Origin: Stentor roeselii
Taxonomy: Eukaryota; Ciliophora; Heterotrichea; Heterotrichida; Stentoridae
DNA length: 64,000 bases
Reading direction: 5' to 3'
Assembly (NCBI GenBank): GCA_006503475.1
Contig: RSEH01000163.1
Location: forward strand, 45,830-109,829
Below are positions 1 through 64,000 of this stretch, in pieces. The position numbers were made by a program, and so were the translations under genes. Positions within the stretch are counted from its first letter, which is position 1; the number at the start of each line of letters is the position of its first letter. Below the pieces are notes generated by a model. It saw nothing but the letters and a program-made list of their open reading frames with translations, was not told the DNA's origin and did no database searches.

Positions 1-1
1 A

Positions 2-226
2 AAAGAATTGATTATAAAACAAAGTATGCACTATTTTGCTATACTAAGTAAAGATTTTAGATTAGTATGCCATTCAAAGCAGATAAATATACTGGATTAC
101 AATTCAAAAAGAGAATTATTATCACAATTGAGTAAAGAAAATAGTAGTATTGATATAAGCAAGGACTACTTAATAATAGATCATTATTATAAAAACAACT
201 TTGAAAAGAAATATTTTGCGTTTTGA
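2..226 (+). CDS. C-terminal end of a class C GTPase-like protein (5' part outside window)
   Basis: The frame is open from the first bases and ends in TGA at 224-226, so this is the last ~74 codons of a gene beginning upstream. It matches the C-terminal domain of the complete class C proteins here: a strand, a YNSK-x-EL helix start (compare YNSKEELIDII in the gene at 5238) and a closing YLIIDHYYK-type strand. Function of this domain is unknown. The ATG at residue 8 is internal to the domain and is not a credible start. It is one of only two clear TGA stops among the genes of the window. The next gene, a class A GTPase, follows 179 bp downstream on the same strand. Confidence 0.8.
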   Translation, partial: KELIIKQSMHYFAILSKDFRLVCHSKQINILDYNSKRELLSQLSKENSSIDISKDYLIIDHYYKNNFEKKYFAF

Positions 227-382
227 GCGTTCAATAAGTTAATGCTTATTATAATTTAGCATTGAATTATATTGATTTATTTATATATTGTTGAATATTT
301 ATATAATAAACCAAATTCAACTCATTTAAATCTGATGCAGTCTTACTATATAATCTATATAAAAATATATATTTAAACAAAT

Positions 383-388
383 GTCTAC
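383..388 (+). promoter_or_regulatory. GTCTAY upstream motif
   Basis: GTCTAC 18 bp before the ATG at 406. The same hexamer (GTCTAC or GTCTAT) lies within about 15-60 bp of many starts in this window; a core-promoter or initiator role is inferred from position only. Confidence 0.4.
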
Positions 389-405
389 TATAATAAAAAT
401 TGTAA

Positions 406-1791
406 ATGTCCATAAAAGCCTTAAAAACAAATGAGCCTATTGAACCATACGACTACAGCTTATTACTTATAGGAGCAAGTGGGAATGGAAAATCAACATT
501 TCTGAATACTTTTGCCAATTTTAACCTTTATAAAACTCCAATAAATCTAGTTCCGATTATATCATGCAAGAAATATCCTATAGTTCCATTTGAATATCAG
601 GATGATCTTCCTGAAAAGAATGATCCTCAAACAGGCAAAAGCCAAACAAAGCATGCTCATTTCTATAAAATCAGAAGTAAATACACCAAAAATAAAACCA
701 TTTTAATTGTAGACACTCCTGGACTTGCATCATCAGGTGGTGTAAATGAAGATGACTTGAATGTAAATACAATAATCGATGCAGCTAGAAGAGTGAAAAG
801 CTTCAATGCAATAATAATTCTAGAAAAATCCAGCACTAACAGACTGAATCCACTAATCGAATATAATCTGTTTAGAATCTCAGAGATCATACCTTTTGAT
901 TTTGAAAATAGATGTATTCTTGCTTTTAGTTTTTATACTGGAGATATTCTGTTTGAGGATGAATGGTTTCCTTTTCCGATACAATTTAAAATAAAATTAA
1001 ACAACTCAATATTTTCTTTGTCAGGACAAGAATATAAAAATAAACAGAAAAAACTTAATGAGGCATTAATTACATGGAAAAATCTTAAAAAATCATTCAA
1101 AAAATTTCTGTTGAAATTAGAAAATTTAAATAGCATCCCAACTGAGCAATACAAGGAATTGTTCAGGGCTCACAATGAACTCAATATAAAATTTGCTGAG
1201 TATAAAGTTTTGATTGAAAATATCGAAAAAGTAAAACAATCTATTACCAGTAATCAAACCGAAAGAATAAAATTAATGAGTTGGGAAACTACTGATTATT
1301 ACAATACAATGTGTCGTGAGCATAAAGTTATATGCCATGAGCGCTGTCATTTGAGTTTAAATGAACAAAATGGTACTGACTATTTTAATAATTGTGCATG
1401 CATGAATATTGATAAAAAATGCAGAGTATGCAATTGTGGGTCATTTACTCATTTTCACATATTTAAAAAACCTACAATCCAGTCAAGAACTATTGAAGAA
1501 TTTCTGGGTAGTTTATCAATCAATCCTAGCGTTAATACAAAGAATGAAATAGATCAAGCACTTAATGCAAAGGAAACGGAATTGATTTTTGAATTAGTCA
1601 AGGTAGAAACTTCAATATCAAGAATTTCACCAAATTATAAAATTTCAGACTATGTTAAGAAAGCGATTCGTCATCTTGATTATACTATAGAGCTAAATAA
1701 ACCCGGAACAAATATTGAAGATGTATTAATTCAAAAAAGAGTTTTTGAAAGACTGGCAAATGGATGGGGAAAACAATTTCAAAGAACTTAG
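406..1791 (+). CDS. class A P-loop GTPase with C-terminal Cys/His module
   Basis: 461 aa. The G domain is N-terminal: Walker A/G1 GASGNGKS at residues 23-30, a GKSQT switch (likely G2 Thr at 81), DTPG (G3) at 103-106 followed by a Ser/Gly-rich loop, LEKSSTNR near 139-146 at the G4 position, and FSFYTG near 174-179. A helical stretch follows, then a Cys/His module at about 300-350 (CREH, CHERC, CACM, CRVCNC, THFH) that probably binds zinc, then a helical tail. GKSQT and DTPG-x-x-S-x-G resemble, from memory, an uncharacterised eukaryotic G-protein family known from fishes and invertebrates. GTP hydrolysis is inferred; partner and pathway are unknown. It is followed 65 bp later by a class B gene on the same strand. 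Stop is TAG. Confidence 0.9.
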   Translation: MSIKALKTNEPIEPYDYSLLLIGASGNGKSTFLNTFANFNLYKTPINLVPIISCKKYPIVPFEYQDDLPEKNDPQTGKSQTKHAHFYKIRSKYTKNKTILIVDTPGLASSGGVNEDDLNVNTIIDAARRVKSFNAIIILEKSSTNRLNPLIEYNLFRISEIIPFDFENRCILAFSFYTGDILFEDEWFPFPIQFKIKLNNSIFSLSGQEYKNKQKKLNEALITWKNLKKSFKKFLLKLENLNSIPTEQYKELFRAHNELNIKFAEYKVLIENIEKVKQSITSNQTERIKLMSWETTDYYNTMCREHKVICHERCHLSLNEQNGTDYFNNCACMNIDKKCRVCNCGSFTHFHIFKKPTIQSRTIEEFLGSLSINPSVNTKNEIDQALNAKETELIFELVKVETSISRISPNYKISDYVKKAIRHLDYTIELNKPGTNIEDVLIQKRVFERLANGWGKQFQRT

Positions 1792-1856
1792 ATTATTTAT
1801 AAATGGATTCGCTTTATACAAAATATTTCTTATTAAATTTTAAATCTATAATAAAA

Positions 1857-3212
1857 ATGAACAAAAGTACTCCTCCAGAAACGCGCTTCTCTCGACTGAA
1901 TAATAATCAAATCAGTCTATCATCTGATGAAAATTTCATGGTTTCAGAAGATTATGTACAGAAAAGCCACTACGATAAAAAAATAATGATAATAGGAGAG
2001 GCTGGCTCGGGGAAATCAAGTCTTTTAAACATGATAATTAATTTAAGTAAACAAAAGAAACTAAAGGAACTGGTTAAACCTGCAATCAACGAAATGAATG
2101 TTAAAGATAAAATAAGTGGTAAAATAAAAACTATAACAAAAGAAGTTCAATATTTTGAAATTGAATACAGTGGTTTTAAATTTCTTTTAATTGACACTCC
2201 TGGCTTCGAGGCAAACTTGATTGAATCATCCGACAATAGGAATATTGAAGCAATATTAAAAGTTGCTACAATTTTAAGCACTTTATCCATATTTCTTGTA
2301 ATAAAGAGTGATCAAATTTATCTTAACTCAAGTATATCAAAAAATATCAAAGATTTACTTCGATCATTTGATCAATTTGAAATAAAATATGATATATATT
2401 TGGTTTTTACTTTTTATGCAGGTAATTTAGAATTCGAAATAAATTCATTACAGTTAATGAATCTTAAAAAAAAGGAAATTAAAATCAATAATAAATTTTT
2501 CAATATAAACAGAACTAAACTTGAGAGAGGAAATTTTGATGCTGATTATGAAAATATATTGAAATCAATAAAAAAATTATTAGATAACTTTTATGAACCT
2601 GCAACAGAGCAAAAATTTAGAATCAAGATCATGTCTATAGGGGAAAATCCTGTGATAAAGAGATTAATTAAAAATCATAAAATTGAAATAGTAGAACACA
2701 AGAACTTATTATGTATTAACTGTGAAACTATTTGTCAATCAAAAATTCAAGTAAATTCATCAGGATGCTTTCCAGAAACATTCCAAAATAATTGTAAATG
2801 CGGGCATAATGAAGAAACTCATTATATTACAGATATAAAAATAAAGAAAAAAAATGATATAAAACATGAAGAGATAAATAAAGGACAAAAATACTCAGAA
2901 AATAGTATGCATATCATTAATTCGAATGCCTTAGAACTAGAAAAAAATCTTAAAAATACAATTAAGAATAATACAAATGAATTAAATAATTTAAAAAACC
3001 CTATAAAAGGAATTATTGAGGCTAGCCCAAATCTTAAAGATAAAATGATAGAATCTAGAAAGGATGATAAATCAAACTATCATAAATCAAAAATTGATAA
3101 TCAAATGAAAAATAATACTCTCAATCAAAACAAAAAAATCGAACCTATAAATAAAATGATCGTAACCAAAAAAATTAAACCTAGCACTCCACAAAAACCA
3201 AAAAAAAAATAA
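1857..3212 (+). CDS. class B P-loop GTPase with zinc-like module and basic tail
   Basis: About 451 aa from the ATG at 1857. An in-frame ATG at 1803 would add 18 residues, but the paralogue at 19734 aligns from 1857 (both begin M-x-x-S-x-PP), so the later start is preferred. G1 is GEAGSGKS at 47-54, DTPG at 113-116, IKSDQ at the G4 position, and FTFYAG follows. A Cys/His cluster at about 286-325 (CxxC, C, CKCGHNEETH) suggests zinc binding. The last ~120 residues are Lys/Asn-rich, low complexity and strongly basic, ending in a Lys run, so nucleic-acid or membrane contact is possible but not shown. It lies 65 bp after the class A gene on the same strand. The only relative in the window is the broken copy at 19.7 kb. 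Stop TAA. Confidence 0.88.
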   Translation: MNKSTPPETRFSRLNNNQISLSSDENFMVSEDYVQKSHYDKKIMIIGEAGSGKSSLLNMIINLSKQKKLKELVKPAINEMNVKDKISGKIKTITKEVQYFEIEYSGFKFLLIDTPGFEANLIESSDNRNIEAILKVATILSTLSIFLVIKSDQIYLNSSISKNIKDLLRSFDQFEIKYDIYLVFTFYAGNLEFEINSLQLMNLKKKEIKINNKFFNINRTKLERGNFDADYENILKSIKKLLDNFYEPATEQKFRIKIMSIGENPVIKRLIKNHKIEIVEHKNLLCINCETICQSKIQVNSSGCFPETFQNNCKCGHNEETHYITDIKIKKKNDIKHEEINKGQKYSENSMHIINSNALELEKNLKNTIKNNTNELNNLKNPIKGIIEASPNLKDKMIESRKDDKSNYHKSKIDNQMKNNTLNQNKKIEPINKMIVTKKIKPSTPQKPKKK

Positions 3213-3545
3213 TGCCTTCGAGCTTTTATTATTATCTAATATAATTTTATACCTCTTAAATTTAATTTATGATTAAAGATTGTTGTGTTATTATCAAGAC
3301 ATATGCTCATGATTTCATAATATCAATTTAATCCAAGAATTCTACTGTTCTTATCATAACATCAAACTATTAGTATCATGATTTATTATTTTCATTAAAA
3401 TCCTATATAAAATATAATTATGAAGATTACAAAAATAATCTTCATTAGGATTGAAGATAATTTTCCATCCCATATAATATTCCTAGGATAATATAAATAT
3501 TAAGAATCCTTAATAAATGTTTGTCTATAAAGATTAATAATTATT
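3213..3545. other. convergent intergenic spacer
   Basis: 333 bp between convergent genes; A+T-rich, with no gene, RNA or repeat that I can recognise. Confidence 0.6.
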
Positions 3546-4925
3546 CTACTTTGACTTTTTAATTGATTGATGCAATTCGTGATATAACTTAATATCCTTT
3601 TTTATCTTGTCTAAGATTTCGGGATCTTTTTCTTTCTCAAGCTGAAATCTTAGATTTTCAATAGCTCTAGGTAAATATTCTGAAATTCTATATTTTGGGG
3701 ATATTAGATGCATATCCTTTTCAGTATTTAATAATGTTAATATAACTTCCTGCTGCTTCATTTCTAATTTATGGATAATCTCTTCGGTACTTGTGTTTAA
3801 GCTTATTATTTTCATTTCTTCCAATATCCCATTAATATCGCTTCTCTCTGACAATGGTTTCTTTTTCATGTGTACATGCTGTTCAGAACTACATTGGCAA
3901 ACTCTGCATCTTTTCTCAGCTCTTATCATGCAAAAACAATCTTCAAAGTATGCTGTTCCTGATGTTTCATTTAGTGCCAACGCACAGTCTTCATGACATA
4001 AAGTTCTATGCTCGGAGCATATTGTATTATAATAATCAGTCGAAACCCATCCGATAGTCATTATTGTTGAACTTGGATTTGATGAGGATAAAGCATTTTT
4101 ACATATTTCAATGTTTTCTAATAAGGTTTTGAATTCTGTAATTTTTTTCATGTTTATATTATATTGCTGAAATAAAAGAGAGTATTGAATAGCGGGAATA
4201 CTATTCATTTGATATAAATTCAATAAAAATTTTGTAAATTTTCTTTCGCTTCTTACCCACATATTAAAATGATCATTCGCCTTTCCAGGTTTACTTCTTT
4301 TAGTTTTATCAATTGAGAAAAGTAAGTTATTTATCTTAATTTTATATTTTATTGGAAATGGAAACCATTCATCTTCAAATAATACTTCACCCTCATTAAA
4401 AGTAAAAGCCATGACAACTCTAGATTCAAAATCTTTGGGAATAACTTGAGATATTCGGCAGAGATTGTACTCAACTATTGGATTCAATCTATTAGTACTT
4501 GATTTTTCTACGACTATAATCGCATTGAATCTGCCAATCTTAGTTGCACAATCTATAATAATTCCAATGTTCATATCATCTTCACTAATACCGCCAGTTG
4601 ATGAAATTCCTGGAGTGTCTACAATTAATATTGTCTTATTATCAGTAACTTTTGAACATACTTTGTAATAATGAGCATAAGTAGTTTGACTTTTCCCTGT
4701 TTTTTGGTCATTTCTTTCTTTTAAGCCATCATCAAATCTTGGATCTATATTCGGATAATTTTTTGATGCAACAGCTACAACAAAATTTTCAATTTTATTC
4801 CCTAGTAAATAATTAATAAAGCTATTCACAAATGTAGACTTTCCATTTCCACTTGCACCAATTAGGAGAATACTAAAATCAAATGGCCCAAGCGTCTGAG
4901 TATGCGGAATAGCTCTTGCAGTCAT
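3546..4925 (-). CDS. class A P-loop GTPase with C-terminal Cys/His module
   Basis: 459 aa from the ATG at 4925. The frame is open upstream to a TTG, but MTARAI at 4925 matches the starts of other class A proteins (MSARAI at 58928; ARAI after a short lead elsewhere). GASGNGKS at 23-30, GKSQT switch, VDTPG near 103, VEKSSTNR at the G4 position, then AFTFNEG where sisters have F-Y-x-G. The Cys/His module reads CSEH, CHEDC, CFCM, CRVCQC, HVHM. Its closest relative in the window looks like the gene at 406 (shared DEWFPFPI segment). It forms a head-to-head pair with the class C gene at 5238, 312 bp away. Stop TAG. Confidence 0.9.
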   Translation of the reverse strand: MTARAIPHTQTLGPFDFSILLIGASGNGKSTFVNSFINYLLGNKIENFVVAVASKNYPNIDPRFDDGLKERNDQKTGKSQTTYAHYYKVCSKVTDNKTILIVDTPGISSTGGISEDDMNIGIIIDCATKIGRFNAIIVVEKSSTNRLNPIVEYNLCRISQVIPKDFESRVVMAFTFNEGEVLFEDEWFPFPIKYKIKINNLLFSIDKTKRSKPGKANDHFNMWVRSERKFTKFLLNLYQMNSIPAIQYSLLFQQYNINMKKITEFKTLLENIEICKNALSSSNPSSTIMTIGWVSTDYYNTICSEHRTLCHEDCALALNETSGTAYFEDCFCMIRAEKRCRVCQCSSEQHVHMKKKPLSERSDINGILEEMKIISLNTSTEEIIHKLEMKQQEVILTLLNTEKDMHLISPKYRISEYLPRAIENLRFQLEKEKDPEILDKIKKDIKLYHELHQSIKKSK

Positions 4926-5237
4926 ATTTTTTATAATAATACAATAGAGTAGTAATAGCTGTATCAAAAATTTTAATTATATAGTCTATAGGATTATAAA
5001 AAATGTTTATTATTAGCAAGACTAGATTTATTACTTCAATATATGAAAAGATCAACAGAATACTCGATAGAATTAAACAATTCTTGTAAGGCTTATATAA
5101 ATTATTTCCTCAGTAGAAACTCTCTGTAATATTCTACCCTCCATATCGTTAATCTTTTCCCATACAATTCTAATCAAATAAGATAAAGGTACTTAACTAA
5201 AGAAATAATATAAAATTATATAAGTCTATATTATAAA
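4926..5237. promoter_or_regulatory. divergent intergenic region between class A and class C genes
   Basis: 312 bp shared upstream region. It carries GTCTAT at 5224-5229 facing the class C gene and another GTCTAT at 4984-4989 (reverse orientation relative to the class A gene). No reading frame of note. A bidirectional promoter is inferred from head-to-head layout, which recurs at 27.05 and 43.7 kb. Confidence 0.4.
5224..5229 (+). promoter_or_regulatory. GTCTAY upstream motif
   Basis: GTCTAT ending 8 bp before the ATG at 5238; one of nine similarly placed sites. Confidence 0.4.
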
Positions 5238-8200
5238 ATGAGCTTAAAAATGATAGAATCATGCAGAGAGCTTGATGAATATGTAAAAAAATACCATGAT
5301 CCCGCACTTCAGATATTTTTGGTAGAGGAAAAATCAACTGAAAATATTCAACTATCAGCCTTCATGATCAATTTTTATGATGAGTTTAATCTGCGCTGCA
5401 AAACATCCTATGATATTCAAAAAATAATTCAAGAAGGTATCAAAAATTATTATGTTGGAAGAAAAATACATATTTATAAAACTAATTCTTCTAAGATGAA
5501 AGATTATATAGTTGCAAACTGCTATACAATAGATATGGATGCTTTTGATCATAATATTTCTGAATTAATTGAAAACTTAACCAATGAAGTACTTGTAGTT
5601 TTTATTCATCGAAATGAAGTTAATATATCTAATAAATTGAATTTATTGACTAAGGTAGAAACAATTAGTATTATTTTCGATAATTATTCAACATATGATA
5701 ATATAAAATTAACTTATCATATATACATAAATACGTACTCTCAATATTTGGAAAAAATCAAAAAGATTATCGAAGCTATACATATAATATTTTCAAAAAA
5801 CAAAGAAAAAAATACTGAATACATGAAAAAAAATATTCATAAGCATAACTGTTTGATTGATTGTATAGATGAATTTATAGAAAAGAACTTTAATATGCAT
5901 AATTATTATGAATACCACATTAATGAAGAAAATTTTAATATATACAATCCTGACTATTTTAAAAAAGATTTATTTCCGAAAATATCTTATAATGGTCCAA
6001 AATTAGTAGGTTGCTATCAAAATTGTTCAGATAAAGATTCACAAAATCTTTTTTTATTTCTTGATAAATTTATTGAATCTAAAACAATCTGCCCTAAATG
6101 TAATACACCTATTTCAGATCATATATTATCACCGTATACAATAAAACCGTGCTCTCTGATAATCACCTCTATGTATTTAATAAATAAAAAAAATTCTTTG
6201 ATTGAAAGATTAAAAACTAGTTCGTCAGAACATGAAGAATCATACAATAAATTAAAAAAAGAAATTGATGAATTACAGGTAAAACTTTATAACTTAAGTA
6301 ATAAAAGTGATCAAAACGATAGATTATATCAAAAAAATGATAAAATAAGAGAAGTAAAAGATGAATTTATTAATGTGATTAAAGAAAAAGATTCTGAAAT
6401 TGCGACCCTTAAAAAAGAAAAAATCGAATTTATGAAGGTAATTGAAGAAAAAGATTCTGAAATCGCAACCCTGAAAAAAGAAATATCAAAACTGAAAAAA
6501 AATAAAATTGAAAATTTTAAAATACATGGAACTGAATGTAATCAAGAAAATTTAGAAACAGATAAAGCTTCAAAAAATAATAAAGAAGAGGAGCTAAATG
6601 ATAAGAAAACCAATAATGTCTTGAAACCTACGCAAGTAGAAAAGACAAATAATAAATTTAGACAAATAGTTTTAGTAGCGGATGCAGGAAGTGGAAAAAC
6701 AACTCTTATAAATCAAATAATAAATATTTTAATGGATAATGATATACATGATCAATTTGGAATGAAAGAATTAATAGAACAAAAAAAGATTTCATTCAAA
6801 AGTTATGAATTTGGAGATTCTTACAAATTCAAATCTATGAATGATCAAATATGTTATGAATTTATAGAAACAAAAGGATTCATTCAAAAATTGGGAAATA
6901 CTATTGATCAACAAAATGTATCTAAAGCAATTCAAGCGATTGAATATATTTCAAATGGAACAATAATTTTTGTGCAAAAATCTGACACTTACAATTCAAG
7001 TTTATCAATTTTAGAGATTCATAAACATATTCTTAACCTAAAAAGTAATACACACAATTTTAAATATCGATTGTGTTATGTATTTACATTTCATGCTGGA
7101 GATTTGATATTTATTGTAAAAAACTTAAATTTTATACCAGATATACAAATCAAGGTTAATATAACTAAGATATGTGGAATGAACAAAAATAAAATTGAAA
7201 AAATTCGAAAACACTGGGAGAAATCAAAAAAATGTATTTTGAAATTAATAAACAAGGTGAATATTGGCATGACTGATGAGGAAACTGAAAAACAATTTAA
7301 TGTTATGAATAAAAATCGTTATGAAAATGAAGAGCTACTTTCAATTATTAATGAATCTAAGGAAAATATTTGTATGGTATTAGGCAACAATATAGAATTT
7401 AAATCTGGTAATAATCAGGCATTTTTTGAGTATAGGATTGAGAATAATGTTCCCATTTTAATATCAAAGATATTAATTGATGAAGAAAACAAAGAGAAAT
7501 CCTTTCAATATATAATAAACTATATAAATTATAAAAAAAGTAAAGAAAGTAATCAATTTTATCTCACAGACCAAGAGCTGAAAAATCAAAAAAAATCTAA
7601 GCAATTAAAAAATATTTTATTATTTACATTATTTCAAGAAGAGAGAATTGAAGAAAATTTGAGAAAATTAACAGCGAAAAAATCTGAAAAGTACTTCTTA
7701 TATAATAAAGCAAATATGGAAATCTGTCATATTCTTGATTGTGATCAACAATATGCAGAATCAGAAGGATCTTGGCCTATTTGCAATTCACAATATGCTC
7801 ACTTTTGTTATACTTGTCATTCGAAAATTCATGATACCCATTATATTTCTAATATTCTAATATATGATCAATTGAATAATGAATTTGTATTGCAAACTAA
7901 GTCCAACACAAGCAGTTTAAAGCAACTCTACAATCCTTCCAACAAACGGAGAATTGAACAAAATGATGAAGAAGTTATCAATTACATTGAAAAGAATATA
8001 AATATCAAGAAGGAAGTTCTTAAAGATGAATTTATAATATTAACAAAAGATTATGAATATGTGTGCAGAACAGATAAAATTGATGAGATGGATTATAATT
8101 CTAAAGAAGAATTAATCGATATTATTAGAAGTAAAAACAAATTGGGATATGATTTTGAAAACCATAATATAATTATTCAATGCATTTTCAAAAGTAATTT

Positions 8201-8252
8201 TGGAGGAGAATATTTCACTAGAAGTAAGAATAGAGCTAAAATTGGGGTCTAA
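5238..8252 (+). CDS. class C large GTPase-like protein (alpha/beta domain, two zinc knuckles, coiled coil)
   Basis: 1,004 aa. In order: an N-terminal alpha/beta region (LQIFLVEE strand, later VLVVFIHR strand), a C-PKC-x4-H knuckle followed by a Cys at about 285-310, a coiled coil at about 320-430 with a repeated EKDSEIATLKKE, a G domain, then a C-terminal half with a second CxxC-x4-H knuckle (CYTCHSKIHDTH) and the YNSKEEL terminal domain. Walker A is ADAGSGKT at 481-488, so the first Gly is Ala. The G3 motif is ETKG instead of DTPG, while FVQKSD at G4 is kept. Nucleotide binding is plausible; hydrolysis is doubtful. An alternative ATG at 5250 matches the start of the paralogue at 11703. Unlike that paralogue it needs no intron. 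Stop TAA. Confidence 0.9.
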   Translation: MSLKMIESCRELDEYVKKYHDPALQIFLVEEKSTENIQLSAFMINFYDEFNLRCKTSYDIQKIIQEGIKNYYVGRKIHIYKTNSSKMKDYIVANCYTIDMDAFDHNISELIENLTNEVLVVFIHRNEVNISNKLNLLTKVETISIIFDNYSTYDNIKLTYHIYINTYSQYLEKIKKIIEAIHIIFSKNKEKNTEYMKKNIHKHNCLIDCIDEFIEKNFNMHNYYEYHINEENFNIYNPDYFKKDLFPKISYNGPKLVGCYQNCSDKDSQNLFLFLDKFIESKTICPKCNTPISDHILSPYTIKPCSLIITSMYLINKKNSLIERLKTSSSEHEESYNKLKKEIDELQVKLYNLSNKSDQNDRLYQKNDKIREVKDEFINVIKEKDSEIATLKKEKIEFMKVIEEKDSEIATLKKEISKLKKNKIENFKIHGTECNQENLETDKASKNNKEEELNDKKTNNVLKPTQVEKTNNKFRQIVLVADAGSGKTTLINQIINILMDNDIHDQFGMKELIEQKKISFKSYEFGDSYKFKSMNDQICYEFIETKGFIQKLGNTIDQQNVSKAIQAIEYISNGTIIFVQKSDTYNSSLSILEIHKHILNLKSNTHNFKYRLCYVFTFHAGDLIFIVKNLNFIPDIQIKVNITKICGMNKNKIEKIRKHWEKSKKCILKLINKVNIGMTDEETEKQFNVMNKNRYENEELLSIINESKENICMVLGNNIEFKSGNNQAFFEYRIENNVPILISKILIDEENKEKSFQYIINYINYKKSKESNQFYLTDQELKNQKKSKQLKNILLFTLFQEERIEENLRKLTAKKSEKYFLYNKANMEICHILDCDQQYAESEGSWPICNSQYAHFCYTCHSKIHDTHYISNILIYDQLNNEFVLQTKSNTSSLKQLYNPSNKRRIEQNDEEVINYIEKNINIKKEVLKDEFIILTKDYEYVCRTDKIDEMDYNSKEELIDIIRSKNKLGYDFENHNIIIQCIFKSNFGGEYFTRSKNRAKIGV

Positions 8253-8457
8253 TAAATAATGAGTAATAAGATATATAAATATAGTCTAGTTAAACTCTTG
8301 ATATAATAATTATGAATCTAATTCATTATATATAAAATAATTTTTTCTAGTATGAATAAAATACAAGTCTAATAATTCTTGATTGATAATATAATGTCAT
8401 TACTCTTCTTGAAAAACTATTGTTTGAAGTATATTCAATTTTTAAGTGAAATATAAT

Positions 8458-9369
8458 ATGGGGTTATGTTGTATTAAATCAGAATCTGAAGATGAAGAGC
8501 ATATTGTTGAAACAAAAAACAACAATCGTAAAGATTCTAATGCTATATCTCCACCTAAAATTGTCGAAATGAAGAATATTGAGGATGATAAAAAGAATAT
8601 AATTCAAGAAGAACGTAAACAAATGAAAAAAAATGAACAAAAACTAGTAATTCCTTCAAATTTATCTGAAAAACTAAAGCAGGCTGATAAAACTTTAATA
8701 GTTTTCGGAGAAGAAGGATCGGGAAAAACAGATTTAATCAAACTATTACTAAATTCAATTGAAAATAATTCTATAGAAAATATTCGATTTAGTGCTGGAA
8801 AAAATGTAGACTACCTCTTAGATTGTCAATTTTTTATTGAAGATCCAGAGTCTAATCTTACAATTGATAGGAATAGATCAGTTTCGACTAGAGGATTAAG
8901 ATTTTACTTTCATGATAATGTTTTATTTGAGGACAAAAAAACAAATAAGTTACTGATTATAGATACACCAGGGATTATTATTGATAGAACTGCTAATAAA
9001 GATGAGGAAGTAATTCAATTAATTGTAAAATCATTAGAAATTAGTAAAAAACCAATCATGCTCTTTGTTCAGAAATCAGATTCGAATTGCTTATATCATT
9101 CAGTTTATTCTTCTTTGGATGAAATTTCAAAATATCTGAAGAATAAAGATTGTCCTATTCTTATTGCATTAACATTTTATGCAGGATCTGCAGTATTCAC
9201 TAAAAAAAGTTTGCCCTTTGATCCTAATTTAATTAAGAAAAAATTTAAGTTCAACAATTTAATTTTTTCATGTCTAGATAATCACAAAAAACGTATGAAA
9301 TTTGCTTCAGAGTATGAAAAATCCAAAAAAAAGGCTTATAAACTTTTGAATTATGCATTTTCGTTATAA
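8458..9369 (+). CDS. class D compact GTPase with N-terminal MG-Cys motif
   Basis: 303 aa from the ATG at 8458; an upstream in-frame GTG is not a credible eukaryotic start. The protein begins MGLCC, as in the class D gene at 38672 (MGIGCCC), suggesting N-myristoylation and/or palmitoylation and membrane attachment; residue 6 is Ile, so myristoylation is less certain here. A charged linker of ~75 residues leads to G1 GEEGSGKT at 84-91, a TRGLRFY segment, DTPG, then FVQKSD and ALTFYAG. The protein is essentially only a G domain and lacks a Cys/His module. Another class D gene follows 168 bp downstream on the same strand, indicating tandem duplication. Stop TAA. Confidence 0.9.
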   Translation: MGLCCIKSESEDEEHIVETKNNNRKDSNAISPPKIVEMKNIEDDKKNIIQEERKQMKKNEQKLVIPSNLSEKLKQADKTLIVFGEEGSGKTDLIKLLLNSIENNSIENIRFSAGKNVDYLLDCQFFIEDPESNLTIDRNRSVSTRGLRFYFHDNVLFEDKKTNKLLIIDTPGIIIDRTANKDEEVIQLIVKSLEISKKPIMLFVQKSDSNCLYHSVYSSLDEISKYLKNKDCPILIALTFYAGSAVFTKKSLPFDPNLIKKKFKFNNLIFSCLDNHKKRMKFASEYEKSKKKAYKLLNYAFSL

Positions 9370-9537
9370 TTACATCGAAATATAATATTAAAGTAATTAC
9401 TTAAAAAGTGTTAACTGTTATTTATATATTTTTATTATTTTTTAGAAATAGACTACCTACTAAGTTTTATAATTATTCAAAGAAACAAATCGATCATCAA
9501 ATGTATAAATTTTATATGATTATTAATTATCTTAATA

Positions 9538-10500
9538 ATGAATTGCAAAAGACTTTTACATATTCTGAGTTGTGGTCTATTGTATCCAAAGCTTCAAGAT
9601 TCAGCATCAGATAACGAGAAAACTTCTTTGATTGAATCCCAAAAAACTGAATATTACGAATCTTTAGGAAAAGCAGAAAATACTGATGAAATAAAAATTC
9701 AAGGTGGCACTGAATCTCTTAGAAATGATCAAAGGGATTTCGAGAAAATGTTGCAAGAAAATAAATTAGAAATCGATCAGAGAATACTATTGAAATTAAG
9801 TGAGGCAGATGCTATTATTCTTATAATTGGAGAGGAAGCATCAGGTAAAACAACTTTAATAAAAGCCATACTTAATGCAATCGAAAATACAACTCTAGAG
9901 ACTGTTAAGTATATTTTATGCCCAAATGTCGACTATTTACCTGATTGTAATCAACTTCTGCAGAGTGAAAATGTTGAATTAAATTATAATTCTAAAAAAA
10001 CAACTTTTACGAAAGGATTAAGATTTTATTATCATGAAGATTATATTGTTTCAAATGATACGGAATTCCAAAAGAAAAAAATCTTGATTATTGATACTCC
10101 AGGAATTTTAATAGACAGAGATAATACTGTTGATTATGAAACTATTTTATTGCTCAAGCAGTCCCTTGATTTATCCGATAAAATTAATATATTGTTTACT
10201 AAAAAATCAGATGAGAAAGACTTTTATCCCTCAGTTATGAAGTCTTTAAATGAATTGGCTCCTTTTATAAATAAAAAACAGTGCCCAGTGTATATTGCAT
10301 TAACATTTTACGCAGGTACTAAAGTTTTTAATGAGGATTTTCTTCCTTTTGATAAATATCTTATAAAAAAAGTATTTACTTTTGAAAATTCAATCTTTTC
10401 AGTAGAAAATAATATGAAGCAGATAAAAAATAAATCAGGAAAGCTTGATAAAGGAGCTTATAAGGCGAAAAAACTTTTAAATACCATCTTAACTAATTAA
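9538..10500 (+). CDS. class D compact GTPase (tandem copy)
   Basis: About 320 aa. G1 is GEEASGKT at 98-105, then TKGLRFYYH, IDTPG, FTKKSD at G4, and ALTFYAG, all in class D order. The N-terminus is the weak point: the ATG at 9538 gives MNCKRLL rather than the MG-Cys start of its sisters, and the region before ~residue 40 matches nothing here, so the true start or a small upstream intron may be missed. I found no clear 15-nt GT...TAG intron that restores an MG start. It lies 168 bp after its tandem neighbour on the same strand. Stop TAA. Confidence 0.82.
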   Translation: MNCKRLLHILSCGLLYPKLQDSASDNEKTSLIESQKTEYYESLGKAENTDEIKIQGGTESLRNDQRDFEKMLQENKLEIDQRILLKLSEADAIILIIGEEASGKTTLIKAILNAIENTTLETVKYILCPNVDYLPDCNQLLQSENVELNYNSKKTTFTKGLRFYYHEDYIVSNDTEFQKKKILIIDTPGILIDRDNTVDYETILLLKQSLDLSDKINILFTKKSDEKDFYPSVMKSLNELAPFINKKQCPVYIALTFYAGTKVFNEDFLPFDKYLIKKVFTFENSIFSVENNMKQIKNKSGKLDKGAYKAKKLLNTILTN

Positions 10501-11702
10501 AAGTATTCATCTTTGGAAGGTAGGTTAATTCATTTGATTTATTCTTAATCTTATATCCATTTCCATATGAAATAGCCCATCTGCAGTTAAGATAACATTA
10601 AAGCCTATTAATATTTCAACATCTAGAAGTGATTTAAGTTTTTTCAGTCTTTTGAGAGGAAGTTTTATAGTTTTAATCGATAAATTAAAGTTACAACTAT
10701 TGGATAGAGTGTATCATTATATTATTCCGTGTATATTAATTATAGTGAATTTTCGAATATAAAAACACCTAATCAAGAAAAAAAATTTTTTGAATCTTAA
10801 ACATTTAAAGGGCTATAAAATTTTGTAGATCAAAATTGTAGGTCAATTGTAAAAAAGATAGACTTTGTGATTTTATTAAATTTCGATTGAAAAAAACACA
10901 AAATTTGTAGATCGATTATGTATATTGTAGATCCTAAAATTTTTATATTTTTAAGCTAAATAAAAGATCGAATATAAAAAGTAGGACCTGAAATTTATAT
11001 ATTTTGCAAAATAAATTAACCAAATTGGAGGTCAATTACAAAAAGCATAGACTTAGAAATTTAAATTTTTTATGCCAAGAATAATCGATTAGATCATAAT
11101 TCAAAAATAAATCAGAAATTTATATTTAGATTCATTTGAATGTCCAATATTCAGTAATCATAGTATGAGTTGATAATGGCTAATTAAAATTTCTTTCATT
11201 CTTAATAGATTATTTCAGATTATTCAGACAAAGTTTGAGAACCCTAAACAAAAGTTGATACTGATTTCAAGAATATAAATAGGAATATATATTACAACAG
11301 GTTGAAATTCTAAATTATTAATGATATTTAAAAAAAAATACACCAGTAACGATTGAATTAACTCAAAGTATGAAAATGAATTAAATGATTGAATAAGATG
11401 ACTTATGAACCGATTCTTATAAAATTTGAAATTTAAATCAATCAGGATAATATATATTTTACTCTTTATAATGTATTGTATTAAAAAATATACTTAAAGA
11501 TTAGTTTGTAATTACTGGGGTTATAAAATTACTATAAAAAGGTTTTAATTGACAAAATTACTTTATAAATGAATTTTTTTAGTATGTTTTAATCCAATTG
11601 CTATGATTAATTTTAGATATAGAAATTATCTAAGGTTTATTGTAAACTTAATTATCTCTAAGTTTTAAATAAAATATATAATTTAATATAGTTCTTCTGA
11701 AA
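10501..11702. other. intergenic spacer with dispersed repeat
   Basis: 1.2 kb without a gene. The only structure I see is the dispersed repeat at 10838-11075; the remainder is A+T-rich. Confidence 0.6.
10838..11075 (+). repeat. dispersed GTAGGTCAAT repeat, copy 1
   Basis: Degenerate units begin GTAGGTCAATTGTAAAAAAG (10838), GTAGATCGATTATG (10907) and GGAGGTCAATTAC (11027), each followed by a version of AGATAGACTTTG. TTTGTGATTTT and its near-complement form a weak hairpin. At least six other copies occur in the window. Confidence 0.7.
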
Positions 11703-14700
11703 ATGATTGAGAACTGTGAAGAATTGAAGCACTTTTTCAAAAATTTAACAAGCCCAGTATTACAAATTGTTCTTATAGATGAATTTAAAAAGAATAGACA
11801 ACAGTTTTCTATATTCTTTGTAATATTTATTTAGAGCAATTCCTTGGATTATTCTACGATGAAGATAAAAAATGAGGATGAGAGCTATTCAGAAAAAACA
11901 ACAATTTCTATACACAAATCAAATTTCATAGAGGTTGTTTACAATCATTTTCATATACCTATGTCTTTTTGTATAATCGACCTTTCAAACTTTTGTGAAG
12001 ATATAGAAAAAATTATAGACAGTAGATGCAATGAAACCATAGTCCTTTTTATTCACGGAGATGATGATATACATAAACCTTTATATTTAAAAAAGCCAAA
12101 TTATTTAAATATATTTTACAGAAAGAAGTTAAACCAAAATGATGATCTATTTGAAATTAACGATTGTTATAATAATGATCCTCTCAGCAATTCCTTGAAG
12201 AAATTTAGACAAAATTGTTGTATCATGGTCAATAAATTATTTCAAAAAATATATACTAAGAAAATATTTTATAATCCTCAAGATAATTATAGTCTTAATG
12301 ATTCAATAGACATTATTGACAAAGATTTAAGTATAAGATTTTATAAATTCATTGAAGAAAAATTGCAAGAGAAGGAGTATTACAGAATTTCAAAAGAAAA
12401 TTATGAGTTTGTTTATGGAAATGATGGTATTGACCCATGCTTTCAAAAGGAACATTTAAATGAAAGCAATTATAAAAAAATGTCTTCAACCGATTGGTTG
12501 AAATGTGATGAGAGTTGTCCGAAATGTAATTTACAAATAAACTTGCATAAAATTTCCTGCTTTCATATCACCAAATGTAAGAATATTTATGAGAATTTTG
12601 AAATATTACAATTCATGTATCAAAAAAAGTGCAAGAATAAAAATAATCCTTTGCGAAACTATGAGAATTTAACTCGAAATCATCAAATCAAAGAAGAAAA
12701 TACTGAATTTTCTGAACTTCATTCAAAATTCAAAAAAATTAGTTCAAAGAATAAAATACTTAATAATAAACAAAAAAGATATAAAAGTCAAATAAAAAAA
12801 CTTGATGAGAGCAATTCAAAACTCATAAGTAGTTGTAATCAAAAGAAAAATAAAATTTATACAATGAAGAAAAAATTAAGATTATGTTTAGATGAAAAAA
12901 ATCAGAAACAAATAGAAAATGATTATTTAAAAGAAGAAAATTTAAAATGCTATTCCTTGTTAGAAAAAAAAAAAAAAAAAATAAAAGAATTGAATGAGAA
13001 ATTGATAAAATTAAAAGAAGAAAATAGGAATTTAAATTCGATACAAAATGTGCCTGTAGAGCATGTCTCAGTGTGTAAAACTAATAATTTTACTGAAGAA
13101 AGCATGATTAAAGATAAAATATCAGAAAAATCTGAAAAAATTGATTCTATAATAACTTCAGATAAGATTGAAAAAAATTCTGGTCATAAGGAACTTAAAA
13201 CACTAAACAAAAACAATAAATTAGAATCTTCTCTAGAAAAAAATGTTTTTTTAGATGAATTTCAAATAATCCCTCCTGAAAATAAAACAGGTCTAAAAAT
13301 TAGTAAAGATTTTTATCTTCTGATTTCTCAAGAAATTGAAAATAAACGTAAATTACCAGAAAAATATAAAAATGACTCTCGGCTAAAACAATTGATATTT
13401 ATTGGAGAGAGTGGAAGCGGAAAAAGTTCGTTAATTTTACAAATTATTAATATTTTGATGAAATCTAAATTAGAAACTCAATTTGGATTTCCAAAATTCT
13501 TGGAAATTGATAAAATTTATTCAAAAATACATAATTTTGGTATTTCTTATTACTATATTGACGAGCAAGCTAATGATTTTTACGAGTTTATTGAAGCTCC
13601 GGGAATTTTAGTATTAAGAGAAAGTTTGCAAGATGAAGAAAATATCAAAAACGTGATAAATGGTATTAACTACATGACGATGCCAGATAGTAACATAATT
13701 TTTGTACAAAAATCAGATTCTTACCACTCTTGTTCATCAATAGTAGCATTATATAACCATTTTTTATTACTTAAATCTAATGAAAAGCATATAAAATTCA
13801 GAACTTTTTGTGTTTATACATTTTTTGCTGGAGATTTGATTTTCTTGACTGAAAATTTATGCTTTAATCCTATTGTTTCTATCAAAATTAATAATAAAAA
13901 TTTACTTGATGCCAAACAAAAAAAGTTAGATAAATTAAAAAGTAATTGGATAAAATCTAGGAATAAAATAGAGAAGTTGCTTAATTCTATTAACAATGAA
14001 TTAAGTGAAGTTGCTTATCAAAATCAATTCATATTAAAAAATACTAAAATAACTGAACAAGATGAAATTTCACCAAAAAATATTTATGAAAAACCAGCAA
14101 GTTTTGAAAACTACTTTGAAGTAATAACTAAATATGTTTATGAATCTAAACTAAAGATTATGAATTATACCAATAGAAAAGATTTATTTAAAAATATTCC
14201 ATCAGGATCATATTTTTTTTACAAACAAGAAGAGGAAAAATATTACTTAAAACAAAAATTTATCATCGATGAAGATAATTGTCAAGAATCATATAAAATA
14301 GTTTTAAATACTTTAAAGGAATCTCAAACTCTCTACATTTTAGATGAAGAATTGAGCATTAGTGTAAGTAAAAGCCATGATTTCAAGCATAATATCAAGT
14401 TTCTATCAAATAAATTAATTCAATTTATGATAGGTCAAGTTTATAAGAGAGATTCTGAATCAATATACCTAATAAATAAGAATAATTTATCAATATGTCA
14501 AGAAATATTACCAGATTCAAGAAATACATTAAGTTGGAGCTTCAAGAAAAAACACCATAAGTTTAAATGTAAAACCTGCAAAAAATATAAAGCTGCTCAT
14601 GTTATGACCAAAGGTATTTATATTGATGGAATGGGAAATGAAATATTAGACAAGTCTAAGTGCAAGACTCTTGAAAACAATGCAAACAAAAATGAAGTAA

Positions 14701-14972
14701 AAATTGATGAAATAGATTTAACAGAAGAAATAAAGTTAAAATCTTTATATGAAATTCAATCTCATCCTTACCTAACAATTTTCAACAATGAGTTTAAATT
14801 TATTGGTATGGTACCTGAAATAGACCCTTTAAGATATAACTCTAAAAATGAACTACTTTCCAAAATCAAGGATTCGTATAATTTAGATATAATACACGAT
14901 GAAAAATATTATATTATAGATTGCTTTTACAAATCAGAATCTGGTAGTGTAAAATTTCATAAATATCCTTAG
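11703..14972 (+). CDS. class C large GTPase-like protein, with one 15-nt intron
   Basis: Join 11703-11819 and 11835-14972, about 1,084 aa. Without splicing, a TAG at 11832 cuts off the first 43 codons; removing 11820-11834 keeps frame and restores the N-terminal MIENCEEL...QQFS segment, which aligns with other class C starts (MIESCREL at 5238). Next come strands FCIIDL and ETIVLFIHG, a CPKC-x4-H knuckle, and a long Lys-rich coiled coil holding an 18-A run (12964-12981). G1 is GESGSGKS at ~563-570, EAPG replaces DTPG at ~626, FVQKSD follows, then TFFAG. The C-terminal half has a CKTC-x5-H knuckle and the YNSKNEL domain. It is convergent with the gene at 15229-17205, the other intron-bearing paralogue. 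Stop TAG. Confidence 0.87.
11820..11834 (+). other. 15-nt intron
   Basis: GTAATATTTATTTAG: GT...TAG ends, with A at position 10 as possible branch point. It lies after codon 39. It holds an in-frame stop, and its removal restores homology without changing frame. The paralogue at 17205 has a 15-nt intron after the same codon. Splicing itself is inferred. Confidence 0.75.
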
Positions 14973-15228
14973 GTCATATATAAATTTAAAAATTTTAGTT
15001 AGATTTGTTAATATATGAGAAATTGATTGACTGCCATGCATGTAATTATTTTTATTAAGTTAAATTACATATTTTGAATATATTGTCTTAAGATTTAACA
15101 AGATGTTAAATGAATTTAAGTTTTATACCTACATAAATTGATATTAAATGTTATTGCATTTTATTCATGTTAAGACTATTTAAGAAAAGTGAAATTCAAT
15201 TATTTTTGAGTATCTGTAATAATTATTT

Positions 15229-17205
15229 TCAGTGTTGCTTAGGATCTTTTTCTTCTGAGTCTTTTGTCGCTAAATCTATCAAATTCTTTAGTTTGATTTG
15301 AGTTTTTTGAAGAACAGAATAAAATTTTTCTTTTTTTTGAGACTTCAGGGAATTCACATCAATGTTATTAATTTTTATAGTTTTATATGGTTTAAAAGGT
15401 AATAGATCTGTTTTGAATACTAGATTTCCAACATAGAACGTGAATATATAGAAAATTTTGAATTTATAATTGATGGACATTATGTAATCATGAATCGACG
15501 AAATTGACTTACATGCATGTAGATAATCTGATTTTTGAACAAATATAATGCTGCAAGCAGAACGGTTTATTTTATCTAGGTTTTTAATGCAAATAGCAAT
15601 ATTTTTATCATCCAAATCATTCCCTAACAATGGTAAAACTCCAGGAAGTTCAATAAATTGATAAGTATCTTTAAGAAAGTAATGTTTTACCATATCATCA
15701 CTTTTACAATATACATTTTCTGTGAATAAGAGGCTATCTAAATCAAAAGTTTCGTTAATTTTACAGGATAGTAGAATTCTTATTATATTTAAGATTATTG
15801 AAGTCTTACCACTTCCACTTTCACCAATAAAAATGAATTTCTTATAATTATTCATATATAGATCTATATCATTTAGTAACTGTTCTTTCTTCTTTTGAGA
15901 TTCAGAGATTTTTTGTATCGAAGCATTATCGATTTCGGGATTATATATTTTTTTTTCATATCTATCATTTTTTGGCATTTTTTCTAATGAATCACAATAA
16001 TTCTTTAAATTTGATCCATCATTCAATTTTTCGTTTTTTTTTTGGAATATTAATATTTTTTCAGGTAGATTTTGTATTTCTAATTTACCAACTTTATTTA
16101 AAAGTATGTTTTTTAATCTAGCAATTTCTGATTTAGCTTCATCTAATTGTTTCTTTAAATCTTTTGTCTTTTTATACACATCATGATTTAGTTGGGTCTT
16201 ATATTTTTCTATTTCATATTTAGCTTCATCTAATTGCTTTTTTAAAATTATTGTCTGTTTATACATATATTCATGTAGTTGATTTTTATATTTTTCTCTT
16301 GAGCATTTAACTAGACAATAATCATTTACTGTATGCATTTCAATTTTTCTATTACATTTAGCACAATTCTTTACAGAATTAAGCCATTTAAATATTGGAT
16401 ATATTTGATATATATTGTCGTGTAATAATTTTATTTTATAGCAATATTCTTTATTATCTTCATGAAAAATATAAATTCGATTTTTCTTCTTGTTGATTCT
16501 AAGTAAGTTATTGTTATAATATTGTTCCTCTATGTAACTATGAAATTTTTTTGATAGTATTTCATTTTTTTCTTTATAGGTATCTTTAAGATCCTTAAGA
16601 TATTTTTCTGGTGAGAATACTAGGTTGTTAATCAAAGTATCAAATATTATTTTAATTGCATTATTGCAATCAGTAATAAACTTTTTTTCTTTTGATTGTA
16701 AGCAACTATAGGTTTTATTTTGGAAAAAGTCTTCTATTGTTAGATGCAATCCATCTCGATTATCATTTTCTATATAAACACAGTGAATGGGTTGTATTTT
16801 ATTGAAGTAATTTAATTTTTGATTGTTATCAGAATTTTTAGAATATATAAGAATCACATGTGTCTCAAAGTCTCGTTCCTCTATAAGTTTAGCCATATTT
16901 TCATCGAATCTTATCATATCTACAACACAACAAGAGAATGGTAAAAATATATTCATCTCTGGCCTCTTTATTAAAATTTTTTCAGTGTAAATAGGTTTAA
17001 AATTATCGTTGTTTGTAGTCAAGTTCTTAATATTATCTTTTATTTCCAGTCTTTTACAATCGAAGTCATTCGTCTAAATAAATTTTACAAAATATGTTGA
17101 AAATTGTTGTCTATCTTGAAGAAATTCATCTATAATGATTAATTCTAGTTTTGGTATAGTAACATTATTGAAAAAGTTGTTAAGACCGCTAGAATCTTTG
17201 ATCAT
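15229..17205 (-). CDS. class C GTPase-like protein, short form, with one 15-nt intron
   Basis: Join 17205-17089 and 17073-15229 (complement), about 653 aa. The long open frame begins at a TTG (17022), but ATG at 17205 plus removal of a 15-nt intron restores a start like the gene at 11703, including RQQFS just before the intron. Order: alpha/beta N-terminus (SCCVVD, HVILIY strands), CAKC-x4-H knuckle, coiled coil with repeated KKQLDEAKxEI, then the G domain with GESGSGKT at about 456-463, ELPG in place of DTPG, FVQKSD, TFYVG. The protein stops soon after the G domain and lacks the second knuckle and C-terminal domain, so it is a natural truncation or a specialised short form. The stop is TGA, followed after one codon by TAA. 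It is convergent with the gene at 11703. Confidence 0.83.
17074..17088 (-). other. 15-nt intron
   Basis: On the coding strand GTAAAATTTATTTAG, with GT...TAG ends and A at position 10, after codon 39, the same position as in the gene at 11703. The two introns differ at only one base pattern near the 5' end, which supports common descent. Confidence 0.75.
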
Positions 17206-17764
17206 TTAAAAATCTTTTATATTAAAAGTTATCCTAAGTATGTAATAAGGTAATTTTATATTTCTTAGAGACTAATATAAATTAATAGATTAACTCAATC
17301 GTTTATATAAGGGCGTATATCCCAATTAATTATCAAGGCAATTCGATGATTATAAATCCATTCTTTAGCATCCAAAATATAAAGTCTAAAATATTCATAA
17401 ATTATCATAATAATTATATACTTTTGATTAAATTTTGAATAGTAGATTTGACTTTGTATTTATGTGATATTACCTGAATGCCTTTTGAGTTCAATAGACA
17501 AGAATTCTCAAATATGTAATCAGAAAACTTACGAAGAAAATAATTTTTAGTCTATATTTACTATTTACAAGTAAATGAAATAGGATTCGTGGGTTTAAAC
17601 GACAATAAATCATTTTTGTAGTTCATAAACGTAAGTTTAAATAAGCTAACAAATTTTCTTAGATATAAATATATATAATTTCTTAGAATTCTTTAATTCC
17701 TTGCTATATTCAATGTTGCCAATATAAAATTATAAAATCAAAGCTAGCACACCACCAAACCTAA
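17206..17764. other. spacer upstream of the short class C gene
   Basis: About 560 bp of A+T-rich sequence. I see no coding remnant, RNA or repeat in it. Confidence 0.5.
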
Positions 17765-18060
17765 AAAGTTCCTCCACACTCTGTTATTGAACAATATATT
17801 CAATATCTTGAAAACATAGGTCTCAGTGTTGATGTTTTATCAGAATTAGATGATCAAACATACAAAATATTCATAAAATAGTTATTAAACAATAGAAGAT
17901 GAATACTTTCAAGTATTTTTAGATTTAAAACAAGAGAAGAAACGAAAAAATTACCTTCGGAATTCCGAAAAACTAAAGAAACTGAATCTTACTTAAACAA
18001 TTTAAACTACTATGCTTTAGCTTCGAAAATTTACAAAGAGTCTTGAAAAATATTTTTATG
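17765..18060 (+). pseudogene. broken SAM-like-repeat gene fragment
   Basis: The frame at 17765 reads VPPHSVIEQYIQYLENIGLS followed by VDVLSELD, closely matching the start of the partial gene at 63657 (IPPFIEYFESIGLS, IDVLCELD). It then meets TAG and TGA stops; short Lys/Glu-rich coding-like segments continue in other frames to about 18060. No ATG or intact frame survives. This is a dead copy of a family otherwise seen only at the right edge. Confidence 0.65.
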
Positions 18061-19054
18061 ATTGAATCAAGATCTAAATTCCCAACTCACTCCAGTACAA
18101 AAGCTTATTTTGAACCTCTATTTCAGGATCATAAGCTACAGAAGTTATAGAAAATGAAAAAAACAAAGTAATATATATAATTAAAACATGAAAAAAAAAA
18201 CTATTAGAATCTAGATCAAAATATCAGCAAAAGTTATCATCCAAACTTGAATTAATAAGAAGAGCAAAGCAGTAGAAAATGATAAGATTGCCTGATCAAT
18301 TAATTCACAATACTCTATATAGAAAAGTTGAAACTATCAATGAGATCTATTGTAAATCTTGGGCAAAATCTAGAAGTTTGTTTCTGTTTCAATGATTAAC
18401 GTAAGCCTAGATAGTGGTACTAGAATGCAATCATGGTTTTTATCATCTGCAACCATATCTTCATATATGCATATTGTGCTAAAATTTATACGGAAAATAT
18501 TCAAAATGTTTGATCTAATTCAAAGATTAATTTAGAGAGTAATCTAAATATCAAAGAACTAGATTCTGAGTATTTGGCTGAGTTTATCTGGAGCCGAAGT
18601 ATAAAATCATTAATTATTTGGGGATATTTTCAATTTTCGAAAGAATAGTAAGAAATATTAAATTTAAGCAGAACACATAAAGATTTATAGTCAATAAAAT
18701 TAGCTCTGATTTTTTAAATAGAGAAATGAAACATTTTTAATGGAAACAAAGAATATCATAACTTTACTAGATTTTAAATAATGATAAAATATGTTATAGT
18801 TTAAGTGAGTTTATTTAGGTTTTGAAAGGTGAAATATCATAATTTGAAGCTCTAACAACCTTTCTATGAATAAAGTATTGGTAAGAGTTTCATTACATAA
18901 ATAGCTTTAATAAATTTAAGAATATTTTGCATTTGATTAAATAACCTTATAAGTATACAAATTTTATTATCGAAGCAACAAAAATTAGATGAATTGTTCA
19001 CTCTGAAGGAAAATGGAATCCATTTATGGTTATATTATTTTGGAGAAAAAAAAT
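18061..19054. other. degraded sequence, no intact gene
   Basis: Short coding-like stretches are broken by many stops in all frames; it may be the rest of the decayed gene starting at 17765. No recognised domain. Confidence 0.45.
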
Positions 19055-19285
19055 GTAGGTCTATTGTAAAAAAGATAGATTTTGTTAATTAATTAATTTT
19101 TTATAAAAATCACAAAAAAATCGTAGATCAATTAGCAAAACATAGATTCAGAATTAAATAATTTGTACAGAAAAATTGTAGTTCAATTATAAAATTAGTA
19201 GATTTTGAAATGTATATATTTGTAGGATAAATAAACCCGAAAATCGTAGGTCAATCACAAAAAAAAAGTAAATTCAAAGGAATCT
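19055..19285 (+). repeat. dispersed GTAGGTCAAT repeat, copy 2
   Basis: Four degenerate units starting at 19055 (GTAGGTCTATTGTAAAAAAG), 19123 (GTAGATCAATTAG), 19178 (GTAGTTCAATTAT) and 19246 (GTAGGTCAATCAC), spaced 55-68 bp. It marks the outer edge of the left arm of the inverted duplication; its mirror is at 49998-50190. Confidence 0.75.
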
Positions 19286-19733
19286 AAAGCTCTGGAGTAT
19301 AAATAAATAAAAATTTTGACAATGAAGGGATAAAATTATTTGCAGTAATTAAACTTAGGTTCTTTGGATAATCGTTAAAAATAATTTGAAGTATTTGTAA
19401 TAACTATTAAGTAGTATAAATAAGTAAATATCTTAGTTGAATGATAAAAAGAAATATTGATGTATGATCTAATGCCCTTTTGTTTATTATTATTTTATAA
19501 AATCTTTGCTGTATAAGTTTCACTTATGTCACTTACCAAAGAACCCCAAAAAACTTTTGAATATGCGGAAGATAATTATAGTATTACAAATGTATATTTT
19601 CACATTATCATTTAAAATATTCTATTATTTTTTCAAGAAATTATATAAGGCTCAGAAATACTAAGTCGTCTTGATAACAAAAATTGATTTCAAATAATAA
19701 TAGATTATTATTACATTTATAATCTATTTCAGA

Positions 19734-21092
19734 ATGTCTCAAAGTGTTCCTCCAAATAATACTTCAAGTAGAAAAAGCCTACCTGATAATGAAAATTTTA
19801 TTGTTACAGAGGAGCAAGTTCATGAAAACTACTACGATATTAAGATTATGATAATCGGGGAGTCTGGATCTGGAAAATCAAGTATTTTAAACATGATATT
19901 TAATTTTATTCGAGGCAAAAAATTAAAAGATCTCATTAAACCCGCAAGAAATGAATTTAATCATCAAGATAAATTTAATGAGAATTTTAAAACAATTAAA
20001 ACAGAAATTCAATATTTTGAAATTAAATACAAAGAAAAAAAAATTCTGTTAATTGATACTCCAGGCTTCGAACCGCAGTTAAGAGAGTCAGATGATCCTA
20101 TACTTATTGAAAAAATTTTGAAGACTGCTAAAATTTTAAAAAAATTTTCAATGCTAATTGCAATCAAGAGCGATCAAAACTCACTAAACTTAAGCGTGAC
20201 CAAAAATATAGTTAAATTACTAGAATTGTATGATAGAAATCAAATTAAATACGATATATCTTTGATTTTTACTTTTTATGTAGGCAGCTTAGTTTTCAAT
20301 TTTGAATCAATGAAATTGAAAAATATTAAAAACAGGTATAGAAAAATCAATAATAAATTCTTTAAATTAAACAAAAATAAGATAGAACAAGAAGATATTA
20401 ATAAGGATTATGAAAAACTTTTGGGGTCTTATAGAAAATTGCTGGATAGTATCTATGAAATAAAACTTCAAGTTAGAATTAAATTTATAGAAATTAATGA
20501 TCGAATTAAAAATTCTTAGAAAATAATCCGCAATTAAAAATGATTGTAGATTTATCAGGGCCAAATTTATTATGTGAATCTTGCCAAACTATTTGCAAAA
20601 AGAAATTAAAAAAGACAAATTATAGCTTTTCTGAATCAGAAAGCCAAAAATACTTTGAAAATGAATTATGCTCATCATGTGAACATAATAGAGATACTCA
20701 CTTTATTTGTTTTACCAATTAGAAACAGAGACAAAATTTATTAATTGTTCAAAACTGATTAGCAAAGAAGCCAAAACTGATACAAAAGCGATTTTTTAAC
20801 AAATTTGGATAATCAAACACAAGTAAATAAGATATCAAAAGAAAATATAATCAAAACAGAAAAAAAAAATTTGATGAAAGATATGAAAAAAATTGAAATG
20901 GTCCGAAAATCAGGATTAAAAAAAAAGTTCGATGAATATGGTACTAATTCGAGGAAATTCGAACCTCTAAAACATCAACAAAATATTACACCATTAGTTA
21001 AAAAAAATATTAAAAATCAAAGAAAAGTGCCTATTTCTTCAAATAAAAATCCAAAATTAATTTTAAACAATAAATTAAGACATTATAGTTAA
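19734..21092 (+). pseudogene. frameshifted class B GTPase
   Basis: The first frame (19734-20519) is a good class B G domain: GESGSGKS near residues 43-50, DTPG, IKSDQ, FTFYVG. It ends in TAG just where the paralogue at 1857 continues. The Cys/His segment (LLCESCQTIC, then CSSCEHNRDTH) resumes in another frame at 20540-20722, and the basic Lys/Asn-rich tail in a third frame at 20805-21092. No GT...AG segment of suitable length repairs the first shift, so I read it as indel decay. A shortened G-domain-only protein (261 aa) from the first frame remains possible. Confidence 0.8.
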
Positions 21093-21254
21093 AATATATA
21101 GTTTATAGTAGCTTGGGCAATATATGGTTGAGGCTAATTTCTGGATTTAGAAAAATTAGGTTATAAATAAAATCTAACAATCACATCATCGGATTAATTT
21201 AACTTTATATATCTATTAATTCCAAACTATATAATTAAGAATTTATTAAATCTA

Positions 21255-24200
21255 TTATTTACCTAAAGCGTTTATATTGTGTTTATAAGTGAATACTCCA
21301 TTGATAATAAATTTTACAACATCTAATTTTTCTGGATCATTGAAATATGAGATAAGTTCTTCAGTAGAATCATATTCTTTAATATCATTTACTTTTTCTT
21401 TTTTAACTTCTTTAAAGTTTTTATCCAATCCAAAAAGCCAATCACCTTTTTTGAAATTTAAAAATTCTTCTTTTTTAATTAATTCATCCAAATACTTTTC
21501 TGATTTTATACAATCAAACTTTTCTGAGTCTTTATTTTTGTTATTGTATTCACTATATTTTATGACTTCTATTTTCAAATGATTTTTATAAATTGAAGTA
21601 GTTACGGCATGATCCTTAAAGGAAATTTTACAATAAGTACATACTTTTTCTTCGTTTTTTATGATAAAGTCCCATTTTTCATCTTGATTTTTTTGGCAAA
21701 TAATAAGTTTTTTTATACTTACTAAAAAATAATTATTAGATGCTTCTTTGGATATCTGACTTAAATATTGTCTAACTTCTTGAACTGATTTTTGAATGAA
21801 CACTGTATAATGAGGTATCATCTTTTTATTGATTCTTATGTCTTTATTAGAAATATAAAACTTATTTAAATTTTGACTCTGTGAATCATAATAATTTAAA
21901 ACTTCTTTATACGATTCTTCAAGATGATTTTTATCTAAAATTATCTTCGATACGGGTTTTATTTTAGATTTTATCAATTTATAGACGAAAAAAGGACCAA
22001 TAGTAATATTATTTGTAGCTTGAACTTCTGAATTAACTGTACAGTCCTTATCAGAAAAATTTATCAGATCTTTTAATTTAGTGGTAATTTCAGAATCCAT
22101 AAATATAGATTCATTAAATTGATTCTCTGGTACAATATTTACTTTTGCTTGAACAGATTCAGTATTTTTTATAAACTGATTTATAAATTCGTCTTCATTA
22201 ATATCCAAATCATTTTTTAGAAGTAATTTTTTTATTGCCTTATAAGAATTCTCATATGAATATTTAAACTTATGGATTTTTTCCAAATTAATACCTATCA
22301 AATTGCATATATTTAGCTTTATACTAATGCTCGGTAAAAATTTTAGTAAATTTTTATCAAATTCTAAACTCCCAACATAATAAGTGAAAACATATGAAAT
22401 TCGAAATTTCTTAGAATTATTTTTTGAAAAAGAAGCTATTATATATTCATGAATTGATTTTACTGATGAGCAAGAGTTTTGATAGTCAGATTTCTGAACA
22501 AATATTATCCTAAAGTTTTTTGAATTAATATTTTTTAAACAGTTGATGCATTTTTTAATATTTTCCTCATCCAAGGAATTACCTAAGAGACAATTTAAAC
22601 CTGGTGTTTCAATAAATTGATATTGATTTCCTGTAGATTTGTCTTCGAAATAATAAATTTCTCCAAAATCATTGCACTCTATTACAATATGTTTCTTGAT
22701 TAGTAATGAATCTATTCCTAACTGTTCTTCAAGCTTATTCTCCAAAAGACAATTAATAATTCGATTTATCAAAGAAGTTTTTCCACATGCAGCTTCTCCA
22801 ATTAAAACAAATATTTTTAAATTTTCAGAGTTCTTTATATTTAATCGATTTATATCTTGTTGATAACCTATTTCATCTTTATATAAATCTTCATTAATTT
22901 TAGGGTGTTCAGGATTTAATTTTCCTATATTATGCAAGCAATTATTAAGAATTTGTTTAGTCAGACTTTCAGTATATTCTTTTATTTCAAACATATTTTT
23001 TCTAATAAATTCATTTTCCATATTTACTGTATTCTCTTTATTCGAAGTAATTATGCAGTTAGATTCAAATAAATAAAAATTGGAGTTTGATTCTTTTACT
23101 AAACTGTTTGTCATTCTAGATAGTTTAGTAATTTGATCAATTTTATTGGCTATAACATCTTCGATTAGGTTTGGCTCATGTTGGTTTATTTTATGAACTA
23201 CCGTACTCGAGCTTTTAGATCGTTTAAGAGGGTTCAAACAATTTTCTGAATACAATTTCTTTGAAGTTTTAATATGTTTCAATCTAAGATTCTTTATAAT
23301 ATCATTTAAATTTGTAAGTTCATTTTCTAATTGAAAATTTTTTTTTTCTAATATATTTATTTTAAATTTTTGCTCTGTTGCTATTTCTGAAAGTTCTTTA
23401 TTCGATTTTTTATCATTTGACAGCTGCTGTGCAAGATTTTTTGCCAATCCTATAAAATCTTTTTTGGATTTGCAACTTTCTAAATAAAATTTTGAAAATG
23501 TATGCAATTTACAGCTTTGTCCACATCTATTACAGTACAAATCATACTTGACCAAATCAGCAAATCGACATGATAAGAGTTTATTTTTATTTCCTAAATT
23601 AATTTCAAAGCAGCATCTAACATCAATTGATCCATATGCAAAATATTTGTCTACCGATTGATCAATTCTAAAAAAATTACTATTACAAGATTCAATATTA
23701 ATATATTCAGTTAATCGATTTTTCATATCATAATTTTCATCAGCACTATATTTAAAATGTTTGTTAAATGTTTCAAAATTCACTTCTAAAATTTTCTTAA
23801 TACATTCTATGATATAATTCGCTGAAGATTTGAAACTTGCTTCAAAAGTTTGTTTTGTAATATGATCATTTAATTCCATCGATGTAATATCAATTAATTC
23901 AGCCTCATTTCCTTTATTTTCAACGATTTCTAAGTATCTTAACTGGAATGGATTTAATTGTTTAAAGTTACTGAGATAGAAACTAATATCAACTGTTTTG
24001 TATAAAAATACAACAAATATTTGATTGATTTTGTTCTCAATTGTAGTTACCATTTTTTCATCAAATTTAAATAAATCAACTACACAACAAGATATTGAAA
24101 TCGAAGAAAATCTCTTATTTATGGACCCTAAAGAATTCCCTGATGAATTTCTTTTTATGATTTTATCACACTTTGAATCTAATTTATAACTTAAATCTTT

Positions 24201-24356
24201 TTCAATATTTAAAACTTCGAGATCACTTTCTATAAAGCAGGTCTTCAGATACTCAGAAAACTGCTTTTTAGTTTCTTTTAATTCATCATAAATAATAATT
24301 TCAATATCGTTGCTTGTATTCTTTTTTAATAAATCTTCTAGTTCTCGTGATCCCAT
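21255..24356 (-). CDS. class C large GTPase-like protein
   Basis: 1,033 aa. The alpha/beta N-terminal domain has strands IEIIIYDE, SCCVVDLF and FVVFLYK and a KQFSEYL helix. A knuckle C-x2-C-x4-H (CNRCGQSCKLH) follows at about 278-290, then a coiled coil, then G1 GEAACGKT at about 518-525, ETPG instead of DTPG, FVQKSD with a following CSSV, and TYYVG. The C-terminal half carries CTYCKISFKDHA and the YDSTEEL terminal domain. Closest relative in the window is the gene at 46532 (shared PFQLRYL segment), its mirror in the inverted duplication. GTCTAT lies 53 bp upstream. Nucleotide binding is likely; biological role unknown. Stop TAA. Confidence 0.9.
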   Translation of the reverse strand: MGSRELEDLLKKNTSNDIEIIIYDELKETKKQFSEYLKTCFIESDLEVLNIEKDLSYKLDSKCDKIIKRNSSGNSLGSINKRFSSISISCCVVDLFKFDEKMVTTIENKINQIFVVFLYKTVDISFYLSNFKQLNPFQLRYLEIVENKGNEAELIDITSMELNDHITKQTFEASFKSSANYIIECIKKILEVNFETFNKHFKYSADENYDMKNRLTEYINIESCNSNFFRIDQSVDKYFAYGSIDVRCCFEINLGNKNKLLSCRFADLVKYDLYCNRCGQSCKLHTFSKFYLESCKSKKDFIGLAKNLAQQLSNDKKSNKELSEIATEQKFKINILEKKNFQLENELTNLNDIIKNLRLKHIKTSKKLYSENCLNPLKRSKSSSTVVHKINQHEPNLIEDVIANKIDQITKLSRMTNSLVKESNSNFYLFESNCIITSNKENTVNMENEFIRKNMFEIKEYTESLTKQILNNCLHNIGKLNPEHPKINEDLYKDEIGYQQDINRLNIKNSENLKIFVLIGEAACGKTSLINRIINCLLENKLEEQLGIDSLLIKKHIVIECNDFGEIYYFEDKSTGNQYQFIETPGLNCLLGNSLDEENIKKCINCLKNINSKNFRIIFVQKSDYQNSCSSVKSIHEYIIASFSKNNSKKFRISYVFTYYVGSLEFDKNLLKFLPSISIKLNICNLIGINLEKIHKFKYSYENSYKAIKKLLLKNDLDINEDEFINQFIKNTESVQAKVNIVPENQFNESIFMDSEITTKLKDLINFSDKDCTVNSEVQATNNITIGPFFVYKLIKSKIKPVSKIILDKNHLEESYKEVLNYYDSQSQNLNKFYISNKDIRINKKMIPHYTVFIQKSVQEVRQYLSQISKEASNNYFLVSIKKLIICQKNQDEKWDFIIKNEEKVCTYCKISFKDHAVTTSIYKNHLKIEVIKYSEYNNKNKDSEKFDCIKSEKYLDELIKKEEFLNFKKGDWLFGLDKNFKEVKKEKVNDIKEYDSTEELISYFNDPEKLDVVKFIINGVFTYKHNINALGK

Positions 24357-24408
24357 TAATATTCAAATTTTTTATGAACTAAATTTAATTATTTTCTTAG
24401 GAATAAAT

Positions 24409-24414
24409 ATAGAC
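24409..24414 (-). promoter_or_regulatory. GTCTAY upstream motif
   Basis: GTCTAT on the coding strand, 53 bp upstream of the start at 24356, in the local context TTTGTCTATATTTATT. Confidence 0.4.
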
Positions 24415-24651
24415 AAATAAAATATCGAATAATAAAGGAAGCATTTATCAAATAATTATAAGTAGGTTTCAAACGGAAATTTTTTTCTCCTTAATATCAT
24501 GTTGACTATCTTCCTAATAGCTTAATGTTTAAAATATAAACTATTTCCCAAATATATTAATATTCAAATTTACAACCCTCAGCGTTTGATTTCAAAATAT
24601 TTAATAATCTTCATATATAATCAATAAATTAACTATTCTATTATCTCTTTA

Positions 24652-27045
24652 TTAATACACTATCAAGTACTTTTTTAAAGATCCAAGTTGATTATCCATA
24701 TAACAATCAATGATATAATATTTTTCATTTTCTAATAGATTTGAACCATTAATATCATTGATCTTTCGTATTAATTGTATTTTAGAAGAATAAGTTGTAG
24801 GTTCGATATACTTTACTTTAGTAACACCGTTGAAATCTTTATCAAATACATATAAAAATGTTTTATCATCATTCTCTATGTTCACTAAAGTAATATTTTC
24901 TACATTTTGTATGAGATTTTCAATATTATTACAATAGATATTCTTAATCTTATCATTCAGCTGTATTGATGAAGGTTTAATTTTACAAATATCATTTTCT
25001 TTGGATTTTAATATCAAATTATTTTTTTTATCCTTAAATATTTTATTTTCTAGATAATGATTATGTAAATAATCTTCACAAACACAACAATATAGCCATT
25101 GTTCATTTTTATATGGATAAATTTTACAATAAGGTATAATATCGTTTATATTCTTAGAAGAACTTTCAATAGTGGCACAGATTTCGTTCTTGCTATTAAT
25201 GAAGTAATGTTTATTAGGACTATCTATGATATCTACTTTTGAAAAGTACTCTTTAATACAATATTTATCATTATTAATAAAAATCACTTCTACTTTAAAT
25301 TGCTTTGCTTTTTGAAAATTATTTGTTGCTTCCTGATCTGAACAATAAACATCATTTTGTGACTTTTTGAAATCATTATAATATTTAATTACAGTTCTGA
25401 ATGATTCTTCTTTGTTTTCAATATCGATAATAATTTTAAAAAAATATTCAAATTGGTTATCTTTCGCTCTATAAAAATGAAAAGAGCTTAGAGGTTCATC
25501 ATTTTCGTTACATTGTATTTTATCTTTTGCTTTCTTAGTGATTTTTATTAAGTTTGTTTCAATGTATGATTTAAATTGATTATTAAATTCGATTTCGCTA
25601 AGATTTGATTTGATGCAATTAACAATATCTTCCATTGCTTTAATACAATTCATCCAATGTTCTTCAAAATTTCTTTTTCTGGATTTTTTATTTATTGTAA
25701 TATTAATCATATTAACTTTCTTACTTAATAGTGGTGAATAAATTAGTAAATCTTTATCAATTTGAAGTGATCCAACATAATATGAATATAAGTTTATGAT
25801 CTTTAATTGATTTGAAAAAGTATTTTTCTTTTCAATTAAATAGTTTTGGATATTTATAATAGATGAGCATGGTTTTGTTGAATCTGATTTTTGTACAAAA
25901 ACTATGTTGATTTTGTTATTTTCAATGTAATTCAAAGAATCTTTTACATTATTAATACCAGCTTCATCTATTTCAATATAATTTAAATAAATATCTAAAC
26001 CTTGAATTTTTATAAGTTCAATGCAATCATTTTCTTTTACATAATAATAGTGTGTGTTTGATTCTTTGGTTTTAAAATAAAAGAAATGTGATTCAGATTC
26101 AAAATATATTTCAAGCTTTTCTCTAGTAAGCTGATGGTTTATATCTTTTTTCATTAAATAGTTTAGCATAAATAATATTGCTGATAACTTTCCACTTCCT
26201 TTTTCACCGATAAAAAAGACCTTTATTAGATTGTTTTCGATATCTTTTATTTTATTTTCCATGATTTGAATAATATCATTAGTTTTATGAAATTCTGACT
26301 CATTGGTTTTTAATTGACTGCACTTGATGTTTGATTGTATTTCATTTTGTTCAAGATAAGATTTTTTATATTTTTCAATGAGTGTGAGGTGATATTGATA
26401 AAGTGGATCATCTTTTATATATTTTTTTATTTTTGATGAACAAAAATTATGATTTTTCATTTTACGTTTGCATTCTGTGCACTTGCTAGTTGATTTAATC
26501 CATTCATTTATTAATCTTAAGTATATTGTACCATTTTTCTTAATGAATGCCTTAAAACATATCTTATTTGAATCATGATAGGATAAATTAGGACAAAATA
26601 TGGGGAAGAAAAGATTATCATCCTGAAAATATATCTTCTGTACTATTTGATCTTCAACCTTAAAAATTTTTTTCCTTGATAACATTTCGCATTTATTAGA
26701 TATTTCTTTTTCAATAATTTCTAAAGCATCTTTATATGTTGTGTTTTTAGATATAGCTTTTATTAATATATATTCTGTATTTAGGGGTTTATGATCATTA
26801 GAATATTTATATTTGAAATATATATTTAAAACTCTGTAATCCGGACTTTGCGCTTCGCCTGCTGATTTCAAGTATATTTTATATAAGCAAATAAATTTTT
26901 CAAATTGTATTTGAAAATATTCATTCTTTTTGATATGTTTCAGTAAATCATTGATGAATCCACGGTCAAGTTCTTGAGAACAAATTATTTCAACGATATT
27001 ATCAATCTCTTTTGCTTCAGAATTTGAATATTTAGATTCATTCAT
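24652..27045 (-). CDS. class C-prime GTPase-like protein with altered Walker A
   Basis: 797 aa. It lacks the long coiled coil of class C. A knuckle CTECKRKMKNH at about 192-205 precedes the G-like domain. Walker A reads GEKGSGKL at 280-287: the Ser/Thr that coordinates magnesium is Leu (codon TTA). The G3 position reads KIQG rather than DTPG, while FVQKSD and YYVG persist. The second knuckle (CCVCEDYLHNH) and the YSSKIQL terminal domain are present. The protein is intact, so it may be a pseudo-GTPase with a binding or scaffold role; this is inference. It is head-to-head with the class A gene at 27107, 61 bp apart. Its mirror partner at 43721-46075 is broken. Stop TAA. Confidence 0.87.
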   Translation of the reverse strand: MNESKYSNSEAKEIDNIVEIICSQELDRGFINDLLKHIKKNEYFQIQFEKFICLYKIYLKSAGEAQSPDYRVLNIYFKYKYSNDHKPLNTEYILIKAISKNTTYKDALEIIEKEISNKCEMLSRKKIFKVEDQIVQKIYFQDDNLFFPIFCPNLSYHDSNKICFKAFIKKNGTIYLRLINEWIKSTSKCTECKRKMKNHNFCSSKIKKYIKDDPLYQYHLTLIEKYKKSYLEQNEIQSNIKCSQLKTNESEFHKTNDIIQIMENKIKDIENNLIKVFFIGEKGSGKLSAILFMLNYLMKKDINHQLTREKLEIYFESESHFFYFKTKESNTHYYYVKENDCIELIKIQGLDIYLNYIEIDEAGINNVKDSLNYIENNKINIVFVQKSDSTKPCSSIINIQNYLIEKKNTFSNQLKIINLYSYYVGSLQIDKDLLIYSPLLSKKVNMINITINKKSRKRNFEEHWMNCIKAMEDIVNCIKSNLSEIEFNNQFKSYIETNLIKITKKAKDKIQCNENDEPLSSFHFYRAKDNQFEYFFKIIIDIENKEESFRTVIKYYNDFKKSQNDVYCSDQEATNNFQKAKQFKVEVIFINNDKYCIKEYFSKVDIIDSPNKHYFINSKNEICATIESSSKNINDIIPYCKIYPYKNEQWLYCCVCEDYLHNHYLENKIFKDKKNNLILKSKENDICKIKPSSIQLNDKIKNIYCNNIENLIQNVENITLVNIENDDKTFLYVFDKDFNGVTKVKYIEPTTYSSKIQLIRKINDINGSNLLENEKYYIIDCYMDNQLGSLKKYLIVY

Positions 27046-27087
27046 TTTTTATAATAAATAGAATATATATATTTAATAGATTGAAAT

Positions 27088-27093
27088 GTAGAC
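27088..27093 (-). promoter_or_regulatory. GTCTAY motif in a 61-bp bidirectional promoter region
   Basis: GTCTAC on the minus strand, 42 bp before the C-prime start at 27045 and 13 bp before the class A start at 27107. The whole interval between the two starts is 61 bp, so any promoter must be shared or very short. Confidence 0.4.
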
Positions 27094-27106
27094 ACATATA
27101 ATAATA

Positions 27107-28498
27107 ATGGAAAAAAACATAGCTAGAGCTATTCGTCGGAATAGTAAACCTCCGCATGATCTTTTAGAACCTATGGAGCCATTTGATGTATGCATACTAC
27201 TATTGGGAAGTAGTGGATGCGGAAAATCGACATTTGTCAATACCTTTATAAATATTTTACTTGAAAATACTATTGAAAATCTTAAATCGGTAATTGCTAG
27301 CAACCTTTTTGAATATATAGATGATGAATTTAATGATGGTATTAAAGAAAAAAATACTATTTCTTCAGGAAAAAGTCAAACTGATAATGTTCATTATTAC
27401 AAAATAAGAACTCCATTAACGAAAGGTAAAACAATTTTAATTATAGATACACCAGGATTTAATTCAACAGGTGGTGTAGAGGAAGATGATAAAATTGTAA
27501 ATTTAATAATCAATGCTGTACTAAGAGTCAAATTTATTACTACTGTTATGTTTCTAGAAAGATCAAGCACAAATACATTGACTGCTCCTATTTTATATGT
27601 TTATCAGAGAATGCTTCAAATTATTCCTAAAACCTTTGAGGGTAAGGTAGTATTAGTTCTAACTTATAACGACGGAATTTCAGAATTTAATGAACAATGG
27701 TTACCATTTAAGATAGTGCACACAATAAATCTTAACAATCTTGCATTCTCATATAATCAACATAAATTCAATAAATATAAAAATTTATGTATAATGGAAT
27801 ATGAAAATTCTAAAAATAACATTATAGTGTTTATGGAAAAACTTTACTCAATGGGCAATACTAGCATATCAGAATATAGATTATTATTTGAGATCCATAA
27901 TGAAATTATGAAGAATATATTAGAATATAAGAAAACTTTGAAAAATATAGATGATGTAAAAGAAGCTTTGAAAAATTCAAAAAGAACTGCAGAATATATA
28001 GAATTTATAGATACCCATGAATATCATAATACCATTTGCTCATTTCATCAATTATTATGCCATGAAGATTGTGACCTTAATTTTAATTTAGTTAAAGGAA
28101 GTGATTATTTCAACAATTGCTTGTGCATGGATAGAAATAATATTTGCAGAATCTGTGGATGCAAATCAGGGCCTCATACACATATGAAAAAAAAACCACT
28201 GAAATCATTTAGAGATATTACAAAAACATTAAATGAATTTAATATATCGTCAAATACTCAATTAGATCAAATAAATGAACTTGAAATAAAAAAACTTGAA
28301 ATTTTGGAGAAACTAAAGAAATCCGAAGCTGAATTGGAAAAAGTATCAAATTTTAAAATAACCGAGTATATTCCAAAAGTCATTGATTGTTTGAATATGA
28401 GTTTACAAGGGAATGATTCTAAAAATAATGATTATTCTACTAAAAAAGATCTTAAAGAAATGTATGAAAATATAAATGATAATATTAATCGAAAGTAG
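27107..28498 (+). CDS. class A P-loop GTPase with C-terminal Cys/His module
   Basis: 463 aa. After an ARAI-containing lead, G1 is GSSGCGKS at 34-41, then GKSQT, IDTPG followed by NSTGG, LERSSTNT at G4, and LTYNDG where sisters have F-Y-x-G. The Cys/His module (CSFH, CHEDC, CLCM, CRICGC, HTHM) occupies about 300-360, followed by a helical tail. It is convergent with the A2 gene at 28762 and head-to-head with the C-prime gene at 27045. Mirror partner: 42307-43665 (shared FVNTFINILL, VIASNLF and TKGKTILIIDTPG). Stop TAG. Confidence 0.9.
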   Translation: MEKNIARAIRRNSKPPHDLLEPMEPFDVCILLLGSSGCGKSTFVNTFINILLENTIENLKSVIASNLFEYIDDEFNDGIKEKNTISSGKSQTDNVHYYKIRTPLTKGKTILIIDTPGFNSTGGVEEDDKIVNLIINAVLRVKFITTVMFLERSSTNTLTAPILYVYQRMLQIIPKTFEGKVVLVLTYNDGISEFNEQWLPFKIVHTINLNNLAFSYNQHKFNKYKNLCIMEYENSKNNIIVFMEKLYSMGNTSISEYRLLFEIHNEIMKNILEYKKTLKNIDDVKEALKNSKRTAEYIEFIDTHEYHNTICSFHQLLCHEDCDLNFNLVKGSDYFNNCLCMDRNNICRICGCKSGPHTHMKKKPLKSFRDITKTLNEFNISSNTQLDQINELEIKKLEILEKLKKSEAELEKVSNFKITEYIPKVIDCLNMSLQGNDSKNNDYSTKKDLKEMYENINDNINRK

Positions 28499-28761
28499 TA
28501 ATTTAAGAATAATTATACTAATCATTTTATAAAATAAACTTTATATATGAATCAAATGTTTACTTCTTTCAACAATAATTAATTTAAAGATTTGGAATCT
28601 CTATATATAGCTTAATGATATTTAAAAATTATATAAATGACCAAACTGAATACTTCAAATTTTTACTTTTATTTTAAAATTAGTGTGTATTGAAAGTTAG
28701 GAATGAATAGATTAGATAGAAATTATATTTTATCAAAATTCGATGCATAATAATTATTAAA

Positions 28762-30126
28762 TTATTTTAATCCTGCTTGAAGTCTTGTATATAATGATAG
28801 TTGTTGTGAAATTTCATTTTTCTTAGATTCTGAAGTTTCAATATTTGGATCCAAAAATTTTTTAAGTAAAGAAATTGCTGATACAATATAATCTGAGATT
28901 TTAAATAAAGGGCATATTTTAGTAATTTCAGCTTCGGATTCAACTAATTTTAATATAAGTTCATTTTCTTTTGTTTCGATATCTCTCTCTATTTGTGCAT
29001 TTGTACGACCTACTATTTCAATTGAAAGTGAACTGAAAAAACTATTCACTGGCAACATAACTTGTTGAGGTATCTTCTTCATATGACAATGATTTTCAGA
29101 GGTACATCTGCATTCTTTGCACCTATAATTTCTATCCATGCAGGCACAATCTCGAAAAAAATCCGTTCCATATTTTTCATTTAAGCTTAAACCACAGTTT
29201 CTATGACACACTGATCTATGTTCTATGCATATTGTATTATGGTATGGTGTTCTTTCATAATTTTCTATAGCTACTATTTGGTTATGATTGTTATTGATAT
29301 ACGCTCTGCATTTATTTATATTTTGAAGTAATATTTTGCATTTTGATATTTTTTGGAGTAGACAATTGTAAGCAACAAATAAGGATGTATACTCAACGGT
29401 TTGTATTTTATTCAATTCAGTAATGTTATCTAAAAATTTCAAGCATTTATTTTTGAATTGAATCCACGCGTTGTCCACTAATGTTTTTTTATTTGGCTGG
29501 TCATAATATTGTTGCCTACTTATAGCAAATGCAAGATTATTTATTTTTAACTTATATTTTATTTTACCGTCAAACCACTTATCTTGAAAAATTAGATTTC
29601 CGGGGTAAGAAGTGAATATAAAGCAGCATCCATTTTCAAATGCTGTTGGAACAACTTGTGATATTCTTTGTAAACAATATTCTAAAACATAATCCTTCTT
29701 ATTGCTACTGGATCTCTCTACAATAAGTATCCCATTCAAGTACCTTATACGTTTTGCAGCATTAATAATAATATTTACATTTTTATCATCATCTACTATT
29801 CCTTCTGTTGATACAAATCCAGGTGTATCAATTAATACAATTGTTTTGCCTTTAATTATCATTTTATAAAAATGAGCATGCTCAGTTTGACTTCTACCTG
29901 TTAAGCGGTCATTTCTTTCAATATTTTCATCAAGGTACTGCTCATCTACATCAGGATAACTTGTGGATTTTATTATTGGAACAAAATGACCTGGTTCATT
30001 TCCCATAGCTAAGTTAGCCAATGAATTTATAAAACTTGATTTTCCGTTGCCAGTTCTGCCCACTACAAGAAAACTGCTATCATAAGGTTCGAGGTCATCA
30101 TTTTGCCTTAATATCCTAACAGACAT
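28762..30126 (-). CDS. class A2 P-loop GTPase with C-terminal Cys/His module
   Basis: 454 aa. G1 GRTGNGKS at 23-30, GRSQT switch, LIDTPGF, VERSSSNK at G4, and IFTSYPG in place of F-T-F-Y-x-G. Cys/His module: CIEH, CHRNC, CACM, CKECRC, HCHM. It differs from other class A genes by an ILRQ/EPYD lead and a shorter loop before DTPG, both shared with 40706, its mirror partner, which carries a nonsense codon; this copy is therefore the intact one. A GTCTAT at 30154-30159 lies 28 bp upstream but in the opposite orientation. Stop TAA. Confidence 0.9.
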   Translation of the reverse strand: MSVRILRQNDDLEPYDSSFLVVGRTGNGKSSFINSLANLAMGNEPGHFVPIIKSTSYPDVDEQYLDENIERNDRLTGRSQTEHAHFYKMIIKGKTIVLIDTPGFVSTEGIVDDDKNVNIIINAAKRIRYLNGILIVERSSSNKKDYVLEYCLQRISQVVPTAFENGCCFIFTSYPGNLIFQDKWFDGKIKYKLKINNLAFAISRQQYYDQPNKKTLVDNAWIQFKNKCLKFLDNITELNKIQTVEYTSLFVAYNCLLQKISKCKILLQNINKCRAYINNNHNQIVAIENYERTPYHNTICIEHRSVCHRNCGLSLNEKYGTDFFRDCACMDRNYRCKECRCTSENHCHMKKIPQQVMLPVNSFFSSLSIEIVGRTNAQIERDIETKENELILKLVESEAEITKICPLFKISDYIVSAISLLKKFLDPNIETSESKKNEISQQLSLYTRLQAGLK

Positions 30127-30440
30127 TATTTAATTATTAGATATAAAGGTATTGTCTATATTTGAAATAAACAATATCGAAATATGATTAAAGTATTTAG
30201 TTTTAAATAGTCAGTCATTGATGGAGTCTGAACCTAGTTTCAACTGGATAATCATTAATTCTTTATGAATGATTTGATGTGCTGACATTAATCAACAAAA
30301 GAATTTTACCTCTACTTAATTATGCTTTATGTAAGGTTTAGTCAAAATTTAATCAATTTCAATCTAAACTATATTATCTATCTAAGAATTCTTCTGAATT
30401 TGGTCTAAAAAATTAACAAATTTCAGAGTTGATTTCTTTA

Positions 30441-30595
30441 TAATTGACCTATGATAATTGTGTTAATTTTGTATTCAAATTAAATAAATCTATGAATCTA
30501 TCTTTTTTGCAATTGATCTACGATTTTTTTGTGATTTTCAAGATAAATATATTAATTAACAAAATCTATCTTTTATACAATTGACCTATATTTTT
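30441..30595 (-). repeat. dispersed GTAGGTCAAT repeat, copy 3
   Basis: Reverse-orientation units, including ATAGGTCAATTGTATAAAAG near 30572-30591 and GTAGATCAATTGC near 30510-30522. It marks the inner edge of the left duplication arm; its mirror is at 40140-40300. Confidence 0.7.
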
Positions 30596-32469
30596 TAGTC
30601 TACAAAAAAAAATAGCTTAATATATAGTTTAAAAATTTCCAAAGTATTTAATTAATCTAATTCTTTGGATGCATTGAAATTGTGTTAAATTATGTCCATC
30701 AAGAAGAAAATTGATTGTTTAAATTTATCAAATCTATCTAAGTAACTAATCTATAATCATATTGTTTGAAAGATATTTTATCAAACTGCTCCACCCCTTA
30801 TTGATTTTTTAGGGTCTTCATACAAAATCATAGGTTTAAGCAAAAAACATTTATTTTTTTCATTTCTTAAGCTATCTTATCTAATCACTTGAATCTTAGA
30901 ATCATAAAAGCAAAATCATATATTTCTTTCATAAACAATAAATATTCAATGAAAATTAGGTGCTTCCTTCATTAATAGAATGGTTTTAATACTAGCATAT
31001 TATTTTATCCATTGATAGAATTATTATGAATACCTAAATTTATACAAATTTTATATTAATTTCTAATGAGGTTAGTTTTCTATATAATTAAAACCGTATT
31101 ATTTTTGAATAAATTTTTAATCAACTTGAACATCAATATTTGTGGTCACAATCACTAAAAATTAGATTTTTTTCGAATAAATAGAATATTTATCATATTT
31201 TTATTGTATGAACTTTCATCAATTTATTTATTATGTTTAAGTTAACTAATCCAAATCTATTGTTCCTTCATTATAGGTATTATTTCCTTGAAATTTTTAT
31301 AATTTACTGTTATTTACTTTACTTCCTTAATGATAATTTCGATTTATTCATTCATAGAAACTTTTGTATTTGATAAAATTAAACTCAAAAAAAAAAATAA
31401 TTATAAAATTTATTTAGATTGTAGTCTTTGTATATCGTCTTAAGTTTTTTGGCTTTTCTTAAAATTTGTATAGTCTATTTCTGATTTTTTTAGGTTTCAT
31501 CATGATAAAAAACATGAAAGATGGGAGGCATATTATTCTATAAACATGAAAGATTCAACTGGTGAAATCGAACTGTATATAGATATATATTTTATAAATA
31601 ATTACTTTTTTTTAAGTTTAATATCTTGATGAGATTCTAAATAGATTAGAATAAGATATTTTTCAATAGACATTCGAAATCGCCAGAAAGTAGGAATTAC
31701 TTTTATAAACATAATCCATTTTATTAAGGTATTTTAAAAAGTTTATGATAGGACTTAACCAATAGAAAACCACATCATATTTTGTGGTATAATATCTTTA
31801 GTAAATATATAAGTGCTAATAATCAGCAGTTTCTTATTTTCAAAAAGATTTTTCATGAATGTAAACCCTTAATCCCCTTGTTGAAACAATTTTAGTTATT
31901 TTTCAAGAAGTATATCACTATCTTATTCTTTTAAATAACATTAAAATATTTGGAGTGATAAAATTTCTATTAGTATCATTCGAATTATATCTTAAGAATC
32001 GCATTTAATTGTATTAAGAAGAAGTTGATTGATGTTGTTTGCCTGAAGTTTTTTATTAGTTATTTTTGTTTTAATTTTACTCTAATAATTTGATGAAATC
32101 GAGAACTTTATTTTAATTTTACACTTTTATTCGTCTTCATTAATATCGTTTTGAACTAATGCTGCTTGGTATTTCTTGGCATTTAACTCTGACTTTGATT
32201 AATTTTTGCACGTTTCTAAGTAATAAGGGTTAAGGTTCAGTAAGATTACTATTTGATAAAAATTCATAAAGCTAGTTAAATTTATATGGATCATTTATCG
32301 ACAAAAATTTACATATATTTAAGTTGACTTCTAATTTCTATCTCTAAAAACTATTTTATTAAATCAAATTCATTGATTATGTCACATTTTACTAAACCAC
32401 AGTGAAATAGAAAAATTATTAAATCGATATAAATTGATATTTAAGATATTTTTAATAAATTTGGATCTC
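30596..32469. other. inner spacer, no gene recognised
   Basis: 1.9 kb of A+T-rich DNA inside the inverted duplication. I see no coding remnant, RNA or ordered repeat. Confidence 0.5.
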
Positions 32470-34244
32470 CACCATGATTTATTATATAATAAGATTCTTC
32501 TTCTAAAATATTAGCACATTTTCTTTAAATTTTATTAAATTCAATAGTTCTTCTTTATTATCATATTTCCTAAAGTCAATATAAGTAGGGCAAATAACTT
32601 TAAACTATTTTCCAATATAATAAGGTTTGTTTTATTTTCAAAATTAAATAAATATTTCTGATTATCATGTGGTATACTTGCATCTTTGATGTAATCCTTA
32701 AATTTTTCTTCTGATATCCTCATGAAATTAGTCGTAACATGGCATTTATGATCTTTGCATTCTTTTAATTTTTTTGAAGTTATGATGAAATTCTTATCAA
32801 TATGACCACTACAACTTCTGATTCTATCAAGTAATATTTTTTCATCATGCTCTTCGTTATCAAAAATTATTTTTCTGATTAATATTATTTCCATCCCATT
32901 ATTTTTGTTTTCTAAAGTGTATAGAAAATAATATTCATTACTAGTATATTGAAAAATTCCTTTAGTTTTAATTTTCAACTTATTTAATCTTACTTTTGAG
33001 TTGATATAATATTAATGAATATCTTTTTAGTTTTCAATTTCATTTGTAATTTAACTTCAAATTTTTTGTTTTTATCGATATCTTTAATTATTTTCTGTAA
33101 TTTCGTGCCAGCAACTTTCCAAAAATTCAAACTATGTAGCTTTTTTTGGATTTATATCTTGATTTATGCTGATATTGTTTACTTTTATTTTTTTATGTGG
33201 AACAAATTTTAAACTATTTAAAACAATATTCAAACTACCTAGATAATATTTGAATATATATTAGATCATAACTCTTTTTTTCTTAATGTATAAACGCAAT
33301 ATTTCAACATGTAATTTTTTTATAGTAGTATTTGATTGATTGAATTATTGAAAAGATATTCTTGTTTTCGATTAAATTTTTTATTTTTACTTGCTCACTA
33401 AAACTATTAACCATCATTAAACTTATTAATCTCAAGATTAATGAAGTTTTTCCACTTCCTTCTTCCCTTATAAATACCATTTGTATCTGATTATTGTTTT
33501 CTTCATGGATTTTTGAAATAGAATGATCAACAATGTTAGAAGAATATGGAGTTTCAAAATTTTTGAATTTTAGGCGATAATTCTATGGATTCATTTATTT
33601 TTTTAATGTTTTCATTTTTATCCTGATCAAATGATGCTAGTTTTTCTGATTCTAAAGGCTTATTTACTCCCTTAAGAAGTAGCTCTTTATAGTTCAAGAA
33701 GTTGAAAAAAATATCATCATTTTTATAATAGACTCTCGTTCAACAAATAAAAATTTTTTTTTTAAATTATCAAAATTTTGTTCGATTGAATTTTCACTAT
33801 CAGGTAGAATATTATCTAATATTCTTAATGAATCAGTATTTTTAAGTAATTTTCTTTTATGATTAATAACATTTTCATCTCCAATGAATATCGCTATTGT
33901 CTTTTTTAATTTATTATCAGTTAAATCTGCCAATTCTTTGTTGAAAAAGTTAAATTTATTGTAATAAATGAAAATAATGATTTTTGTTCAGGGTTTTCAC
34001 TATCTAGCTGTAATAATCCTTGAATATTATCAATTGATTCATTTCTAATAGTTGGTAGAATCTGAAATACTTTTCATGTTAGGTATTTTGCCAAAAACAA
34101 AAGCACTTTTTATAAACTTAGAAAATGGTACTTTCGATTCATCAAGCTCTTCGATTAAAATAAGTTCGAACATTGATTTATTGTTGTATTCAAAAAGCTT
34201 CTTAAATTCCTATAAAATTCAGGTAAATTATAAAAATCAGCCAT
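32470..34244 (-). pseudogene. decayed class C gene related to 52863-54629
   Basis: Starts MADFYNLPEF at 34244 (compare MAEDLNFSDD at 54629) but shifts frame within ~15 codons. Homologous pieces follow in several frames: EELDESKVPFSKF, an ADLTDNKLKK-to-ILPDSENS segment at 33694-33933, a P-loop region REEGSGKTS near 33430-33470, and a KGIFQYTSNEYYFLYT to FIITSKKLKE segment at 32541-32978. A YDNKEELLNLI piece near 32530 is the class C terminal domain, which the homologue at 52863 lacks. Stops and shifts are numerous, so this is dead. GTCTAC is still present 18 bp upstream of the old start. Confidence 0.8.
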
Positions 34245-34262
34245 AATATAATTATTTATAGA

Positions 34263-34268
34263 GTAGAC
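34263..34268 (-). promoter_or_regulatory. GTCTAY motif upstream of a pseudogene
   Basis: GTCTAC on the minus strand, 18 bp before the old start at 34244; the homologue at 54629 has GTCTAC at nearly the same distance. Confidence 0.35.
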
Positions 34269-34572
34269 ATATGCTATAAGGTAAAATAATTTATAAATTC
34301 ATTAAGTATCTCACTCTACAAGTATATATATATTTAATTAGAGATTCTATCTGTGCCAACTTATTCACAAAATATTTTTTAAGTTCTCTTAAAGTTATGC
34401 ATAAAATTTTTCTTCTTTACCTGCAACTACCTTTATTTAAATACAAAATAAGATTATTTTCATCTAGCTCAAGGTATTATAGACGGAGATTACACTATTG
34501 TTAAAAGGATTCATTATAAATTTATTGACTATTATACTATGATTATTGATCTTTATTGTAAATTTTATATAA

Positions 34573-34908
34573 ATGGGAATTATTTGTAGTTGTTTGGTCT
34601 GATAAAAAGTATAAAATATTAAATCAAAGAAAAAATCAGGTTCATTGATTAAAAATGATTTTTATGTAGCTCAAACAAAAATAAATTTAAAACTAAATTC
34701 TTGGATTCTCAAAAACAATTAGAATCAAGATTAAACTAGAGCCTAATGAAAAAACTGTAATAGTTATTGAAAAACAAGCTTTAGGGAAAGCAAGCCTGAT
34801 AAAACTTCTTCTAATTGCGATTGAGTGCGATTATAATCATTATAATAATGATAATATTCAATTTGGTACGAAAATAGATGTTGATTATTTAGAACAATAT
34901 AAATTCTT
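34573..34908 (+). pseudogene. decayed class D GTPase, truncated
   Basis: Begins MGIICSC, matching the MGIGCCC start of the gene at 38672, then hits TGA and TAA. A SQKQLES piece and then KTVIVIEKQALGKASLIKLL (34755 onwards, P-loop GEEASGKT degraded to EKQALGKA) and VDYLEQYKFL follow in shifting frames. Similarity ends at about 34908, where a higher-GC segment starts, so the 3' two thirds are lost or replaced. Confidence 0.8.
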
Positions 34909-34967
34909 GAGGCTAAGACGCTTGTGGGCACTCCTGTATATGGGTGACCTCAATCGACTATAGCCTC
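34909..34967 (+). rRNA. possible 5S rRNA-like 3'-half fragment
   Basis: A 59-bp segment with clearly higher GC. Ends GAGGCTA and TAGCCTC are complementary. It contains GGCTAAGACGCTTGTGGGCA and TATGGGTGACCTC, resembling the GAAGCTAAG...TTGGGC and GGATGGGTGACC parts of eukaryotic 5S rRNA. It is too short for a full 3' half and I see no 5' half. It could be a 5S-derived element or another structured RNA. Low confidence. Confidence 0.25.
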
Positions 34968-35268
34968 ATTAACGAATGAAACGCTTAATAAAAACATTTA
35001 AAAATAATCAAATGATTATTTATAAGATCTTGTCAATACTCGGTTTAAATATTAAAAAGATTCATCAAATAAACTCAAAATAATTGGTGCAATTTTCAAG
35101 TTTGAATATTTATATAATTTTTTAATTTTGAAGTAAAGTTTAACAACAAAATTTGTACTTGAATTATATTAATTCTTTTCGGTTATGTTTTTAGATAATG
35201 ATAAGAAATATTTTGGTCAACTCTTCGGCTGGAATGCGTCCTTGTATGATAAAAGGTATGTCAGGGTA

Positions 35269-35430
35269 CTATCCAGGGTATATTCTGGTACTGTCCAGTA
35301 ATTGTAATTCAAGTGTAAGGGATTATCCAGGTAGTATTCTGGGTATGTTCTGGAACTATACAGGATTTTCGCGAAACTATCCAGATACTATCCTGGTTGT
35401 ATCCAGGAATTGTCAGCACAAAGTCAGGCT
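35269..35430 (+). repeat. three-copy 54-bp degenerate tandem repeat, higher GC
   Basis: Units begin CTATCCAGG (35269), TTATCCAGG (35323) and CTATCCAGA (35377), exactly 54 bp apart, each with a second TATTCTGG-like block. Composition is less A+T-rich than surroundings. It sits close to the midpoint of the inverted duplication. The 120-codon frame across it is not convincing as a protein. Confidence 0.7.
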
Positions 35431-36146
35431 AATATCCACCTATTGTTTTGGAGGTTTATATGCTGCTTATATAAGAGTTTTTTGGGATGCTGCTTCAAGA
35501 ATTATCATTTGGATTGGAGATGCACCACAACGTGGAAGAAAATATTCAGCACCAAAATAGATTACTATCCAGATGACGATCCCATGGAATAACATCTGAA
35601 AATATTTTAAAGAAATTATTAGTAATTATATAACTCTTGCTCTTTGTTAACTGAACCCAAGCACAGGCTATATGATAAATCAGTTAAGAGGAGAAGCTTT
35701 GAATTTGGGATTGTAAAATTTATCAATTCAATTTTTAAAATGATAATTTAGGTAATTGTTAACAAAGATGACCTTAAAATCTGATTTTTTCTATCTAAAT
35801 CCACAGAAGTTACTAGAAGAAAAAGAATATATTTAAAACAAACCTCATGAAATTACTTTGATAAGGTATTGGCATACCTTCTCGTTTTTAAATCATTACA
35901 TATACACTTTTTTTTTGGATATAGTTCATGGAAAATTATATAAAATCTTTATTAAAAGTTCAAACCAGTAGATGAAGAAAAGATGTGATTAGATTATTAC
36001 GCAATATGTGCAACTGAATAGCCTCTTAAAAAGAATATTTTTTTCTTCAAAAATAAAAAAAAAATTAAAGAAAGTAAATTTTCTGGTCAAAACAATAATC
36101 ATAATATCCTTGAAATCCAAAAAAAATTCAGAATATTTCAATAGTT
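35431..36146. other. spacer, no gene recognised
   Basis: No homology to the local family is visible; the first ~150 bp keep the higher-GC character of the preceding repeat. Confidence 0.45.
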
Positions 36147-36506
36147 ATGAAAACAAATTTTAATTATAAACTGATACAATTAAAGACTGTAAAAGAAAGG
36201 GCATATTATGAAGATTCTAAACTTGTTTACTTAACGATAGAATTTCCAAATATAAACTTTTTTTTCACTAGAGGCTTTATATATGATAATTTCGAAAAAT
36301 TTAATAATAATTTTGAATATGTTGACATAGATTTAGAAGTTTATCATCCAATCCTACAAACATTCTTTCATTTTACCTTATGTTACTCACATTCAGTTTT
36401 ATCGGTAACTGATCTTCAAGGTTTTATTCGTGATAACTCTTATATTTTAACAGATACTGCTATTCATACTTGCAATAAAAAGAAAATTTGCCTGATGTTA
36501 CAATAA
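36147..36506 (+). CDS. hypothetical protein or gene remnant
   Basis: A 119-codon ATG frame with balanced composition, no recognisable domain and no resemblance to the GTPase classes. Coding-like segments continue in other frames to about 36720 (for example FDGHVFNNFCKFLELELPQF), which suggests the 5' part of a decayed longer gene rather than a small intact one. No GTCTAY motif was noticed upstream. Confidence 0.3.
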   Translation: MKTNFNYKLIQLKTVKERAYYEDSKLVYLTIEFPNINFFFTRGFIYDNFEKFNNNFEYVDIDLEVYHPILQTFFHFTLCYSHSVLSVTDLQGFIRDNSYILTDTAIHTCNKKKICLMLQ

Positions 36507-38671
36507 CCGGTATAAAGGTATGACCTAGTTTGATGGTCATGTTTTTAATAACTTTTGCAAATTTTTGGAGCTTGAACTTCCACAATTTATAGGACATTGA
36601 TAAATATTTTCTTGATGATGAAGTAGTATATCAATTGTTACAAAATAATTATAATGAAGAAATTATGACCGATGCCCACCTCATCAAAGATATTTGAGGG
36701 ATTTAATAATATAAATTACTTTATAGATTATCATTATAGGGGTAATGTCTCCCTTTTATTCAAACTAGTAAAAAAATGATTATCTTAATATACGAATATC
36801 TTATTATATATTAAATATTTGTGAAACTTTGTTAAATTGATCAGAACATATTATTTTCTAATTTTATCCATCCTCAAGCTTCCCAAAGTTTTGAGAATCG
36901 AACTAGGAGTAGAGTAGTTTTCAATTCTACTCATATAAACTTTGCGAAGGTTCACTTTCGGTTCATCTTTTATTCCAAAATATTCTACTCCTTTCTTTCT
37001 TCACTAGACAAACATTTAGAGATAAACTCATTCATATATAATATATTTGACAGAAATTATAAGAATAACTGATCATTCTTCCTATTGTTTTTCTAAAATA
37101 ATGACATTTATTAATTTCCCTACAACAGCATAAGCATACATTTATATTATTTTTCTTTTGTTTTTGCCATTCTAACATTTTATGAATCAAAATTTATAAA
37201 ATATGAAATTTGACAGTATTATAATCATCTAAAGAAATAAGAAACTTCATCCCATTGGAGTGCAATTTACTTATTGGAATTTCTTGATAAATTAACAGTA
37301 ACCACTGTGCGATATTACAACCACTCAGAAAATTTTTAGAAATGAAATGATTTCTTTTAGAAAATTTGATCCTGTGGCCAATCATGTGTACCATATAACA
37401 AGTTTTAGAATGAAGTGGCATGAAACAACACAAGCCTTCATCTATATATAAACTATTTATGATATAATTCTTCGTTATTAATATGCATGAGTATCTGTAA
37501 TACTGAATTAATATACTTATATATAAGCACTTAAATTATGGGATCATCCTAAGAATTAGCTCATCATTAATGAATATATCAATTGAAATTAAGGCCGAGA
37601 TCTAAGAACATCAATGGTTTATTATTTAAAAAATTATATAAGTAAGGATAGATATATAAGACATTAAAATTCAAAATAATGAATATACGAGCAGACTTCA
37701 AAAATGGTGAAAAATATATCTGATTAAAAATTTTACCTTATTCGATTACAGAGATCGATATAAAGAAAAATAGAAGTTAAACGACCGCATACCAATAATA
37801 TCAACTAATCAGTATAATTATTTCATAAATGCAATATGATAATCGCTGGAATTCATTTCTAATGAAGTTTATGAGTTTGTATTTTAAGAAGCCTCTAAAT
37901 GGAAAATACCTTCAAATTTGGAATAACTCTATTAGTTGAATTAGTTTGCGCGAAAACTAATATTTAAAATTTTTACAGATAATCTTAGCCATGAGACTAT
38001 TATTTAAATATTGCAAGATTGAATTTGTTGATTATGAACATTTCTATTAAAATAGAGTAATGATATGAAATAATATTCTGATATTAATAAAAGGATTATT
38101 TCAAAACTAAAAAGTAGCATTCTTGAAAAAATTTACCTTAGATGATATATTATTAAAATTTTTGATGCATAACTGAGACTGGAATAAAATACGTTAGATA
38201 TCTCTAGTATAAGGGGCCCTAAATACATAGATATATCTCTATGATTTAATTATTAATTTCAATAAATAGTTATTTAAGGCGATTGAGGGAGCACAAAGAC
38301 TTACCTAATAATTCGAAAAATTATAGCATTAAGTATTTTATGTAAAATAAACTGCACTTTATCAACAGAATAAGTGGATTAAGCATGAATATAGTGGTAA
38401 TGAAAGTCTGATCAAAAAAATTTGATTCCTACCTGGAGATACAGTCAACAGTAAAAATACTTAAAATAGTTTTGTCAAAACTTTAAAGATTCATTAATAA
38501 GAGCAGGATTATTAAACAAGGCAAAATAGAATAAATTATTTTACACCTTTATGACATTGATATAATTTAGTAAATCAATCAAAAACATACAAAAATTACA
38601 AAGATTTTTTTTTCGAGATTTATCAACTAAAGTATATATTCAGAGTGTCGTATGCAAATTTAAAAAGATAA
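36507..38671. other. degraded or noncoding spacer
   Basis: 2.2 kb with only short, unsupported frames on both strands (the longest near 37194-37433, minus). No RNA gene or repeat recognised; likely old gene remnants. Confidence 0.45.
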
Positions 38672-39526
38672 ATGGGAATCGGATGTTGCTGTATTGGCAC
38701 TGAGGAAGGAGAAATAACTCTTTATAACAAGAATAAAGTTGACTCTCATTTTCAAAAATTTAGTGAATACAGAGAAGAAGAAAATAGAACCAAATTGTCG
38801 AATTCTCAAAAAAAATTACAATCACTATTTAACCTAAAATTAGACTATAAAACTTTGATTATTATCGGAGAAGAAGCCTCAGGTAAAACAACTTTAGTAA
38901 AACTTTTGCTCAATGCAATTGAGTGTGAAAATACGAATAACTATGATAATATTCGATTCGGGACTCAGAGAAATGTTGATTTCCTTCAAGAATGTGAATT
39001 CTTCAAAGGAAACCTAGATTATAATCTACCTACTAAGAGTATAAAAACAGCTTCGACGAGAGGATTAAGGTTTTATATCCATGAAAAAGCATCTAAGGAC
39101 AAAATATTACTATTTATCGATACTCCTGGATTTACAATTGATAGGACTGCCACAAAGGATTATGAAGTGATAAAACTAATTGAAAAATCTTTAGAAATTA
39201 GTCAAAATCCTATTCTAATTTTTGTTCAGAAATCAGATGCAAAAGGACTACATCCCTCGGCTCATTCCTCTTTTAAAGCAATATCTGAATGCATAATTAG
39301 AAGAAAATGCCCTATTTTAATCGCATTAACCTTTTATGCAGGCACTAAAGTATTCAAAAAATCTAGTCTTTCAATTGATCAAAATTTAATAAAAAAACAA
39401 TTTGCTTTCAATAACTCAATTTTTTCTTGTTTAGATGATTATAAAAAAGTTTCAAAACTAGCACGAGAATATAAAAAATCCTTAAATAAAGGCAAAAAAC
39501 TTTTAGACTATTTAAAAGACCTATAA
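38672..39526 (+). CDS. class D compact GTPase with N-terminal MG-Cys motif
   Basis: 284 aa. Starts MGIGCCCIG: Gly2 with Cys5-7, a strong candidate for N-terminal acylation and membrane anchoring. G1 is GEEASGKT at 66-73, then STRGLRFY, IDTPGF, FVQKSD with a HPSAHSS loop, and ALTFYAG. No Cys/His module. It is the only intact gene in the spacer of the inverted duplication. Relatives: 8458 and 9538 (intact), 34573, 52059 and 55380 (broken). Stop TAA. Confidence 0.9.
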   Translation: MGIGCCCIGTEEGEITLYNKNKVDSHFQKFSEYREEENRTKLSNSQKKLQSLFNLKLDYKTLIIIGEEASGKTTLVKLLLNAIECENTNNYDNIRFGTQRNVDFLQECEFFKGNLDYNLPTKSIKTASTRGLRFYIHEKASKDKILLFIDTPGFTIDRTATKDYEVIKLIEKSLEISQNPILIFVQKSDAKGLHPSAHSSFKAISECIIRRKCPILIALTFYAGTKVFKKSSLSIDQNLIKKQFAFNNSIFSCLDDYKKVSKLAREYKKSLNKGKKLLDYLKDL

Positions 39527-40139
39527 TTAGTATAAGATTTAATAATTATTACATTATTTTAGATAAATTACTTGAAAATATTAAGTATATTGTGTTGTAA
39601 TCATTATAATCACTAGCTAATATCAGCTTTATATCATTGCTTTATCGTTCAATACTATAATTTCTTTATTTCTTATTTTTTTTTTTAATAAATTGAAATT
39701 TAAGCCTCAGAAACTTCGTAATCCCTTTGGTCAACGATTTGATGTGAATATAATTCTAGTTCTGAATATAAAGGAATAAATTCAAGATGAAATAATCGAT
39801 ATAGAATCATAGAAAAATACTATTATCTTTACAGCAAACTTAAAGAAAATACCAAGCATATCGATCTTCTCACTTTTTGAATTAAATAAAAATTAGAAAG
39901 AAATCGATAAAACTAAAACTATTTTTCATTCCTATAATTTATAAAGATGTATATTGAAAATATCTTAAAGGAAATCTTTTTAAACATTCTAGGAGATTAT
40001 TAATAAAAAATTTAGTTTTGCTTTAAAAAAAAAATTTCTATGAAAATTTGAGTTTTTACTCAAATTCGATAAAGTACAGGAAGAAATTTCGAAAAATCTA
40101 ATCGATTTCAGGATTATATTATTTCGTAGACAAAAAAAT
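39527..40139. other. spacer, no gene recognised
   Basis: A+T-rich, no coding remnant identified before the dispersed repeat. Confidence 0.5.
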
Positions 40140-40300
40140 GGAGGTCTATTGTATAAAAGGTAGATTTTGTTAATTAATAAATTTTGTATGAAAATCACAA
40201 AAAATTCGTAGATTAATTAGAAAAAACATAGATTCAAATTTTAATTAATTTGTACACAAAAATTTGTAGATCAATTATAAAAATTTATATTCGAAGGAAT
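40140..40300 (+). repeat. dispersed GTAGGTCAAT repeat, copy 4
   Basis: Units GGAGGTCTATTGTATAAAAG (40140), GTAGATTAATTAG (about 40208) and GTAGATCAATTAT (about 40266). It marks the inner edge of the right duplication arm. The first unit shares TATTGTATAAAAGG-type sequence with copy 3, its mirror. Confidence 0.72.
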
Positions 40301-40705
40301 TTAAAGCTTTGGAGTGAAAATGACATATAAATATATCCAAGAAAGGGAAAAAGTGTTTGAAATAATGAATTAAGAGTGATTAAATATATTTTCAGTACAA
40401 ATCAGTCATCAATAATCGAATCAATATATCATATTATAAAGAAAAATTATTAAGTATAAGTATGATAATTATGAGTTGAAAAAAATTTTATTTTCGAGAT
40501 TTAATGCATAAATAATTGGATAAAAATGATCATAATATTTCCGGGGTTGTTTAGATGAATTAGGAATTCAGCTATTTTAATAAAAAACCTTTAGCAAATC
40601 TCAAGAAGTATTTTAAGTTAAAAATAATACTAGATAAAATCCGATTGATATGCTTTATACAAGAATTTTTTGAAATATAGACATCTTTGTCCTTCTAATA
40701 ATAAT

Positions 40706-42088
40706 ATGGAATTCACTATATTGAGGGAGAGAGATTCGCGAGAGCCATATGATTTAAGTTTCCTTGTGGTTGGAGCAACTGGAAATGGAAAATCTACATT
40801 AATAAATGCACTTGCAAACTTAGCTATGAAAAAAAAGCCAGGAAATTTAGAGCCAGTTATCAGAAATAAAGATTATCCTATTGTCAAAGAAAAATATCTT
40901 GATGAAAAAGAAGAAAGAAATGACCGCTCAACAGGTAGAAGTCAAACTGCGCATGCTCATTTTTATAGAATGATCTATAACGAAAAGAGAATTTAATTAA
41001 TTGATACACCAGGATTCGCTTCATCAGAAGGAATTGCTGATGACGATAATAATGTTAATATCATAATTGATGCTGCGAAAAGTATTGAACGATTATCTGG
41101 AATATTTATTGTTGAAAAATCTACTACAAATCGTTTAAATGCAGTAACTGAATATTGTTTACAAAGATTATCAGAAGTCATTCCAAGAGCATATGAAAAC
41201 AGAGTCTGTTTTATATTTACAAGCTATCTTGGTGAAGTTTCGTTTAATCAAGAATGGTTTAATGGCACCATAAGACATATTTTAAAGGTTAATAATCTTG
41301 CATTTGCTATAAGTCAAAGAGTTTATGAATCAAGCCAAAAAGATCGGAAAAAAATTGATTCTCAATGGAAAAGTTTTGAAAAAAAATGTCACAAATTTTT
41401 ATGTAGGGTTTCAGAATTGGAATCAGTTCCAACAGCAAGCTATAGAGAGTTATTTTGTGCTCACAATGATCTACTGAAAAAAATATCAGATTTTAAATCT
41501 ATATTAAACAATTTAAATAAATGCAAAGAGCATTTTCGAAGAAATCCTAATCAGAGTTTAATTTTTGAAACTTATAGAAAAGAAGAGTATCACAACACAG
41601 TATGTATAAAACATAAAACAATATTTCAAAGAAATTGTAATTTAAGAATACACGAAAAACATGGAACTGACTTTTTTAAAGATTGCGCATGCATGGATAA
41701 TAATATAATATGTAAGATATGCGGATGCACTTCTGAATATCATTGCCATTCTAAAAAATTACCTCAAGAACAATCATCTTCAGTAGAAAATTATCTCAAT
41801 TCACTTAATATCAATATAAAAGGTCTTACAAATCCTCAAATTGAAATAAAAATTGAAGAAAAAGAAAATGAATATATTTTACAAATAGCTGAATCCGATA
41901 GGATAATTAAAGAAATTAGCCCAAAATTTAAACTCTCAAGTTTTATAAGATCAGCAGTTAATATTCTTGATCAATATCTTGGAGATAGTAACTCTACAAT
42001 TTCTGATCACAAAAAAAGTGAATATATAAAATTAATAGAATTATATACAAGACTAGGAAGGGGAATCGAATCAAATAATAGTTTTTAG
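40706..42088 (+). pseudogene. class A2 GTPase with a single nonsense codon
   Basis: ATG at 40706 gives MEFTILRERDSREPYDLS and G1 GATGNGKS at 23-30, GRSQT, then TAA at 40994-40996 (codon 97) immediately before LIDTPGF. The same frame is then open to TAG at 42088, with VEKSTTNR, FTSYLG and a Cys/His module (CIKH, C, CACM, CKICGC, HCHS). One Cys/His position differs: CQRNC-type residues read FQRNC, so a conserved Cys/His pair member is lost. No GT...AG segment removes the stop. All else looks conserved, so inactivation is recent, or the stop is an assembly error. Intact partner: 28762. Confidence 0.8.
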
Positions 42089-42306
42089 AAAATTTAATAG
42101 TTAATTACTTATCTCATTAATATCTATCAATCATTATTTATTTATTACTAATATAGTTGAAGAGTATAAAATTTGAATAGATTGCCAAAATTATATATTT
42201 ATTTGAGTCATTATATTCTTAGTAATCCACTACCAAACTCAAATTAACTAATTACAATAAATAAGTGTTTTTTTTTTTAAAGATTCATTAATAATCTATT
42301 TAACTA

Positions 42307-43665
42307 TTATATCTTATTATTATTTAGCATATTTATTAACTCAAAATAACTATTTTTTAGTTCTAAAAATTCCTCATTCCCAATATATTCCAGATGTTTA
42401 ATTGAATCATTAATAAAGTTTGATAATTGATAATCTATTGATAAATTTTGAAGTTCTTTTTCAGTGTTAATCAATTGACATAAAACTCCAATTTTTTTTT
42501 TTTCGAGATCTAATAATAATTCTTTGTTTTTCTTAGATAATATATTTAAGTCTCTCAGCATATCGATAATTTTTCTGGATAATATCAACGGTTTTTTTTT
42601 CATATGCACATGGGGTCCAGATTTACATCCACATATGTTGCAAATATTATTTAAATCCATGCAGTAACAATTATTGAAATATTCAGTTCCAGAATTTGTA
42701 GTATAGTTAAGATCACAATCTTCATGACACAATGTTTGATGATCAGAGCAAATAGTATTAAAATATTCAGGAGTATCAATAAATTCAACTAATGATACAT
42801 ATCTTTCATTGTCTTTGATAGACTGCTGCACTTTTTGTATAGTTTGAAATAAATTTTTAAATTCAGCCATATCTTCCATAATTTTATTATGCAACTCAAA
42901 TAATTTTACATATTTTGTTAAGTTAATTCGTGCCATTTTATATAGATTTTCCAAAAATTCTTCAAATTCTTCTATAGATTCTTCATAAGCCTCAACAGCT
43001 TTTTTTTTGTATTTTTTTTGGTTTAATTTATCTTGAGTAAATGAGAATACAAGGTTATTTAGATGTATTTCATGCTCGATTTTTTTATATGGTAACCAAG
43101 AATGTTCAATTCCTACACTTCCAGAGTAAAAAGTAATACATGGTACTATATTACCCTCAAAATCTTTCGGAATAATTTGTTTTATTCTATTCAAATTATA
43201 TGTTAAAGGAATTTTCAGTGTATTTGTGCTAGATTTTTCAATAATTATGGCAGCATTGATATATTTTACTCTAAGTGCAGCGTTACTGATCTCTTTTATA
43301 ATTCTATCGTCTTCTTCAACACCTTGTGTTGAAGCTAATCCTGGTGTATCTATTATTAATATTGTTTTACCTTTAGTCATTGGAGATTTTATTTTGTAAA
43401 AATGTGCATAACGAGTTTGACTACTTCCGTTACGTTGAAAATTTATTTCATCTAAATCATCCCTGAAATTTTGGTGAACATCATGAAATAAATTACTCGC
43501 AATTACTGATACAAGATTATCAACTGTATTTCCAAGTAAAATATTAATAAAGGTATTAACGAATGTAGATTTACCATTTCCAGATGCTCCTAATACCAAA
43601 ATACTCAAATCAAATGGCTCCAGGCTTTCCCACGTATTAATAGCTCTTGCAATTCGTTCATCCAT
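42307..43665 (-). CDS. class A P-loop GTPase with C-terminal Cys/His module
   Basis: 452 aa from the ATG at 43665 (MDERIARAIN). An in-frame ATG at 43695 adds ten residues, but sister genes start just before ARAI, so 43665 is preferred. G1 GASGNGKS at 26-33, GSSQT switch, IIDTPGLAST, IEKSSTNT, TFYSG. Cys/His module: CSDH, CHEDC, CYCM, CNICGC, HVHM. It is head-to-head with the C-prime copy at 43721 (55 bp between starts) and convergent with the broken A2 gene. Mirror partner: 27107. Stop TAA. Confidence 0.9.
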   Translation of the reverse strand: MDERIARAINTWESLEPFDLSILVLGASGNGKSTFVNTFINILLGNTVDNLVSVIASNLFHDVHQNFRDDLDEINFQRNGSSQTRYAHFYKIKSPMTKGKTILIIDTPGLASTQGVEEDDRIIKEISNAALRVKYINAAIIIEKSSTNTLKIPLTYNLNRIKQIIPKDFEGNIVPCITFYSGSVGIEHSWLPYKKIEHEIHLNNLVFSFTQDKLNQKKYKKKAVEAYEESIEEFEEFLENLYKMARINLTKYVKLFELHNKIMEDMAEFKNLFQTIQKVQQSIKDNERYVSLVEFIDTPEYFNTICSDHQTLCHEDCDLNYTTNSGTEYFNNCYCMDLNNICNICGCKSGPHVHMKKKPLILSRKIIDMLRDLNILSKKNKELLLDLEKKKIGVLCQLINTEKELQNLSIDYQLSNFINDSIKHLEYIGNEEFLELKNSYFELINMLNNNKI

Positions 43666-43705
43666 TTTGAATATTTTATTTATATTTTTAAACATATTTT
43701 TTCGT

Positions 43706-43711
43706 GTCTAT
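43706..43711 (+). promoter_or_regulatory. GTCTAY motif in a 55-bp bidirectional promoter region
   Basis: GTCTAT 10 bp before the ATG at 43721 and 41 bp from the divergent start at 43665; layout matches the mirror pair at 27.05-27.1 kb. Confidence 0.4.
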
Positions 43712-43720
43712 CTTTTAAAT

Positions 43721-46075
43721 ATGTCTGAAAATAATTCAAAAAACATATCAAAGGAAGATTTCAGAAATTGTATCCAAATTATTGGTGATAATAATATTAA
43801 AACTCAATTAATTATAGATAATCCGGGGATTGAGCAAAATCGAAAACTTTTAACCGAAAAATGGAAATTCTTATATAAAATTTTTTTGAGAAAAGATAAA
43901 CATAATAATAACAAAATCTTATTTCCTATTTTTATGCATCCTTTTGAGAGCCATGTTATCAATAAAATGAATGATAATATAATATATTATACTAATAAAG
44001 GAAAAAAAAACTCATTTTATTATATACAATGGTGATGATGTGATTGAAAATAAGGATTTCATAAAAATTATTGAATTTTGGATAGTAGGAAGAATTAAAA
44101 TATTAATAGAAAAGAAAATCTAAATATATTGTAGAAACTGAATTTATTAAAAAAATTTCTTTTTCGCCTCACATCAAATCACATGAATCACTTATTAATT
44201 GTCATGAAACTTTTAATTCGTTCAATGGTTCAAATTACATAATTTTTATAGATTTTTGGGTTAGAACACAAAACTATTGTCCAACCTGTAGATAAAATTT
44301 AAAAAATCACGAATTTAAAAAAAAAAAAATTGAAAAAAATTCTAATATCCGAAAAAAGTTCAGATTCAGATGATCAAAATAATAATCCTGATAAACAAAT
44401 AGATTATGATCAAATTAAGACTGATAAAACAACTATTATTGAAAAAAAAATTAATGATTACAGAGAACTATTCAATAAGGTGTTGTTTATAGGCGAAAAA
44501 GGAAGTAGAAAGACAACAGCCATACTAGCAATGATAAATACTTTAATGGGGAATGAGATTGAAAACTTGATTGATAAAGATAGTCTCGAAACAATATATA
44601 ATTCTGATTCAAATTTTTTTTACATTAAAGAAATAGATTTAAATACTCACTACTATTATGTAGCAGATAAGCAATACCTGGAAATAATCGAAACAAAAGG
44701 CATAGATATTCTTTTATATGATAAAGAGGATAATGAAGGTTTAGAAAATTTAAAAAAATTACTAACAGACAAAGACACAGAAAATGAGAATATTACTATT
44801 ATATTTGTGTTAAAATCAGATTCAATACAAATATGCAGCTCTATTAGAAATTTTATAAATTATTTGATAGAAAAATATAGAAGACTAAATCCCTTATTTA
44901 GAAAGATTAAAATTATTAACTTATTCTCATATTATGTTGGAAGTATTCAAATGAATACAGATTTTCTAAATTATTCACCAATTTATAGTGGAAAAATCAA
45001 TATGATTGATTATAAAAAAGTAAAAAATAGCCAGAAAGAAATTAATATTGATAATAAATGCAAAAAAGTGGTGAGTAAATCCAATCGCAGCGAGAAATCT
45101 TTCAATAAATGTAAAAAAATAATGTCTAAAATCAATGAATTCATATCTAAAGATCTTGAAAATCTTGAGTATGAGAATCAATTTAAATTATATATCGAAA
45201 CAGAAATTATAAAAATCATTCAAAAAGGAGAAAAAAATGATAATATTCATCTAAATTCGAGTTCTTTTTATATTTATGAATTGAAAAATAACGTGTGTAA
45301 TTATCTTAAAAAAATTATAATCGATGATGAACAAAAAATTCAATCATTAATATCTATAATTGATGAGTTTGAAAAATACAAAAAAGTAAGCAATAATTTT
45401 TATTTATCAAACTACTTATATGAATTTAGTGGATATAGTTTATCTGATATTAACGTGCATTTTATTGAAAACGATAAAAACAGCATCATAAATCATTTTT
45501 CATTTTTTGAATATAGAATTGATTCTGAAAATGATTACTTAATAAACATCGAAACATGTACTATCTGTGCTATTAAAATCAACAATAAATTATTTGATTA
45601 TGAATGCTTTAACAAATCAAATACGTATAATATTCAATATTGTAAAACATGCAAAAAAAATATTAAGGATCATTGCCAAACTAATTATACTATTAAAGAT
45701 AAAAGTGGCAAAGAAATTATAAAAAGAAACCAAAAGATTATTATAATAAATGATAACACTCCAAATCAAAGAGGGTCTAGTTTACCTAAATGTAGGGGTG
45801 AGCAGAATTACAATTTAGAAAAACTTATTCAATCTTTAAAAAAAAAATTACAAGTTAATATATATCAACAAAAAAAATCATTTTATATATTTGAAGCAAA
45901 CTTTAAACCTTATATGAAGGTAAATTACATTGAACCAATTAATTATGTTTCAAAAAAAAATTTAATGGATATTATATCTGATGCCACTCAAAAACATTTA
46001 TCGTCTGAATATCTTATAGTAGATTCTTTTCTTCAAAATGAATTGAAATCTATACCATATGAAGATGAATTTTAA
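43721..46075 (+). pseudogene. broken class C-prime GTPase-like gene
   Basis: ATG at 43721 opens 104 codons (MSENNSKNIS...) and ends in tandem TGA TGA. Later fragments include a knuckle CPTC-R-stop-NLKNHEF at 44278-44316. After a 13-A run (44317-44329) a 581-codon frame is open to 46075, but it has no ATG before its P-loop, so it cannot be started conventionally. Its Walker A is GEKGSRKT: the invariant Gly before Lys is Arg (AGA for GGA, one transition). G3 reads ETKG, G4 FVLKSD, then YYVG, a CKTC-x4-H knuckle and a YVSKKNL terminal domain. Mirror partner: 24652-27045, which is intact but has its own Walker A defect. Confidence 0.75.
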
Positions 46076-46531
46076 TAAAGTTAATTATTTATTTCAATAT
46101 AAATAGAATTATGGGTTTATAATTTCTAAAGTTTAGGTTTTAAATTATGAGAATTTTAGATCTATCAAGAAAAGTGAATTATCGTAATCAAAAAATTTAC
46201 AAAGAATTTATTTTGGTATATTATATAGTATAATTATTAAAACTAGGTCTATATCAAACTTGCATTTATAATCTTTGCAATTTCTTTAGCCCCGATAACT
46301 CTATTATTTAAGACTATACATTAATTCTCAAATAGCTTTTAAAAAACGAATTTCTATAGATTTTATCATTTCATTAAGCTTTTGAGGTGAGTATTATATT
46401 AAAGGGTCTTAACTTAGAAAGGAATATATTTTCTTGATAAATATATTTTATTTACTTAACAGCCTGGGAATTGTCTACATTTTATAATTTTTTGGCCAAA
46501 AAAATTATATAATCTTATATTTAATAATAAA
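46076..46531. other. upstream region of class C gene
   Basis: 455 bp, A+T-rich, no gene; contains the GTCTAC site at 46473. Confidence 0.5.
46473..46478 (+). promoter_or_regulatory. GTCTAY upstream motif
   Basis: GTCTAC 53 bp upstream of the ATG at 46532, in the context TTGTCTACATTTTATAA, close to the distance at the mirror gene (24356). Confidence 0.4.
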
Positions 46532-49500
46532 ATGCATATAGAATCAAATATACATCTTGAACAAAATATAAAGAATATCGTTGAAATTATTATATTTTAT
46601 GAAGCCAGAATTAGTGCAAACCAATTTTCTGAGTATCTTGAGGAATCATTAGAAAGAAATAATGGGGAAATTACTTATAAAAAAAATGATTTCCTAAATG
46701 AATCAAACTTTTTGGAAGAAAATAATTATAACAAGAATCCAAAGTTTTGCAAAAATGATAAAAATTATATAATTCCATTTACTTTCAATCTTATAGATAT
46801 TCAAAACTGTGATGAAATAATGGCAAATGAAATTGAAAATAGACACAATCAGCTAATTGTTATATTCTTTTATCAAAGCAATTATGTCAATCATAAAGTC
46901 GACTACTTCAAAAAAAGAAAACCATTTCAATTGAGGTACTTAAATACTGTTAACAATGAATCTAAAATTTCTGAATTGATTGATAATATATCATTAGAAT
47001 TAAGAAATGAGTTTGAAATTATTGAAATAAGTTTTAAAAATTCAGTGAATTATTTTCAACAATATTTCAATCAAATCTTAAAAGAAAATTTTACAGCATT
47101 CAAAAATAGTTTTAAAGCTAATGCTGATGAAGTAATTAATTTGAAAAATAGATTTACCAAATTTATAGAAAATGAGGCTAATAAAAACAATTTTTTTTAT
47201 ATCAATAAGATAAAAGATTACTATTTTGCTTATAATATGATGAGTGATAAATTCTGCTTCAAAATTCAACAAAACAAAAAAATCAATCTTCTATCATTTC
47301 GTTTTTCTGAGTGGTTAAAATATGATTCATATTGTTTTGAATGTGGAAAAAATTATAATATACATAAATTTTCAAAGTTTTATTTAGAGAAATCTAAAAC
47401 TGTAGAAGACTATACGAAACTTGTAAATATCCTTATACCTCAAATTGCAAAACTTAGAATGTTTATAACCAAACTTGAAGAAACTAATATAGAAAATGAA
47501 AGCAAATTAAAATACTCACAACAGGAAATCTTGGAATTGAAAACTAAACTTGAAGAAACTAAAATAGAAAGCGAAAACAAACTAAAATACTCACAACAGG
47601 AAATCTTGGAATTGAAAACCAAACTTGAAGAAACTAAAATAGAAAGCGAAAACAAACTAAAATACTCACAACAGGAAATCTTGGAATTGAAAACTAAACT
47701 TGAAGAAGCTAATATAGAAAACGAAAAAAAACTAAAATACTCAGAGGAATTAAAATTTGAATATAATAATAATACTAAAAAAGAGCCTTACAAAGAAATA
47801 AATAAAACTTTTCAAAGATCCAAGAGTTTAAATATGGAATCTACCGACAACTCAAAACTTAAAGAAAATAATTGTATTTTGGCTTCTGGATGTGATTTTA
47901 GTGAAGCAAATAAATATAATGAGAAAGATATATCGTTGATCAATGAATATATTCATTTTCTCACTAAGAAAATCATTGATAATTGTTTGAAAGATATAGA
48001 TCTAGATAAACATAGTATGAATATAGACTCAAAAATTGAATTTGAAATCAAATTCAAAAAAATAAAAAATTCAGAAAATCTCAAGAGATTTATTTTCATA
48101 GGTGAAGCGGGAAGCGGAAAAACTACTGTCATAAATAGAATTATTAACTTCCTTCTTGATAGAAAGCTTGAAGATCAATTGGATATTGATTCATTACTAC
48201 AAAATAATCATATTTTTATAGAAAAAAATAGTTTTGGAATTATATATTATGTTAAAGGTGAAGCTGATAATATATATCAATTTATTGAAACACCAGGAAT
48301 AAATGTTTCGTTAGGAAATAAATTGGATGAAGAAAATATTAAAAAGAGTATTGACTGTTTAAATCAAATTGAATCAGATAATTTCAGGATAATATTTGTT
48401 CAAAAATCTGACTTTTATAATCCTTGCTCATCAATTATTTTCATCCATGAATATTTAGTGAAATTGTATTCAAATAGTCTCAATAAATTATTTAGGATAT
48501 CTTATGTATTCACGTATTATGTAGGGAGCTTATTATTTGATATAAAACTATTAAAATTTTCACCAAGTTGTGTGATTAAATTAAATTTATGCAACTTGAT
48601 TGACATAAAATCAGAAAAATTGCCAAAATTTAAGAAATCATTCCTTTTATCCTATAAAAAAATAAAAAAACTGCTTCATAAAAATAATACGGATATTAAT
48701 AAAAATGAATTTAATCAGCAATTTTTACTACTTGCTGAAGTTTCACAAAGTTCAGTTGATTGTATAGCAGAAAAAAAGAGTAGTTCGGATCTTAAATATG
48801 AATTTAATGAACAGTGCTCAAATCATTTGGATGTGACTGAAACAAAAACAAACCTGATGCAAGAAAATCAAGAAATTAATAATGAATTAAATACTCTGAT
48901 TGAAATGACTGAGAAGGACTGTAAAATACTTTTGAATGATAATTTGATGGTTGATTTCAAGGCTCAAACTTATTTTATTTTCGAAATAAACAAAAAAAAA
49001 GGTAAAATATCACCTAAAAATATAACTAAAATAATTCTCAATGAAAAAAGTATTAATGAATCCAATCAAGAGGTTTTAAGATTTTACAAGTCAAGAAATA
49101 TAAAATCAGACATTTTTTATTTAAGTAGGAGCTTGAAATTAGCCAACCAAATTCAAATAAATTATTTTATCGTATTCATTGAACAATCAAAAATCAAAGT
49201 TAAAAAGTATTTAAGTCAAATATCAAAACATAAATCTGAAGATTATTATCTTGTTAATATAAAAAAGTTTATTATTTGCCAAAAAAATATATCTTGTATG
49301 TGGCTCTACAAGATAAAAAAAGATGTAAGAGTTTGTTCATATTGTAATCAAGAATTTAAAAATCATGCTGTAACTAAGTCGATTTATAGAAACCCAATGA
49401 ATAAAGAAATTCTAAAGGGTAATAAAGTTGAAAAAAAAGGAAACTTTGAACGATTTGATGATACAAAACCAGAAAAGTATTTGGAAGATACATTTTTTAA

Positions 49501-49711
49501 TGATGATTTTTTAATATTCAGAAACAGTAAAATACTTTATGGAATGAATGAAGAATATAAAATTATTGAGAAAAAAACACAAACTATACTTAGAGAATGT
49601 GATACTACTGACAAACTTATTTCATATTTTAACGCTAAAAATTCATCAGATAAAGTTATATATATAATCGATGGAGAATTTAATTACAAGAATGGTAATA
49701 ATGTTTACTAA
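46532..49711 (+). CDS. class C large GTPase-like protein with tandem-repeat coiled coil
   Basis: 1,059 aa. Alpha/beta N-terminus (VEIIIFYE, FNLIDIQ, LIVIFFYQ strands), knuckle CFECGKNYNIH at about 271-281, then a coiled coil made of 25-residue repeats (KLEETKIESENKLKYSQQEI plus LELKT) at about 314-410. G1 GEAGSGKT at 524-531, ETPG for DTPG, FVQKSD with CSSI, TYYVG. The second knuckle CSYCNQEFKNHA and a terminal domain with C-DTTDKLISYF follow. Mirror partner: 21255, which has no such repeat array, so the coiled coil expanded after the duplication. Stop TAA. Confidence 0.9.
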   Translation: MHIESNIHLEQNIKNIVEIIIFYEARISANQFSEYLEESLERNNGEITYKKNDFLNESNFLEENNYNKNPKFCKNDKNYIIPFTFNLIDIQNCDEIMANEIENRHNQLIVIFFYQSNYVNHKVDYFKKRKPFQLRYLNTVNNESKISELIDNISLELRNEFEIIEISFKNSVNYFQQYFNQILKENFTAFKNSFKANADEVINLKNRFTKFIENEANKNNFFYINKIKDYYFAYNMMSDKFCFKIQQNKKINLLSFRFSEWLKYDSYCFECGKNYNIHKFSKFYLEKSKTVEDYTKLVNILIPQIAKLRMFITKLEETNIENESKLKYSQQEILELKTKLEETKIESENKLKYSQQEILELKTKLEETKIESENKLKYSQQEILELKTKLEEANIENEKKLKYSEELKFEYNNNTKKEPYKEINKTFQRSKSLNMESTDNSKLKENNCILASGCDFSEANKYNEKDISLINEYIHFLTKKIIDNCLKDIDLDKHSMNIDSKIEFEIKFKKIKNSENLKRFIFIGEAGSGKTTVINRIINFLLDRKLEDQLDIDSLLQNNHIFIEKNSFGIIYYVKGEADNIYQFIETPGINVSLGNKLDEENIKKSIDCLNQIESDNFRIIFVQKSDFYNPCSSIIFIHEYLVKLYSNSLNKLFRISYVFTYYVGSLLFDIKLLKFSPSCVIKLNLCNLIDIKSEKLPKFKKSFLLSYKKIKKLLHKNNTDINKNEFNQQFLLLAEVSQSSVDCIAEKKSSSDLKYEFNEQCSNHLDVTETKTNLMQENQEINNELNTLIEMTEKDCKILLNDNLMVDFKAQTYFIFEINKKKGKISPKNITKIILNEKSINESNQEVLRFYKSRNIKSDIFYLSRSLKLANQIQINYFIVFIEQSKIKVKKYLSQISKHKSEDYYLVNIKKFIICQKNISCMWLYKIKKDVRVCSYCNQEFKNHAVTKSIYRNPMNKEILKGNKVEKKGNFERFDDTKPEKYLEDTFFNDDFLIFRNSKILYGMNEEYKIIEKKTQTILRECDTTDKLISYFNAKNSSDKVIYIIDGEFNYKNGNNVY
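47471..47755 (+). repeat. 75-bp in-frame tandem repeat in a coiled coil
   Basis: Units at 47471, 47546 and 47621 with a partial fourth at 47696. Units 2 and 3 differ by very few bases. Each encodes 25 residues, in frame, in the coiled coil of the class C gene. Confidence 0.9.
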
Positions 49712-49997
49712 ATAATTAATTATTTGAAATAGTTTCTTTTACATGGCTAACATCATTCATAATAGCTTACTTAAATAGGAACTATTAAATGAGCATCAAT
49801 AATCATGAATTATAACCTATGCGCTTTAGGTAACGATTATATAAGGATTCCACTGTTAAATTGTTTTATTGTTGAATTTTGATTATTTTGAAAGCTTATT
49901 ACCAATAATATTCATTATATGCTTAATTCTTATAATATGTTGCTGTGTTTTTATGATTTTTTTTATCAGAAAAAAGGTAATTTTTTGTAATTTAATT

Positions 49998-50190
49998 TAG
50001 CTACATTTTTTTGTGATTTATTGAAATATAATAAAAATCACAAAGTCTATCTTTTTTACAATTCACCTCCATTTTTTTACTCTAGAAAATTTTAATTTCT
50101 CATGGTAATTTTAATCTATGCTTTGTGATTGTTGTGGAAATAAAATAAAATCACAAAATCTATCTTTTTTATATTTCACCTACATTTTTT
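49998..50190 (-). repeat. dispersed GTAGGTCAAT repeat, copy 5
   Basis: Reverse-orientation units: GGAGGTGAATTGTAAAAAAG near 50050-50070 and GTAGGTGAAATATAAAAAAG near 50163-50182. TTTGTGATTT at about 50011 pairs with AAATCACAAA at about 50035, a clear short inverted repeat. It marks the outer edge of the right arm. Confidence 0.75.
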
Positions 50191-50546
50191 TGACTACAAA
50201 ATTTTGTTACTTTTCAAAATAGATTCATGAAAATTTCAAGTGATTCATTTGTGTTCTTTTAGTGTATATATATAAAAAATTTTCGATTTTCTATTTGTTT
50301 ATGCACTTTTAGCTACTATAATAAATTATATTCTAATAAATCATATAAAACTAGTTATTGGGAAATTTCAAACTATCATTCTTGTTATTGGAGTTTGTTT
50401 GGATAGCTATGATGCTTATAAAGTTATTTGAATGATTCTAATTAAAGAACATACTTTTCTCAAAAAAGTAATTAGGATAATTTTTATCAATCAATTAATA
50501 GGGTATGCAATAATCATTCTGTACTACTCTATATCACGATTTTATT

Positions 50547-50795
50547 ATGAAAATAAGTGATCATAAAAAATTAAAATGGAAATTAATTTATAGCAATTCT
50601 AAAGAAGAAAAAAATACAAATATACTTCTAAATAAAAGCATTTACTATTTTTGTAGAAAATTTAATCATATTAGATCAAATAGCAGACTCTTAAAAAACT
50701 ATAAAGAAAACTCAGAGATGTATAAAATAACAAACATTTTCTGGATTCTTATAAAGATAATAGGCTTTCGAATAATTATTAATTATGAGACCTAG
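50547..50795 (+). CDS. small hypothetical protein
   Basis: 82 codons from an ATG, Lys/Asn/Ile-rich, with a hydrophobic stretch near the end (IFWILIKIIGF). Nothing related is seen in the window and no GTCTAY motif was noticed upstream. It could be chance or a remnant. Confidence 0.2.
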   Translation: MKISDHKKLKWKLIYSNSKEEKNTNILLNKSIYYFCRKFNHIRSNSRLLKNYKENSEMYKITNIFWILIKIIGFRIIINYET

Positions 50796-52058
50796 CGCAT
50801 ATCTTCTTATTATCCGTTAATTAGAAAATAAGTGGTCCTTCAATTCCTATTATAAATTTTAAAGGGAAACGCATGTCTAGACCGCTTTTTCACAACAATG
50901 AAATCCGTTCCATTCTCTTATCATTCTTATTTTATATCACATTTAATTGTTAGTTCCTAATGTGGTATTGGATGAAAAAAAAAATTATAATTAAATGTTG
51001 AGACCAAGGTATCTGTTAATGCTAAATGGCCTAGTTGTTTCATAAATTACTTCTTATGTTGGACATTTAGTTGCAAGTACTTAAACGTAAATACGGTCAC
51101 CGGATATAATATTTACTATCACGATTTACTATAACTGAAAAATATTCAGCAACTCCGCATTTCTATCTATTTTAGTACTTTTGTAAACAGCTATCATATC
51201 ATAAAAATTAATATTGTATTATAAACATTACAAAATAATGTAAGCCTCTCCCTATATCAAATATCTGCACTAACTACCTAACTTGAATATTTAAATACAG
51301 GAATTGATTCATAGTTGAAAATTATTCCACAACATTTAACTAAATGAATTCTTCTTATAATAAATACCTGCAAATATCATTTTCAAGGAATTTCTTTCAT
51401 GAGTATTTTGGACTCGATGAGGCATAATATAAGAGCTTTTGGTATCTCTTTGTTGATTTTTCGTAGTTTAATTCTAGTTTTAAAACTCTTTTTCTCATTA
51501 GTATCATAGTTTAGCATTAAATTGTTGAAATGGAACTTTTTTTATTAATTTATTATCAAATGAAAACTTTTATATAAACAGAATGAACAAGAATCAATAC
51601 AAAATGTAAAAACGATTAAATAGGGAATTTTTTTTTTAAATATTGAGAAATTACCCTCAATGTGGAAGAAACTGAGGCACAGAATATTTGCGTTAGATTC
51701 CTGAACAAATAGAAAGACAATTTTTTTTAGTATTATTTAACGATGTTTAAATTAACTTAAAACTTCATCATCTTTTTTAGAATTTCTGTCAATTTTAATT
51801 CAAGAAGTATCAGTAAAAATTTTTTTTTGTTTTCAGGTTCTTTATATGTTTATAAGTCTTAATCCTTTTGTACAAACAGATCTTATTCTATCAGATAGTT
51901 GATTTTATTTTTAACTCTTCAGTGAAAATTTACAACCAAGTGGTAATAAAAATTTTATTTGTAATAAACTTACTTTTTCTTGGGTTTATAGTATTTTCAT
52001 GTAATATAGATGAATTATTTTTGGAAGAAATAATTCAAGAATTAGAGCTTTGCAATTC
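50796..52058. other. spacer, no gene recognised
   Basis: 1.3 kb without a supported frame; A+T-rich homopolymer runs only. Confidence 0.45.
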
Positions 52059-52321
52059 TTAAGCATTTTTTAGATTTTCATCAGCTGAGCCATTCTCAAG
52101 AGTATTCATTAAAAAATTTACAAAGTTATTTTTTCCTGATGCTTCTTCACCTAACAAAACATATTTTTATGTATATTTATATTCTTTAAAATTGATTTAA
52201 ATTTTGGTATTAAATCCAAAAATTCATAATCATTAGATTCTTTTTGAATAGGATATTGCTCAGTAAAATTCTTCATAATTTCTCCAAATTTCATTTGAAT
52301 TCTCGTAATCATTCCTCCCAT
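52059..52321 (-). pseudogene. class D GTPase fragment
   Basis: From 52321: MGGMITRIQ then a charged stretch ending in TAG near 52155. In the next frame the P-loop region reads KYVLLGEEASGKNNFVNFLM and NTLENGSADENLKNA, then TAA. Walker A GEEASGKN is recognisable but the Ser/Thr is Asn. Everything after the first helix is missing. Confidence 0.65.
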
Positions 52322-52862
52322 TTCTAAAATCTTATCGTTAGTAGCAGAATAATAATTATTTGATAAGTTTTAGTCCTATTTGAAACTTTTTAGATTTGGT
52401 ATTATTAATTAATATAACTCAGGTTTTTAAAAAAACTAAGATAGTGCTTAAGTTTCATTGTTCTAAGTAATTATTGTATAACCCAAAATATATTAAAGTT
52501 CATTCTTAATTCTATCATTCTAATTTTATAGCTAATGCTCATATATGAAACAATATTTTATCAAGATAATTGCTATTAAACCTGTAAATATAAACTTTAT
52601 AAAATCCTTATCTTATGTTCTATATGAATTATAAACCAAATATAATATTTAAATAATATGGATTAATATTGTATGAGAAATTTACAAACTTAAAAGATAA
52701 GATATTGAATATTGACTATAAAATAATATTGTTTGGATATAGTGATTATTTTATATATCTCATTTTCTTTTTAAATAGTTGAGGAGGATGATAATAATGA
52801 ATTCTAAACTAATTAGATTTTATTTATTCCATTAAAATCTGGCTTTATGTGTCTCACTCACA
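52322..52862. other. spacer downstream of class C gene
   Basis: About 540 bp, no gene or repeat recognised. Confidence 0.45.
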
Positions 52863-54629
52863 TTATTCTTTATTTTTTATAAATAATTTTTCATTAAATT
52901 CTAAAGACTTACAAGTTATAATAAAATCATCATCAACATGTCCTGAACGATTTTTTATTTCTTTTTTATAATTTTCTTCATCTTCTTCGAGGGTCAAAGT
53001 TTTGTGATATTTAAATTCTAGTTTCTTTGGCTCTTTTGTATATAAAAAATAAGATTCCTCACTAGGATAATAAAATAATCCTTTTGTTTCAATTTCTAAA
53101 GAATTAAATTTTGCTTTTGAGCGAATGATATATGAAAGTATAACTTTAAACTTTTTTTTATATACTTTCCAAAACTTATTGATAACTACTTTTGTAAATT
53201 TAAGTTCGTATTTTGTATTTTCATCGATTACTGTAATAATTTTCTTTAATTTTTTATCAGTATGATTCCAATTTTTTTCTAACTTTGAGCTCTTTTTAGG
53301 ATTAATAACTTGATTAATATTGATATTGTTTATTTTTATTATTTCATTTGGGGTAAAGACCAAAGAATCTAAAGAAAAATTTAAACTACCCACATAATAT
53401 GAGAAAATATAATAAACCATAAAATTCGGTTTTTTAATGTATAACCTAAGGATTTCATCATGTATTTCCTTGATAGTATTATTTGATTCAAGGAAATCAG
53501 ATTTTTGAACAAATATTATATTATTGTTATTGCAAGTCATATATTCAATACCCCTTGTTGCATTTTTTAGATTTTTTATATCTATTTCTTTTCCTAACAA
53601 AGAACAAATGCCAATAGTTTCTATAAACTCATAGCTTTTGTTATTAGCAGTATTATGATAGTAGTAGGAAGTGCCAAAGTCATGATTATATTCAAAAAAT
53701 TTTATCTCATTGATTTCCTTTAATTTTTCTATAGTTAAACGTTCATTATAACTTTTTTTCATCATTGAATTTATAATTCCCAAGATCACTGAAGTTTTTC
53801 CACTTCCTTCTTCACCAATAAATACCATTTGTGTTAAATTTCCATCTTCTTTTAGTTGATTATAGAAATTTATATAATTATAAGAAGGATCAGCAGTTTG
53901 AAAACTGGAAGACATAGAGGATTCTTTTTTATGTTCAGTTGTTTCTTTTTTTCCTTCTAATTGTTTTTGGGTAGTATCTGAGTTAGTTGTAGATTCAACT
54001 CCTTTTTGATTATTTTCTAATGGAAGCACTTTCTCTTCAATATTCAATTTATCTCTCGAATGACTTGGATAATTAAAGCTTTCAATTTTAGTTGGATCAT
54101 CAATAAGATCAGATGATTCAGGTTTTGATGAATCAATAAATTCTCTCCACTCAAAAATGGATTTTTTTAATATTTGATAATGCTCAAAAAAAATACCATC
54201 ATTATTAAAATTGAGATTTTGTTCAAGCCCTAAGAATTTTTTTGATAAATTTTCACTATCAAAAGTTAGATTGCATTTAATTCTTATCGAAGTGGTATTT
54301 TGAAGCAACTCCCTTTTAAAATGAATTTCACTTTTATAATCAATTAATATCACTATTATTTTATTCGGTGTTTTCTCAATTAAATCTGCATATTCTGCAT
54401 TGAAATCAATTAAATTTACGGTGAAAAATGATAATAGTTCTTGTTTCGGGTTTTCACTATCATTATTACTTTTTCCAGTATCTAAACAATTTTTCATGAA
54501 TTCAGAAAAAAGTGCTTTTGAAGGATCAAGCTCTTCTACTAAAATAAATTTGGGTATTGGTCTGCAATCTTCCTCTAAAAAACTCTTGAATTTCATATAA
54601 TCATCTGAAAAGTTAAGATCTTCAGCCAT
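52863..54629 (-). CDS. class C GTPase-like protein, short form without knuckles or coiled coil
   Basis: 588 aa. N-terminal alpha/beta domain (FILVEELD, FTVNLIDF, KIIVILID strands), a Ser/Thr/Glu-rich linker at about 170-245 in place of the knuckle and coiled coil, then G1 GEEGSGKT at 272-279, ETIG for DTPG, FVQKSD, SYYVG. It ends after a SGHVDDDFIITCKSLE segment and lacks the second knuckle and terminal domain. The decayed homologue at 32470 still shows the terminal domain, so this gene has probably lost its 3' end. GTCTAC is 17 bp upstream. Stop TAA. Confidence 0.87.
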   Translation of the reverse strand: MAEDLNFSDDYMKFKSFLEEDCRPIPKFILVEELDPSKALFSEFMKNCLDTGKSNNDSENPKQELLSFFTVNLIDFNAEYADLIEKTPNKIIVILIDYKSEIHFKRELLQNTTSIRIKCNLTFDSENLSKKFLGLEQNLNFNNDGIFFEHYQILKKSIFEWREFIDSSKPESSDLIDDPTKIESFNYPSHSRDKLNIEEKVLPLENNQKGVESTTNSDTTQKQLEGKKETTEHKKESSMSSSFQTADPSYNYINFYNQLKEDGNLTQMVFIGEEGSGKTSVILGIINSMMKKSYNERLTIEKLKEINEIKFFEYNHDFGTSYYYHNTANNKSYEFIETIGICSLLGKEIDIKNLKNATRGIEYMTCNNNNIIFVQKSDFLESNNTIKEIHDEILRLYIKKPNFMVYYIFSYYVGSLNFSLDSLVFTPNEIIKINNININQVINPKKSSKLEKNWNHTDKKLKKIITVIDENTKYELKFTKVVINKFWKVYKKKFKVILSYIIRSKAKFNSLEIETKGLFYYPSEESYFLYTKEPKKLEFKYHKTLTLEEDEENYKKEIKNRSGHVDDDFIITCKSLEFNEKLFIKNKE

Positions 54630-54645
54630 AGTTAATAATTATAAT

Positions 54646-54651
54646 GTAGAC
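54646..54651 (-). promoter_or_regulatory. GTCTAY upstream motif
   Basis: GTCTAC on the coding strand, 16 bp before the start at 54629; context and distance match those at the pseudogene at 34244. Confidence 0.4.
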
Positions 54652-55379
54652 ATATGTTTTTAGCTAATTTTAGCTTGTAATTTATTGAATTAAGTATTAC
54701 TTTGAGTTTATTTAGGTGTTTAATAAAGATTTCATTTGTATCGTTGACTATAAATATTTCTATTTTATATATTGATCAAGATTGGTTAGCCTTATCATCT
54801 TTCCTAATTCCTTTAACATAATCAAAAATTTCTTTATGTTTTTATATTAAATTTTCTAAGGAGATTCTAAGTTTCTCAATTTTCAAGTTGAATCATATAA
54901 ACTTCATTAGGAAAAATATAATCAAAGACTGTACTTCATTTGATAGAACTGTTAAACGGAGTTGTTTATAAATATGCAATAATAATTATAATTATACATA
55001 ATCATAAACTTAAAGAAAAGTTTTAAATGTAATAGTACTTGGAACTGAATAGGATAGATCAACGATTGAAGGAATTTAATAGTTCCTTCAGGGTATTTAA
55101 TTATTAAAAATCATTCATAAAGTACCTATAAAATTATTTTTTTTATTATAAGCAATATATTATATTTCAAGTCAACTAAGCAGATTCTGATATATATATT
55201 GGAAAATCTGTGATTGATTTAGAAAAATCCTGTGCTAATATATCAAGTTTGTGAATTAGAATCAAATATTTGATCTAAGACAAAGTTAGCTTCGTTAATG
55301 AAATTTTTTTAATGAATTAAACTAGAAGAAAATCAAAGTTAGGTTAGTTTCTTTGAAAAATATTAGAGCATGACTAAAA
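54652..55379. other. spacer between divergent class C gene and class D pseudogene
   Basis: About 730 bp, A+T-rich; no frame or motif beyond the GTCTAC already listed. Confidence 0.45.
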
Positions 55380-56010
55380 CAGATCAACTGGCGAAAGGTT
55401 GATGATATGAAGAGCAAGCATTAGGAAAAAGTTAATAAAACTTATTTTATTCTTGAGAAGAATTATTATAATAATATTCGATTTATTACAAGGAGAGATC
55501 GATTATCTTGAAAAAATGAACTTTCTATAGATGAACATCAGTAATATCAGCAATAAGATAACTGAATCCCCTGTAACAGAAGATAAAGTTTTGACATTCT
55601 GGAAAAGATTTGGGAGAAAAGTTTCTTTTTTAGATACTCCTAGATTTACAATAAACGAATTACCTATAAGACGATGAATTTATTTAATTGATCAAAGAAT
55701 CTCTTGAAATCGGTAAAAATCCTCTTGTAATATTTATTGAGAAAATCAATTCATATAGGCTATTTTTCTTGGTTTTTCCCTCTTTGAGGCTATTCAAATG
55801 TATTAATTAAAATTTTTCTCAGTCTTATAGAATTAGTGTGCTATTTATATACAAAGTTTTTAAAGATTAAGTCAACTTTCTGAAGGAAATTCAATTATAG
55901 GACAATCTTTTTTTAATAAATCTGTTTTTAGATGTTTATAGAATTATCAAAGACTGTAAAATTAGTCTAAGAATATATCAAGAACTGGATAAAAGCAAAA
56001 ACCTTTTTAA
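55380..56010 (+). pseudogene. heavily decayed class D GTPase
   Basis: Pieces in class D order but in shifting frames: EEQALGKS (P-loop) near 55410, LDTPRFTINE (from DTPGFTIDR) near 55637, LIDQRISEIGKNPLVIFIEK near 55685-55745, and a SYRLFF...SLRLF stretch. The P-loop variant ALGK is shared with the pseudogene at 34573, pointing to common descent of these two copies. Confidence 0.65.
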
Positions 56011-58500
56011 TATACAAAGATTTAGGAATATCATTAATTTAATTATTATTGCTATTTAAGTTAATCATTTACAAACTTAAGTAATAGAGTTCGGTGATTT
56101 ATTAAAATAATATGGTATTAATATAAGTTATTATATTATAATATAAAAAAAAATTTATTCACTCATATAATTTTGATCGAATTTCCTTGAAAGATATGGA
56201 TTTCTTTGTTCAATATTTTCTATTAGAAATAACTCTTTATTTTTAAGAGCCAATAGTAATAAATTATATCAATTCTTTTAATAATAAAACAGAACTTATA
56301 AATTTGTAACAAATATCTTCCAGGGCCAAATACCACGAAAAAATCTTCAATGAGGTATAAAAAGAGATTTGAAAAAGATTATTTTAATTAGAAATTCATC
56401 AAATCTGTACTTAAAATTAAAAAACCTCATTCAAATTAGAGAAGAGGTACTTAAATTATTGGAATTTTATTACAACATGAAATATAATTCAATCTATTTT
56501 TTATATTTCCTCAGATTTTTAGAATTCAAATTTTTGTATGGAAAGTGGTTAAAATTTTCATGCTATTTTTAAAATTCTGAATAATTTCATCGCAAAGGAA
56601 TAGGTTATTCTCATAATAAAGACTGATTAGAAATTAAAATATAATAATAATTTTACGGCTTAGAAATGTTTGCATTTTTTTAACAACTTTTTAGAAATTT
56701 GTGCAATCTAATTATCACTAATATGCATACTATCCTTTTATAAACTTTTGAAAAATTACAAAAATTAGCATAATTTAAACCCAAATTTTATTATATCTTA
56801 ATATGAAAAGTGAAAATCGCAAAACTGATAAGAAACTTTTTGAATTTTTAATAAGGGCAAATAAATTACCAAACAGAGTTAGAAATCTTAAAAGAATTAC
56901 TAAACCCTCATTTCAATTATTTAATACTCAAAATATTGTGCTTCATATAATGAATATATTTTTCCCTTTCAATTATAATAGATAAGTATTGATAAGACAA
57001 GTTTTTGAGCATTTTTTCTTGATTTCAAATATTTCTTCTTGTAAGTTCTTGAAAAATTAATCATTTTACATTCGCCCACTCTTCTCACAAGTAAAAGATC
57101 TTGACCCTCTTCTCTGAAATAATTAAATCCTGCATAATTTCTAAAGACAAGGATAAGATCTTAAACTAATCTCTCGAAAACACTATATATATTTTAATGA
57201 TTATCTTAGATTTTCTATTGAGAATGCAGAAATTAGCAAATATTACTTTTAAGTTCAGTAAGCTCATGTCGACAAACTTTGATTTAGAAGCTGAATTTTC
57301 TTGAAAGTACAAAAGAAGAAGATCCTTATGCATCATTTATTTTACAGGAGCTGATACTTGGAAGGACTGCTGTTAAGAAATGGTAATAAAGAAGTGAAGA
57401 GCCTTGAATCAACTTAAAAATTAGTGAAGATATAAAAATCAGAAAACTTGAAGGGTTTTTCTAATGAAAATTTTAGAGAGTAATTTATAAAGTCATTAAA
57501 TGAATCAGAACTCAGACTTTATATTTGGTGAGACTGGATCGATTTTCTTTAGGAGTAGGACTGAATTTTGCATAGAAAAGTTGCATGGGAAATTTTAGAT
57601 TCAATTATCTTATAATTCTTTTCAAAAGTCAGAGAATTACCCAGGTAAATCTGATGTTGACTGGAAAAGGATATGCTGAGATTGGTTAACTGAAGACATG
57701 AATGAAGCTGATAGTGGAATTTTATTGATTTTATAGAAGGGTTATTACTCTGAATATAGTAAGACAATTAGAACTATGGGTTTAATTGTGAAGTTTTATA
57801 TTGATCAAATTCAAGAAATTAAGAATTGTATTATTATATAATTGTAAAAGTTATAGTTCTAGTACCTCTTCTTTGATTTTAATTTTTTGGCTGATCGTTT
57901 ATTTATTTAAATAATTTAAAAGTTTACTTCTTTTAGCTCTAGTTATATAGATCTACCTAAATGAATTTTTTTATGTATGCTAGTATTAGTCTAAATTTCT
58001 AGAAGCCATACATTTTCCATCACAAGCAATACATCTAGTTTTTTACTTTCTTCTGTTGTCTCTTTAAAATTCCGTGTTTGAGTCTTATAATCTATTAAAA
58101 AATATTGCTAAAATATAACAAGATTTCCTTTAGTAAAATGACGATGGAAATAATGATACCAAGGAACAAAATAATTAAAATTCTATAATTTTCCTCATTG
58201 AGAAACTCATAGTGTTGGTTTAGGGCTTATGTATTCTAATAAATTGATAATATTTTAGATTTCAAGCCTTATGCGTTGAGCCTTATGCTATTTAGTTTAT
58301 GTCTTTCGATGATAGACTTATTTAACCAAAAATATTAGAAAGCCATATGATGTTTAAATACTAGCTAAAGCCTGATTAGTTTGTAAGACTGAGTTAAAGA
58401 AGCTAACTCTTCATTACTTAATCCATAATTCAATTTAATTTGAAGTATTTAAAAAACAAGAAGTAGCATAGAAAGTTAAGGCGATACAAAAATTATTTCT
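56011..58500. other. degraded or noncoding region
   Basis: 2.5 kb with short unsupported frames (for example 56803-56985). Some stretches near 57240-57790 look coding-like but are interrupted everywhere. No RNA gene recognised. Confidence 0.4.
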
Positions 58501-58625
58501 GAATCTATCTTTTTGATATATCATCTCCATTTTTAAGTTACAAATATTTGTATATAAGATAAGAGAGAATAAAAAAATACTTTCTGAATCTATCTGTAAG
58601 ATATATCACCTCCATTTTTAGGTTT
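58501..58625 (-). repeat. dispersed GTAGGTCAAT repeat, copy 6 (divergent)
   Basis: Two reverse units, GGAGATGATATATCAAAAAG near 58512-58531 and GGAGGTGATATATCTTACAG near 58594-58613, about 83 bp apart and each preceded by GAATCTATCT on the plus strand. Confidence 0.6.
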
Positions 58626-58881
58626 ACAAATTTATATATACAAGACAAGAGAGAATCGAAAATAATTTGGTAACGTGATGTGATAATTTGATACTATCAA
58701 AATAAAACATTTACAATTCATCGGATAGTTAATAAAGGCTTTAGATATATGATCCTTTCTTATCCTAATTATTAAGAGTTTTCTGTTATTTTTAAAAGAT
58801 CTTTCAAACCTTGTGATATTTTCTAAAATTAATTTGATTTAATAAGCATAAACACATTAAATTTTTGTTTGCTCAAGTAGA

Positions 58882-58887
58882 GTCTAT
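58882..58887 (+). promoter_or_regulatory. GTCTAY upstream motif
   Basis: GTCTAT 41 bp before the ATG at 58928, in the context GAGTCTATATTTTATG. Confidence 0.4.
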
Positions 58888-58927
58888 ATTTTATGTATAT
58901 AGAAATATGGTAAAATTCCATATATAA

Positions 58928-60079
58928 ATGTCAGCAAGAGCTATTCGTCCTAATGAACAATTAGAACCCTTTGATCATAGTTATTTATTTATAGGACCAA
59001 TTGGGAGTGGAAAAACTCAAACGATAAATACAATAATAAATGTGCTTCTAGGAAACAATTTCGATAATTGGATTCAAATAAATAAAACAAAAAACAATCA
59101 TGAAATAGATCCAAGATTTGATGATGGCCTAATCGAATCTTCAGTAAGATGTGGTGAGACAAGACATGCTCATTTTTATAAAGTAACTTCAAGTCTTATA
59201 CAAAATAAAACAATATTACTTGTTGATACTCCTGGTTTGGGAAGTTTAGATAGTATTAGCGAAGATGATCTAGTTATTAATATAATTTTTAATGCATCAA
59301 TACGTATAAGGGAATTAAGTGCAATAATTTATGTTGAAAAATCATCTACAAACCGTCTAAATGAAACTACTCGATATTGTCTTCAACGACTTAATTCAGT
59401 AGTTCCGAGAAATTTTGAAAGTCAAGTATTTATTTGCTTTAATTTTTATGCCGGTTGTATTAGTTTTGAAGATAAATGGTTTCCTTTTACTATTCAAGGA
59501 AAAATAAAAATTAATTATATTTCCAACATTGACAGACTTGAGAAAAAGAAAAGAATTGAAAACATTTTACCCGATATCACAAAATCTACTTTAAAGTTTC
59601 TAGGCAAAACTAGTTTATTAAATAAATATTCAACTCAACAATATGAGTCAGCTCAACAGACCTATAATAATATAATTCAAAATATAAACAATTATTCTAT
59701 AATACTGAAAAGTATTGAAAATTGCAAGAAAGTGCAAATAACAACAAATTCGAAAGAAAAAGGAGAAATAATTGATGAATTGTTTAGACACTTTCAAGAA
59801 AATAACATAAATTTAGTTGGTATTAATAAAAGTTTAAATATTGATACAAATTTATTAAAAAACAAACTCGAAGATATCTTATCAGAAACAATCTTAAAAT
59901 TCCACGATTATGAAAGGGTGCTATCTGCAATACTACCAAAATGGAAGTTATCTGATTACTTTAGTACTAGTATAAATTATATGCTGTACTTTATCAATAA
60001 TCATTATTATCATTCTAAGAATATTGAAGAAACTAGATCTGTTTTAGATTTTTATAGTCATATTCAATCAAAGTTATAA
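58928..60079 (+). CDS. class A GTPase lacking the Cys/His module
   Basis: 383 aa. MSARAIRPNEQLEPFD lead, G1 GPIGSGKT at 23-30, a GETRHAHFYK switch (others GKSQT), VDTPG, VEKSSTNR, NFYAG, and DKWFPF after it. Sister proteins carry a ~60-residue Cys/His module after the SIENCK-type helix; here the helix runs directly into the C-terminal helical tail (KWKLSDYF, matching KISDYV-type segments elsewhere). The module is cleanly absent and the frame is intact, so this is either an in-frame deletion or an ancestral form. Loss of zinc binding is certain if the module binds zinc. Stop TAA. Confidence 0.88.
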   Translation: MSARAIRPNEQLEPFDHSYLFIGPIGSGKTQTINTIINVLLGNNFDNWIQINKTKNNHEIDPRFDDGLIESSVRCGETRHAHFYKVTSSLIQNKTILLVDTPGLGSLDSISEDDLVINIIFNASIRIRELSAIIYVEKSSTNRLNETTRYCLQRLNSVVPRNFESQVFICFNFYAGCISFEDKWFPFTIQGKIKINYISNIDRLEKKKRIENILPDITKSTLKFLGKTSLLNKYSTQQYESAQQTYNNIIQNINNYSIILKSIENCKKVQITTNSKEKGEIIDELFRHFQENNINLVGINKSLNIDTNLLKNKLEDILSETILKFHDYERVLSAILPKWKLSDYFSTSINYMLYFINNHYYHSKNIEETRSVLDFYSHIQSKL

Positions 60080-63000
60080 AAAATAAATCTTAAGTAGGCT
60101 ATTTATATTAATGCATATTTTATAACTCATAAAAATGTGGATATTAGAGAAAATTTATTGATCAATAGATGATAATATATATAGCTAACATTAAAAAACT
60201 ATAAATTAATTTGATAAATTGTATCACTCTAAAATGGAATAGTTCAATTTCAATTAAACTTTAAAAAGCATTTAATATATATCAAAATTGTATCTTTTTC
60301 AATTTGCTTTATTATAATGAATATCAATATTTCTCAAAGAACCTAAATTATAAAGAATAATTCACTTCACTAGCTGAAATTAAATATATTGAAATTTTCA
60401 ATTTGATATGCTCTAATTATTTTAATTGAGTTAGATAATTTGTTTATTTCTACCAATCATCACTCCAATTCTAGGAAACTTCAGAGTATTACAACCATAC
60501 TAAAGACAATAATTTAATCACAATATTTACTAAAATTTATTTGAAATGATTCAAATCATGTTAATAATTAAAGTTCAATAAGCTTTTTAAATTTTTCTAT
60601 ACCGAATGAATGGAAGCATGATGGATTAAAACTCTGAAAATCACCAAAAAATATCATTCACGCTAAATAACTCTTTATTCCCTCGTAAACTACATTAATA
60701 AAAGCAAAAAGTCAATATTATTTCCTAAAGTTGCTACATCTAATAATATCGAACATTAAAACCTCATCTTGACACAGTTTCAGAAGACCAAACTATTAAA
60801 AAGCGTGAACCTGTTCTTTTCTCAGTGATTTTCTGACAAATATTTCACAGATACTTGAAAGTCAGGTAGTTTAAATTTTTTATTAAAAATCTTGATAGGA
60901 GTAATCAAAAAACCAAATTTTCTGTGCTGAAAATTGAGATGGTTGCATTTGACATAATTTTCTATGTAATTTGAATTAAGAATTTTAGAGACAATCCAAA
61001 ATCATAGCCTGATCTTAAGAGAAACTATTTTTACTCTCGGAAAGATTCCAAGAAAGTTTTAAAGCTTTTTATGGAGGACTAACCTATGAGATGCATATTA
61101 AGGAAGAAAACTAGGGTATTCCTCGTGCTAATTATGATTTTCTATGAAGCTGGGTAATGAAAATCGGCACTCATAAGAGTGAATAAGACATAAATTAAAG
61201 AGTATTCGTTCGTTATTTGATGTGCAAACTATTTAATTGAGTCAGTTGTTCAAGAATAAGGTACTCATTATCTTAGTTAGTTATAATTCAATTATTAGTG
61301 AAGAGTATCTCAAGTATTTTTCTCTGGAATTTTTTCCTTGAAGCAGTTTTCAAATTTTTGTTATAATGTTTTTATTCTTATATTCTTTAAGGAATTTACA
61401 GACCTGGCCTTTGAATCTCTTTTCCTAGAATAGGTAGTTAAATCTTGTTATCAAATAATAAACTACCATGCATATCAAGTAAACATTCAGCACAATCAAC
61501 ACAAAATTCCAAACCTTTTTAGTAATTTCTTCACCCTTTGTTCATTTAGTTCTCTTTCAAACTTAATTATTTTTAAATAACTTTCGCATTGACCTTAAGT
61601 GATTCTGATATTTAAGATCTCAAGATGCAGGATGTCTGAGTATTGCGGATGGTCAGGTTATTACTGCCCTTAATGTAAAGATTTCTCAAACAACAATCGA
61701 AAAGTCTTTTCGTGACTTCAATTCCAATGTGATCAGCTAAAATATAATAAAGATTTCATCACTTTGATTTTTAGAGTAAAGAACGATACTCGGCACTATA
61801 TAAAACTTTCAGTTTTCCACAAATTTTCCAAATCAATAAATCGCTTTTAGTCTCATATTCTTCTGAAGCTGAAGTCTTAACCAGCTTGATGAAAAATTTT
61901 GGAATGACTTGGAAAGTGAAAATATTTAGTTTTTGAAGCTGATTGAACAACATGATTTTTATTCTGCAAAATTTAAGTTTTTTGCAATTTTGGTTTCATT
62001 CAGGTGCAGTTTCTTAAACATCGAACCCATGTCTTTGAATTTTTAACTTTCATCTAAAATAGAGTCAAGCATTTATCATTAGATGAAATTACTCTACTTA
62101 CTCGATTATCAACAAGATTTACAAGAATTCGTTAGAAGGGTATTCAGAGAAACCCAAAAGCAATCCGTAAATTTCGACTAATAAATTTGATGAATATGAT
62201 AGTGAAAAAGAGAAAGTTTTCCACTGATCTTAAAAGCTTTATCTACCAAGTGAGAAATTCCAAGACGAAGCCGCTGTCGGACAAGGTCAAAGTGGTTAAA
62301 TGTGAGAAGAATTGAATTTTTATTGAACGAATTCATCACATTCGGCCAAATCTTCAGAAAAAGTGAATACTAAAGGCTTTTGCACTTATCTCTTAACTTT
62401 TAAGCCCTAGTCAAAGAGCCAGAAATACATAAACTGTCTTTATTACGACATACAAGATAAAAATTCATTATATGTTGACAAGACAAGAAATTCAAGAAGA
62501 CTTCGGCTTTTTTTTATATTTTTAAGAGTCTGGACTTGGCTTGAATCACGAAAGAGTTTGAGGTCTATACTGAAGGTTCACAAATTACTCTTAACTAACT
62601 ATTCGTAAATTAAAATATAAAACTCTTATATAATTATAGGATATTATAGAATCATTCAAGGAAACTCTCATTTTGTATCTTGTGGGACTTCAAAAAAACT
62701 TTAAGCAGACTGGATTATTTAAGATAAAGGGTAGAAAGATACAAACTTTAAGGGTGCCCTTCAGTTAAATGTTGTGTACTTTGGAATATCCAGTATAGGC
62801 ATATTTGAAACTATGACAATGAGTGAATATAAAAACAATTAGTGAGAATAGAGAAGAGGTGCTTTTCAAGATCTTATTAGTCAGTCATTAACTTCATCTA
62901 ATTATATATCTAAATTAACTATAATCTAGGAATTTTGTTTAAATAAGGATTAATTACAATATATTTGCTTTATTATCCTCGTGAAATAAGAGATTGATAT

Positions 63001-63587
63001 TTCTATCATAATTTTAGATTATTTATGATTATTATATCTGGATTATTACCTATGAGCAGTATTTTATTATGAGATTTTTGAAGTATTTTCTTAAATCAAT
63101 TCATAAAAGTAAAGTGATGCACATTAAATGTTAAATATAAGATCTAATACTGTATTTTCTTTCATCAAATAGTTTTAATTCAAATTTGCAATACTAATAC
63201 CAAGAATCTTAACAATTAAGTTTAAGAAACTTAGTGCAGCATCTCAAATTTAACTAGTACATTTTTATGAATATATACATAAACTATTGCTTGAGACAAT
63301 TTGAAAATTGAATTTAATCCGAATATAATATTCAAAATTACTTTAATCATGATTCCAAAGCACTTTGAATTATAAAAATATTCAAATTTTCAATTTGCTA
63401 AGATCAGTACTTATCTTTTAAAAAATTTCTTTATTGATGAAAAGCATGGATATCTTCTTTGACAGGAATCCTTATAATCGCTCAAAAGACTCATCAAATA
63501 ATATTTTTTCCACATAATTTTAAACCCTCCATATAAAAAGAAGATTGTCTACATTCAAATTTTCTAAAACTATTAATTTTATAAATG
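60080..63587. other. degraded or noncoding region
   Basis: 3.5 kb with no intact gene. 61-62.7 kb is slightly richer in G+C and has short coding-like pieces (for example LYYDIQDKNSLYVDKTRNSR near 62440) that I could not assign. No tRNA or repeat recognised. Confidence 0.4.
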
Positions 63588-63620
63588 CGATCTATCTTTT
63601 TTCTATTCGGTCTACAGATT
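63588..63620 (-). repeat. dispersed GTAGGTCAAT repeat, copy 7 (single unit)
   Basis: On the minus strand GTAGACCGAATAGAAAAAAG followed by ATAGATCGC. One unit only, 37 bp upstream of the partial gene at 63657. Confidence 0.5.
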
Positions 63621-63656
63621 TTGGTTATATGAATTAGGCTTAAATAATTTGGTAAA

Positions 63657-64000
63657 ATGGTATCTAGAATCCCACCTTTTATCGAATATTTTGAATCTAT
63701 TGGATTGAGCATAGATGTTTTGTGCGAATTAGACTGTGATGACTGGACTTCACTTCACAATCCTAAGAGTAATCCTTTAACTCAAAATCAAATAAATCTT
63801 ATTAAAAACAAAATTGAAGAACACAAAGCATCAGGTTCATTATCATATGATTATCCTCAGATTGCAAAAGAATTGTTTAATTATTGGGAAACAGATGAAG
63901 GAATATATATAGAAGACCTTGCAAAAATGAAAGACTGGAAAACCTTCAATGGTCTAAATGGAGCTCCTATATCAAACATTGAAAATCTTATAATAAAATC
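63657..64000 (+). CDS. partial gene with tandem SAM-like repeats (3' end outside window)
   Basis: ATG at 63657, open to the window end (114 codons). Residues ~5-55 (IPPFIEYFESIGLS, then IDVLCELDCDDWTSL and a closing helix QINLIKNKIEEHK) and ~75-114 (LFNYWETDEGIYIEDLAKMK, DWKTF, SNIENLIIK) show the same helix-loop-helix pattern, resembling SAM-type five-helix domains. This is fold-level inference. It is not related to the GTPases. A broken relative lies at 17765. GTCTAC lies 105 bp upstream. Confidence 0.75.
   Translation, partial: MVSRIPPFIEYFESIGLSIDVLCELDCDDWTSLHNPKSNPLTQNQINLIKNKIEEHKASGSLSYDYPQIAKELFNYWETDEGIYIEDLAKMKDWKTFNGLNGAPISNIENLIIK

Follow-up and report, generated by a model that had tools for sequence, protein, structure and literature searches.

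The window, defined here as the whole stretch of 64,000 nucleotides that was analyzed, lies at one end of contig C74 of the Stentor roeselii genome and contains an array of genes in which one P-loop domain occurs in four classes: class A, joined to a Cys/His module; class B, with a basic tail; class C, with an N-terminal domain, knuckles and a coiled coil in addition to the P-loop domain; and class D, which is short and has N-terminal cysteines. These genes are related by direct and palindromic duplication, some class C genes have a first exon behind a 15-nt intron, the G4 motif is missing from all classes, and a promoter element, GTCTAYA, recurs upstream of array genes. A search of the open-licence PMC literature found no paper describing this array. 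Our preferred explanation as a whole, held tentatively and at somewhat less than even confidence, is that these genes are a divergent GTPase array that forms one regulon with RZ-finger genes and is used in defense.

Translation under the standard genetic code, which reads the window genes as open, combined with self-tblastn, identified 15 open genes (A1, A2, A3, A4, A6, A7, B1, C1, C2, C4, C5, C7, D1, D2, and D3), five damaged genes and five relics, one of them weak; the at least 13 intact and approximately seven broken genes of the original prediction were a lower bound. The damaged genes are A5, with one in-frame stop; B2 and C8, which are truncated; C3, in which the C-terminal domain is gone; and C6, with an apparent frame break ahead of the P-loop domain and a P-loop reading GSRK. 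Introns were considered as the cause of such breaks and rejected: none of the expected form was found in A5, and the single candidates near B2, C6, and C8 sit past the stop codon and are unable to remove it. An open frame does not equal a functional gene: the P-loop of C5 reads GSGKL instead of GSGKS/T, and A7 is devoid of the Cys/His module. The array extends beyond position 1 of the window: nucleotides 1–217 are the last part of a class C gene whose start lies near C74:43536. The features, in window coordinates, are as follows.

1–217 (+): 3′ end of class C gene C14, whose exon 2 starts upstream of the window at C74:43656
406–1791 (+): A1, P-loop domain and Cys/His module, open
1803–3212 (+): B1, P-loop domain, remnant Cys module and basic tail, open
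3546–4976 (-): A2, class A, open; passes PF04548 (28.0 against 27 bits)
5214–8252 (+): C1, N-terminal domain, knuckle, coiled coil, P-loop domain and C-terminal knuckle; intronless
8446–9369 (+): D1, P-loop domain alone, N-terminus MGLCC
9520–10500 (+): D2, P-loop domain alone, N-terminus MNCKRLL
11703–11819 (+): C2 exon 1, last residues QQFSIFF
11820–11834 (+): C2 15-nt intron, GTAATATTTATTTAG
11835–14972 (+): C2 exon 2
15229–17205 (-): C3, exon 1 17089–17205, 15-nt intron 17074–17088, exon 2 15229–17073; C-terminal domain lost
17929–18387 (+): relic, in two pieces (70–73%), of the vWA-like gene located at the end of contigs C334 and C358
19704–20519 (+): B2, class B cut off behind the P-loop domain; downstream tail-like ORF at 20781–21092
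21255–49711 (no strand): old palindromic block duplication, arms at approximately 21.2–30.6 and 40.1–49.7 kb, axis at approximately 35.4 kb
21255–24362 (-): C4, left palindrome arm, sister of C7
24652–27048 (-): C5, left arm, sister of C6; KIQG replaces DTPG/ETPG, P-loop GSGKL
27084–27094 (-): promoter element TGTCTACATTT between divergent C5 and A3, a single site counted for both
27092–28498 (+): A3, left arm, sister of A6; frame open from the preceding stop, first Met internal
28762–30129 (-): A4, left arm, sister of A5
30153–30163 (+): promoter element TGTCTATATTT upstream of A4
31846–31902 (-): class D relic mirroring the position of D3; a weak match of 19 residues (E 0.006)
32541–34209 (-): decayed class C copy, nearest to C8
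34712–34912 (+): class D relic
38672–39526 (+): D3, N-terminus MGIGCCC
40649–42088 (+): A5, right arm, one in-frame stop, sister of A4
42307–43707 (-): A6, right arm, sister of A3; passes PF04548 (29.7 against 27 bits)
44303–46075 (+): C6, right arm, sister of C5; apparent N-terminal frame break, P-loop GSRK
46460–49711 (+): C7, right arm, sister of C4; 75-nt coiled-coil repeat at 47467–47743
51431–52160 (-): class D relic with many stops
52863–54638 (-): C8, C-terminus truncated
55670–55786 (+): class D relic
58928–60079 (+): A7, class A without the Cys/His module

The telomere repeat of the genome, CCCTAACA, gave 547 overlapping three-unit matches genome-wide, those listed lying at contig starts or, where the length is known, contig ends; the reversed pattern gave no matches in the genome search. 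This repeat, the 15-nt introns and the standard code agree with the values for Blepharisma and Stentor (telomere, 15–16-nt introns, and a code that is standard or reads TGA as Trp) in excerpts of PMC9942806 and PMC9505925, and the predicted ciliate, heterotrich origin is borne out by the telomere and the conserved introns. Contamination or an assembly artefact would find a foothold in contigs C334 and C358, the ends of which share a 95% identical 1-kb stretch at an assembly break; however, C358 bears the telomere repeat, class C genes have heterotrich-type introns, and the closest array pairs, at 39–54% protein identity, are too distant for alleles, making this alternative hardly credible. The possibility that C334 is an allele of the window was ruled out, as the aligned stretches are 66–79% identical in DNA. 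A class C query gave 19 matches (gene pieces, two of them class B) and class D gave six matches below 1e-40 (query included), all on C74 or C334, and the Cys/His module is common to class A and the dispersed relatives O1–O3.

Four sister pairs (C4/C7, C5/C6, A3/A6, and A4/A5) are mirrored around approximately 35.4 kb, an order equaled by 24 of 200,000 shuffles with a statistic picked after the order had been seen; the mirrored order is beyond chance and marks an old palindrome. Relics, damaged copies and palindromic blocks support the predicted birth-and-death pattern with module loss and direct and inverted duplication, and the copies would multiply by block duplication, direct and palindromic, followed by module loss or decay. 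With its palindromic block duplication and an intron in some copies only, the array is a clear-cut example of birth-and-death evolution in the somatic genome of a ciliate. Diversifying selection, in contrast, was not seen at the pairwise level, with dN/dS (NG86) of 0.24–0.73 and below 1 in all 10 pairs, values that are rough at a dS of 0.48–1.63. Such ratios are also in keeping with an ordinary septin-like or trafficking scaffold family (in organelle scission, the cortex or vacuole traffic) spread by near-neutral block duplication, which we consider possible, if on balance doubtful: five damaged and five relic copies, lost modules and lost P-loop residues are unlike a housekeeping set. A double-domain gene with a conversion-like mosaic (C358:1755-5285), along with multi-copy divergent paralogues and domain shuffling, would suit a family for self/non-self or mating-type recognition in conjugation. 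P-loop-type proteins, to which the array proteins belong, usually act inside the cell, and we regard a role in recognition as very unlikely.

The alignment and tree were based on 42 P-loop domains, which have common motifs throughout; the tree separates class A from all other classes with a support of 100 and recovers classes B, C, and D at 99–100. The G1 motif is present in nearly all of the domains, and G3 is DTPG or DSPG in classes A, B, and D (DTPR in A9), whereas in class C a Glu replaces the Asp of DTPG in 13 of 14 genes and a Lys does so in C5. At the position of NKxD (G4) after β5, which was placed by the strand order of the predicted class A model, TFYxG-like residues occur in all classes; the domain described as a G domain in the original prediction thus fits that fold in the alignment and the class A model but is not a standard G domain. 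The end of β4 is VQKSD, IKSD or EKSS in most members, and, judged against the familiar consensus letters of the AIG1 conserved box, KSD/KSS occupies the place of that box. The P-loop deviates in several copies: C1 has Ala for the first Gly, C5 Leu for Ser/Thr, C6 Arg for Gly, and A9 Met for Lys. These changes, the absence of NKxD and the altered G3 of class C would favor a family that does not cycle nucleotides and acts as fixed nucleotide-bound or pseudo-enzyme dimers, class C especially, but in the other copies the Lys and Ser/Thr of the P-loop are preserved, which argues for retained phosphate binding, and this alternative appears distinctly unlikely. Loss of the guanine motif means that GTP is possibly not the ligand, and a GTPase fold that lacks the base-reading motif in all classes, with the phosphate loop mostly kept, raises the question of which nucleotide is bound.

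The generic TRAFAC-type GTPase family PF01926 (MMR_HSR1; cut-off 21.9 bits) is passed by 9 of 16 scanned window proteins (A 4/6, B 2/2, D 3/3, and C 0/5). The predicted class A model (pLDDT 80) has a paraseptin fold in a Foldseek search, and its best PDB matches are Toc34 (E 5.8e-6) and GIMAP2 (5.5e-5), followed by EngB (9.4e-5) and GIMAP7 (1.3e-4), with both GIMAPs among the ten best; EF-Tu is close behind and septins are among the neighbors. The predicted class A fold is nearest to the Toc34/GIMAP branch. A neighborhood that includes Toc34, EngB and septins, not immune GTPases alone, is a further point for the scaffold alternative. Among the open class A proteins, PF04548 (AIG1/GIMAP; cut-off 27 bits) is passed by A2 (28.0) and A6 (29.7), with A1 (20.3), A3 (20.2), A4 (26.3) and A7 (18.7) below it. 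None of the 10 scanned proteins from the other three classes (B1, B2, C1, C2, C3, C5, C7, D1, D2, and D3) passes. Class A profile matches span only approximately 20–45 residues around the P-loop: profile A1 matches septin-3 (E 7.4e-4) across 43 residues, and Toc33 appears through the P-loop region only. This restriction, together with a class C model that does not favor GIMAP, weighs against our preferred explanation. The Cys/His module matched no Pfam family; no convincing match to the zinc family DUF8206 (C-x2-C-x3-CH-x2-C) appeared either, and that family is kept as a mere candidate. A search for prokaryotic or viral relatives with two short peptide patterns per alignment gave no tblastn-confirmed relative in viral and genome contigs for alignment A1, nor in viral contigs for A2 and A3. 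The fold search returned six viral models at E ≤0.001, five of them from giant viruses and two named AIG1.

Six class C genes, including C2 and C3, have the first exon hidden behind a conserved 15-nt intron with an A at position 10, whereas C1 is intronless. The predicted class C arrangement of an alpha/beta domain, knuckles and coiled coil held for the existence of an N-terminal domain; "alpha/beta" is the reading of a low-confidence model without matches. The domain matched no Pfam family, and a profile of 10 sequences gave no convincing structure match. A receiver (CheY)-like identity, suggested by eye from the strand order with exon 1, was dropped, since the best match of that profile was ribosomal L5/uL18 (E 0.13) and no Pfam receiver family was found. 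The class C model (pLDDT 56) was built without exon 1 and its N-terminal part was left unused for this reason and for its low confidence; its best matches were EF-Tu and other GTPases, not GIMAP. The acylated N-terminus that had been proposed for class D is borne out in part: Met-Gly starts 3/6 proteins, the other three having no Met-Gly, and two to three Cys occur within the first 25 residues in 6/6, compared with none of the listed class A and B N-termini.

Of 30 array genes, 16 have GTCTAYA no more than 100 nt from the start, as compared with 0 of 32 controls. The element was discovered as the top 8-mer in 19 window genes and recurred in 4 of 11 held-out genes (P 7.5e-6), although the array genes descend from shared blocks and the sites are not independent; shuffled array promoters gave a mean of 0.71 and a maximum of 4, against 16 in the real ones. 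The 11-mer element has 336 sites genome-wide, compared with 84 for the reversed 11-mer. The element is shared by classes A and C, and classes D (1/6) and B (0/2) are mostly without it. An earlier motif, AAAAATGGAGGTG, was set aside: its count of 6, against 2.6 expected, does not clearly exceed chance, since 4 of 100 shuffles reached as high a value. The RZ finger has nine matches over the cut-off in the genome, seven of them in open frames of 4326–5139 aa, and lies near 85% of the frame length in the four genes with the start read. GTCTAYA was found upstream of four of the five RZ-finger (RNF213-like) genes read; two of these four had been picked for a listed site at the expected distance, and the sites of the blind pair, at distances of 282 and 149 nt, are more remote than those of most array genes. 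An RZ-type frame of only 2409 residues adjoins the array on C74, and the element is absent from the 261 nt read there. The element common to class A and C genes and RZ-finger genes suggests a shared regulon; such sharing does not resemble a housekeeping set and counts against the scaffold alternative. GTCTAYA could mark any inducible gene set.

Under our preferred explanation, the array would be a multigene set of divergent GTPase-fold proteins in the macronuclear genome. The likely ancestral form, a P-loop domain with a helical stalk and Cys/His module as in class A and the dispersed relatives, may have given rise to class B by gain of a basic tail, to class C by gain of a coiled coil, zinc knuckles and an additional domain at the N-terminus, and to the short class D with its cysteine-rich, partly Met-Gly N-terminus. 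The proteins might form nucleotide-dependent dimers by pairing at the nucleotide face, in the manner of GIMAP and septins, and assemble into coats on a membrane or particle; acyl groups would anchor class D, class C would cross-link via its coiled coil, and the zinc modules would bind a target or ubiquitin-type partner. The array would most likely serve to deal cell-autonomously with bacteria or viruses, whether ingested or intracellular. Its set-up is akin to cell-defense gene clusters of animals, and a defense role is plausible. A more specific version, an inducible cell-autonomous immune program in which expanded paraseptin-type coat GTPases and RNF213-like giant E3 ligases share one promoter element, is rather unlikely in our estimate. 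Vertebrate interferon responses pair GTPase coats with RNF213, and if this version is true, the pairing is either ancient or has arisen twice. Immune GTPase clusters are known in animals and plants, and the array bears on whether protists share their logic; with its defined gene set and promoter element and a candidate partner family, it offers a testable set-up.

Among known systems, the predicted GIMAP-style likeness stands in part: the class A matches to Toc34 and GIMAP2, PF04548 in two of six open class A proteins and the element shared with RZ-finger genes speak for it, whereas the absent G4, EF-Tu as the best class C match and the dN/dS below 1 in all pairs speak against it. Tandem clusters, coiled coils and double-domain members recall the AIG1/GIMAP (IAN) family as portrayed for Biomphalaria in excerpts of PMC7053062, where a conserved box, situated between G3 and G4, is described as part of the AIG1 domain. 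The G1 and G3 motifs are likewise shared, with the class C Glu variant in 13/14; the differences are the lack of G4, the KSD/KSS residues at the box, and a Cys/His module and class C N-terminal domain that match no Pfam family. Toc34 is the best structural match of class A, which differs from Toc34/Toc33 in having the Cys/His module, apparently in place of a membrane anchor, and no plastid context. Septins, known in ciliates (excerpt of PMC11238149), are matched by profile A1 around the P-loop only, and none of 16 scanned window proteins passes PF00735 (cut-off 26.2; best B2, 26.1). The array resembles IRG/GBP loci in genomic style, being clustered, decaying and module-varied, and no scanned protein passes PF05049 (IIGP/IRG; cut-off 24), the best being A6 at 19.2 bits. 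Another GTPase pair, of DTEG type (C74:6356 and 11792), passes no Pfam cut-off and resembles GBP by motif alone. Entamoeba is low in G+C. It resembles the present case as a protist with an expanded AIG1 family (excerpts of PMC5884625, PMC6414313). RNF213, described as interferon-induced and antimicrobial in excerpts of PMC8595287 and PMC12440826, differs from the 2409-residue RZ-type gene on C74 in size, and is resembled, in RZ finger and frame length, by the giant frames of 4326–5139 residues.

The array is a single gene family, divided into classes and partly decayed. Six-frame translation and self-tblastn resolved 60 kb into seven class A genes (with a Cys/His module; A1-A7), two class B genes (basic tail; B1 and B2), eight class C genes (N-terminal domain, knuckles and coiled coil; C1-C8) and three class D genes (short, with N-terminal cysteines; D1-D3), together with five relics, one of which is a weak 19-residue match. 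Fifteen of the genes are open and five are damaged; the original prediction of at least thirteen intact and about seven broken genes stands as a lower bound. A single homologous domain was recovered by an alignment of 42 P-loop domains, which includes members on contigs C334 and C358 (given higher gene numbers), two from the flank of C74, the contig carrying the window, and seven relatives elsewhere. In the tree, classes C (support 100), D (99) and B (99) and the dispersed class A relatives O1-O4 (100) were each recovered, and class A was separated from all other members (100); support is weak (28-54) at many inner nodes of class C. In genome-wide searches, whose counts are lower bounds, C74 and C334 account for every match of the class C query (at least 19 places, including gene pieces and two class B genes) and for every class D match below 1e-40 (at least six, counting the query). 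The class A query matched strongly on C74, C334 and C358 and less strongly at dispersed places, for example on C338, C233 and C502. Since matches to PF04548 also form small clusters on C86, C374, C161 and C410, the array looks like one branch within a larger AIG1-like set; the frames in these clusters are mostly of approximately 400-500 residues, some on opposite strands.

Other GTPase-like genes seen in the genome are as follows (L numbers denote stretches cut from contigs):
C74:6356-8440, minus strand, and C74:11792-13612, minus strand (L058:6356-8440 and L059:1792-3612): GTPase-like pair, 66% identical, whose P-loops read GEAGNFKSS or GRTGNFKSS and which have a DTEG motif; no Pfam family over cut-off in either, and C293 carries a weak piece, the only further match in the genome
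C317 (L064:3-2855), at the contig end: 951-residue frame of another GTPase type, with GNTGSGKS and DCPGFND (PF01926, 26.1 bits)
C119:58721-62705: five Ras-type matches on one strand, spaced by about 0.9 kb, four with close scores; the genome holds at least 150 Ras-type matches

PF01926 exceeded its cut-off in 9 of the 16 window proteins scanned (class C, 0 of 5). The model of A1 (mean pLDDT 80) has the usual GTPase strand order, and its best PDB matches were Toc34 (5.8e-6) and GIMAP2 (5.5e-5), followed by EngB (9.4e-5), GIMAP7 (1.3e-4) and EF-Tu (from 2.6e-4). The Toc34 and GIMAP entries among its ten best matches have TM-scores (target length) of 0.40-0.56, so the likeness is moderate. A class A profile search found septin-3 and Toc33 over only 20-45 residues around the P-loop, and the best match of a class C model was EF-Tu. 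The G4 motif is missing: the 42-domain alignment, with strands assigned from the A1 model, has T-[FY]-x-x-G-like residues in all classes at the NKxD position, after beta-5. The KSD/KSS residues, which might be mistaken for G4, sit at the end of beta-4 instead. The "one G domain" originally proposed thus stands as one homologous domain with GTPase strand order, but not in its NKxD motif, which is replaced in every class. The Asp of DTPG is Glu in 13 of 14 class C genes and Lys in C5. The P-loop is altered in C1, C5, C6 and A9. Phosphate binding is therefore predicted to be likely in most copies; as NKxD is replaced, the ligand may not be a guanine nucleotide.

The class A module has the pattern C-x2-[HC]-x3-C-H-x2-C ... 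C-x-C ... C-x2-C-x-C-x4-H-x-H and gave no convincing Pfam match. The dispersed relatives O1-O3 have it in slightly altered form and B1 retains a remnant, whereas A5, A9 and A10 have lost part of it and A7 lacks it altogether. The module is probably ancestral. All six class D N-termini carry two or three cysteines among their first 25 residues, and three of the six begin with Met-Gly. In class C, six of the 14 genes (C2, C3, C9, C10, C12 and C14) are interrupted at one common position by a 15-nt GT-AG intron, following a first exon that ends in QQFSxxF-like residues; in C1, C4, C7 and C8 the matching peptide is continuous, without an intron. Because the first exon lies behind this intron, stop-to-stop reading misses the start of the class C N-terminal domain, which is predicted to adopt an alpha/beta fold (pLDDT about 50 in that part) and whose profile matched no known structure or Pfam family convincingly.

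The genome assembly comprises 44.39 Mb in 522 contigs, and the window (C74:45830-109829) reaches the contig end. Alpha- and beta-tubulin are each one open frame in the standard code, and the alpha-tubulin resembles those of ciliates. A three-unit CCCTAACA pattern has 547 matches genome-wide (overlapping ones counted), and the approximately 100 matches listed lie at contig starts, or at contig ends where the contig extent is known; the reversed pattern has no occurrence in the genome, and C358 starts with a telomere. Blepharisma telomeres are permutations of CCCTAACA, according to PMC9942806, and Stentor is described in PMC9505925 as using the standard code and 15-16-nt introns with the branch A at position 10 or 11. 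Introns of this kind are present in the class C genes; telomere, code and introns therefore identify a heterotrich genome.

Part of the array forms a palindromic duplication about an axis near 35.4 kb. Gene order is mirrored for the best-match pairs A3/A6, A4/A5, C4/C7 and C5/C6, whose partners are on opposite strands and whose midpoints fall at 35.36-35.68 kb; at least four mirrored pairs occurred in 24 of 200,000 within-class shuffles, a statistic picked after the gene order had been seen. Non-coding inverted repeats join the same palindrome arms (for example 30465-30614 with 40115-40264, 80%), and at 31.85 kb a weak relic of class D occupies the mirror position of D3; the inverted duplication anticipated in the original prediction is supported by the four sister pairs and these repeats. 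The window genes A2, C1, D1, D2, C2 and C3 also share order and strands with A8, C9, D4, D5, C10 and C11 on C334, where an additional gene, E, lies between. Best-match identities between the two blocks are 26-60% and the positional partner is not always the best match, so this apparent colinearity is only suggestive. On C358, a 1177-residue frame (L055:1755-5285) combines a coiled coil with two fused class A domains; the P-loop lysine is missing from the first of them. Over their first 90 residues the domains are 87-93% identical (30-residue windows) and over the remainder 20-60%, a mosaic suggestive of partial gene conversion. The terminal kilobase of C334 and that of C358 are 95% identical and include a vWA-like gene (L054:7410-8291 and L057:2064-2948), whose von Willebrand A-like region (E 0.011) falls under the Pfam cut-off; relic pieces of this gene lie at 17.9-18.4 kb of the window. 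Pairwise, the array paralogues are under purifying selection with saturation: NG86 dN/dS was 0.24-0.73 in all ten pairs (dS 0.48-1.63), and YN00 values, obtained for two of the ten, were 0.28 and 0.30. The expected diversifying selection is not supported by these pairwise ratios, all below 1.

Repeats were also observed at the following positions:
Window 19039-19140, 30503-30606 and 50145-50225, and C334:26597-26715: repeat of approximately 100 nt, dispersed between genes, 77-79% alike
Window 16124-16297, in C3: in-frame 87-nt repeat, two copies, 81%
Window 47467-47743, in the C7 coiled coil: in-frame 75-nt repeat, 3.7 copies, 94% alike

One 8-mer stands out among the 400-nt upstream regions of 30 array genes, a set without C6, B3 and the C358 genes, whose starts are not clear. 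It was again top when chosen from the 19 window genes alone (100, 200 and 400 nt) and then occurred in 4, 5 and 5 of the 11 other genes (P 7.5e-6, 5.3e-6 and 9.7e-5), the split having been made after the 8-mer was seen in the whole set. Within 100 nt upstream, GTCTAYA was found in 16 of 30 array genes versus 0 of 32 control frames, and the shorter GTCTAY in 19 versus 3; the controls are open frames of at least 150 residues from 20 loci, some antisense and perhaps not genes, with a G+C of 0.31 versus 0.21 in array promoters. They include O1-O4, which have no GTCTAYA within that distance. Shuffled array promoters gave a mean of 0.71 genes and a maximum of 4 (200 shuffles), and the 56.8 kb of control loci contain GTCTAYA twice. 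By class, the element precedes 5 of 8 A, 10 of 13 C, 1 of 6 D, 0 of 2 B and 0 of 1 E genes; the sites are not all independent, as a single one is common to A3 and C5 and those of palindrome partners are inherited. It also lies about 20 nt upstream of the vWA-like gene at the C334 and C358 ends. Genome-wide, TGTCTAYATTT has 336 sites (reverse, 84), 11 of them within 145 kb examined on C74, C334 and C358, approximately 10 times the genome density.

Adjoining the array, a 2409-residue frame (C74:33711-40937; L060:1-4938 = C74:36000-40937) has a weak RZ finger, which scored 27.2 bits against a cut-off of 27 in one scan and 21.8 in another. The genome has nine RZ matches, seven in frames of 4326-5139 residues, the size class of RNF213. 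One listed TGTCTAYATTT site each on C36 and C106 precedes an RZ finger, by 12.3 and 12.8 kb. In the 501 bases taken at each site there is a frame in phase with the finger, and its first Met follows GTCTAYA by 91 and 51 nt on C36 and by 118 nt on C106. On C154 and C138, whose predicted starts were examined without prior knowledge of any site, GTCTAYA is also present, with the first Met of an in-phase frame 282 and 149 nt further on; in all four cases, start and finger are in the same reading phase and would belong to one gene. The C74 RZ gene has no GTCTAYA in the 261 nt upstream. The element therefore precedes four of the five RZ genes examined (of nine), or two of three without those chosen by site, and a candidate regulon joining the array and RZ-finger genes is supported by these shared upstream sequences. 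Although such a regulon may serve stress, encystment or feeding, the best single guess for the role of the array, by analogy, would be cell-autonomous defence, because in animals this is served by RNF213 (PMC8595287 and PMC12440826) and by GIMAP-type GTPases (PMC7053062).
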